From positions 12,262 to 49,222 of the forward strand of contig NZ_JABSOV010000024.1 in NCBI RefSeq assembly GCF_013215345.1: a stretch of DNA of 36,961 nt, given 5' to 3'. Source of the stretch: Colwellia sp. (GTDB lineage Bacteria; Pseudomonadota; Gammaproteobacteria; Enterobacterales; Alteromonadaceae). The notes under the pieces are model-generated. The model did no database searches. It saw nothing but the letters and a program-made list of their open reading frames with translations, and was not told the origin of the DNA. This document shows positions 1 through 36,961 of the stretch, in pieces (the first letter of the stretch is position 1; every line of letters begins with the position of its first letter). The translations under genes were made by a program, and so were the position numbers.

Positions 1-307
1 AATAATGACAGATTTTCCCTTCATTTACCGCTGTCACCGTTAAGTTAATATCGGCATGACCCGTTAACAAGAAACGTTTACAGTGCGGATTAATGTCAAT
101 GATTTTCCCTAAAAAGGTTGCCCCATCCATTACTGGCATTCTCATATCAGTGAGGATCAGCGGAATATTAGGATTATCTTGGTAAAAGCCAATGGCTTCA
201 TTAGCATCTGAAAACAAATACAATTGAAAATGTTTGCGTAACACACGATTTAGCGCGTTCAGTACTTCCTTTTCATCATCAAGTATTAGTAATGAAGGTT
301 TGTCCAT
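1..307 (-). CDS. Response regulator, N-terminal receiver domain (truncated by window edge)
   Basis: Reading the minus strand from the ATG at 305-307 gives an open frame to the window edge. The translation starts MDKPSLLILDDEKEVL, continues through LILTDMRMPVMDG and reaches FLLTGHADINLTVTAVNEGK. These are the acidic pair, the phospho-acceptor aspartate with its MPxMDG turn, and the alpha4-beta5 region of a CheY-like receiver. The output domain lies outside the window, so function is open; HD-GYP, PP2C or histidine-kinase outputs are all possible after this kind of receiver. It diverges from the sigma-54 regulator at 497 across about 190 bases, which suggests a shared control region and perhaps a shared pathway (inference). 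Confidence 0.85.
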   Translation of the reverse strand, partial: MDKPSLLILDDEKEVLNALNRVLRKHFQLYLFSDANEAIGFYQDNPNIPLILTDMRMPVMDGATFLGKIIDINPHCKRFLLTGHADINLTVTAVNEGKICHY

Positions 308-416
308 TTATTCTTCCCTAGCAAGCCCACACTGTTTCCAAGTCGGTCACTTATTTATAACAGCTTTAATAAAAAGCTTTATTAATTATCACTATAGTTT
401 AACTATGTTAAAAAAA

Positions 417-431
417 GACGCAAATTGCAAA
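417..431. promoter_or_regulatory. GCA-N3-TGC dyad, candidate activator site
   Basis: GACGCAAATTGCAAA carries the same GCA-N3-TGC core seen upstream of the polysaccharide blocks. A second related half-site (AAATTGCAAAT) follows at about 444-454. It lies between the two divergent regulator genes, but no good -24/-12 sequence was found next to it on either strand. Autoregulation of the 497 gene is only a possibility. Confidence 0.35.
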
Positions 432-496
432 TAACGCCTATTAAATTGCAAATTTATCCTATTATTAATAAATACATATTCTGAAATTGGCATGCG

Positions 497-1945
497 ATGA
501 TGGAAAATCAAGACAATAGTTCAGCACTACCCGTATTACTGCTCGTTGATGATGATGACAATATATTGCAAGCATTAAAAAGAGCCTTATATAATACTCA
601 AGCTACTATCATTGACTTTAACTCGCCACTTGCAGCGCTAGAATATTGCCAGACAAATCAACCTGATGTGGTTATTTCAGATCAGCATATGCCCGACATG
701 AATGGCTGCGAATTATTAGAGAAAATAAGAAATCGCTGGCCCAAATCACAACGCATTATTTTATCCGCCTACCAAGATTTTGATCTTGTTTCCGCCGCAT
801 TTAGCTCTGGTGTAGTCGAAAAATACATTTGCAAACCCTGGATCAATAAAGAACTGAAATTTGTGGTCGATAAGGCGCTCAGTAGAAAAGTAAATGTTAT
901 GCCTAGTGACGACAACACACCAATGACAGGGTTAATTAACTTTCACGGTATGGTGGCTGAAGATGAAACCATGCATGAGCTATTTGATAGTATAAGGCAC
1001 GCTTCAAGTACCAATGCGCCCATTTTCATTACCGGTGAAACCGGTACCGGTAAAGAGTTAGTCGCTAAAGCTTGCCACTTTGAAAGTTATCATAAAGACC
1101 AACCATTTATTGCGGTCAATTGCGCTAATTTCAGTGAGAACTTAATTGAGTCACAACTTTTTGGTCATACTAAAGGAGCGTTTACCGGCGCGATATCCAA
1201 CCAAGAAGGCTTATTTTCTGCCGCGAAACAAGGCAGCTTATTTTTAGATGAAATAACGACATTATCTAAACCCTTGCAAGCTAAATTATTACGCGTGGTG
1301 CAAGAGCGAGAATTCTCGCCATTAGGCACCAATGAGGTATTAAAATTTCATGCGCAAATTATCTCGGCCTCTTCCAACTCCATTAGTAGTGCCGTAAGAG
1401 AAGGTGACTTTAGAGAGGATTTATATTACCGACTTAATGTTATTACCATGGCTTTACCGCCATTAAGAGAGCGAGGAGGAGATCTAGTGCATCTCGCTAA
1501 TTTCTTTTTGAAAAAACACAGTAAAATCGAGCACAAACATTTTAGAAAATTTTCTCGTAACGCCATTCAAATAATTTGCGCCTATGACTGGCCCGGCAAT
1601 ATACGTCAATTAGAAAATGTCATTCATGGCATGGTTATTTTAAACAGTGGCGAGCAAATAAAATCGGAAATGATAATAAAATCATTATCTACTACAGTAA
1701 AAAATTATACTGCTATTCAACCTGTATTGCCTCAATTAGCTCAACCAGTTATGGGAAGTAATGATTCCCATCATAATACAACTAACGGTCAGGTAAAAAA
1801 CAACACAGCGATTCAACCACTTTGGCAAGTAGAAAAAGATGCTATTGAAGCGGCAATATTACATTGTCAGGGTAATATCCCTAAAGCTGCGGCTATGCTA
1901 GAAGTGAGCCCTTCAACTATTTATAGGAAGAAGCTCGGCTGGTAA
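497..1945 (+). CDS. Sigma-54-dependent response regulator (NtrC family, SypG-like)
   Basis: A 482-residue cytoplasmic transcription activator with three domains. The receiver (about 12-125) has the acidic patch VDDDD, phospho-acceptor Asp62 in SDQHMPDMNG and Lys113 in CKPW. The AAA+ sigma-54 interaction domain has Walker A GETGTGKE near 180-187 and the sigma-54 contact loop GAFTGA at 227-232. A C-terminal Fis-type helix-turn-helix ends the protein (GNIPKAAAMLEVSPSTIYRKK). The sequence shows it should open sigma-54 promoters after phosphorylation. Four polysaccharide blocks and the LruC gene downstream have candidate sigma-54 promoters, so it is probably their activator, in the role of V. fischeri SypG (inference). 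Met1 and Met2 are both possible starts. No cognate kinase is adjacent; a kinase lies at 27370 on the other strand. Confidence 0.93.
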   Translation: MMENQDNSSALPVLLLVDDDDNILQALKRALYNTQATIIDFNSPLAALEYCQTNQPDVVISDQHMPDMNGCELLEKIRNRWPKSQRIILSAYQDFDLVSAAFSSGVVEKYICKPWINKELKFVVDKALSRKVNVMPSDDNTPMTGLINFHGMVAEDETMHELFDSIRHASSTNAPIFITGETGTGKELVAKACHFESYHKDQPFIAVNCANFSENLIESQLFGHTKGAFTGAISNQEGLFSAAKQGSLFLDEITTLSKPLQAKLLRVVQEREFSPLGTNEVLKFHAQIISASSNSISSAVREGDFREDLYYRLNVITMALPPLRERGGDLVHLANFFLKKHSKIEHKHFRKFSRNAIQIICAYDWPGNIRQLENVIHGMVILNSGEQIKSEMIIKSLSTTVKNYTAIQPVLPQLAQPVMGSNDSHHNTTNGQVKNNTAIQPLWQVEKDAIEAAILHCQGNIPKAAAMLEVSPSTIYRKKLGW

Positions 1946-1959
1946 ATAATTGAAGGGGA

Positions 1960-1994
1960 AGCTGATAGCTAAGGCGAAAGACGACTAGTTATCA
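1960..1994 (+). terminator. Hairpin after the sigma-54 regulator
   Basis: GCTGATA at 1960-1966 can pair with TATCAGC at the right end, with CTA/TAG extending the stem. There is no clear T-run after it, so it is at best a weak terminator. Confidence 0.3.
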
Positions 1995-2015
1995 GCACTA
2001 ATATCAAAATACATA

Positions 2016-2279
2016 TATACCCGTTACCATTCAAAGTGCTCGATTTCAGTGGGAATTTAAATGACTTTAGGCAAGGAGAAGAACGTAAACATAGTTATTC
2101 TATATTTTTGTTCTTTAACGCCGTATAAAGTCATTTAAAAACCATCGCAGAAGCGCTTGAGTAATATAACTTCTTCGTTGCTGTGATTTATAAGGGAATG
2201 ACCATTACTTCATCACAGCGCCTTGAATTGAAAATACTCAAGCACTCTGAAACATGCATATTGATTGGTAACGGGTATA
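2016..2279. repeat. Dispersed intergenic repeat with terminal inverted repeats, full-length copy
   Basis: The left end TATACCCGTTACCATTC (2016-2032) is repeated in inverted form at 2263-2279 with one mismatch, so the 264-bp unit is bounded by 17-bp inverted ends. Inside, ATTTAAATGACTTTA (2055-2069) pairs with TAAAGTCATTTAAA (2125-2138). GAAGAAC/GTTCTT and the CATCGCAG/CTGTGAT region give further pairing. A second, shortened copy lies at 5169-5340. The unit has no credible gene; the small open frame that runs through its right half is a by-product of the repeat. It resembles a MITE-like or structured intergenic element. The remainder of the gap to 2528 holds the promoter elements listed separately. 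Confidence 0.8.
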
Positions 2280-2343
2280 AACACTTGCTGCTCTGTTTTA
2301 TTGCTAGCAAGTTAACTCAGTCGATTCTTGATATCAATAGTGC

Positions 2344-2358
2344 TTTGCAGTTTGCAAC
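2344..2358. promoter_or_regulatory. GCA-N3-TGC dyad, candidate upstream activator site for the LruC gene
   Basis: TTTGCAGTTTGCAAC is a near-perfect dyad (TTTGCA-N3-TGCAAa). It lies 61 bases upstream of the candidate -24 element at 2420 and matches the dyads upstream of the polysaccharide blocks. Confidence 0.5.
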
Positions 2359-2419
2359 TGCCATTATCAAAAAAAAACAAAAAAAACCTAACTCACTGAT
2401 AAACGATACAAAAAAATAA

Positions 2420-2435
2420 CGGAACACTCCTTGCA
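2420..2435 (+). promoter_or_regulatory. Candidate sigma-54 promoter of the LruC gene
   Basis: CGGAACACTCCTTGCA has GG and GC ten bases apart, as sigma-54 requires. The -12 element TTGCA is perfect; the -24 element departs from TGGCAC at two positions. It would start transcription near 2447, about 80 bases before the gene at 2529. It is weaker than the site at 11798. Confidence 0.45.
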
Positions 2436-2444
2436 ATGCTTGTT

Positions 2445-2505
2445 AATAATCACAGTGTTACTAATTAAGGTATTAATAACCACGGTGACAATAACCATAG
2501 TATTA
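2445..2505 (+). repeat. Three imperfect short direct repeats in the leader of the LruC gene
   Basis: AATAATCACAGTGTTA (2445-2460), AATAACCACGGTGACA (2475-2490) and AATAACCATAGTATTA (2490-2505) share the pattern AATAAYCAYRGTRWYA. Each holds a small CAC(A/G)GTG-like dyad. They may be binding sites or chance. Confidence 0.4.
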
Positions 2506-2528
2506 AGAAACAATGCAGGGAGTTTTTT

Positions 2529-4628
2529 ATGATGTATTTAAAAAATATTCAGTGTGCTTTTATAGCTTCTTTTTTCAGTTTCTTGATACTTTATCACGGC
2601 TCTGTCACTGCTGCCCCTTTCGAAAGTTGCCCTTCTAAAGCGTTTCTAATGCAACAACAAGTCGCACAACTTTATGGGGTAAACCTAGTGACAGGGAATT
2701 ACTCGCTCTTATCTGGTGATTTAGGGACTAATGACAAAATAAACGCCATTGGTTTTAACTTTCATGATAATTACATTTATGGTTGGGGTTATGAATGGGG
2801 CACTTTAGTTCGCATTGGCGATGATTACCAAGCTACGCCTATTACCTTAGCCAACAATCCCGGAGTAAATTTTTATGTTGGTGATGTCGCACTCAATGAC
2901 AACAGCTATTATTTTTATAAAAAAGGCTCAGCATATGGTCTCTATAAGGTTTCTTTAGACGAACAATCTGTCGATTACCTTCAAGTCAGTAAAGTTATTG
3001 ATGGGCAATCCTTGTCGTTAAGCATTTATGATTTTGCTTTTCACCCCATCAATAACTTTCTTTACACCGTTGATAAAAATGGCCTACTACACCAAATAGA
3101 TGTAAATACCGGCATAGCAAATTCGCTAGGGAATGTCGGTGAACAAGGCACATTTGGCGCTATTTATTTTGATGTCGATGGCAAATTATATATCAGTCGA
3201 AATAGTGACGGTTATGTATTTATTATTGACGTGACTGACGCAAACCCAACCGCTACGTTATTCGCTTATGGCCCTAGTGCCTCACAAAATGATGGAGCCC
3301 GCTGTGCTGTGGCGCCGATTGTTGACGAGTCTATTCCCGCAACAGTGGATTATGGTGATGCCCCAGATAGTTATGGCACAACCTTGTTTAGTAACGGTGC
3401 TAGGCATAGCATAAGTGAACTGTATTTAGGCTCGAGTATAACCACTGAGCATAATGCCAATGTTTACCCTAAAACCGATGAAGATGACGGCATCGTTTTC
3501 TTAACCCCTTTATTAGCTGGTAGCGATAGTTTGATTCAAGTACAAGCAACAGGGGCTGGCTTTCTTAATATTTGGGGTGATTGGAATCGTGACGGTCAAT
3601 TTTCAGCCGATGAAAAGCTCATCACTGACAAGTTTTTAGAAAATACCACTGACGTTATTTTGGTCAATACACCTTTAACTGCCTTAAATGGCTTTACGTG
3701 GCTTAGAGCAAGATTTACCACCGTAGCTGCGGTTGCAGTCAGTGGTGGCGTATCTGACGGTGAAGTGGAAGACTACCGTGTTATCGTGACGAATTCAGGC
3801 AATAGTCAAATTCAAGATACCCCGTATTACCTTGCTTTTGAGGATAGTTGGCCTGAGCAAGGAGATTACGATATGAATGATGTGGTTATTTTACAAAATT
3901 CATCATTATTGTTAACCGATACCGGCCAAGTAAAACAAATAGAATTTCAAGGTGAAGTAAGAGCGTTAGGTGCCTCTTATCAAAATGGCTTTGCCATTCA
4001 ACTAGATAATATATTGCCTAGTAATGTCGATGCCAGCCTAGTGCGTTTTGAAATCAATGGTGTTTTGCAAGAGGTCAGTGCCATAGAAGAAGATATACAA
4101 TTTTTAGTGATTAATATTACTGATGATTTACGCAGTCACATTCAATTAACCCAAAACTGTTTATATTATCGAACGGAGAGTAATTGCAGTAACTCATCTT
4201 TGATGACCTTTAGCGTAACAGTGCCGTTTATCAGCCCCATTGCCCTTGAACAATTTCCAGAAGCTCCCTATAACCCCTTTATATTTGCTAAAGAAGGGAC
4301 TTACCATGGCGACCTTTTCTTTCATCCTGGTAGAGGACTAGAAGTTCACCTAAAAAATAAACTGCCAACATCTAAAGCGGATCTATCGTTGTTTGGCATG
4401 GCAGCAGACAGAACTCAACTAGATGGAGAAAATAAATATCAAACCAGCAACGGTTTACCCTGGGCACTGGCGATCAACCCTGGTTCACAAGAAGAATGGA
4501 AGCACCCCAGCGAAATGATTGACATTTTACATGCATACCCCGACTTTCAATTATTCATCGAAAGTAATGGTAATAATTCCAGCGACTGGTTTTCACAAAG
4601 TAATGCGGTTAATTCGAAATTGTATTAA
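2529..4628 (+). CDS. Secreted GEVED / LruC-domain protein
   Basis: A 699-residue exported protein. Residues 1-29 form a signal peptide (hydrophobic IASFFSFLILYHGSV, cleavage near TAA-APF). Residues about 35-265 look like a beta-propeller (repeated GVNLVTGNYSLL, LYKVSL and LHQIDVNTGIANSLG units, as in DUF6923). A GEVED domain spans about 274-420, opening with DYGDAPDSYGT, containing IWGDWNRDGQFSADE and closing with the hallmark GEVEDYRV at 411-418. A LruC-type domain follows from about 433 (YYLAFEDSWPEQGDYDMND). There is no GlyGly-CTERM or lipobox, so it is probably released or held by other surface factors. Start choice: CAGGGAG at about 2516-2522 precedes the ATG by six bases. Its promoter elements resemble those of the polysaccharide blocks, so a biofilm-matrix or surface role is a reasonable inference, not shown. 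Confidence 0.85.
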   Translation: MMYLKNIQCAFIASFFSFLILYHGSVTAAPFESCPSKAFLMQQQVAQLYGVNLVTGNYSLLSGDLGTNDKINAIGFNFHDNYIYGWGYEWGTLVRIGDDYQATPITLANNPGVNFYVGDVALNDNSYYFYKKGSAYGLYKVSLDEQSVDYLQVSKVIDGQSLSLSIYDFAFHPINNFLYTVDKNGLLHQIDVNTGIANSLGNVGEQGTFGAIYFDVDGKLYISRNSDGYVFIIDVTDANPTATLFAYGPSASQNDGARCAVAPIVDESIPATVDYGDAPDSYGTTLFSNGARHSISELYLGSSITTEHNANVYPKTDEDDGIVFLTPLLAGSDSLIQVQATGAGFLNIWGDWNRDGQFSADEKLITDKFLENTTDVILVNTPLTALNGFTWLRARFTTVAAVAVSGGVSDGEVEDYRVIVTNSGNSQIQDTPYYLAFEDSWPEQGDYDMNDVVILQNSSLLLTDTGQVKQIEFQGEVRALGASYQNGFAIQLDNILPSNVDASLVRFEINGVLQEVSAIEEDIQFLVINITDDLRSHIQLTQNCLYYRTESNCSNSSLMTFSVTVPFISPIALEQFPEAPYNPFIFAKEGTYHGDLFFHPGRGLEVHLKNKLPTSKADLSLFGMAADRTQLDGENKYQTSNGLPWALAINPGSQEEWKHPSEMIDILHAYPDFQLFIESNGNNSSDWFSQSNAVNSKLY

Positions 4629-4681
4629 CAAAGCAAAAACTAAACAATTTAAAACAAGACTAGCAACAAGGAATTCAAATT

Positions 4682-5164
4682 ATGAAAACTCATATCATTA
4701 CAGCTTTATTGTTAACACTGACACTGTTTGGTTGTGGCGATGACGATGGTACTGAGATAGTACAGGGTACAGTGCAGGAAACCCCTCCGCCAACCAGCAG
4801 CACAACCCCAGAGACCAATACAGACATTGTCGCCACCAGTGAGCTAATTAGCACGCCAGACTTTAACTTTATTTCCGGTACTAAGTTAACAGTAACCTTA
4901 CCTGTAGCTCCTACAGCAACTATCGATTACTTCATTAATATTTGCACAGACTTTACCAATGAAGATAATGTTATAACCATCAATTACCAAAGTTGTAAAT
5001 TAAGAACAGCCATCACCTCACAAACGCAAGAGTTTACTTTATCCTTAAGCGTGGTGGAGCTACAGTTAATAGCCCAAATTTGGCCAATGGAAAGTGACGC
5101 CAAAGTAATGAATGCTTACTGGGATATTGCTGAATCAGGCCATAACTGGCAAATAGTTTTTTGA
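4682..5164 (+). CDS. Small lipoprotein of unknown function
   Basis: A 160-residue protein with a lipoprotein signal: MKTHIITALLLTLTLFGC, lipobox LFGC with Cys18. An Asp-rich, then Thr/Pro-rich low-complexity linker follows to about residue 55 and probably tethers the rest. The remaining 105 residues are beta-rich with two cysteines (ICTDF, YQSCK) that could pair. No family was recognised. It starts 53 bases after the LruC gene with no terminator between, and AAGGAATT precedes the start, so the two are probably co-transcribed. The residue after Cys is Gly, so nothing indicates inner-membrane retention; outer-membrane anchoring is expected. Confidence 0.75.
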   Translation: MKTHIITALLLTLTLFGCGDDDGTEIVQGTVQETPPPTSSTTPETNTDIVATSELISTPDFNFISGTKLTVTLPVAPTATIDYFINICTDFTNEDNVITINYQSCKLRTAITSQTQEFTLSLSVVELQLIAQIWPMESDAKVMNAYWDIAESGHNWQIVF

Positions 5165-5168
5165 TAAA

Positions 5169-5340
5169 TACACCTGTTACCATTCAAATTTCAGGATTTC
5201 AGTAGGAATTAAAATAATTTTAGGCAAGGATAATATTTTAAGCATAGTCATTCTAGGCTTTGATTATTTAACCCGGTATAAAGTGATTTTAAACCTATCA
5301 AAGAAGCGCTTGAGCAACACGCATCTTTGATGGGTAAAGA
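5169..5340. repeat. Dispersed intergenic repeat, 3'-truncated copy
   Basis: This aligns with 2016 to about 2185 of the full copy. Shared blocks include GTTACCATTCAAA, GATTTCAGT, TTTAGGCAAGGA, GGTATAAAGT and GAAGCGCTTGAG. The inverted pairs are kept despite substitutions: ATCAAAGAAGCG can still pair with CGCATCTTTGAT. The distal inverted end seen at 2263-2279 was not found. Between this repeat and the promoter dyad at 5511 (5341-5510) nothing further was recognised. Confidence 0.75.
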
Positions 5341-5510
5341 TATTTACCCTTGAGTTATACCTCTACCCACGAAAATACCCTCCTGGTAGCAAGCCCATGA
5401 AAGATACTGAGTTAAGACCTTCTTGTTAGTATTTCCCTTGGTTTTCTTTAAAAAAATAGATTTTATCCCCTCATTCCCGCCCTATTTATCTACTCTAGCA
5501 ACTTAACCTA

Positions 5511-5525
5511 GTTGCATTTTGAAAA
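5511..5525. promoter_or_regulatory. Degenerate GCA-N3-TGC site upstream of the Wzz block
   Basis: GTTGCATTTTGAAAA matches the dyad with TGA in place of TGC. It overlaps the right arm of the inverted repeat GCAACT-N6-AGTTGC at 5498-5515 and lies 83 bases upstream of the candidate -24 element at 5609. Confidence 0.35.
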
Positions 5526-5608
5526 GCGTAACGCAAAAGCAATTCACAAACCGCTAACAAAAAGTAAAACAAAAAGAAAAAGAAACTTATTAACAACGAC
5601 TTACAATA

Positions 5609-5624
5609 TGGCTCATAACTTGAA
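5609..5624 (+). promoter_or_regulatory. Candidate sigma-54 promoter of polysaccharide block 1
   Basis: TGGCTCATAACTTGAA has the -24 TGGC and a -12 TTGA at correct spacing. The normally conserved GC of the -12 element is GA here, so the match is imperfect. TGGCTC is shared with the stronger site at 11798. Transcription would start near 5636, about 48 bases before the first gene. Confidence 0.45.
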
Positions 5625-5683
5625 TATATTAAGGTAAATAAGGTAAGAGTTAACATGTGTATCAATAGCGAAGGGGATAGCAG

Positions 5684-6142
5684 ATGAAAAGCATGCCATT
5701 AAATTGCATTTTTGTTATGACATTGCTTACTTGTACTGGCTGTATTTCGACCTCGATAAGTGACTCATTGGCCTTAATCGAACAAGAAGAAAACCGCGCC
5801 AACAATAAAGCCGTTAATAAAGAAGTTTTGACTAGTATCCAAGCGTTACGCTTTTCACAAAAGCTAGCCGAACAGCAGTACACTTTTAGCTATGATTTGC
5901 ATAATACCGAATTAAATTACGCGGATAAAATAAAAATCACCCGCCTAATAGTGAACAACAAACAAAGCATCACCATTAACATTGCGCCCGCTAAGGGCAC
6001 AAATATGCTCCATCAATTAGCACTTTCCATGGAGCGGGCTGAAGTACTGCGCCTGCATATTCGTCATTTTAATAACAAGATCACCATTAAGTTTGCTCCT
6101 AAGTTAGAAAACGACACTATTAACTTAGTTACTGGAGCCTAA
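5684..6142 (+). CDS. Small lipoprotein opening the polysaccharide operon
   Basis: A 152-residue protein with a lipoprotein signal (CIFVMTLLTCTGC, lipobox CTGC with Cys20). The body is mostly helical up to about residue 70. The C-terminal half has KITRLIVNNKQSITINIAP, a conserved-looking LHQLALSMERAEVLRLHI helix and ITIKFAPKL, a beta-alpha-beta pattern loosely like OmpA-type peptidoglycan-binding domains but lacking their NxxLSxxRA motif. No family was recognised. AGGGGA sits six bases before the ATG. It ends one base before the Wzz start, so it is the first gene of the Wzz-GT-GT-sugar-transferase operon and probably acts in the periplasm or outer membrane with polysaccharide export (inference). 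Confidence 0.75.
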   Translation: MKSMPLNCIFVMTLLTCTGCISTSISDSLALIEQEENRANNKAVNKEVLTSIQALRFSQKLAEQQYTFSYDLHNTELNYADKIKITRLIVNNKQSITINIAPAKGTNMLHQLALSMERAEVLRLHIRHFNNKITIKFAPKLENDTINLVTGA

Positions 6143-6143
6143 C

Positions 6144-7622
6144 ATGACGACATCAGTCATTATAAATATTCACCTTATTTTATCGGCGATATGGCGTCAT
6201 CGCTATTTAATTATATTTCCAGCAATAGCATTACCATTAATCGCGATAATTGCTTGTTTGATTGCTCCAAGAACGTGGCAAGCACACACCACAATATTGG
6301 TACAAGAAAGTGCCAAGATGAACCCTTTTCTTGAGGACTTATCAATATCCACTGATTTAGAAAATAGAATAACTACTTTAGATACCTTACTCCATAGTCG
6401 ACATATGTTAATTAATGTCGCGAAAGATTTAGCGCTAATCGATGAGCATTCAACAGACTTGCAAAAGGAGCAATTAGTTAAAAAGTTATCCGCGGCACTT
6501 AAAGTACAGTTAATCGGTAAAGATTTAGTAAAACTTGTTTACCAAACTGACTCACCCGAAAATATCATTGCTGTCCTACGGGTAGTTAGAGCAAGGTTTT
6601 TAGAAACGCTGTTAGCGCCTGAGTTATCCGCAATAGATGCGTCGGAATCATTTCTAAGCAGTCAATTAGCCTTAAAAATGGCCGACTTACAAGAATCTGA
6701 GTTTAGGTTGGCTAATTTCAAACAATACAATGCTGAGCACTTACCCAGACTTTATAGTGCAAATAGTAGTAGGTTCAGTCAATTAAGCATGTTATTCGAA
6801 CAGAAAAAAATTGAATTATCTGGTGCTATTGCCGCTAAAAGAACCATTCGTACTCGGCTTGCTCAAGTAGATCCGGTGATGAGTGAAATTGAACAAAGCA
6901 TAGTAAAAACCAAAAGCGAGCTAATTATTTTGCGTTCACGCTACACTGGACGACATAGCAAAGTACAAACAGCACTGAGGAAATTATCACAGCTTGAAGA
7001 TGAACGAGTAAACCAAAGCAAAGCATCATACAAGATAACCGAAGTGGATTTAAATCGTTTATGGGAAATAGCCAGTCGCATGCAAGATGGTGAAGTGGAT
7101 AACAATCAAAACTTATTATTAGTATCACAATTACAAGAATTACAATTTGCCGACAGTAACGTAGAAAAAATCAAAGAAGAGATTAACTCTATAGAGAAGC
7201 AAACCAAAATACTAAAAGCGTCTCTTGCTGGCACCGGTGAAATGGAAAGGCAACTGTTAGCGCTTGAAAGAGACCTTAAGGTTAAACGGGATTTATATAG
7301 TGATTTACTGTATCGATATGAAAAAGCAAAAATAACTGGCGCCCTTGGCAAGTTTGAACAACCAGAAAGAATAAAAATAATCGACGAGCCATACCAGCCT
7401 AGCTCGCCGACTAACTTCCCGCTTTATATATTTTTATTAGCCGGAATTATTGGCGGCATATGTTTAGGTGGCGGTTTAGCGCTATTCGCTGAGTTAGCTG
7501 ACACATCTATCCGTGCAAGATATCAACTAGAATTAATTACCTCGGCCCCAGTAATAACCCGGCTGCCACGAATTGGAGTAAAGCCTTTTTCAAGTATGAA
7601 AGACTTAGGAGAAGACTTATGA
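6144..7622 (+). CDS. Polysaccharide chain-length regulator (Wzz/GNVR family, SypO-like)
   Basis: A 492-residue inner-membrane protein. A first membrane segment at about 20-42 (LIIFPAIALPLIAIIACLI) is followed by the Wzz-type periplasmic start TWQAHTTILVQESAK. A long coiled-coil region spans about 160-390, with a GNVR-like stretch (LERDLKVKRDLYSDLLYRYEK). A second membrane segment lies at about 426-450 (FLLAGIIGGICLGGGLALF), preceded by a Pro-rich DEPYQPSSPTNFP. No ATPase domain is fused, so it would work with the separate CpsD-like protein at 15164. It controls polymer length in a Wzx/Wzy pathway. Its stop overlaps the next ATG by four bases, showing translational coupling. Confidence 0.9.
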   Translation: MTTSVIINIHLILSAIWRHRYLIIFPAIALPLIAIIACLIAPRTWQAHTTILVQESAKMNPFLEDLSISTDLENRITTLDTLLHSRHMLINVAKDLALIDEHSTDLQKEQLVKKLSAALKVQLIGKDLVKLVYQTDSPENIIAVLRVVRARFLETLLAPELSAIDASESFLSSQLALKMADLQESEFRLANFKQYNAEHLPRLYSANSSRFSQLSMLFEQKKIELSGAIAAKRTIRTRLAQVDPVMSEIEQSIVKTKSELIILRSRYTGRHSKVQTALRKLSQLEDERVNQSKASYKITEVDLNRLWEIASRMQDGEVDNNQNLLLVSQLQELQFADSNVEKIKEEINSIEKQTKILKASLAGTGEMERQLLALERDLKVKRDLYSDLLYRYEKAKITGALGKFEQPERIKIIDEPYQPSSPTNFPLYIFLLAGIIGGICLGGGLALFAELADTSIRARYQLELITSAPVITRLPRIGVKPFSSMKDLGEDL

Positions 7623-8713
7623 AACCCGTCATAGTTCATGTTGTACAACACTTAAAACCCGGTGGGATCGAAAGTTTTGCGCTAGAATTTCAGCGAGCTG
7701 CACAACCATTTTTTGATGTACATATTATTTCTTTAGAAAAACAAAACGTTAAATGTTATTGGAATAATATTGATGGCTTTAAAGAATTTATCCATATGTT
7801 AAATAAAAAACCCGGTTGGCAAGCCAATATTTTTACCCAATTAAAGCAATTCTTCGAAAAAGTTAAACCTATCTATGTACACACTCACCATATAGGGCCA
7901 TTAATCTATGGTGGCGTTGCAGCAAGACAGGCAAAGGTTGCTCATATTATACATACTGAGCATGATGCTTGGCATTTAGCCGATTTTAAAGCGAGATTAT
8001 TACAGAGGCTTATTGTCAGTTTGGTTCGTCCTATCTATGTAGCTGACGCTAACTTTGTTGCCGAGCAAGTTAACCGTTTAATGCCATCATTAAACCCAGT
8101 GGTCATCCCTAATGGTATCGATACTAATAAATTTAAACCTTCGACAGTGAGTAAGCGGCTGTTATTACAACAAGCGGGTCTGCCTGCAGAGTTGAAGTAT
8201 ATTGGTTGTGCCGCTAGACTAGAGTCAGTAAAGGCTCATGATGTATTAATAAAAGCTGTTCATAATCTGCCTAAAAATATTGGTTTATTACTCGCTGGCA
8301 CTGGCAGTTTAAAAGCAAAGTTACAGCAATTGGTCATTACGTTAAAATTAGAAAAAAGAGTTTTCTTTTTAGGTCATGTTGATGATATGACCACATTTTA
8401 CCCATTAATTGATGTTTTTTGTCTTTCCTCACATAACGAAGGACTCCCCTTGTCTCCTATGGAAGCCCAAGCCTGTGGAATACCTGCGGTATTAACCGAC
8501 GTTGGCGGCTGCAAAGAAGCCATCTGTAGTGTAACAGGTAGAGTTGTTCAAGCTAATAACCCGACATTGCTAGCGCAGGCCCTGCTAAGTTCACTAAACC
8601 AAAAAAGTCATTATTCACCGCGAATATTCATAGAAAAACAACGTTCTCTTGACCAGATGATTAAGCAATATGTTTCATTAACGCAAGCTGATTTAAGGTG
8701 TAAGCTATGTTAG
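7619..8713 (+). CDS. Glycosyltransferase family 4 (SypP-like)
   Basis: A 364-residue GT-B glycosyltransferase. The N-terminal domain begins with VVQHLKPGGIESFALEF, the glycine-rich acceptor-side loop. The C-terminal nucleotide-sugar domain has GCAARLESVKAHDVLIKA, LLAGTGSLKAKL and the EX7E motif in EGLPLSPMEAQACGIP. It transfers a sugar to the lipid-linked repeat unit on the cytoplasmic face of the inner membrane; donor and linkage cannot be read from sequence. It overlaps both neighbours (4 and 7 bases), so it lies inside a tight operon. Confidence 0.9.
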   Translation: MKPVIVHVVQHLKPGGIESFALEFQRAAQPFFDVHIISLEKQNVKCYWNNIDGFKEFIHMLNKKPGWQANIFTQLKQFFEKVKPIYVHTHHIGPLIYGGVAARQAKVAHIIHTEHDAWHLADFKARLLQRLIVSLVRPIYVADANFVAEQVNRLMPSLNPVVIPNGIDTNKFKPSTVSKRLLLQQAGLPAELKYIGCAARLESVKAHDVLIKAVHNLPKNIGLLLAGTGSLKAKLQQLVITLKLEKRVFFLGHVDDMTTFYPLIDVFCLSSHNEGLPLSPMEAQACGIPAVLTDVGGCKEAICSVTGRVVQANNPTLLAQALLSSLNQKSHYSPRIFIEKQRSLDQMIKQYVSLTQADLRCKLC

Positions 8714-9891
8714 ACATCATAATGGTATATATCTTAGCTATTGCTATATTTTTAGTCATTTATCACCATGTACTTTATCCGCTAGTACTCAAGAAAGTGA
8801 CTAAGAATAAGACAAACATTCCTCCTATCATTAAAAATCGTCACTATATTTTTAGTGCTGATGATAACAATTTAAATTGTTTTTCAATTATCATTCCTGC
8901 TTTTAATGAAGCTAAATTTATTGCCGATAAAATTAGAAATTTAAGTTTCATTGACTACCCAAACGATCGATTTGAATTAATTTTACTTTGTGACGGCTGT
9001 AGTGATGACACCCATAACATAGCTTCACAAACCCTTAATGAGCTTGCTTGTCTTGATTTAAACTACCAACTGGTAAACTTTAAAGATAATCGCGGTAAAG
9101 TTGCAGTGCTTAAAGATGGTGTCGCCAAAGCACAGTTTGACAATATTGTCTTTAGTGATGTCTCGGCATTATTACCGGTAAATAGCCTACTGATGTTAGA
9201 TAGTCATTTTAAAAATCCTGCTGTTGGTGCTGTTTCAGGCGGATATCAGTTTGTTAAAAAAGGCACCGTGGGTGAACAATACTACTGGCGCTATCAATCT
9301 ATGATTAAAGCAAGAGAAAGTTCTATTGCTAGTGTGCTTGGCGCTCACGGTGCTTTTTATGCACTCAGGAAGTCTTGTTATGAAGAGGTTCCTGCAGATA
9401 CTATTAATGATGACTTTTTAATCCCGATGAATGTCATTAAACTCGGCTATCGCGTGATATATGAGCCTAGAGTTGTTGCCATCGAACTTGAACAAGTTAA
9501 TTTGGAGCAAGATATGAGCAGGCGTTTAAGGATAGCAGCGGGAAATTTTCAGCAACTGGTCTATTTGTTACCTTTGTTATCACCCAAGTATGGCTGGAAT
9601 GCGATAAATTTCGCCTCTGGCAAAGCGTTAAGAGCAATCACGCCTTTTATTTTAGTGGTTATCTTTGTCAGTAATATTTATCTTGTCTCGGTTCACTATG
9701 TATTCTTATCACTATTTGTTTGCCAAGTTTTTTTATATAGCCTGGTTATGCTGATTAATTTATTCCATATATCACCTCAGTTAGCCGCATTAAAGCTAAT
9801 CTGCTATTTAGTTAATGGTTACTGGGTCGCCTTAAAGGGATCTTTAAAGTACATCTTCGGTTTACAAAAAAAGAATTGGACTAAAATATAG
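8707..9891 (+). CDS. Membrane glycosyltransferase family 2 (SypQ-like)
   Basis: A 394-residue GT-A enzyme with an N-terminal membrane helix (about 5-25) and two or three C-terminal helices (about 305-385). The catalytic core has FSIIIPAFNEAKFIADKI, CDGCSDDT, the DxD-equivalent VFSDVSA, GAHGAFYALRK and the acidic INDDFLIP that stands in for the usual ED motif. The Q/RxxRW region reads SRRLRIAAGNFQQL, with Trp replaced by Ile, as seen in non-processive relatives of NodC/BcsA. It probably adds one sugar at the membrane rather than spinning a polymer (inference). It sits between the GT4 and the initiating transferase. Confidence 0.88.
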   Translation: MLDIIMVYILAIAIFLVIYHHVLYPLVLKKVTKNKTNIPPIIKNRHYIFSADDNNLNCFSIIIPAFNEAKFIADKIRNLSFIDYPNDRFELILLCDGCSDDTHNIASQTLNELACLDLNYQLVNFKDNRGKVAVLKDGVAKAQFDNIVFSDVSALLPVNSLLMLDSHFKNPAVGAVSGGYQFVKKGTVGEQYYWRYQSMIKARESSIASVLGAHGAFYALRKSCYEEVPADTINDDFLIPMNVIKLGYRVIYEPRVVAIELEQVNLEQDMSRRLRIAAGNFQQLVYLLPLLSPKYGWNAINFASGKALRAITPFILVVIFVSNIYLVSVHYVFLSLFVCQVFLYSLVMLINLFHISPQLAALKLICYLVNGYWVALKGSLKYIFGLQKKNWTKI

Positions 9892-9899
9892 GTAATATT

Positions 9900-10541
9900 A
9901 TGAAACACAATAGCTTTGTTCACCCAAGCATTAAACTGCTTAAAAGAGCCATGGATTTAACCTTTGCCATCACATGCTTATTATTAACACTGCCCTTATT
10001 TGGGGTGATAGCCCTGATGATAAAGTTATCTTCACCCGGAGCTATATTCTATTGTCAGTTAAGAGTAGGAAAAATGAAAGCGGGCAAGGTGAAGCATTTC
10101 AACATGATAAAATTTCGCACTATGGTTAATAATGCCGAGGCGAGTTCAGGTGCTGTTTGGGCAACAAGTAACGATAGTCGACTGACTTCTTTCGGTAGGC
10201 TACTTAGAAAAACCCGGCTTGATGAACTGCCGCAATTTATTAATGTCATTAAAGGTGAAATGTCACTTATCGGACCTCGACCAGAAAGACCTGAAATAGT
10301 AATAAAACTAGAAAAAGCTATCCCGTTTTATTCTGAGCGTATTTACGATATGACGCCCGGCATTACTGGCTTAGCACAAGTGTACCAAGGTTATGATACT
10401 TGCATTGACGATGTTAAAGCTAAAATAGCTTATGACTTTGCATACTCGCTATCACTTACTAAACTAGATAGATGGTTGTTAATGGATTTAAAAATTATTT
10501 TTAAAACGATAATTATTATGGTGTTAGGTCGCGGGCAGTAA
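9900..10541 (+). CDS. Initiating sugar transferase (polyprenyl-phosphate hexose-1-phosphate transferase, SypR-like)
   Basis: A 213-residue bacterial sugar transferase (PF02397 type). One hydrophobic segment (about 17-40, FAITCLLLTLPLFGVIALMI) precedes the catalytic domain. Visible hallmarks are KFRTMVNNAE, GRLLRKTRLDELPQFINV, GEMSLIGPRPERPE and the C-terminal PGITGLAQV and YDFAYSLSLTKLD. It loads the first sugar-phosphate onto undecaprenyl phosphate, starting each repeat unit. It is the short, single-membrane-segment form without the WbaP/WcaJ N-terminal extension. It follows the GT2 gene by eight bases. Confidence 0.92.
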   Translation: MKHNSFVHPSIKLLKRAMDLTFAITCLLLTLPLFGVIALMIKLSSPGAIFYCQLRVGKMKAGKVKHFNMIKFRTMVNNAEASSGAVWATSNDSRLTSFGRLLRKTRLDELPQFINVIKGEMSLIGPRPERPEIVIKLEKAIPFYSERIYDMTPGITGLAQVYQGYDTCIDDVKAKIAYDFAYSLSLTKLDRWLLMDLKIIFKTIIIMVLGRGQ

Positions 10542-10643
10542 TATCACTTTCATACTGTTTTTGACCTTGTTGTGCACTGATAAAATAAATAAGGGCAAGA
10601 CAGTCGATTAAGTAATAATTTAGCGAAGCGGATATAACACCAC

Positions 10644-11555
10644 ATGCGATTGAGGGATAAGATTAAGCCTATGACTAAGATTAATGTGACTTGTATTGGT
10701 GGCGGCCACGGTTTAGGGCGTCTGTTAGAAGCTATCAATGATTTTGACTTTGTTAGTCTAACTGGCATTGTCAGTACCACAGATAATGGTGGTTCTACTG
10801 GCCGCTTAAGGGAGAGCTGCGATACAATTTCTTGGGGGGATATTCGCTATTGTTTATCAAAATTATCTAAAGCGGCATCAACTAAATCACTGTTATTAGA
10901 ATACCGCTTCGATAAACTAGGCGACCTATCCGGACACAGCTTAGGAAATTTAATGTTTTGCGCTGTGGATTCTATTTGTATCAGACCTACCGAAACTGTG
11001 CAGGTGATGCGGGAATACTTAGGCATTAAAGCCAACATTTTACCTATGTCTGATATGGTAACTCATCTAGTTAGCCATTGTGCTGATCATTGCTATGTCG
11101 GTGAAGTTGCGGTTGATGATCACGTAAACCAAGGCATTAACACATTGGCTTTAACACCAAGAGTTAAACCGAGTGAAGAAGTTTTACATACCTTAGAAAA
11201 TACCGATATCCTATTTCTTGGTCCAGGCAGCTTTTATACCAGTACCCTACCTAGCCTATTAATGGATGCTGTGATTGATGTTATTAATCACAACACTAAA
11301 CTAAAGATTTATTTCATTACCAATGTACAAGACGAATTTAATAACCAATACGACCAAACACATTACCAACTTGGCTTCATGAGGAAACTTGGCTTAACAA
11401 AAACGGTGCATTCTTTAATACCTCGCCATCGCGTTTCTCATTTTACCGACTTATGTGAACCTTACACCATCGCTGATCTTCCTGCAGATACTAGCGGGAG
11501 GCATCAACAGCCCTTTTATCGAGATCAGTTACTCGAATTAATTAAGCCATACTAA
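10644..11555 (+). CDS. YbhK/YvcK-family protein (CofD-like fold, UDP-sugar binding)
   Basis: A 303-residue cytoplasmic protein, close in length and motifs to E. coli YbhK. It shows CIGGGHGLGRLLEAI, VSTTDNGGSTGRLRE, ISWGDIRYCLSKL, GDLSGHSLGNLMF and LFLGPGSFYTSTLPSLL. The family shares a fold with CofD transferases. The Bacillus member YvcK (GlmR) binds UDP-GlcNAc and stimulates GlmS, which is striking because this locus also carries glmS at 23442. A role in tuning amino-sugar supply for the polysaccharide is inferred. Neither the ATG at 10644 nor the one at 10671 has a strong ribosome site; the first gives an N-terminal length like YbhK. It lies 102 bases after the sugar transferase, probably in the same transcript. 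Confidence 0.88.
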   Translation: MRLRDKIKPMTKINVTCIGGGHGLGRLLEAINDFDFVSLTGIVSTTDNGGSTGRLRESCDTISWGDIRYCLSKLSKAASTKSLLLEYRFDKLGDLSGHSLGNLMFCAVDSICIRPTETVQVMREYLGIKANILPMSDMVTHLVSHCADHCYVGEVAVDDHVNQGINTLALTPRVKPSEEVLHTLENTDILFLGPGSFYTSTLPSLLMDAVIDVINHNTKLKIYFITNVQDEFNNQYDQTHYQLGFMRKLGLTKTVHSLIPRHRVSHFTDLCEPYTIADLPADTSGRHQQPFYRDQLLELIKPY

Positions 11556-11710
11556 AGCAAAAAAAACTAGCCGAACAAACTAGCCGAGCTAGCTCATTTT
11601 ATGCTTAGCTGAAACGCGCTAGTAATAAAACTGACTACACCTAGCTATTATGCGTATTTCCCCAGCATTTTTTAAACTTGTCACTGGCATTTTTCACTAC
11701 AAAATTATCA

Positions 11711-11725
11711 TTCGCAATTTGCATT
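11711..11725. promoter_or_regulatory. GCA-N3-TGC dyad, candidate upstream activator site for the STAS block
   Basis: TTCGCAATTTGCATT lies 72 bases upstream of the strong -24/-12 site. It agrees at all but one fixed position with the SypG-box as I recall it from V. fischeri (TTCTCANNNTGC followed by D, W, N). Confidence 0.55.
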
Positions 11726-11797
11726 CTATTTTGCCTTCCTGTTAAGTTACACGGTTCCCACCACAACTAGTCAGTTGATAAATATGAATATTTTTAT

Positions 11798-11813
11798 TGG
11801 CTCGATCATTGCT
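11798..11813 (+). promoter_or_regulatory. Sigma-54 (-24/-12) promoter of polysaccharide block 2
   Basis: TGGCTCGATCATTGCT matches TGGCACGRNNNTTGCW at all fixed positions but one (T for A after TGGC). Spacing is exact. Transcription would start near 11825, some 26 bases before the STAS gene at 11851. The rest of the 11556-11850 gap holds short CTAGC/GCTAG repeats just after the YbhK-like gene and no gene. Confidence 0.75.
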
Positions 11814-11850
11814 CAACTAACTGTATATTAACTTAAATGGTGGATCTGTT

Positions 11851-12201
11851 ATGTTAAATGAAACTTATAAAATAAATAACGATTTTATTATTAAACTCCA
11901 CGGTGATTTTGATGCAGATACAGTAAGAGACATGAAAGAGGATATAGAAATGTACAGTACACTGAGTACAAATATCATCTTCGATCTCGATCAGGTCGTT
12001 TTTATCGACTCATCAGGCATTGGCGCAATCGTTTTTTTATATAAAAGAATGGTGGCTAAAGGCTTTAGTGTCTCCGTCATGGGTTTAACACAGCAACCGT
12101 TAGAGCTATTTCAAATGCTGTTTCTAGATAAAACCATAGACTGTTACCCCACTATCGACTGTTACTTAGAAGCGTCATCTAACTTGCAAGTTGCCAGCTA
12201 A
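11851..12201 (+). CDS. STAS-domain protein (anti-sigma-factor-antagonist type, SypA-like)
   Basis: A 116-residue single STAS domain. The phosphorylation motif reads FIDSSGIGAIV, with Ser55 at the position of SpoIIAA Ser58. In V. fischeri, SypA of this type is switched by phosphorylation at the equivalent serine by SypE and is needed for biofilm formation. The domain is complete: beta start NDFIIKLHGDFDADT, core IIFDLDQVVFIDSSG and the C-terminal helix MVAKGFSVSVMGL. No RsbW-like kinase or PP2C phosphatase is encoded in this window, so its switch partner must be elsewhere. It is the first gene after the best sigma-54 promoter, and its stop overlaps the next start (TAATG). Confidence 0.9.
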   Translation: MLNETYKINNDFIIKLHGDFDADTVRDMKEDIEMYSTLSTNIIFDLDQVVFIDSSGIGAIVFLYKRMVAKGFSVSVMGLTQQPLELFQMLFLDKTIDCYPTIDCYLEASSNLQVAS

Positions 12202-13046
12202 TGGTTATCCAGTCTGTGTTGTTATCACTATGCACTGCCATAGCTTTATCTAGTTGTAGTGCAACCAAAACAACAGATTACCACAACAACTTACTTGCTA
12301 GTGTTGAAACATCGAGAGGTTTAGACAAAATTCATATGCGAGTTTATATTGCCAGCGCAGCATCCCAACTCTTGTTACTGGAGCAACAAGAAGCTAAACC
12401 CTGTATTTCCGGTCAGTTAACTATTGCACACACATATTTAGCGCGAGCAAACGCAGAACATAATGCCGGCATGGAAAAAGATGCTTTTATAACATTGCTG
12501 CAACTAGACCGGCAAGTTCGTAAAATTCACTGTATAAATCAATACATAAATGGTCAATTAGGTTGTGGCTATACCAACAAAAAAATAATACTTAAGCGTT
12601 GGTATGATGAGGGAGATTTTAATCAATGTGAAAACCCCGTACTTGCGAAATCAGAACCTAAATCGAAAGAGACTAGTGAAGAAAAGCACATACTAATTAC
12701 TGAAGCATTGCATGATTTTAATCAAGACCAAATAAAACCCATATATCATCATTCACTCAATAAACTGATTGAATTAATTAAGCGTTACCCAAACTCCACA
12801 TTGCTCATTAGTGGCCATACAGACACGATAGGCAGCAGTGAATATAACAGTCAACTAAGTAAAAGAAGAGCGCAAAACGTAGCAAAGTACTTTACCGATA
12901 AAGGCATTAACCCCTCAAAAATCATTATAAAAAACAAGGGTGAAGAAAACATCAGGGAAGTTGAGAAAAGTGATGCTGCAAGAGTTTTTAATCGCTATAC
13001 ATCGATCACCTTATCTTTAGATACCCACGGAAAAAGTAACATATAG
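12201..13046 (+). CDS. OmpA-family lipoprotein (SypB-like)
   Basis: A 281-residue protein with a lipoprotein signal (SVLLSLCTAIALSSC, Cys19). A helical N-terminal half includes LLLEQQEAKPCISGQLTIA. A C-terminal OmpA-type peptidoglycan-binding domain (about 165-275) has LISGHTDTIGSSEYNSQLSKRRAQNVAKYF cut here into its two hallmarks: GHTDTIGSSEYNSQLSKRRA and KYFTDKGI. The Asp of HTD and the Arg of KRRA are the usual diaminopimelate contacts. It should anchor the export machinery to the outer membrane and cell wall. It is translationally coupled to the STAS gene and followed ten bases later by the SLBB export protein. Confidence 0.88.
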   Translation: MVIQSVLLSLCTAIALSSCSATKTTDYHNNLLASVETSRGLDKIHMRVYIASAASQLLLLEQQEAKPCISGQLTIAHTYLARANAEHNAGMEKDAFITLLQLDRQVRKIHCINQYINGQLGCGYTNKKIILKRWYDEGDFNQCENPVLAKSEPKSKETSEEKHILITEALHDFNQDQIKPIYHHSLNKLIELIKRYPNSTLLISGHTDTIGSSEYNSQLSKRRAQNVAKYFTDKGINPSKIIIKNKGEENIREVEKSDAARVFNRYTSITLSLDTHGKSNI

Positions 13047-13056
13047 GGAATTGACC

Positions 13057-15162
13057 ATGTTTAAATTACTAATAGCAATGCTGAGCTGTATATTTGTTAT
13101 GAGCCATGTTCAAGCAGCAGAAATTATCATCCGCCCTGGTGATGTACTACAAATTGAAATCCCCGGTGAAGTCGAGTTTGAAAACAGTTTTCAAGTAAAA
13201 CGCGATGGTACGCTCAATTTACCTGAAGTAGGTAAAGTGTCCATTGCCGGTAAAACGCTAGCGCAAGCAGATGACTATCTAGCCAAACGCTTAGGCCAAG
13301 AATATCGGGCCATCAATAATTTTAAAATTTATTTAATTGAAAGGCGCGTACCTATTCAAGTGTTAGGTTTTGTTAACGTCCCTGGCATGGTCGATTTACC
13401 CCAAGACGGCAACATACAAATGGCGCTACAAAAAGCCGGTGGTGCAAGTTCCGGCGCCCAACTAGATAGAATACAGTTAAATCGTCAAGGACAAATCACA
13501 ACCTTTGATTATAAAAAATATTTAGACACAGGGGATTTTTCAATTTTACCTAAAATTGAACCCTTAGATGTCATCTTTGTACCGGCCTCCCCTTTAATTG
13601 GCAATGTGCAAATGGATTTCGATGCGGCAACCTTATCGGCAAGTGGTGATGGCTCTGAGTCCGAAACAGCGATTAAAGTCTTTGGTGAAGTTATTAAACC
13701 CGGGGTATTTTCTTTTAAGCAAGGTAATACCGTGGTCGATATGCTAATGAGAGCAGGTGGCGTAACACGCTATGCTGGCGTTGAACACATTCGCGTGATT
13801 AACAACGGCACTCCGCAACTTTTTGATCTAAAAACCTATTTAGATACCGGCGATTCTTCTCATATGCCAGAAATCACCCCCGGCTCAACCTTGTTTATTC
13901 CCATCCAGGAAGAAGAAGTAAAAAGTGGTTTACGCACTATTTATGTTATGGGTGAGGTTTTTAAGCCCGGTGCATATGAAGCGCCTGCAGGTAGTAAATT
14001 TTTTGATATATTAGCGAATGCCGGTGGCCCAACACGCTTTGCCGAGTCGAGAAAAATTAGAATTATTCGCACCACAGGGAAAGTTGATGCTTTTGACCTA
14101 CAAGCTTATACCGAGGGTTTAACGCAAATAACTATCCCGACAGTATCGCCAGGAGATGCCATTTTTGTCCCTGAAAAAACTGACATGAATGAAAAATCTT
14201 GGCTTAAAATAACACCGGACAGCGCGATTAGAATCATGGGTGCGGTGAAAAAGCCTGGCCGATATGAATGGGGCAATGAAATGAGCTTTCTTGATATTCT
14301 GGCCCATGCCGGTGGGCCCACTCAAGATGCTGACATGTCTCAAGTAAGAGTCATTAAAAAAGGTCAGAGCAAGCGCATGGAGCCCTTCGATTTAGATAGC
14401 TTCATCACCGAAGGCGGCGACTTCGCTTTATTACCTAAAGTATCAGCAGGCGACACTATTATTATCAGTGAGCGACCACGTGATGTTATCGATAATAAAG
14501 CGCGCTGGTTACGCCAATCACAAGAGTCATCCATTTATGTCTTTGGTCAAGTAGGCCAGCCGGGGCGATATGCTTTTAATAATAAATTACACTTTTTAGA
14601 TATCCTTTCAGCTGCTGATGGACCAAATCAGCATGCGGATATCCATAATATAAAAATTATGCACCGTAATAATTTAAAAAGCAAAGTAAGCACTCTGGAT
14701 TTAGGTTTGTATTTTGAAACTGGCGATGAGACCTTATTGCCTAGAGTTAAATCTGGCGACACTATTTATGTCCCTGAAAGAAACAAACCATGGCTCGACA
14801 ATAAAAAAGAACAAACAGTTCGAATTATAGGCGCAGTAGAAAAACCAGGACGTTACAAGTTCAGTTCAAACATGACAATTTTAGATATTTTGGCTGAATC
14901 CGGCGGCCCCACCCAAACAGCTGATTTAGAAAATATTATGGTGGTGAATATTTCTAGAAGCCAGTCAGAGGAAAATGTCAGCCACGTTTTTGATTTAGAA
15001 AAATTTATTGAACACCCAGATTTCACCACCTTGCCTCTGGTACGTGTTGGTGACACCATTTTTGTACCTGACGTATCCCAAAGTAATTGGAATGTTTTTA
15101 TGGATAATGTCAAAGACATGCTGAGTATAGTATCGATTGTTGCCATTGTTGGAGGGTTATAA
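13057..15162 (+). CDS. Polysaccharide export protein with six SLBB-type repeats (SypC-like)
   Basis: A 701-residue exported protein. The signal peptide is MFKLLIAMLSCIFVMSHVQA, cut before AE; there is a Cys but no good lipobox, unlike lipoprotein Wza. A polysaccharide-export domain follows (IIRPGDVLQIEIPGEVEF, RDGTLNLPEVGKVSIAGKTL). Six SLBB-type units of roughly 90-110 residues come next, recognisable by IQVLGFVNVPG, IKVFGEVIKPG, IYVMGEVFKPG, IRIMGAVKKPG, IYVFGQVGQPG and VRIIGAVEKPG, each followed by an LxxAGG-type helix. A C-terminal hydrophobic segment (MLSIVSIVAIVGGL) could span a membrane. It forms the periplasmic/outer-membrane export conduit. The ATG at 13057 is chosen because AGGGAA lies six bases upstream; an in-frame TTG at 13051 is unlikely. 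Confidence 0.9.
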   Translation: MFKLLIAMLSCIFVMSHVQAAEIIIRPGDVLQIEIPGEVEFENSFQVKRDGTLNLPEVGKVSIAGKTLAQADDYLAKRLGQEYRAINNFKIYLIERRVPIQVLGFVNVPGMVDLPQDGNIQMALQKAGGASSGAQLDRIQLNRQGQITTFDYKKYLDTGDFSILPKIEPLDVIFVPASPLIGNVQMDFDAATLSASGDGSESETAIKVFGEVIKPGVFSFKQGNTVVDMLMRAGGVTRYAGVEHIRVINNGTPQLFDLKTYLDTGDSSHMPEITPGSTLFIPIQEEEVKSGLRTIYVMGEVFKPGAYEAPAGSKFFDILANAGGPTRFAESRKIRIIRTTGKVDAFDLQAYTEGLTQITIPTVSPGDAIFVPEKTDMNEKSWLKITPDSAIRIMGAVKKPGRYEWGNEMSFLDILAHAGGPTQDADMSQVRVIKKGQSKRMEPFDLDSFITEGGDFALLPKVSAGDTIIISERPRDVIDNKARWLRQSQESSIYVFGQVGQPGRYAFNNKLHFLDILSAADGPNQHADIHNIKIMHRNNLKSKVSTLDLGLYFETGDETLLPRVKSGDTIYVPERNKPWLDNKKEQTVRIIGAVEKPGRYKFSSNMTILDILAESGGPTQTADLENIMVVNISRSQSEENVSHVFDLEKFIEHPDFTTLPLVRVGDTIFVPDVSQSNWNVFMDNVKDMLSIVSIVAIVGGL

Positions 15163-15163
15163 T

Positions 15164-15859
15164 ATGCAAGAATTACCAGTTCATTATGCAGAAGTTGAAG
15201 CCATTTATAATCAAACCATTGGCTCTGGTTATAAAACATTAGCAATTACTTCCGCTAAAGCGGGAGAAGGAAAAAGCACTATTGCGCAAGCGATTGTTGA
15301 ACGAGCGCAGATTGTTGGTAAAAAGGTTTTATTGGTTGAAATGAATACCTTTAACCCTGTTTTATCTGAGCAGCTAAGAAGAACAATGACTGACCTGCCA
15401 ACTGAAAACGCCATCATCACCGTTGAAAATAAAGGTTATAGCTTACTGCCCGCGCCGAAAAACATTCGTGATGTATTACAATACCGAGAAAGTAATTTAT
15501 TACTTGCCTCAATCAAAGAATGGCTAGTTAATTTTGATTGTATTATCTTTGATACCTCAGCATTAACATCACTAAACCAAAGCAACATACCTGCTGAGAT
15601 CATTTGTGAAGTGTGTGAAGGCGCGGTTCTGGTGATTGAAGCTGGAGCAACGCCAGCAAACTTGATACAAGAAAGTATTGAAAAACTGAAAGTAAAAAAG
15701 GTTAATTTAATCGGCTCGATATTAAATGATAAAACTAACCCATCGCTATTAACTGAATTACAAAGAGAAAGCCATCGTCTTAATCGACTATGCCCTGAGT
15801 TAATGGCTAAGCTAAGAAAGAAATTAGCCAGTATTGTTTTACTCAACATTTCGGTTTAG
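15164..15859 (+). CDS. CpsD/CapB-family P-loop ATPase without tyrosine tail (SypD-like)
   Basis: A 231-residue cytoplasmic ATPase of the BY-kinase family. Walker A is SAKAGEGKST (about 30-39) and Walker B is CIIFDTSAL. The A' motif, usually LLIDADLRRP, reads LLVEMNTFNP, so its acidic residues are changed. The C-terminus ends in LRKKLASIVLLNISV with no tyrosine cluster, so autophosphorylation of the usual kind is unlikely. It probably partners the separate Wzz at 6144. The start at 15164 is set by GGAGGG seven bases upstream; the longer open frame from 15137 overlaps the export gene. It is the last gene of block 2, and the next gene converges on it with 17 bases between. Confidence 0.85.
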   Translation: MQELPVHYAEVEAIYNQTIGSGYKTLAITSAKAGEGKSTIAQAIVERAQIVGKKVLLVEMNTFNPVLSEQLRRTMTDLPTENAIITVENKGYSLLPAPKNIRDVLQYRESNLLLASIKEWLVNFDCIIFDTSALTSLNQSNIPAEIICEVCEGAVLVIEAGATPANLIQESIEKLKVKKVNLIGSILNDKTNPSLLTELQRESHRLNRLCPELMAKLRKKLASIVLLNISV

Positions 15860-15876
15860 CAGACAATACCCCTACA

Positions 15877-16833
15877 TTATTCATTAAAATCAAGCTGAGT
15901 TTTTATCGCATAATGATCTGACCAGTTAAACTTGTTCATCCGTTGTCGAGCACAAATTCTTGCTGGCTTTGACACCCATAAATGGTCAAGGGCTAAAGCA
16001 AAGAAAGGAGAAATATAACGCTTATTCGGCCATGAATTGACAAATTTTGTATTCATACCCTGCCTTAAAGTATTTATTCTATTTGAATGTGTAGAAAGGT
16101 TTAAATCACCTATCACTAATGAGTGTTTTCCGGTTGATTTTTTAAGCGCGTCTTTAAGTTGGTACAAGGTTTTATTTCGAATTTGCCAAAGCGCATCATT
16201 ACGTGGTGAAGGTGGGTGTAAGCTGTGCAAACTGAGAGTAGTAAAAGGTAGTTGCCATCGACTCGATATTAAAAATGAACGGTGGCCATTTTTATAATAG
16301 TTAATATTAGTAAAGGCATAACGACTAAACAGTAGCTGGTCACTAAAAACTTGCTGACGATGACTTTCTCCCCGAATAAAATAAGGATAATGAGGACTTA
16401 AGTGTTCAATCAATTGCAGCTTTGACTGCTGACTGACGCCTTGTAAGGCAATTAAATGATATTTCTCTGCAATGAGGTGCTCTATTAAGGGCATTAACTC
16501 GTCGTCCGCTGCATGGTACTTAATGTTGAATTGAAAAATAGTAATACGGTCAACACAGGTATTATTATTGAATATTACGCTATGACTTAATGTGACCAAA
16601 TTATTTAAGCAAAGTGCTAAAATAAAATTAGCCAACAAATAAATAAAGCACTGTTGAAAAGAAATAAAATAGATAAGCGCCAACATCAATACTAAATAAA
16701 TAAGCAAGATAGTAAAGGGTGTTGAAGCCGCATTTTCAAGCCACCAAGGAGAGTGAGCCTGCCGCATTAAATACCAAATCAGGCTAGGTAACAATATAAG
16801 TATGGAGGTAATCACTAGCCTTGTTTCTATCAA
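15877..16833 (-). CDS. Membrane-anchored endonuclease/exonuclease/phosphatase-family protein, catalytic Glu replaced
   Basis: A 318-residue protein with two or three N-terminal membrane helices (about 8-25, 38-57 and 60-85) and an EEP domain facing the periplasm. Family motifs are visible: FNIKYH (Asn103), HSLHPPSP (His206), GDLNLS (Asp243, Asn245), LDHLWVS (Asp283, His284) and WSDHYAIKTQL (Asp306, His307). The metal-binding Glu, normally in LQEV, is Gly132 in LQGVSQ. So the fold is clear, but activity may be reduced or altered. It is the only minus-strand gene inside the polysaccharide locus, convergent with the CpsD-like gene. Relatives act on nucleic acids, phospholipids or phosphoesters; the substrate is unknown. 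Confidence 0.82.
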   Translation of the reverse strand: MIETRLVITSILILLPSLIWYLMRQAHSPWWLENAASTPFTILLIYLVLMLALIYFISFQQCFIYLLANFILALCLNNLVTLSHSVIFNNNTCVDRITIFQFNIKYHAADDELMPLIEHLIAEKYHLIALQGVSQQSKLQLIEHLSPHYPYFIRGESHRQQVFSDQLLFSRYAFTNINYYKNGHRSFLISSRWQLPFTTLSLHSLHPPSPRNDALWQIRNKTLYQLKDALKKSTGKHSLVIGDLNLSTHSNRINTLRQGMNTKFVNSWPNKRYISPFFALALDHLWVSKPARICARQRMNKFNWSDHYAIKTQLDFNE

Positions 16834-16989
16834 TATATCCTTACTCCTTTAAGTCACTTTACTTTTCATCTTTAAATTTTAGCTCAAAATAAATAGCTTT
16901 ACTCAATAGCTCTGTAACAAATCAATTAACCCAGCTAGCTCAAACAGCTCAAAGATCAAAGAGTGGATAAGTGGATTAGTAGTTTGCTT

Positions 16990-17005
16990 TGCAAAGAAAA
17001 AACCA
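16990..17005 (-). promoter_or_regulatory. Weak sigma-54-like site facing the EEP gene
   Basis: The minus strand reads TGGTTTTTTCTTTGCA here, with GG and GC correctly spaced. It lies about 157 bases upstream of the start at 16833 in a T-rich stretch, so chance is a real possibility. Confidence 0.2.
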
Positions 17006-17006
17006 A

Positions 17007-17021
17007 AATGCATATTGCGAT
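17007..17021. promoter_or_regulatory. GCA-N3-TGC dyad, candidate upstream activator site for block 3
   Basis: AATGCATATTGCGAT has the shared core and lies 52 bases upstream of the candidate -24 element at 17074. Confidence 0.45.
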
Positions 17022-17073
17022 TAATTATGCGCTATAACTCAGTCAGAGTCTTAGTAAAGCCGTATTTTAAACT

Positions 17074-17089
17074 GGCTTACTTTATGCAG
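17074..17089 (+). promoter_or_regulatory. Candidate sigma-54 promoter of polysaccharide block 3
   Basis: TGGCTTACTTTATGCA has -24 TGGC and -12 ATGCA with exact GG-to-GC spacing. The start of transcription would be near 17101, about 24 bases before the gene at 17125. Confidence 0.6.
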
Positions 17090-17124
17090 ATTCAAGATAT
17101 AATACCTTTGATAATAGGTTTTCC

Positions 17125-18165
17125 ATGACAACAGATAATCTAAACATAGCGTTACTGCTCGATAGTAAAGATTATGGTGGCATAGAAACTCATGTTGCTA
17201 ACCTTGCCAAAGGTCTGCATAAATCAGGTCATAGTGTACAAATTATTTTATTGAACAACTATGGTGAGCACCCCGTTTTTGAATCTGAGCAATTCCTTCG
17301 CTCAATACTGATAAAATTAGACGGTGGTCTTAAATCAGTCTTTACCTTTTTAAAAAAGTCAAATATTAATCTAGTGCACACCCATGGCTATAAAGCTGGG
17401 ATTATTGGTAGAATCAGCTGTAAATTAACCAACAAAGCGGTCGTTTCTACCTTTCATTCAGGCGAGAAAGGCAATATTAAAATTAGGCTATATTCATGGC
17501 TTGACCGTATAACGGCTCATTTCTCCCCCTGTATTTGTGTATCTGAACAAATCAAAAAATCAGTCAACTTAAGCGCCGACGTGATCCAAAATTTTGTTGA
17601 GCTGCCGACTCAGTCATTAACAACAACTACGCCAGCAACGAAAATAGCGTTTGTCGGTCGCTTAAGTTTTGAGAAAGGTCCTGATGTATTTCTTCGTCTT
17701 GCCAAGCAATTACCCCAGTACAGTTTTTCAATCTATGGCGATGGCCCCATGTCTGAGGAGATAAGCGCTACTGCGTCTGACAACGTGGAAATGGCGGGGC
17801 AAGTAACATCTATGCTGCCACACTGGCCAAAGATAAACCTGTTATGTATTACCAGTAGAGAAGAAGGTTTGCCGCTCGTTGCCATTGAAGCACTTGTGCG
17901 GGGAATTCCTGTTATTAGTTTTGATATTGGTGGCATCTCATCCGTGGTAATCAATGATCTTAGTGGCTGGTTAATAGCACCATTTAATGAAGCTGCCTTT
18001 ATTGAGTCCATCAAACAGGGTCAGACATTATCAAGAACACAACGAAGTAAAATGTCCTTATTTGGCTATTTACATATTAGAAATAATTTTTCTTGTAACG
18101 CGGTTATTCCTCAGATTTTCAATGTTTACCGCAAAGCGTTAATAGGGGCGTCACATGTTAAATAG
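17125..18165 (+). CDS. Glycosyltransferase family 4
   Basis: A 346-residue GT-B enzyme. Motifs in order: LLLDSKDYGGIETHVANLA (acceptor loop), LVHTHGYKAGIIGR, VSTFHSGEKG, ICVSEQIK, KIAFVGRLSFEKGPDVFLRL (start of the donor domain), YGDGPMSEEI and EX7E in EGLPLVAIEALVRGIPVIS. It adds a sugar to the lipid-linked repeat unit in the cytoplasm; donor unknown. It is the first gene after a candidate sigma-54 promoter, in the position of sypI/sypJ-type transferases, and overlaps the flippase start by 11 bases. Confidence 0.9.
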   Translation: MTTDNLNIALLLDSKDYGGIETHVANLAKGLHKSGHSVQIILLNNYGEHPVFESEQFLRSILIKLDGGLKSVFTFLKKSNINLVHTHGYKAGIIGRISCKLTNKAVVSTFHSGEKGNIKIRLYSWLDRITAHFSPCICVSEQIKKSVNLSADVIQNFVELPTQSLTTTTPATKIAFVGRLSFEKGPDVFLRLAKQLPQYSFSIYGDGPMSEEISATASDNVEMAGQVTSMLPHWPKINLLCITSREEGLPLVAIEALVRGIPVISFDIGGISSVVINDLSGWLIAPFNEAAFIESIKQGQTLSRTQRSKMSLFGYLHIRNNFSCNAVIPQIFNVYRKALIGASHVK

Positions 18166-19465
18166 TCGATATAAAAGCCTATTAAACCAATCGGCACTTT
18201 ATGGCCTCAGTATTTTTCTTATGAAAGGTATTGCTTTAATTATGCTGCCTATTTATACCAGTTATCTAACACCAGCAGATTATGGCCGCCTAGAGGTGCT
18301 GGTGATATTTTCTAATATCGCCTGTATTGTTTTAGGTTTTGGTTTGGTTGAAGCATTATATCGTTTTGTCGGTTTAGCGGATGGCATAGAAAAAAAGCAA
18401 CGTCATGCGGCAGAATGTTTATTAGTGGCCGGCATCATTGGTATTATTTCATATACAACTTTCCATTTTTATGCCAAAGATTTACTGCCTTATTTACCGG
18501 GAAAAATCAGCGAAAATGAACTCTATTTACTCGGCATAGCACTTTCTGTAGAAGGCTTAATTAATATTCCATTAACTTGGTTACGGATCACTGAACGAGC
18601 AGGATTATTTTTCGTCATTACGATGTTGAAAGTATTGTTGCAGGTTTCACTGACTTTTTATTGGTTGATTAATGGCTGGGGTATCACCAGCATTTTAGCC
18701 GCTGGGGCGGTGTCCTCAGTCGTTGTTGCAATTATTTTATGTATTATTCAATTAAAAGAAACCCCCATCAGCTTCTCAATAAAACACCTTAAAAGCATAA
18801 TATATTATGCTGGACCCATTTTTATTGGTGGTGCAGCTACTTTTACCTTGTCGGGCATGGACAGGTGGTTACTGGCCGAACATTTTGGTGCCACAGAAAT
18901 TGCTGCCTATGCCATAGCAATCAAGTTCGCCTTAGTCCCTACCCTACTTATTCAGCCTTTTACTTTATGGTGGTTTCCTAAGCGGTTTTCGGTGCTTAAA
19001 GAGCATGATGGTAAAAATATAAATGCACACTTTGCTGTACTCGGTGCCATTATTTCCGTACTTATGTGTGGTGGCCTTGGCCTATTAGGACCGTTATTAA
19101 TTCAAACTTTAACACCTGTAGATTACCACTCAGCTATTGGAATTTTACCTTGGCTACTGCTTTGCACCTTGTTAAAGATGTTATCCGATTTGTTAAACCT
19201 TGGTTGTTTCGTTGAAAAAAACTCTCAGCTACAAATGAACATTAACCTAGTGGCCTGTGGCTTTGGTGGGCTTTTATTGATCGTCTTGGTGCCACTATTT
19301 ATGGTGGCAGGAGCTCTAGCAGCACTCATTATTGCTAATGCCATACGTATGGGACTTTTCTATTACTTCAGTCAAAAGAAAGTCTACCTGCCCTACAAGT
19401 TTGGTTATTTATATCCGGCAATCAGCGCCGCAATTGTCGCCACCTGGTTTGGGCAAATTAGCTAA
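18155..19465 (+). CDS. Polysaccharide flippase (Wzx-like, MOP superfamily; SypK-like)
   Basis: A 436-residue integral membrane protein with about 12 predicted helices. Its opening NQSALYGLSIFLMKGIALI, then PIYTSYLTPADYGRLEVL, is the characteristic start of oligosaccharide flippases (polysaccharide synthesis protein family). A central amphipathic GMDRWLLAEHFGATEIAAYA is also typical. It carries the finished lipid-linked repeat unit across the inner membrane. It is coupled to the upstream GT4 and followed eight bases later by the polymerase. Confidence 0.9.
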   Translation: MLNSRYKSLLNQSALYGLSIFLMKGIALIMLPIYTSYLTPADYGRLEVLVIFSNIACIVLGFGLVEALYRFVGLADGIEKKQRHAAECLLVAGIIGIISYTTFHFYAKDLLPYLPGKISENELYLLGIALSVEGLINIPLTWLRITERAGLFFVITMLKVLLQVSLTFYWLINGWGITSILAAGAVSSVVVAIILCIIQLKETPISFSIKHLKSIIYYAGPIFIGGAATFTLSGMDRWLLAEHFGATEIAAYAIAIKFALVPTLLIQPFTLWWFPKRFSVLKEHDGKNINAHFAVLGAIISVLMCGGLGLLGPLLIQTLTPVDYHSAIGILPWLLLCTLLKMLSDLLNLGCFVEKNSQLQMNINLVACGFGGLLLIVLVPLFMVAGALAALIIANAIRMGLFYYFSQKKVYLPYKFGYLYPAISAAIVATWFGQIS

Positions 19466-19473
19466 GGCAGCTT

Positions 19474-20823
19474 ATGACTTATTCTCCTTTAAGTATGGTG
19501 CTTATGTTAATGCTAACAACATTCGCGCTATACTTTTTCCCACACCCAATAATCCTCATTATGATAGGGTTAATTCCCTTTGCCCTATGGGGTATGGTCA
19601 ACTTCTCATTTTATATTGTTTTAAGCTTTGTCATCTTTTCATTTTTCCGCATCCATGAAGTTTTTCCTTTTTTAGAGCCACTAAAATTGCCTTTATTACT
19701 GGCGTTAGCGGCACTATTTGTTGTTTTTTTACGTGCAACAATCAGTAAAAATCTTCACCCTTATTGGTGTCCGCAATTTACCTTATTAATACTCTTCTTT
19801 TTACTGATAACACTTGCGATTCCCTTTGCCAGCAACGTCGGTGTGGCGACAAATGCTTGGACCGGGGTTTACAGCAAAATTATATTAATGACCTTTGTTA
19901 TTGCCTGGATGATGCGACACGAAAGCCACTTTATCACCGCCAGTCGGGTATTTATTTTTGCTGGCGCCTGTGTTGGTCTGGTTGCCATATCAAACAAGCT
20001 TAATGGTATTGGTTTAGTTGAAGGCACTCGGGTCACTATAGGCCGAGACGTAGGCTCTTTACTTGGCGACCCAAATGATTTGGCCTTGGTACTTTTGTAC
20101 CCCATGGCCTTCGCTATAGCTACTTTTCTAGAGAAATCACTTTCAAGGTTTGAACGACTCTTTAGTTTTAGTACTTTTTGTATTTTATTTTATGCCCTAC
20201 TAGCCACTCAAAGCAGGGGTGGCTTGTTGGGTTTTTTAGCGGTAGCAAGCATATTCGCCTATAACCGCATTCGATCCAAAGTTTTATTATTTTCAGGGGC
20301 AGCGTTTTCTCTAATAATTTTATTTGTTGTTGCCGGCATCAGCAAAAGATCATCAGGCGGCGCTGCAGAAGCAGGCATAGATGAATCAGCAATGGGGAGA
20401 CTATATGCCTGGGAGGCCGCTTGGAATATGGCACTAGATAACCCCATTTTCGGCGTAGGCATTAGTAATTTTTATTACAATTACTTTTTTTATAGCACCC
20501 ATTGGGATGGATTAAACCATGCCGTACATTCCACCTGGTTTGGTGTACTGGCTGAATCTGGTTTTGTTGGTTTTATGCTGTTCGTTGCGCTAATTGTCAG
20601 CACATTATTGATGTCTTTAAAAATGCTGAAAACAATCAAGGTTGAACATCATACTCCAGGCATACGAGTCGCCTTGAATGCTGCGCCAGCAGGAATTATT
20701 GGTTTTATCGTTTCTGGAACATTTTTAACGCAAGGATTTCTTTGGCCAATCTATTTGCAAGTGGCTTTAGTTATCGCTTTAAACAGGTATCTTTACTACA
20801 CAAATGACTCGATAAAATCCTAA
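19474..20823 (+). CDS. O-antigen polymerase/ligase family protein (Wzy_C; SypL-like)
   Basis: A 449-residue integral membrane protein with about ten helices. The Wzy_C domain is marked by ATQSRGGLLGFLAVA, the periplasmic loop AMGRLYAWEAAWNMALDNP, then IFGVGISNFY, and HAVHSTWFGVLAESGFVGF, where the conserved Arg, Gly-rich and His positions of ligases/polymerases lie. It joins repeat units on the periplasmic side, as polymerase or as ligase; sequence alone does not separate these. Position after the flippase in a Wzx/Wzy locus favours polymerase. Confidence 0.88.
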   Translation: MTYSPLSMVLMLMLTTFALYFFPHPIILIMIGLIPFALWGMVNFSFYIVLSFVIFSFFRIHEVFPFLEPLKLPLLLALAALFVVFLRATISKNLHPYWCPQFTLLILFFLLITLAIPFASNVGVATNAWTGVYSKIILMTFVIAWMMRHESHFITASRVFIFAGACVGLVAISNKLNGIGLVEGTRVTIGRDVGSLLGDPNDLALVLLYPMAFAIATFLEKSLSRFERLFSFSTFCILFYALLATQSRGGLLGFLAVASIFAYNRIRSKVLLFSGAAFSLIILFVVAGISKRSSGGAAEAGIDESAMGRLYAWEAAWNMALDNPIFGVGISNFYYNYFFYSTHWDGLNHAVHSTWFGVLAESGFVGFMLFVALIVSTLLMSLKMLKTIKVEHHTPGIRVALNAAPAGIIGFIVSGTFLTQGFLWPIYLQVALVIALNRYLYYTNDSIKS

Positions 20824-20863
20824 AAAACAAACTGCAATGTGTAGCAAACTAGAGGAAGTGAAT

Positions 20864-22201
20864 ATGTCTGATACTATCGCACAAGGTAAAGGGGTTAAGC
20901 CGCAGGTTTTATATGTTCATTACGGTGATAACTGGCTCAGAGGCAGTGAAATAGTTTTATTAGACTTACTTAAATCTGCTAAAGACAACCATTACGCCCC
21001 AGTACTTTGGTGTAATAGTGAAGTACTAGCAAAAAAAGCAACCGATTTAGGTGTGGAAGTCATCATTGATAACTTCGTTTGCCTTGCTTACTGGACCCTA
21101 CCTCGATGGAATTTCGGTCATTTTTTCAAATTACTTATTAAAGCTAAAAAATTAATAAAAGATTATAAAATTTCTTTAGTGCATTGTAACAATGGTGCCC
21201 CCTGCCAGTGGATGGTACCTATTTGTAAAATGACAGCTACGCCTTTATTGCTACATTTGCATGCACGCTATATGTATAGAGACAGATTAACATTATTGTT
21301 TCATGGCGCTGATAGCATTATCGGTGTTAGCCAGTCAGTCACCAAACTCTTCAAAGACAATGAATTTAACACTCAACAGGTGAGTACTATCTATAACGGT
21401 ATTGAGCCACAGCGAGTGCATTGTTCTTCGCCTCGAGATATTAGAGCTGAACTATCAGCCAAAAAAAATGACTTTGTTATATTATATATGGGTTCATTAA
21501 TCCCTAGAAAGTCAGTGTCTCAATTACTGTATGCTGTTGAGAAATTAAAAAATAATTATCAAATAAAACTTGCCATTGTTGGCTCAGGCAGTGAAGCAGC
21601 CAAATTAACTCATTTGGTTGCTCAATTGGCCTTAACTCATCACGTTAAATTTTTTGCCGCGAGCGATAAAGTGGCAGAAATATACTCTAGTAATGCCGAT
21701 TGTTTCATTTCTGTGCCAAGCGAAGAGGTTTTTGGTTTAACGCTGGCCGAGGCAAGTATTGCCAAGTTACCCATCATTACCAGTAATATCCCTGGCATTA
21801 ATGAAATATATACCGACCAGGAAAATGCCTTATTAATCTCACCAAACAATATTGACCAGCTCGTTAGCGCAATAAAGACCTTAATTGAAAAACCATGTTT
21901 AACAAAGAAGCTCGCTGAAAATGCACACAAACATATAGTAAAAACATTCTCGGTAAAGCGACAGTTTATTGCTTTCAACCTTGCTTATCAAAGCTTGTTG
22001 CTGGCGGAAAACCAGCTCAGTGTTAGCCTAGTGCTTAACTCACACGCTAAAATATTATTAACAGCCTGTTTAAGCAAAGTCTTCACTAAGGTAATGACTA
22101 AAGTTATGGCTACCCCCTTAACTAACGCCTTAGCGAACTCCTTAACCAAAGGCTATAAGCACTTGCTGTTGAAGTTTTCATGGGGGAAAAGTCATGACTA
22201 A
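20864..22201 (+). CDS. Glycosyltransferase family 4
   Basis: A 445-residue GT-B enzyme. Motifs: VLYVHYGDNWLRGSEIVLLD (acceptor loop), LVHCNNGAPCQW, LHLHARYMYRDR, IIGVSQSVTKLF, YNGIEP, ILYMGSLIPRKSVSQLLYAV and EX7E in EVFGLTLAEASIAKLPIIT. A 70-residue C-terminal extension (about 375-445) beyond the usual GT4 fold is rich in Leu, Thr and Lys and ends amphipathic; its role is unknown. The ATG at 20864 is preferred because AGAGGAAG ends six bases upstream; an earlier in-frame ATG at 20837 lacks such a site. It overlaps the next gene by eight bases. Confidence 0.88.
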   Translation: MSDTIAQGKGVKPQVLYVHYGDNWLRGSEIVLLDLLKSAKDNHYAPVLWCNSEVLAKKATDLGVEVIIDNFVCLAYWTLPRWNFGHFFKLLIKAKKLIKDYKISLVHCNNGAPCQWMVPICKMTATPLLLHLHARYMYRDRLTLLFHGADSIIGVSQSVTKLFKDNEFNTQQVSTIYNGIEPQRVHCSSPRDIRAELSAKKNDFVILYMGSLIPRKSVSQLLYAVEKLKNNYQIKLAIVGSGSEAAKLTHLVAQLALTHHVKFFAASDKVAEIYSSNADCFISVPSEEVFGLTLAEASIAKLPIITSNIPGINEIYTDQENALLISPNNIDQLVSAIKTLIEKPCLTKKLAENAHKHIVKTFSVKRQFIAFNLAYQSLLLAENQLSVSLVLNSHAKILLTACLSKVFTKVMTKVMATPLTNALANSLTKGYKHLLLKFSWGKSHD

Positions 22202-23309
22202 ACGTGTATTAATTTATGATCCTGTGCCTTTTAAGGGCGGCTCAAAAACAGTGATGAAAACAATCATCGCTGAATTACCTAGCAGTATTGAGGTATGGGT
22301 AATTTCAAATGACAAAGACTCATGGTGTGACGACTGCGACGTTAATGTGCACTTCGTGCCCTTGTTTTCTCCTCGTTACCTGCAAAATAAAACCACCGGT
22401 ATACTTTACTTTATCGAGCACTTTATTTATTTAGTCTCTTTGTTAGTTAATATGATAAAACTTAAAAGATTTAGCAAAATAATCGGCTTTTCCGGGCCGT
22501 GTGTTGATTTTTCTTTATACCTACTCACTTCAATAATTAACATAGACATTATTCAGCTTATTCAAGGTAATATTACTGACTCTAGAGTTTCATCTTTCGG
22601 TTTAAGACGAGCCAAGCAAGTGTTTTATTTACCCTCCACTCATACCTCAATTTTACGCGCCTTAAAATGCCATAGTCATAATGAAAACATAGCAGACCAT
22701 AAATTTATGACTTTTGTTAATGGTATTAACTGCTCAACTATAAAAGTAAAAGAACCTAGTAATAAAAATAACGATAAAGTAGGTTTTTTATGGGCCGCCT
22801 CTCTATTAAAATGGAAGCGAGTAGAACTGTTTATCGCTGCAATGGTCAAGCTAAATAGTAGCTATAAAGACCTAGATAAATTTTTTGCCAGTGTTTGCTA
22901 TATTGAGCCAAAAACTGATGCTTATATAGAGGTAGCTAACCTTGATAAGGCTGATAATATTTACTGGTATTCGGACCCTAATAATCTAAATGATATTAGG
23001 GCAAGTTCATCCGTGTTTATCTCTACTGCAGAAGGTGAACCTTTTGGCCTGTCAATTTTAGAATCAATGGCTGCAGGACTCGCCATCGTAATTCCCGCTG
23101 ATAATGCTTACTGGGATCAACACCTAACGGACGGATTCGATTGTGTAAAATATGATCCTAATAAGTTGGAAAGTTTAGTGAGCGCTTTAACTCGACTAGT
23201 CAATGAACCCAATTTTTTATTAAAAATTTCTCAACAAGCTAAACTTTCCGCGCAACAATATTGCCATTTACGTTGCTATTCTCATATTCTCAAATGCATT
23301 CCTAATTAG
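22194..23309 (+). CDS. Glycosyltransferase family 4 (divergent)
   Basis: A 371-residue GT-B-like protein. It begins VLIYDPVPFKGGSKTVMKTI, a Gly-rich acceptor loop, followed by a hydrophobic stretch (about 65-85) and ending in a donor domain with VGFLWAASLLKWKRVELFI and EX7E in EPFGLSILESMAAGLAIVIP. The middle differs from the other GT4s of the locus, so donor or acceptor probably differs too. It is the last gene of block 3 and is followed by a 132-base gap holding the next promoter. Confidence 0.85.
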   Translation: MTKRVLIYDPVPFKGGSKTVMKTIIAELPSSIEVWVISNDKDSWCDDCDVNVHFVPLFSPRYLQNKTTGILYFIEHFIYLVSLLVNMIKLKRFSKIIGFSGPCVDFSLYLLTSIINIDIIQLIQGNITDSRVSSFGLRRAKQVFYLPSTHTSILRALKCHSHNENIADHKFMTFVNGINCSTIKVKEPSNKNNDKVGFLWAASLLKWKRVELFIAAMVKLNSSYKDLDKFFASVCYIEPKTDAYIEVANLDKADNIYWYSDPNNLNDIRASSSVFISTAEGEPFGLSILESMAAGLAIVIPADNAYWDQHLTDGFDCVKYDPNKLESLVSALTRLVNEPNFLLKISQQAKLSAQQYCHLRCYSHILKCIPN

Positions 23310-23319
23310 CAAAATCGTC

Positions 23320-23334
23320 TTTGCAAAATGCAAA
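23320..23334. promoter_or_regulatory. Perfect TTTGCA-N3-TGCAAA dyad, candidate activator site for the glmS block
   Basis: TTTGCAAAATGCAAA is a perfect dyad and the cleanest copy of the motif in the window. It lies 51 bases upstream of the -24 element at 23386. Confidence 0.55.
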
Positions 23335-23385
23335 GTAAAAAGATGAATACCTATCAAGTTTTTGAATTTATTGGTTATATATTTA

Positions 23386-23401
23386 TGGTCTGATAACTGC
23401 A
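23386..23401 (+). promoter_or_regulatory. Candidate sigma-54 promoter of polysaccharide block 4
   Basis: TGGTCTGATAACTGCA has TGG at -24 and TGCA at -12, with GG and GC ten bases apart. Transcription would start near 23413, about 29 bases before glmS. Confidence 0.55.
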
Positions 23402-23441
23402 TCCCACTAAAATAAGCTAATAATATAAAGAGGTAATTATT

Positions 23442-25238
23442 ATGTGTGGGATTATTGGAGCAGTAGCAAAATCAGCAATAACACCGGTATTAGAGGGTTT
23501 AGCCAGACTTGAATATCGCGGTTATGACTCTTCGGGTATTTCAATATTAGCGAATAATGAAATTAAAACGATAAAAGCACAAGGTACACTGAGCAACCTA
23601 AAGCAAAGACTCTTAAGGCAAGCGCTAGAGGGTGACTGTTGCATAGGTCATACCCGCTGGGCAACACACGGCAGAGCTAATGTAACCAACGCACATCCTC
23701 ATCAATGTGGCCAAGTCTCTGTGGTCCACAATGGCATTATCGAAAACTACCTACAGCTAAAGCAAAAATTAATTCAATGGGGTCATCACTTTAATAGTTC
23801 AACTGACAGTGAAGTGATCCCTCATTTAATCAATCACTATCTGTCTCAACAAATGACTCAGGAACAGGCGATTAAGAAAGCTATCGCCCAGCTAAAGGGC
23901 AGCTATGCCTTGGGAGTGTTAATTAATGGCACCAGCAATAACCTCTATGCGATTAAGCAAGGCAGTCCGTTAGTGATATCACAAGGGAGTGAGGGAGCTT
24001 ATATGGCTTCAGATGCCATGGCTTTAGGCGCTGATAGTGGCAAAATCTATTACCCTAAAGATAATGAATTAATAAAGTTAAACAGCCATGAAATAACCTT
24101 ATGTGGTGACGCTAACAAAAATGAAATTAATTATATCAATAACAAGCACTGCGCTAAGTTAGTATCAAAAGGAGAACGTAGCTCTTTCATGGAAAAAGAA
24201 ATCTTTGAACAAGTAGATCTGCTCAAAAGACTGTCGGTTATTAATCGCACTAACGAATACTCAATAATTAATTTTAATGACTTAACTAAGATCACCATTA
24301 TTGCTTGTGGCACCTCATATTATGCCGCTTCAGTAGCAAAAACTTGGTTTGAGAAATACGCCAACATCTTAGTTGAAATAGATATAGCCTCAGAATATCG
24401 TTATCGTTCACCTATTGTTACCAACAATGAATTAGCTATATTTGTCTCACAGTCCGGAGAGACCGCAGATACACTAGCAGCATTACGGTATGCGAAAAGT
24501 AAAAAAGCACAAACACTCGCCTTAGTAAATGTGGTTAACAGCAGCATAGCGCGAGAGGCAAACTTTACCTTTGAAATTTATGCGGGCCCTGAAATTGGTG
24601 TTGCTTCAACCAAAGCATTTAGCTGTCAGTTAGCAATATTTTATAAAATGGCCATGGAGGCGGCAAAACAAAGATCCTTTATAGAAAAGGCTGAGTTAAC
24701 ACAATTAGCACTGAACTTTGCCCAATTACCCGACATCATGGAGAAGGTATTACAGCGCTGTGCCGAAATGAAAGTGATGGCTAAAAAACTATGTAAGTAT
24801 TCAAACATCCTTTTTCTCGGCCGTGGTGTACTCACCGCTATAGCACAAGAAGGTGCATTGAAACTAAAAGAAATTAGCTATATTCATGCCGAAGCTTATG
24901 CTGCTGGCGAATTAAAACATGGCCCAATTGCTTTACTTGATGAACACATGCCCGTACTGGTGATTGCGCCTAAAAACACCCTGACAGATAAATTACTGTC
25001 AAATATTAAAGAAGTACAAGCACGTAATGCGCCACTGTTTATTATTGGTGATACTTGTATTAAGGAGCATATCCACTTACAAGAAGATGAGTTCTTTGAA
25101 CTGCCAGCAATACCGGAATCTATACTGCCGATAATAAGCGTTGTCCCCATGCAATTACTCGCACTATATAGTGCTCAGATGCTAGGGAAAAATGTTGACC
25201 AACCCAGAAATTTAGCTAAATCGGTGACAGTCGAATGA
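23442..25238 (+). CDS. glmS: Glutamine-fructose-6-phosphate aminotransferase (isomerizing)
   Basis: A 598-residue enzyme that makes glucosamine-6-phosphate, the first step to UDP-GlcNAc. The N-terminal glutaminase domain starts MCGIIGAV with the catalytic Cys2 and has YRGYDSSGI, GHTRWATHG and HNGIIENY. Two SIS domains follow (IIACGTSYYAA, VSQSGETADTLAAL, GPEIGVASTKAFSCQ, FLGRGVLTAIAQEGALKLKEI). The C-terminus is DQPRNLAKSVTVE, the conserved active-site tail. It is about ten residues shorter than the E. coli enzyme. Being inside a polysaccharide locus under its own candidate sigma-54 promoter, it is probably a dedicated extra copy; a housekeeping copy elsewhere is expected but not visible. Its stop overlaps the next start (ATGA). 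Confidence 0.95.
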   Translation: MCGIIGAVAKSAITPVLEGLARLEYRGYDSSGISILANNEIKTIKAQGTLSNLKQRLLRQALEGDCCIGHTRWATHGRANVTNAHPHQCGQVSVVHNGIIENYLQLKQKLIQWGHHFNSSTDSEVIPHLINHYLSQQMTQEQAIKKAIAQLKGSYALGVLINGTSNNLYAIKQGSPLVISQGSEGAYMASDAMALGADSGKIYYPKDNELIKLNSHEITLCGDANKNEINYINNKHCAKLVSKGERSSFMEKEIFEQVDLLKRLSVINRTNEYSIINFNDLTKITIIACGTSYYAASVAKTWFEKYANILVEIDIASEYRYRSPIVTNNELAIFVSQSGETADTLAALRYAKSKKAQTLALVNVVNSSIAREANFTFEIYAGPEIGVASTKAFSCQLAIFYKMAMEAAKQRSFIEKAELTQLALNFAQLPDIMEKVLQRCAEMKVMAKKLCKYSNILFLGRGVLTAIAQEGALKLKEISYIHAEAYAAGELKHGPIALLDEHMPVLVIAPKNTLTDKLLSNIKEVQARNAPLFIIGDTCIKEHIHLQEDEFFELPAIPESILPIISVVPMQLLALYSAQMLGKNVDQPRNLAKSVTVE

Positions 25239-25969
25239 ATACTTTTAACATAAACCACGCGAAGCAATGGGCTAAAACAAGTGATAGCTTTTTAGCTCAA
25301 TTGATAAAAACACTATGGTTTAAAATTAAAGCCATAGAGATGCCGAACATCCCTTTTGTATTTAAGCTACTTTATTATGTTCACCTAATCATAAAACATG
25401 TGATTGCCGATATATTACGCATTATTTATTACACACCTTTGCTCAAATCACGACTTAAAAACAACCCTAAACAGCTGTACTTATATGGTGGCTTGCCCGT
25501 CATAATTGGCAGTTTAGACATTGTTATGGGAGATAAAGTCAGATTGGCCGCTATGACAACAATAAGTGGCCGTGCTGTCGGACAGTGTATTCCCCAGCTA
25601 ATCATTGGTGATAATGTTGATATTAACTGGCGTACCTCTATATCGGTCGGTAAGACTATTACCATTGGCAATAATGTTCGTATGGCTGGTGATTGTTATT
25701 TAGCTGGCTATCCCGGACACCCAGTTAATGCCAAGTTGCGCGCTTTAGGTAAGCCCGATGAAGAAGCACAAGTCGGTGACATTACTTTAGAAGACGACGT
25801 TTGGTTAGCCACTGGGGTAAAAGTAATGTCAGGGGTAACAATAGGTCGTGGCACTATCGTAGCGGCAGGTAGCGTTGTTACCAAAGACTTGCCCAGTTTT
25901 GTCTTAGCGGCAGGTGTACCGGCAAAGGTGGTAAAAAAAATTGAGGATGAAAGTCATGAGTGTTTGTAG
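25235..25969 (+). CDS. Hexapeptide-repeat acyltransferase (LbetaH; SypM-like position)
   Basis: A 244-residue protein. The first 95 residues are helical and basic, including a hydrophobic stretch (FVFKLLYYVHLIIKHVIADI) that may touch the membrane. From about 105 it is a left-handed beta-helix with hexapeptide repeats: IGDNVDINWRTSISVG, ITIGNNVRMAGDCYL, ITLEDDVWLATGVKVMSGV, TIGRGTIVAAGSVVTKDLP and the usual ending AAGVPAKVVKKI. It is likely an O-acetyl or other acyl transferase that decorates a sugar of the repeat unit (family inference). It is coupled to glmS by a four-base overlap. Confidence 0.85.
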   Translation: MNTFNINHAKQWAKTSDSFLAQLIKTLWFKIKAIEMPNIPFVFKLLYYVHLIIKHVIADILRIIYYTPLLKSRLKNNPKQLYLYGGLPVIIGSLDIVMGDKVRLAAMTTISGRAVGQCIPQLIIGDNVDINWRTSISVGKTITIGNNVRMAGDCYLAGYPGHPVNAKLRALGKPDEEAQVGDITLEDDVWLATGVKVMSGVTIGRGTIVAAGSVVTKDLPSFVLAAGVPAKVVKKIEDESHECL

Positions 25970-27209
25970 AGGAAACGCAATATTTTCAAGTTCTTCTGAG
26001 CCGGAAAGTAAAAACAGGCCGCTAATTGTTTTCGGCGAAGACTGGGGAGTGCATCCTAGTTCCACCCAACATATAGTGAAAATACTAGGAAAAAATAGAC
26101 AGATAATTTGGCTTAATTCAATTGGTCTAAGAAAACCAAAGTTAACGAGGCATGATATGGTAAGACTGTTTAACAAAGTAAAGTCTTTCATTGTCAATCA
26201 CCCAAAGAGCAAGAAAACTCAAGATAGTAATAGTAATGATAACTGTCAGTTCATCATCATTAACCCTTTAGTCATTCCCTGTGCCAATAGCTGGTTTTCT
26301 TTAAAGCTGAGCAAGGCCATTTTGAACTGGCAACTCAAGCTAGCCTGCGGGGGGCTTGAGTTAAAAGATGCCATTATTTGGGCCTCTCTACCTACCTCTG
26401 TTGATTATTTAGAACTCTTTGGCAAAGCCCCTTGTGTGTATTATTGCGGCGATGACTTTGCTAGCCTAGCCGGAGTTGATCACCAATTTGTATCACAAAA
26501 GGAGCGTGAGTTAATTGCAAGATCGCGTTATATTTTTACCGCCAGTGAAAAGCTGCTAGATAAATTCCCTACCGAGAAAGTTGTTAATATTCCTCATGGC
26601 GTCAACTTTTCACTGTTTAGTAAACCTGTCGAGACTACGCCTTTGGATTTACCACAGGGTAAACCTATCGCTGGCTTTTACGGCAGTATTTCAGCCTGGT
26701 TAGATCAAGATTTATTAGTGCAAACAATTAAAGCATTACCTCATTGGTATTTTGTCTTTATCGGTAAAGTTGACTGTAATGTCGATAAACTGCAACAATT
26801 TTCTAATGTCTATTTTCTTGGCGCTAAACCTCATGTTGACTTGCCTAAGTACATACAAAACTGGAATGTAGCTATCCTCCCCTTTATAAACAATAAGCAA
26901 ATTCAAATGTGTAATCCGCTTAAGTTAAGAGAGTACATAGCTAGCGGCACACCAATAGTGACTACCGATTTCAATGCTTTAAATGGTTATCGAAAATATC
27001 TGCAAATATCGAACGCCAACAAGCCATTTTATCAGGCTATATTGCTAGCCAATGCCGAAATAACCACCGCGGTTAACTTTGACAAGCTTGATAATATAAG
27101 TGATTTACTCGTTATTACTCAAGTTAAGCAATCGAGAAAAGCATCGGTCATGGATGAATCATGGGAAAATAGAGCAACAACTGTCCAGCGTTACTTGGCT
27201 ATGTGTTAG
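25956..27209 (+). CDS. Glycosyltransferase, GT-B type without EX7E
   Basis: A 417-residue protein. The N-terminal part has PLIVFGEDWGVHPSSTQHIV and AIIWASLPTSVDYLELF. The middle has PCVYYCGDDFASLAGVD and IFTASEKLLDKFP, then NIPHGVNFSLFSKP. The donor domain has IAGFYGSISAWLDQDLL, FIGKVDC and NPLKLREYIASGTPIVTTDF. The NPLKLxEYxAxGxPVV motif is common in transferases that lack the classic EX7E. The ATG at 25956 is chosen because GAGG lies nine bases before it; the open frame continues upstream to 25941 with TTG and ATG alternatives. It overlaps the acyltransferase by 14 bases and ends the locus. Confidence 0.82.
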   Translation: MSVCRGNAIFSSSSEPESKNRPLIVFGEDWGVHPSSTQHIVKILGKNRQIIWLNSIGLRKPKLTRHDMVRLFNKVKSFIVNHPKSKKTQDSNSNDNCQFIIINPLVIPCANSWFSLKLSKAILNWQLKLACGGLELKDAIIWASLPTSVDYLELFGKAPCVYYCGDDFASLAGVDHQFVSQKERELIARSRYIFTASEKLLDKFPTEKVVNIPHGVNFSLFSKPVETTPLDLPQGKPIAGFYGSISAWLDQDLLVQTIKALPHWYFVFIGKVDCNVDKLQQFSNVYFLGAKPHVDLPKYIQNWNVAILPFINNKQIQMCNPLKLREYIASGTPIVTTDFNALNGYRKYLQISNANKPFYQAILLANAEITTAVNFDKLDNISDLLVITQVKQSRKASVMDESWENRATTVQRYLAMC

Positions 27210-27298
27210 GTAAGAATGTACTAGAAAAACTAAGTAATTGTATTTCAATCAAGTAACATAAGCGGCAATCGATGGTCGAGCATTAAATATCTCATATT

Positions 27299-27325
27299 AA
27301 GGTGTCAGGTAACTACCTAACCTTT
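27299..27325. terminator. Possible bidirectional hairpin between convergent genes
   Basis: AAGGT, AGGTA, TACCT and ACCTT are nested so that outer and inner arms can pair. It lies between the last locus gene (plus) and the kinase gene (minus). A T-run is short, so strength is uncertain. Confidence 0.35.
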
Positions 27326-27369
27326 GATGCTCTTAAACAACTAGCCGGTGAAATTCCCCTTGCTGGTAA

Positions 27370-29163
27370 TTAGATCGGTAAATACACCGAAAAACAACTG
27401 CCCTTGCCTAGTTCTGATTTGACAGTGATTTTACCTTCATGTTGCTCAATTATTTGATGACTAATAGAAAGCCCTAAACCAGTGCCCTCACCTATCGGTT
27501 TACTGGTATAAAAGGGGGTGAAAATTTGTGCTATATTTTCAGCTTCAATACCACTGCCGGTATCTTCAATCTCAATAACAATAGTGCTGCCTTCAACAAA
27601 GCTCCTAATATAAATATCGCCTTTATCTACTATAGCTTGTCCGGCATTTATCAATAAATTCATAAATACTTGATTTAACTTACCTGGAAAGCCATGTATT
27701 GGCGGTAACGGTTGCAAATCGACATGAAGTTTACAACAATACTTTAACTCATTGTGGACCATATTTAAGGTAGCAGTTAAACCTTCATTGATATCGATAA
27801 GTGCTTTATCGGGTTGATCGACACGGGCAAAAGTTTTTAAACTTTTTACTATTTCAGAAACACGATCAACACCGGAGATACTACTTTTAATTAACGGTGG
27901 CGAGTCTTTAAAAAGAAATTCTAGCTCATATTTTTTTGCTAATTTTTTGTGATTTTCTTTGTCTTCATCACTAACAAGGGTTTCGTTAAATTCATGATAA
28001 TATTTTTCAATATCGGAGAAATAATCCTCTAATACTTCTAAGTTGCTGCGAATGAAACCAATCGGATTGTTTATTTCATGGGCAACACCTGCAGCGAGTA
28101 CACCAATGCTGGCCATTTTTTCAGACTGTACTAGTTGAGACTCACTCTGCTTTAACTCTTCAATGGTATTGGATAGTTTTTCATAACTTTGTTTTAACGC
28201 TTGTTCACGTTTAGCTACTTCTTCACTCATATGGTTAAACTGCTTAAATAAATCGGAAAATTCCTTAAACCTTAAATCTTCTTGCAATGCTTGTGGTTCA
28301 TTACCTTCTTCAAGGCTTGAGGTTAGCTGAGAAAGCGCAAGGATAGGTTTAACAAAATAACGATAACCAGAGAAATATGCCAGCAAGGTTGTTAAAACAA
28401 TGGCAATAATAATAAGGCTGGCCAACTGGATAACTAATTGTGATAAGGCATTGTTCCTATATGCCTCATCAATGGTAAAGTCAAAACTCACTCCGGCATT
28501 CTGCCACGCTATGACTTGCTTAGTACCAAGGGATTTTTTACCAAAGGTTGCAATGGTTTGTCCCTCTTTAACCACTTCAATCATTAAACCATCGAGCACC
28601 TCAACATCGACTTGCCGGGCATTTATCTCTGCTAAGGGAATATTGGTCAGCAATACACCTTCGACCAGCTGGTTATATATAACGGGGACAGCTATACACC
28701 AATAGAATTTTCCTTGAATGCTGAGAACTTGAATTGAGCTCTCTATTTCCGCCGCTAAGAGAGCTTTTATCCAAGGAAATTTTTGGTATTTAATAGCAGA
28801 TGACGACGTAGAGTGTAATATACTGCCTTCAAAATCCAATAAAGTCTCATCATACTTTTTACCTAATAAAGATAAGCCAGCCATGTAATCTTGTATCTTG
28901 CCAAGGTTACTTTTTGGTTGCATTAACGCTTGTACAAAAGTTGCTGCAGCCGCTTGCTCTTTCAATAAAATAGAGTGATGTTTAATAAATACTCGATAGT
29001 TATTGCTTAAGGTATTAATTTCCCTACTGGCAATTTTTTCGTATTCAGTATTCACTGACTCAACTACATGGTAAACCACTAAGCTGGTAATTATTACCGC
29101 TAGCGCTAAGCAACTAATAAAGACAAAGCGTGCTAAAGCAAAAGATACTGTGGTTTTAGTCAT
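27370..29163 (-). CDS. Membrane sensor histidine kinase with periplasmic sensing region
   Basis: A 597-residue kinase. Membrane helix 1 is at about 8-29, a periplasmic region with PDC/Cache-like length spans about 30-250, and helix 2 is at about 251-272 (IIIAIVLTTLLAYFSGY). A HAMP domain and a coiled coil (EEVAKREQALKQSYEKLS) follow. HisKA has LAAGVAHEINNPIGFIRSN with the phospho-acceptor His362. The ATPase domain has NLLINAGQAIVDKG (N box), EDTGSGIEAENI (G1) and GEGTGLGLSISHQI (G2). There is no receiver or HPt domain and no adjacent response regulator, so its partner is elsewhere; the regulators at the left end are candidates only by proximity. It follows the binding-protein gene by 52 bases, likely one operon. 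Confidence 0.92.
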   Translation of the reverse strand: MTKTTVSFALARFVFISCLALAVIITSLVVYHVVESVNTEYEKIASREINTLSNNYRVFIKHHSILLKEQAAAATFVQALMQPKSNLGKIQDYMAGLSLLGKKYDETLLDFEGSILHSTSSSAIKYQKFPWIKALLAAEIESSIQVLSIQGKFYWCIAVPVIYNQLVEGVLLTNIPLAEINARQVDVEVLDGLMIEVVKEGQTIATFGKKSLGTKQVIAWQNAGVSFDFTIDEAYRNNALSQLVIQLASLIIIAIVLTTLLAYFSGYRYFVKPILALSQLTSSLEEGNEPQALQEDLRFKEFSDLFKQFNHMSEEVAKREQALKQSYEKLSNTIEELKQSESQLVQSEKMASIGVLAAGVAHEINNPIGFIRSNLEVLEDYFSDIEKYYHEFNETLVSDEDKENHKKLAKKYELEFLFKDSPPLIKSSISGVDRVSEIVKSLKTFARVDQPDKALIDINEGLTATLNMVHNELKYCCKLHVDLQPLPPIHGFPGKLNQVFMNLLINAGQAIVDKGDIYIRSFVEGSTIVIEIEDTGSGIEAENIAQIFTPFYTSKPIGEGTGLGLSISHQIIEQHEGKITVKSELGKGSCFSVYLPI

Positions 29164-29215
29164 TTATATCACTCAGTTTATTCAATAATCTTACTCTCAC
29201 TAAAATAGTTACTTT

Positions 29216-30445
29216 CTATTTAAGTAAAACCACCTCATTGCTTTTGTTAAATTTACCCATGGAGTAATCTGCAATAGTTAGCGCTTCATGAGCATTAGGG
29301 TTGTCCTTACTATAAGGAGTAAATGGCCTTTGATAGTTTTTTAACAACCCTTGCACGGGTTGCTCTAAACTCTCTAAAGCTTGGTGAATAAGCTGACTAT
29401 CTTTGTTTTTATTACCTGTTAATTTAACTTGTTTGATAGCAGCAATCATAATTCTTGTTAAATCATAGGCGTGAATAAAGCCTGTTTGCGCATTTATATC
29501 TCGTTTGTTTTTGATGTCATTATTTGACTCAATGGCCAAGGCTAACACACGTTGAGCAAACATTGATAAATCATCATTGAGAAATGAAAAATTGGTTTGA
29601 ATAAATTGCAGATCTACTTTTTCACGTTGAGTTGCTGAAACTTTTTCGGTGAAATCCCCGCCAGTTATGCCCCAGTGACTTCGAATAGGTAAACGAATGT
29701 CTTGTGGTAATTCAACCATGGCTTGAGTAAAAGTAGCGCCTTCTGCCGAATTCCCGACAAAAAAGATAACATCGGCACCGCTAGCTTTAATATCTCGCAG
29801 TAATACTTTGGCATGGTTTTTCCCTGCCCCCCAGTTAAACCAAGACAAACCTACGGGTTTAATTGCTGCATCTTTTAGCGCTTGTGTCATTGTTTTCTTA
29901 TTTGAGCGACCCCAACCAGTATCCTCTAATAATAGGTAAGGTTTACTAAAGCCTTGTTCAAGTGCTTTTTGGCTAATAAAACTACCGGCATTACTATCGT
30001 CAATGGATAAACGAAATATCCAGTTTTCAGTTGAGGAGCTACGGGTTATTGGTCCTGCCGCCGCCCAGGGATCTAGCAGTAGAATTTTATTTTCATTAAT
30101 AAAGTCTTTATTCGCTAATAAGGGTGGTGAGTGCAAACCTGAAAATACCACTAATGCTCGTTCATCGGCTAAGAAAGCCTCTAAATTTCGTTTACTTCTT
30201 AATGAGTTAGCTCGGTGATCTTTAGTAGCTACGTCAAATTTAATTCCCTGAAGTTGATGATCGACCTCTGCCAAGGCTGTATTGATACCTTGCTGTATTG
30301 ATAAGCTCGATGCAGTCGCGCCACTAAAGTCAGCATCAAGGTAAATAGTGTATTTTTGCTGTGCTTGAACATTTGAAGGGTAAGTGCTGATAAAAATGAG
30401 GCAGGTACAAACTAAAAATCCAAAAACATATTTCATAAAAAACAT
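29216..30445 (-). CDS. Periplasmic ligand-binding protein (branched-chain amino acid/amide type, Peripla_BP_6)
   Basis: A 409-residue exported protein. The signal peptide FGFLVCTCLIFISTYPSNVQA is split here as FGFLVCTCLIFIST and YPSNVQA, with cleavage before QQKYT. The type I periplasmic-binding fold shows LDADFSGATASSLSIQQGI, VVFSGLHSPPLLANKDFI, WIFRLSIDDSNAGSFISQ, YLLLEDTGWGRSNKKTM and DVIFFVGNSAEGATFTQAM. No permease or ATPase genes are adjacent; a sensor kinase is. So it may serve signal detection, handing a ligand to the kinase, rather than transport (inference). The start at 30445 is supported by AAGGA about eight bases upstream; an ATG three codons in is an alternative. Confidence 0.85.
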   Translation of the reverse strand: MFFMKYVFGFLVCTCLIFISTYPSNVQAQQKYTIYLDADFSGATASSLSIQQGINTALAEVDHQLQGIKFDVATKDHRANSLRSKRNLEAFLADERALVVFSGLHSPPLLANKDFINENKILLLDPWAAAGPITRSSSTENWIFRLSIDDSNAGSFISQKALEQGFSKPYLLLEDTGWGRSNKKTMTQALKDAAIKPVGLSWFNWGAGKNHAKVLLRDIKASGADVIFFVGNSAEGATFTQAMVELPQDIRLPIRSHWGITGGDFTEKVSATQREKVDLQFIQTNFSFLNDDLSMFAQRVLALAIESNNDIKNKRDINAQTGFIHAYDLTRIMIAAIKQVKLTGNKNKDSQLIHQALESLEQPVQGLLKNYQRPFTPYSKDNPNAHEALTIADYSMGKFNKSNEVVLLK

Positions 30446-30486
30446 AAACTATCCTTTTATTAATTAATGACATACTTGTCTTATTC

Positions 30487-30492
30487 ATTATA
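30487..30492 (-). promoter_or_regulatory. Possible -10 element for the binding-protein/kinase operon
   Basis: The minus strand reads TATAAT here, about 42 bases before the start codon. No convincing -35 hexamer was found at 16-18 bases. The remaining gap (30493-30904) has a small CAGCT/AGCTG hairpin near 30627 but no gene that I can support. Confidence 0.3.
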
Positions 30493-30904
30493 GTTAAGTT
30501 ATTACTTTAGCAGATTAATAACACTATCTTTTGAAATATATTTTTATAAATAGACGAATAAAAATTTCTGATGTCACTTCCTTCACCTTTGAGCATGTTT
30601 GATTAAACTAATGAGCTGTCACTATGCTGAAAACAGCTGACTTGCTAGCTGTCATGGCAAGGATTACAACTTTATCGAAAGTCTATTACTGGCTTATATT
30701 GAGTTTGAATACGAGTAAGTTTGGTGGCGTTGGTGAGCAGATAATAATACTAAGCATTAATGCCTTCGCGTATTAAATAGCTAAAATTATTATACTAACT
30801 TAGGTTTTTAATGATACGAATAATGTAAATGCAAAAATAGGTTTCGCGTTAGAAACGTTAAATAAGAAGTGGCTGAATAAAAGTTATATTCACATTTTCG
30901 GAAA

Positions 30905-30929
30905 GAGAAATAGATTAGTGATAATCTAT
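30905..30929 (-). terminator. Terminator downstream of tRNA-Leu
   Basis: ATAGATTA (30910-30917) and TAATCTAT (30922-30929) form a perfect 8-bp stem with a four-base loop. On the minus strand it is followed by TTCTCTTTC, and it starts eight bases after the tRNA-Leu CCA end. Confidence 0.65.
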
Positions 30930-30937
30930 CAAAAAAA

Positions 30938-31022
30938 TGGTACCCGGAGCCGGACTTGAACCGGCACGCTTTTCGGCGAGGGATTTTAAATCCCTTGTGT
31001 CTACCAATTCCACCACCCGGGC
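30938..31022 (-). tRNA. tRNA-Leu (anticodon TAA)
   Basis: The minus strand gives an 85-base tRNA starting GCCCGGGTGGTGGAATTGG, with a long variable arm, T arm GGTTCAAGTCC and an encoded CCA. The anticodon loop GATTTAAAATC gives TAA, as in E. coli leuZ. It follows the pgsA/tRNA-Gly block as in many gammaproteobacteria. Confidence 0.95.
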
Positions 31023-31095
31023 ACGATATCTATAAGATATGGGAAGAAATTTTATAGTAAATATTGGTACTTACTTTTACTTGGTTTTTTAATTT

Positions 31096-31160
31096 TGAGC
31101 AGCTAACGATACTTGCTCTTTGTAAAGTTAGCTGTGACATTCACGTTGACAACGTGGCAT
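31096..31160 (-). pseudogene. Decayed tRNA-Gly-like fragment
   Basis: The stretch GTGACATTCACGTTG (31134-31148) and the following ACAACGTG match the anticodon arm region of the real tRNA-Gly at 31193, 22 of 23 bases. The flanking GAGCAGCTAACGATACT resembles its acceptor/T-arm end. An insertion of about 13 bases disrupts the T arm, and the D arm and 5' acceptor strand are lost (CATATATCAGCA instead of GCTCTACCAGCT). The anticodon would read GTC. It cannot fold as a working tRNA. Confidence 0.65.
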
Positions 31161-31192
31161 ATATCAGCAAATTTACATTTAATTCAAAGATT

Positions 31193-31268
31193 TGGAGCGG
31201 CTAACGAGACTCGAACTCGTGACATTCACGTTGGCAACGTGATGCTCTACCAGCTGAGCTACAGCCGC
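31193..31268 (-). tRNA. tRNA-Gly (anticodon GCC)
   Basis: The minus strand gives a 76-base tRNA starting GCGGCTGTAGCTCAGCTGG, with anticodon stem-loop CACGTTGCCAACGTG (GCC), T arm GAGTTCGAGTC and an encoded CCA. It is the glyW equivalent downstream of pgsA. Confidence 0.96.
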
Positions 31269-31516
31269 TTAATTTAAAGTTTAACAATTACAAACTTCAG
31301 TAAAACAAATAACAAGATGATGTAATATCAACTTGGTGTTTCTCGCTTTACTTGCTGACTCCCTGTCAACAAAAACGCATTCTACATCTTAATATTTTCC
31401 AGTCAACTATTAAATTAACTTTTTATTCTAACTGCTTAAAAAGCGAGTTGTTTGTGCTATTTTTAACTAAAATCCTGTTGAAGTGGCTTTCTTTCAATCA
31501 ATCTATTTAAAAAAGC

Positions 31517-32098
31517 TTACTGCCCTTTTAATTCAGGCCAAGCGGCTTTGAAATAACTAACCCCTGTAGTAACGGTTAATACGGTAGCAATGGAGTAAAA
31601 ACCATATGAAAGGTAATTAATTACTTCATGAGGTAAGTAAAATAGAATCAATGGAATATCATAATCAGGTTGCCAAATAAGTCCCATAATACCGAGCATT
31701 TGCGCTGCAGTTTTATATTTACCCATATTAGATACGGCAATGACATCACGTTTGCCTATAGAAGACATAAATTCGCGTAAAGCACTAATAAATACTTCTC
31801 GCGCTATCATGATAATTGCGGCAATAGAAACTAGCCATGAACTATAATCTTGGGCAATCATCACCAAGGCAACAACTACCATGAGTTTATCGGCCACAGG
31901 GTCTATAAATGCACCAAAAGCAGAAGATTGATTAAGTTTACGAGCAAGGTAGCCATCTAAAATGTCACTAACGGCTGCCAACCAAAAAACGGCAAATGCG
32001 CCAAAGTTACTCCATGAAAGGGGTAAATAGAAAATTATCAAGAAAATAGGGATCAAGATGATCCGAAACAAGGTTATTTGGTTAGGTATTGTCCACAT
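31517..32098 (-). CDS. pgsA: CDP-diacylglycerol-glycerol-3-phosphate 3-phosphatidyltransferase
   Basis: A 193-residue inner-membrane enzyme that makes phosphatidylglycerol-phosphate, the committed step to phosphatidylglycerol. The CDP-alcohol phosphotransferase motif is complete: Asp45, Asp48-Gly49, Ala52-Arg53, Gly62, Asp66 and Asp70 in DILDGYLARKL and FGAFIDPVADK. The opening MWTIPNQITLFRIILIP is typical of PgsA. About five or six membrane helices are visible. It sits in the conserved uvrY-uvrC-pgsA-tRNA order. The 183-base gap from uvrC is long enough for its own promoter. Confidence 0.96.
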   Translation of the reverse strand: MWTIPNQITLFRIILIPIFLIIFYLPLSWSNFGAFAVFWLAAVSDILDGYLARKLNQSSAFGAFIDPVADKLMVVVALVMIAQDYSSWLVSIAAIIMIAREVFISALREFMSSIGKRDVIAVSNMGKYKTAAQMLGIMGLIWQPDYDIPLILFYLPHEVINYLSYGFYSIATVLTVTTGVSYFKAAWPELKGQ

Positions 32099-32237
32099 TT
32101 ACTTTTCACTGCAAGTATTTTTCTTTAGTTTACACAAGTTGTTATAGCAGTGCTACGGCAGAGTTGGACAAGTTAAGGTAAAACTTTGATTATAGACTTA
32201 CCAGACAAAAACAGGGGTGATTTTTCGAGGGCGTGTG

Positions 32238-32256
32238 AAAACGCTGCTAGCGTTTT
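32238..32256 (-). terminator. Hairpin between uvrC and pgsA
   Basis: AAAACGCT and AGCGTTTT form a perfect 8-bp stem around GCT, 26 bases after the uvrC stop. On the minus strand only four T's close the stem, so it may be a weak terminator or an attenuator. Confidence 0.4.
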
Positions 32257-32281
32257 GGCTTATCATTATTATTTTTCAGCC

Positions 32282-34210
32282 TTACTTATCATGTAAGGCA
32301 TTATGAATTTTCTCTGCTAAGACATGACTTATACCTGGCACTTTGGCTAAAGCGGTAACATCGGCTTGCATAACTTCTTGTAAACCACCCAAAAATGTTA
32401 ATAAGCTTTGACGCTTTTTCGCCCCTATACCTTCGATGGACTCTAAACGTGACTTTTTACTTACCTTTTGCCGCTTCGCTCTATGTCCTGTTATAGCAAA
32501 GCGGTGTGATTCATCACGAATATGTTGCACTAGATGTAACGCTGGTGAGGTAGCAGGTAGTGAGATCAACTGATGACTACCTGCCAAGATCAAGGTTTCT
32601 AAGCCTGGTTTTCTCGACTCCCCTTTAGCAACCCCTACTAATAGTGGCGTTTTTGTTAAAGCTAGTTGGTTAAAAAACTCTTCGGCTTTAGCCAACTGGC
32701 CTTTACCACCATCAATAAAGACAATATCAGGCAATTTCTCTAAGGCGCTATGCTCTTCAGGCCTGCTCGGCTTGACTTTTAACTTGCCATAGCGCTTATT
32801 TAAAGCAAAGGCCATGGCGGCATAGTCATCGCCTGGCGTAATGCCATGAACATTATAACGGCGATAATCTGTTTTGAGCGGACCATCTCTGTTAAAGACC
32901 ACATTAGAGGCTATGGTTTGTTGTCCCATGGTATGACTGATATCAAAACATTCAATACGATGAATGCCATTTTCCAGCTCAAATACTTCATTCAAAGCCA
33001 CGAAGCGTGCTTGCATAGATTCTTTATGGCTATTACGTGTAACTAGAGCCGTATGTGCATTAGTACCCGCGAGCCTTAAATACTGAGCTCGTTCACTGCG
33101 GGTATTCGATGAGATCTTAACTTCGTATTCTGCTTGTGCACTCAATAGTGCCGCAATCTCAGTTACTTGCTCAATAGACTCTTTAATGACAATTTCTTTA
33201 GGAATATTACCTTGTACTTTGCCATGACTTTGTGAGTCATTTGATAAATAATGTTGAGCAATAAAAGCTTGTAATATGTCACTGTCACTACTTTCACTCG
33301 GCACCGTTGGGAAATAACTTTTACTGCCTAAAATTTTATGCTGCCTGATGAAAAGTAGATGGATACACACCTGTGATTTATCGCGATATAAGCCAACCAC
33401 ATCAAGTTCGGCGATATGGCCGCTGACATGTTGTTGCTGCTGAACTTTCCTTAAAGTTACAATTTGGTCGCGATATTTTGCCGCAAGCTCAAAGTGCAGT
33501 TCATTGCTGGCTAATTCCATTTTTGTTACTAACTGCTCAATAACCCTAGAACTTTTTCCTTGTAAAAAAAGCTTGGCTAATTTAACTTGTTCTTGGTAAT
33601 CATCAACAGAGATTTTATCAACACAAGGCGCTGAACATCGACCTAATTGGTGTTGTAAACAAGGCCTTGACCGTGCTCGATAGTAACTATCTTCACATTG
33701 CCTAATAGGAAATATTTTTTGCATTAAGCGCAAGCTTTCCCAAACAGCACCAACAGTGGGAAATGGGCCGAAATATTCACCTTTAACTTTTTTACCACCG
33801 CGGTGTAAACCAAGTTTTGGGTGCTTATGAGCAGTGATCAATAAATAAGGATATGACTTATCGTCTCGAAGAAGAATATTGTATTTAGGCTGATATTTTT
33901 TGATGTAGTTATTTTCAAGTATCAGCGCCTCACCTTCGGTATGAGTGACGGTGACTTCAATAGCGGCAATTTGTTTAACTAGGACCTGTGTTTTGACTGA
34001 GCCAACATCTTTACGAAAATAACTCGCTAGACGCTTTTTTAATTGCTTGGCTTTACCGACATAAATAACCACTTGCTGACTATTATACATGCGATAGACA
34101 CCAGCTTGTTCGGTCACTACACGCAAAAAAGCCTCACTATCAAAAGTTGAGGCTTTCGGAGTTTGAACGAGTTGTTCATGAGCTAAATTGTCGGTATTCT
34201 TTTCGGACAT
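32282..34210 (-). CDS. uvrC: UvrABC excinuclease subunit C
   Basis: A 642-residue nuclease subunit of nucleotide excision repair, about 30 residues longer than E. coli UvrC because of an N-terminal tail (MSEKNTDNLAHEQLVQ) and small insertions. Domains: GIY-YIG nuclease (AGVYRMYNSQQVVIYVGKAK, about 36-55, with KKRLASYF after it), a four-cysteine segment (QCEDSYYRARSRPCLQHQLG, then RCSAPC), a UVR motif (about 220-255, ELAAKYRDQIVTL), the RNase-H-like 5' nuclease domain (FDISHTMGQQTIAS, DIVFIDGGKGQLAKA) and two C-terminal helix-hairpin-helices (ESIEGIGAKKRQSLL, VPGISHVLAEKI). It follows uvrY by 25 bases, as in many gammaproteobacteria. Confidence 0.97.
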   Translation of the reverse strand: MSEKNTDNLAHEQLVQTPKASTFDSEAFLRVVTEQAGVYRMYNSQQVVIYVGKAKQLKKRLASYFRKDVGSVKTQVLVKQIAAIEVTVTHTEGEALILENNYIKKYQPKYNILLRDDKSYPYLLITAHKHPKLGLHRGGKKVKGEYFGPFPTVGAVWESLRLMQKIFPIRQCEDSYYRARSRPCLQHQLGRCSAPCVDKISVDDYQEQVKLAKLFLQGKSSRVIEQLVTKMELASNELHFELAAKYRDQIVTLRKVQQQQHVSGHIAELDVVGLYRDKSQVCIHLLFIRQHKILGSKSYFPTVPSESSDSDILQAFIAQHYLSNDSQSHGKVQGNIPKEIVIKESIEQVTEIAALLSAQAEYEVKISSNTRSERAQYLRLAGTNAHTALVTRNSHKESMQARFVALNEVFELENGIHRIECFDISHTMGQQTIASNVVFNRDGPLKTDYRRYNVHGITPGDDYAAMAFALNKRYGKLKVKPSRPEEHSALEKLPDIVFIDGGKGQLAKAEEFFNQLALTKTPLLVGVAKGESRKPGLETLILAGSHQLISLPATSPALHLVQHIRDESHRFAITGHRAKRQKVSKKSRLESIEGIGAKKRQSLLTFLGGLQEVMQADVTALAKVPGISHVLAEKIHNALHDK

Positions 34211-34235
34211 TGAGATTAAGCTTCTTTTTACAGAC

Positions 34236-34880
34236 CTATAGCTTTTCTGTTTTTAACATACCATGACGGATAGCTAGATGTGTTAATTCAACATCATTGC
34301 TGACAGCCAATTTCTCAAACATACGATATCGATAACTATTAATCGTTTTTGTACTCAGGTTTAGATGTTCTGAAATAGCAGGTACTTTATCACCACGGGT
34401 TATCATGATCATAATTTGTAGCTCGCGATCAGATAAGGCATTAAAAGGGTTTTCGTCAACCGAGTTAAATTGGCTTAATGCCATCTTTTGCGCAATAGCA
34501 GGAGGTAGATAGCGTTGACCACTATGAACGGCACGAATAGCATTTACCATTTCATCTGGGCCTGCGTCTTTTGTTAGATATCCTGCCGCGCCCATTTGCA
34601 TCACTTTAGTGGGGAACGGGTCTTCAGTATGTGCTGTTAACACTATAATTTTAACGTCAGGAGCAAAACGCAATATTTTTTTTGTTGCTTCAAGACCACC
34701 CATGCCCGGCATATCCATATCCATGAGTAAAACATCAGGCTCTTTTTGTCGACAGAACTTAATTGCCTCTTCACCTGTTTCACATTCGCCGACAACATTT
34801 AATCCCTTAACGCTGGTTAAAATTTTACTAATACCGACACGAACAAGATGATGATCATCAACCAATAGAACATTTATCAC
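34236..34880 (-). CDS. uvrY: LuxR-type response regulator of the BarA/UvrY (GacS/GacA) system
   Basis: A 214-residue regulator. The receiver starts MINVLLVDDHHLVRVGISKI, with phospho-acceptor Asp54 in LLMDMDMPGMGG, and is followed by a LuxR/FixJ helix-turn-helix (LSDRELQIMIMITRGDKVPA, ISEHLNLSTKTINSYRYRM). It matches UvrY/GacA in length, motifs and position before uvrC. In relatives it activates Csr-type small RNAs that control carbon storage, motility and biofilm. The GTG at 34880 is taken as start because it gives the family N-terminus; the TTG nine bases earlier adds MLC, which is not typical. The region upstream (34881-35026) holds no gene. Confidence 0.93.
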   Translation of the reverse strand: MINVLLVDDHHLVRVGISKILTSVKGLNVVGECETGEEAIKFCRQKEPDVLLMDMDMPGMGGLEATKKILRFAPDVKIIVLTAHTEDPFPTKVMQMGAAGYLTKDAGPDEMVNAIRAVHSGQRYLPPAIAQKMALSQFNSVDENPFNALSDRELQIMIMITRGDKVPAISEHLNLSTKTINSYRYRMFEKLAVSNDVELTHLAIRHGMLKTEKL

Positions 34881-35026
34881 GCAGAGCAACCTTAATTAAC
34901 TTGTAGAGTAGCCAGAATATAGCGAAAGCGCTGACTATTCAATTGAATCTTACCGAATAATTATGTGATTAAATTTTATAGCTAGTTAAGACTGCACTAT
35001 AATTTTATCAATAGCTTAGGCTGGTT

Positions 35027-35308
35027 TTAGAGTTTATTATTTTTCAGCCAGCTATTTAACAAACCTACTTGGCCATTTTTATAAGCGGCATAGGTTAATC
35101 GCACGGCATTGCTTAAAATAACACTATCAGACCAATTAGTTTGCTCACTGATTAACTGATAACAATGCTTAGCCTCTGGTGACATATAACCGCGCATTTC
35201 CTGCAAACCACGTTCTTTTTGCCGCTCACGGTAACGCTTTTGTTTTTCGGCATTACTCATAGCAACTTTCTTTAACGGTTGTGCACTCACTTGCTCAGAT
35301 TCTTTCAT
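35027..35308 (-). CDS. Small basic hypothetical protein
   Basis: A 93-residue protein, highly charged. The segment MSNAEKQKRYRERQKERGLQ, starting at Met17, is common at the start of short DNA-binding or phage-like proteins. The C-terminal 50 residues (SPEAKHCYQLISEQ, DSVILSNAVRLTYAAYKN) are helical and could form a helix-helix DNA-contact unit. No family name was assigned. The ATG at 35306-35308 has a poor ribosome site; Met17 (ATG at 35258-35260) with AAGAAAG upstream may be the true start. It lies alone between uvrY and fabA, divergent from fabA. Confidence 0.6.
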   Translation of the reverse strand: MKESEQVSAQPLKKVAMSNAEKQKRYRERQKERGLQEMRGYMSPEAKHCYQLISEQTNWSDSVILSNAVRLTYAAYKNGQVGLLNSWLKNNKL

Positions 35309-35426
35309 GTTATTTCAATTTATTTTTAGCTATATAAACCTATAATCACGCATAACGACTGGAGAATCAAGAATCCCTGTTAATTTGATATAAGAGAAAT
35401 TAATTATACTTTTTAACTGTTCGGAG

Positions 35427-35455
35427 TTGTTTAGTGTACAAGCGTACGCTAAAGT
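35427..35455 (+). promoter_or_regulatory. fabA promoter with FabR-like operator in the spacer
   Basis: TTGTTT (35427-35432), a 17-base spacer and TAAAGT (35450-35455) fit a sigma-70 promoter. The dyad AGTGTACAAGCGTACGCT (35433-35450) fills the spacer and matches the FabR operator type known from fabA and fabB (AGCGTACA...TGTACGCT). Repressor binding would block the polymerase, linking unsaturated fatty acid synthesis to membrane composition. A second possible -10 (TATACT, 35405-35410) lies upstream. Confidence 0.7.
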
Positions 35456-35491
35456 AGCCCCCTAAAATATATTATCGGATTTCAGCTTATT

Positions 35492-36013
35492 ATGGCAATG
35501 CCACAACAAAACTCATACAGTAAAGAAGATTTAGTCAAAGCAGGTACAGGAGAATTATTTGGTGAAGGTAATTCACAGCTTCCTTCTGATAACATGCTGA
35601 TGATGGACCGTATCATAACCATCACTGAAGAAGGTGGTGATCACGGTAAAGGTTACATAATAGCTGAATTAGATATCACTCCAGATCTATGGTTTTTTGA
35701 TTGTCACTTTAAAGGTGATCCGGTAATGCCAGGTTGTTTAGGTCTAGATGCTATGTGGCAACTTGTTGGATTTTTCTTAGCTTGGACTGGTGGTCCAGGT
35801 AAAGGTCGTGCTTTAGGTGTGGGTGAAGTGAAGTTTACCGGTCAAATATTACCAACAGCTAAGAAAGTTACTTTTAAAATTGATTTTAAGCGTGTTATAA
35901 AACGTAAACTTTACATGGGCCTTGCTGACGGTACTGTAAGTGTTGACGGTCGTGAAATTTATACCGCAAAAGATCTTAAAGTAGGTTTATTTACTGATAC
36001 CAGTAAGTTTTAG
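35492..36013 (+). CDS. fabA: 3-hydroxydecanoyl-ACP dehydratase/isomerase
   Basis: A 173-residue cytoplasmic enzyme, nearly identical in length to E. coli FabA. It dehydrates 3-hydroxydecanoyl-ACP and isomerises the product to cis-3-decenoyl-ACP, the branch point to unsaturated fatty acids. The catalytic His72 lies in [20 protein letters not shown] and Asp86 in the same block (GLDAMWQL). [20 protein letters not shown] and [11 protein letters not shown] are the family's conserved ends. ATG at 35492 gives the usual N-terminus (Met3 is an alternative). Monocistronic, with its own operator and a terminator. Confidence 0.97.
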
Positions 36014-36081
36014 CCAAATTTTAGTGTAGAGGAAGTTAGCCTTAGTCATACGCTAATGATAATCTAACATGAGTAAAAATT

Positions 36082-36112
36082 AAAAAAAGCCCAGCAACTC
36101 GCTGGACTTTTT
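36082..36112 (+). terminator. fabA rho-independent terminator
   Basis: AAAGCCCAGC and GCTGGACTTT form a 10-bp stem with one C-A mismatch around AACTC, followed by a T run (CTTTTT). The A-rich left flank could let it also serve the convergent rmf side. Confidence 0.8.
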
Positions 36113-36173
36113 AACATATCAATTCATTTACTTTTATTCTGGTTGAACTGTTGTTGATAAAACAAGTAATTGT

Positions 36174-36350
36174 TTATTTAAACAGTCCCTGTTGTTTATC
36201 TTCTATGGCCTCTCGCCACCCGCCAAGCCATTGTGACTTAATTACATCATTTTGGTACGGGCAATGTTCCTTAGAACGACCAGATATACCTGCTTGGTAA
36301 CCTCTTGTGTGTGCCCTGTCCTGGCGATCGCGTTTTTGCCGCTTCATCAT
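36174..36350 (-). CDS. rmf: Ribosome modulation factor
   Basis: A 58-residue basic protein that dimerises 70S ribosomes into inactive 100S particles in stationary phase. It matches E. coli RMF along its length: MKRQKRDRQDRAHTRGYQAG, then GRSKEHCPYQ and SQWLGGWREAIED. Two adjacent ATGs (36350 and 36347) are possible; the first lies nine bases after AAGGAG, and the second gives the family N-terminus MKRQKRD. Longer readings from 36389 add residues not found in RMF. It is convergent with fabA, the same neighbourhood as in E. coli. Confidence 0.95.
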   Translation of the reverse strand: MMKRQKRDRQDRAHTRGYQAGISGRSKEHCPYQNDVIKSQWLGGWREAIEDKQQGLFK

Positions 36351-36507
36351 AAATACACGCTCCTTGGTTATTCTTACTAGACATACCAATAACAGTTAAG
36401 ATAAAATTGCTACAAGCAAAAATTACCTGCGCACTGATATTGCACAACTCCCCTAAGCATAGTTCAAAAAAGTCGAAATACAATGCGTTAAATAGATAAA
36501 CTACAGA

Positions 36508-36542
36508 GATAAAAAAAGCACTGGTAAAGTGCTTTTTTTATC
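36508..36542. terminator. Perfect 15-bp bidirectional terminator
   Basis: GATAAAAAAAGCACT and AGTGCTTTTTTTATC are exact inverted copies around GGTAA, with A and T runs at the two edges. It lies 45 bases after the stop of the DUF3466 gene and would end that minus-strand transcript before rmf. Confidence 0.9.
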
Positions 36543-36587
36543 TTTTACAATGTCAATAATAAAGCTTCTCAGCTTAATTGGTAATAA

Positions 36588-36961
36588 TTAGCGCTTAAAC
36601 GTTCTCCGACGCAGTCCAAAGACTGCTAACAATGAAAACAACACCATTCCACCAAAACTCGCCCCTTGCCTTTCTACTTTCTCTTCAACATCACCACAGT
36701 CTTCAACTTCACCACCAGTAATAGGCTGAAGTAATACCGCGCGCACTACATCGATCATCACCGGGTTACCACTATCATCAAGTATTGGCTCACCTTTGGC
36801 GTCATAGCTTTCAGATTTAACTACGGCAGTAGCTGAAATCTGGCCAGCATCATTAATGTCATTGGCTTTTAGAATATTATACTTAGACTTACATGCTAAT
36901 AGAGTATTGACATCAATTATCACCGGTGAGTCACTGGCGGTATCGTAAATAAAGCCCGCGG
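36588..36961 (-). CDS. DUF3466-family protein with GlyGly-CTERM tail (N-terminus beyond window)
   Basis: The open frame on the minus strand continues to the window edge (AGFIYDTASDSPVIIDVNTL at its visible start), so only the last 123 or so residues are seen. NTLLACKSKYNILKANDIND and GQISATAVVKSESYDAKGEP match the C-terminal part of DUF3466 proteins, which are extracellular and have HAF-like beta repeats. The end is a GlyGly-CTERM-like sorting tail: Ser/Gly-rich ASFGG, hydrophobic MVLFSLLAVFGL and RRRTFKR. In this family the tail is processed by rhombosortase after export by type II secretion. A rhombosortase gene is not in the window. Confidence 0.85.
   Translation of the reverse strand, partial: AGFIYDTASDSPVIIDVNTLLACKSKYNILKANDINDAGQISATAVVKSESYDAKGEPILDDSGNPVMIDVVRAVLLQPITGGEVEDCGDVEEKVERQGASFGGMVLFSLLAVFGLRRRTFKR

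Follow-up and report, generated by a model that had tools for sequence, protein, structure and literature searches.

Gene content and promoters of the locus

The window, i.e. the whole stretch of DNA analysed here (36,961 nt), comes from a marine Colwellia sp. (assembly GCF_013215345.1, contig NZ_JABSOV010000024.1, positions 12,262–49,222 of the forward strand). It holds a Colwellia exopolysaccharide (EPS) locus of the syp type, as genes like sypA, B, C, D, O, P, Q and R are found together with wzx/wzy-like genes (Pfam domains; tblastn order in relatives), in what we take to be the syp gene order. No earlier description of this locus, or of syp-like gene control in Colwellia, was found among the matches listed from titles in the open-licence literature. 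The genes are as follows:

497–1945, + strand: sigma-54 response regulator, proposed activator (Pfam Response_reg, Sigma54_activat, HTH_8)
2529–5164, + strand: block 1, LruC-domain protein (TIGR04456, DUF4842/GEVED) and a small protein
5684–11555, + strand: block 2, small lipoprotein-like protein, Wzz, two glycosyltransferases, sugar transferase (sypO-R-like), CofD/YvcK-like protein
11851–15859, + strand: block 3, STAS (sypA-like), OmpA (sypB-like), SLBB export protein (sypC-like), nucleotide-binding protein (sypD-like)
17125–23309, + strand: block 4, glycosyltransferase, Wzx, Wzy, two glycosyltransferases
23442–27209, + strand: block 5, GlmS, hexapeptide acyltransferase, glycosyltransferase
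27370–29163, − strand: histidine kinase, proposed partner of the regulator (weak HAMP match, HisKA, HATPase)
29216–30445, − strand: periplasmic binding protein, proposed signal receptor (Peripla_BP_6)

The small protein of block 1 has a lipoprotein-like N-terminus and no family match, and the Pfam match of the sypD-like protein is weak.

Scoring with a sigma-54 matrix of approximate weights confirmed all five −24/−12 elements placed by the initial annotation, each lying 52–109 bases ahead of the ATG of a block's first gene. The genome encodes one RpoN and three proteins of the IHF/HU family (PF00216). The regulatory features are:

418–432, unstranded: dyad upstream of the regulator gene
2344–2358, + strand: box 1, TTTGCAGTTTGCAAC, GCA 74 bp ahead of GG; conserved island
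2389–2401, + strand: IHF-like site 1, TAACTCACTGATA, 9/9 positions, 32 bp ahead of GG
2420–2435, + strand: −24/−12 of promoter 1, CGGAACACTCCTTGCA, before the LruC-domain gene; conserved island
5511–5525, + strand: box 2, GTTGCATTTTGAAAA, degenerate GCA-N3-TGA, 96 bp ahead of GG
5579–5591, + strand: IHF-like site 2, 7/9, 31 bp ahead of GG
5609–5624, + strand: −24/−12 of promoter 2, TGGCTCATAACTTGAA, GA at −12, before block 2
11711–11725, + strand: box 3, TTCGCAATTTGCATT, 85 bp ahead of GG
11768–11780, + strand: IHF-like site 3, TAGTCAGTTGATA, 8/9, 31 bp ahead of GG
11798–11813, + strand: −24/−12 of promoter 3, TGGCTCGATCATTGCT, before the sypA-like gene; conserved island
17007–17021, + strand: box 4, AATGCATATTGCGAT, 64 bp ahead of GG; conserved island
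17043–17056, + strand: IHF-like site 4, weak, 6/9
17073–17088, + strand: −24/−12 of promoter 4, TGGCTTACTTTATGCA, before block 4; conserved island
23320–23334, + strand: box 5, TTTGCAAAATGCAAA, 64 bp ahead of GG
23355–23367, + strand: IHF-like site 5, CAAGTTTTTGAAT, 8/9, 32 bp ahead of GG
23386–23401, + strand: −24/−12 of promoter 5, TGGTCTGATAACTGCA, before block 5; conserved island

In aligned loci, the conserved islands of Colwellia upstream regions coincide with box and promoter. The claim that a GCA-N3-TGC dyad precedes each of the five promoters stands for four, where it is exact (2347, 11714, 17010 and 23323), and falls for the fifth: the site at 5511 reads GCATTTTGA, i.e. GCA-N3-TGA, only half of the motif. 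This box 2 reads GCA-N3-TRA in 8/8 aligned Colwellia-type loci (TGA in three, TAA in five) and is therefore conserved, yet its dyad differs. It is embedded in a longer block, GCATWTTRAAAWGC, exact in 7/8 of these loci, and at promoter 2 itself TGGC is kept in 8/8, with TGA or TGT at −12. The exact dyad is absent at promoter 2 from most Colwellia loci, and before the LruC gene from two loci (L120 and L121). At box 3, GCAATTTGCA is identical across 7/7 aligned loci, and box 5 alone in the genome matches TTTGCA-N3-TGCAAA without a mismatch. The dyad upstream of the regulator gene is GCA-N3-TGC in 6/7 aligned Colwellia loci, and autoregulation is possible there; autoregulation through sigma-54 at 420 was rejected, as no −24/−12 element was seen by eye.

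The candidate activator and its proposed sensor

The five polysaccharide gene blocks appear to be co-activated by one adjacent regulator through a repeated DNA box, and the response regulator at 497 would be the single activator for all five sigma-54 promoters. It carries a receiver, an AAA+ domain with GAFTGA and a Fis-type helix-turn-helix, GNIPKAAAMLEVSPSTIYRKKL (residues 459–480), which is identical to LuxO at 16 of 22 positions. Ten of the 11 DNA-binding residues critical in LuxO (alanine scan and recognition helix in PMC11407668, in the portion available) are retained. The genome has 12 strong enhancer-binding proteins in all, and none of the remaining 11 keeps more than seven. This supports the initial proposal that the nearby response regulator is the likeliest activator. 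The box consensus, TTGCA-WWW-TGCRA, likewise agrees with the Vibrio LuxO box TTGCAWWWTGCAA (accessible parts of PMC10162802, PMC3352281 and PMC11443567) and not with the SypG box TTCTCANNNTGMDWN (Ray et al. 2013 as cited in PMC10162802, in the part available); the right half of box 2, TGA, would fit TGM. The LuxO-like recognition helix probably binds this LuxO-type box.

Upstream of the regulator, an extracellular signal would most likely be sensed by the periplasmic binding protein (29216–30445) and the histidine kinase (27370–29163), a pair that most likely phosphorylates the regulator. The two sensor genes adjoin each other in relatives. Among 147 genomes, the binding protein (at least 60% identity) occurs in nine and the regulator (at least 65%) in seven, all seven being common to both; G013 and G025 have the binding protein without the regulator at this cut-off, and kinase matches in G013 are short only. 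The regulator is also found at 55–57% in G029 and G073, on other contigs.

Sigma-54 promoters and boxes could be real with the regulator fed by another kinase, the binding protein and its kinase serving something else. In the window, in G124-type loci and in G135, the kinase is at one end of the locus and the regulator at the other, and gene order cannot tell kinase specificity. However, the binding protein is present in 7/7 regulator genomes, and the kinase and binding-protein genes adjoin the regulator gene in G048, L122, L123 and L127. This alternative is rather unlikely, if a serious one.

Control by an orthologue of SypG, on the model of Vibrio fischeri, is much less probable. The syp-like gene order and the sigma-54 promoters ahead of the blocks speak for it, as does the GCA half-site, which is shared with the upstream site where V. 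fischeri SypG acts on qrr1 and whose C and A are needed there for SypG activity (PMC10162802, accessible text). However, those regulators that relatives encode next to sypD group in a clade of their own (12 rows, 100/98 in the drawn tree), whereas the window's regulator falls in a separate one (18 rows, 100/97); V. fischeri SypG itself is not among the proteins of this tree, and the SypG verdict therefore rests on synteny. Moreover, the window lacks the receiver–kinase–regulator stretch that in G074, G133 and G105 separates sypD from the next glycosyltransferase, and the box is LuxO-like. SypG orthology was rejected on the regulator tree, and the kinship with SypG proposed by the initial annotation is not supported. 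Among the best 30 of 284 matches in a plasmid collection, none is named SypG, the names being generic or NtrC/ZraR. What survives is a syp-like arrangement under sigma-54 conserved outside Vibrionaceae: the locus resembles V. fischeri syp in its syp-type gene set under sigma-54 promoters, but differs in regulator clade, sensor and preferred box, and in holding LruC-domain, CofD-like and GlmS genes.

That a genuine LuxO circuit of quorum sensing (LuxU, Qrr) governs the locus is more improbable still. LuxO is the best NCBIfam match of the regulator and its top solved-structure match, and the box is the same; yet the score, 390 bits, is far under the LuxO equivalog cut-off of 800 bits, on which true LuxO identity was rejected, and no other strong enhancer-binding protein of the genome (11 besides the regulator) has the helix. 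The Colwellia system is like the Vibrio LuxO/qrr enhancers in box, recognition helix, sigma-54 and distance steps of about 11 bp, which are described in looping length across 61 qrr enhancers (PMC4740811, part of the text). Its targets, however, are EPS and matrix-protein operons rather than sRNAs, and its promoters hold an IHF-like site at a fixed place. Judged from its sequence, the regulator at 497 is neither LuxO nor, by the tree, SypG.

Box–promoter pairing, helical phase and IHF-like sites

The dyad alone is common: exact GCA-N3-TGC occurs 11 times in the window, and TTGCA-N3-TGCAA (at most two mismatches) is rarer there than in shuffles (18 versus a mean of 35.45). It is the position of the dyad, not its presence, that is special. 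A dyad and a sigma-54 element 55–125 bp apart were found at 4/13 gene heads of the window versus 1/181 control heads (Fisher p = 6e-5), the control being 387 kb of stretches from the same genome, with contig C69 included since the combined-pattern scan had already matched there; the single positive control head is on C69.

Genome-wide, the combined pattern gave 19 matches versus eight for a reversed control pattern, so that lone matches are no proof. Five of the 19 are on this contig, four at block heads and one on the opposite strand, overlapping box 5. The match on C69 is intergenic, ahead of a gene, that on C199 ends at the start codon of an open reading frame, and seven more fall within open reading frames of at least 70 aa (context seen for 14 of the 19 matches). 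No exosortase for the C69 protein was found in its own genome (95.5% complete).

In relatives, GCA-N3-TGC ranks top among 832 half-site/gap combinations upstream of sigma-54-like promoters. Under the same scoring rules, it was detected at 46/71 promoter-like sites, a number that takes in the window's five, versus 42/1211 coding sites. In a second set, around regulator orthologues, the counts were 40/68 versus 13/891, or 33/59 versus 12/738 once four duplicate records were removed and distances held to 55–125 bp.

The dyad-to-promoter distances in the window (64, 64, 74, 85 and 96 bp) are helically phased, and those of relatives, measured from box to GG, bunch around 63, 75, 85, 97 and 108. For 105 such distances, among related promoters that are not independent, the best period was 11.2 (R 0.59), and with repeats removed (98 distances) the observed R was reached by 0/100000 jitters; coding control distances (n = 65) gave R 0.12–0.16. 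The best period in relatives is closer to 11 than to 10.5.

An IHF-like site, which the initial annotation had missed together with the phase, was found some 31 bp ahead of the −24 element by matching to the IHF consensus. The full consensus lies between box and promoter at 28/78 boxed promoters (the window's included), versus 1.15 expected under a Markov model. Outside the window, a match of at least 7/9 at 30–32 bp occurs at 48/74 boxed promoters, versus two to nine at six other offsets. The consensus is also present upstream of 9/52 unboxed promoter-like sites (46/2102 coding sites), and may thus in part belong to such promoters in general.

The box, exact at 4/5 promoters, is shared beyond chance. 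A chance pairing of common short motifs within AT-rich intergenic DNA, to which the commonness of the dyad and the chance matches of the combined pattern might point, is contradicted by the own-genome control, the relatives, the helical phase and the IHF position and is extremely improbable; chance origin and a generic palindrome were ruled out by dyad counts, shuffles and the gene-head control. The view that a single sigma-54 regulon covers a syp-like polysaccharide locus is upheld, with pairing beyond chance in its own genome and in relatives.

The boxes, the −24/−12 pairing, the phase and the IHF-like sites emerge from sequence statistics, as does the joint occurrence of regulator and binding protein; from them we infer phosphorylation, binding, IHF action and activation. 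IHF would bend the DNA at its site some 31 bp ahead of −24. The regulator, held on one helical face of the promoter, would touch the sigma-54 polymerase and cause promoter opening. Taken jointly, it is probable that binding protein, kinase and regulator activate the five EPS promoters through IHF-assisted looping.

H-NOX loci and a possible exchange of the regulator

The regulator's clade sits beside the regulators of H-NOX nitric-oxide loci (kinase, HD-domain regulator, sigma-54 regulator), its closest relatives outside the clade (49–53% identity), and the kinases of these loci are 38–44% alike to the Colwellia kinase over matched parts. Both kinds of locus have a receiver-HD gene beside the regulator and the same phased boxes. 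In H-NOX loci, however, the sensor is an H-NOX protein, and in nine such genomes the promoters targeted are divergent and belong to a locus that lacks syp genes.

One tentative reading, to which we give somewhat less than even chances, is that the enhancer code (phased LuxO box, IHF about 31 bp before −24, sigma-54) was kept and the regulator exchanged: a regulator of the H-NOX branch, rewired to a periplasmic binding protein and kinase, would have replaced the sypD-linked regulator of other genera at the Colwellia syp-type locus. If so, biofilm-locus promoters and their activator grammar can outlive the regulator, and a new sensor can be plugged in with the target promoters unchanged. The computable rule (box, phase, IHF, −24/−12) could guide searches for the complete regulon among vibrios and relatives of Colwellia, and the binding protein is a candidate receptor by which an extracellular signal would act on slime production in cold and deep-sea bacteria.

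HahK, a kinase controlled by HnoX, feeds SypG in V. fischeri (PMC12369376, available text). In Shewanella, the H-NOX-linked kinase HnoK of the HnoK/HnoC/HnoD network has two branches, one leading to a transcription factor and one to an HD-domain regulator (accessible part of PMC6335343), a pairing of kinase, transcription factor and HD-domain regulator similar to that of the Colwellia system.

Paired elements in the polysaccharide locus

The 37 kb window of contig C157, in a draft genome of 4.24 Mb, carries a syp-type polysaccharide locus in which the regulator is followed by genes for an LruC-domain protein, Wzz, glycosyltransferases, an initiating sugar transferase and a CofD/YvcK-like protein, then by a STAS/OmpA/SLBB set with a sypD-like protein, a Wzx/Wzy set and GlmS with an acyltransferase; a kinase and a periplasmic binding protein close the locus on the opposite strand. 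The genes discussed here are:

497-1945 (+), sigma-54 response regulator
10644-11555, YvcK/CofD-like gene
15877-16833, endonuclease/exonuclease/phosphatase-family gene, on the other strand
23442-25238, GlmS copy
27370-29163 (-), kinase
29216-30445 (-), periplasmic binding protein

The YvcK/CofD-like gene and the GlmS copy within the locus may point to a role in providing amino sugars for the polymer. The place after sypD taken here by the endonuclease/exonuclease/phosphatase-family gene is occupied in some relatives by receiver, kinase and regulator genes.

The initial annotation described a single sigma-54 regulon with five -24/-12 candidates, each accompanied by a GCA-N3-TGC dyad (the box). 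All five pairs are present, four of them with an exact dyad, the one at 5511 reading GCA-N3-TGA. By itself, the dyad is frequent in the window. Dyad and sigma-54 element together, however, occur at 4 of 13 window gene heads versus 1 of 181 control heads. The single positive control head lies on contig C69, placed among the controls since a genome-wide pattern scan had already matched there. Over the whole genome, the combined pattern gave 19 matches versus 8 for a reversed control pattern, and the matches inspected include one further clear intergenic case outside the locus, the C69 pair.

On C69 (stretch L213, 485-1192 and upstream), a gene is preceded by a sigma-54-like element together with two boxes that overlap. 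Its product, P0002, judged by eye, starts like a signal peptide and ends in a PEP-CTERM-like tail; an NCBIfam search returned no match for P0002, and a search of the genome for exosortase returned none. Within the window, two similar non-coding stretches of approximately 200 bases (2020-2282 and 5168-5400), upstream of promoters 1 and 2, resemble each other on visual inspection as if both were copies of a single repeat. A further dyad at 420, upstream of the regulator gene, is kept in six of seven Colwellia loci, with no sigma-54 element visible there, and perhaps serves autoregulation.

Recurrence of the box in relatives

With the SLBB protein as query, the locus was found in 20 of 147 family genomes, including the window's own, and the other 19 (two only as short contigs) were used for comparison. 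Among all dyads of 3-base half-sites with gaps of 0-12 (832 combinations), GCA-N3-TGC ranked first, at 46 of 71 promoter-like sites versus 42 of 1211 coding sites. In a second set, taken around regulator orthologues, it was found at 40 of 68 versus 13 of 891 sites (33/59 versus 12/738 without four duplicate records). Pointing the other way, four genomes (G006, G064, G073 and G090) had no promoter-like site in the first scored set, and none of six was boxed in G019, where one boxed element lies beyond that set and half-sites were also seen. The core claim of the annotation stands, and a sigma-54 regulon over the window's blocks is well supported as a prediction from sequence.

Nine family genomes (G001, G027, G030, G056, G071, G103, G112, G119 and G143) encode a regulator 49-53% alike. 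No syp genes were found in their fetched stretches, and all nine have boxed sigma-54 promoters, together with an H-NOX gene, near the regulator. Thus, the box follows the regulator type and not the polysaccharide genes alone. We strongly infer that the regulator at 497 is the activator of the regulon.

At L130 (4251-6540), an H-NOX locus, divergent sigma-54 promoters with common phased boxes between them lie near H-NOX, kinase and regulator genes, a DUF1194/VWA protein being encoded on one side; similar loci occur in G001, G027, G030, G056, G071, G103, G119 and G143.

Geometry between box and promoter

Distances from GCA to the GG of the -24 element in the window are 64, 64, 74, 85 and 96 (the last from a degenerate box); for a period of 10.5 bp, these five give R 0.98 (p ~0.008). 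In relatives, after exclusion of the window itself, of four duplicates and of one stretch from G135, 105 distances peaked at approximately 63, 75, 85, 97 and 108. The best period was 11.2, with R 0.59, compared with 0.49 at 10.5. After removal of repeats (98 distances), none of 100000 jitters attained the observed value; with each distance taken once per genus in the first set only (46), R was 0.39 at 10.5 (p ~0.001). Dyads near coding sites showed no phase (R 0.12-0.16, n=65).

An IHF-like motif, with the consensus YAANNNNYTGATW, lies between box and promoter in 28 of 78 boxed promoters versus 1.15 expected, 16 of the matches standing exactly 31 bp before GG; elsewhere, it was found at 9 of 52 unboxed promoter-like sites and 46 of 2102 coding sites. 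Among boxed promoters outside the window, 48 of 74 have a match of at least 7/9 at 30-32 bp, whereas each of six other offsets tried gave only 2-9 such promoters. Window promoters 1-5 score 9, 7, 8, 6 and 8 of 9.

In PMC4740811, steps of approximately 11 bp are reported for 61 qrr enhancers of Vibrio; for LuxO enhancers, the phase rule is thus already known.

The regulator and its signal input

The closest named relatives of the regulator come from Colwellia: the one in Colwellia sp. ALOHA_DT_125 is 93% identical, and those in C. psychrerythraea, C. piezophila and C. marinimaniae are 84-87% identical. PF00158 has 18 matches in the window's genome, of which 12 are strong. Against the LuxO DNA-binding residues given in PMC11407668, the helix-turn-helix of the regulator retains 16 residues out of 22 and, of the 11 critical ones, 10, versus at most seven critical residues in each of the 11 other strong proteins (L059 and L065 included). 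LuxO is also its top NCBIfam match, but at 390 bits, far under the cut-off of 800, so LuxO identity was rejected: the window system would work like a LuxO enhancer, although its regulator is not a LuxO member.

The SypG label of the initial annotation did not hold either. In a tree of 41 rows, with group labels assigned here, window-type regulators form a clade of 18 rows (100/97) beside the H-NOX-locus regulators, whereas regulators encoded beside sypD form a separate clade of 12 rows (100/98); on this evidence, the window regulator would not be a SypG member. Support for the H-NOX group (seven rows) is itself weak (71/61), and L129, which belongs to it, comes from a short contig in which no H-NOX gene was seen.

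Of the 147 genomes, nine carry a relative of the binding protein with at least 60% identity and seven carry the regulator at 65% or above; all seven have both (Fisher p = 1.4e-10, the genomes not being independent). In the 12 distinct binding-protein loci examined, the kinase gene adjoins the binding-protein gene (in G013 by short matches only). A signal path to the regulator is plausible.

At syp-type loci, the binding protein is found in the window, G135, G061, G095 and G124, and an H-NOX gene in the fetched stretches of seven relatives (G016, G035, G049, G074, G085, G105 and G133); none of the syp-type loci compared has both. Divergent from the regulator lies a gene for a receiver with an HD domain, whose orthologue in stretch L115 is intact; in window 1-308, as at the end of L057, consecutive Ns in the draft sequence interrupt it. 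The regulator's neighbour in L130 is likewise a receiver-HD gene, resembling NosR at 320 bits, below the cut-off of 400. This distribution and this shared neighbour suggest, without proving, that the module descended from an H-NOX-type module with its sensor exchanged.
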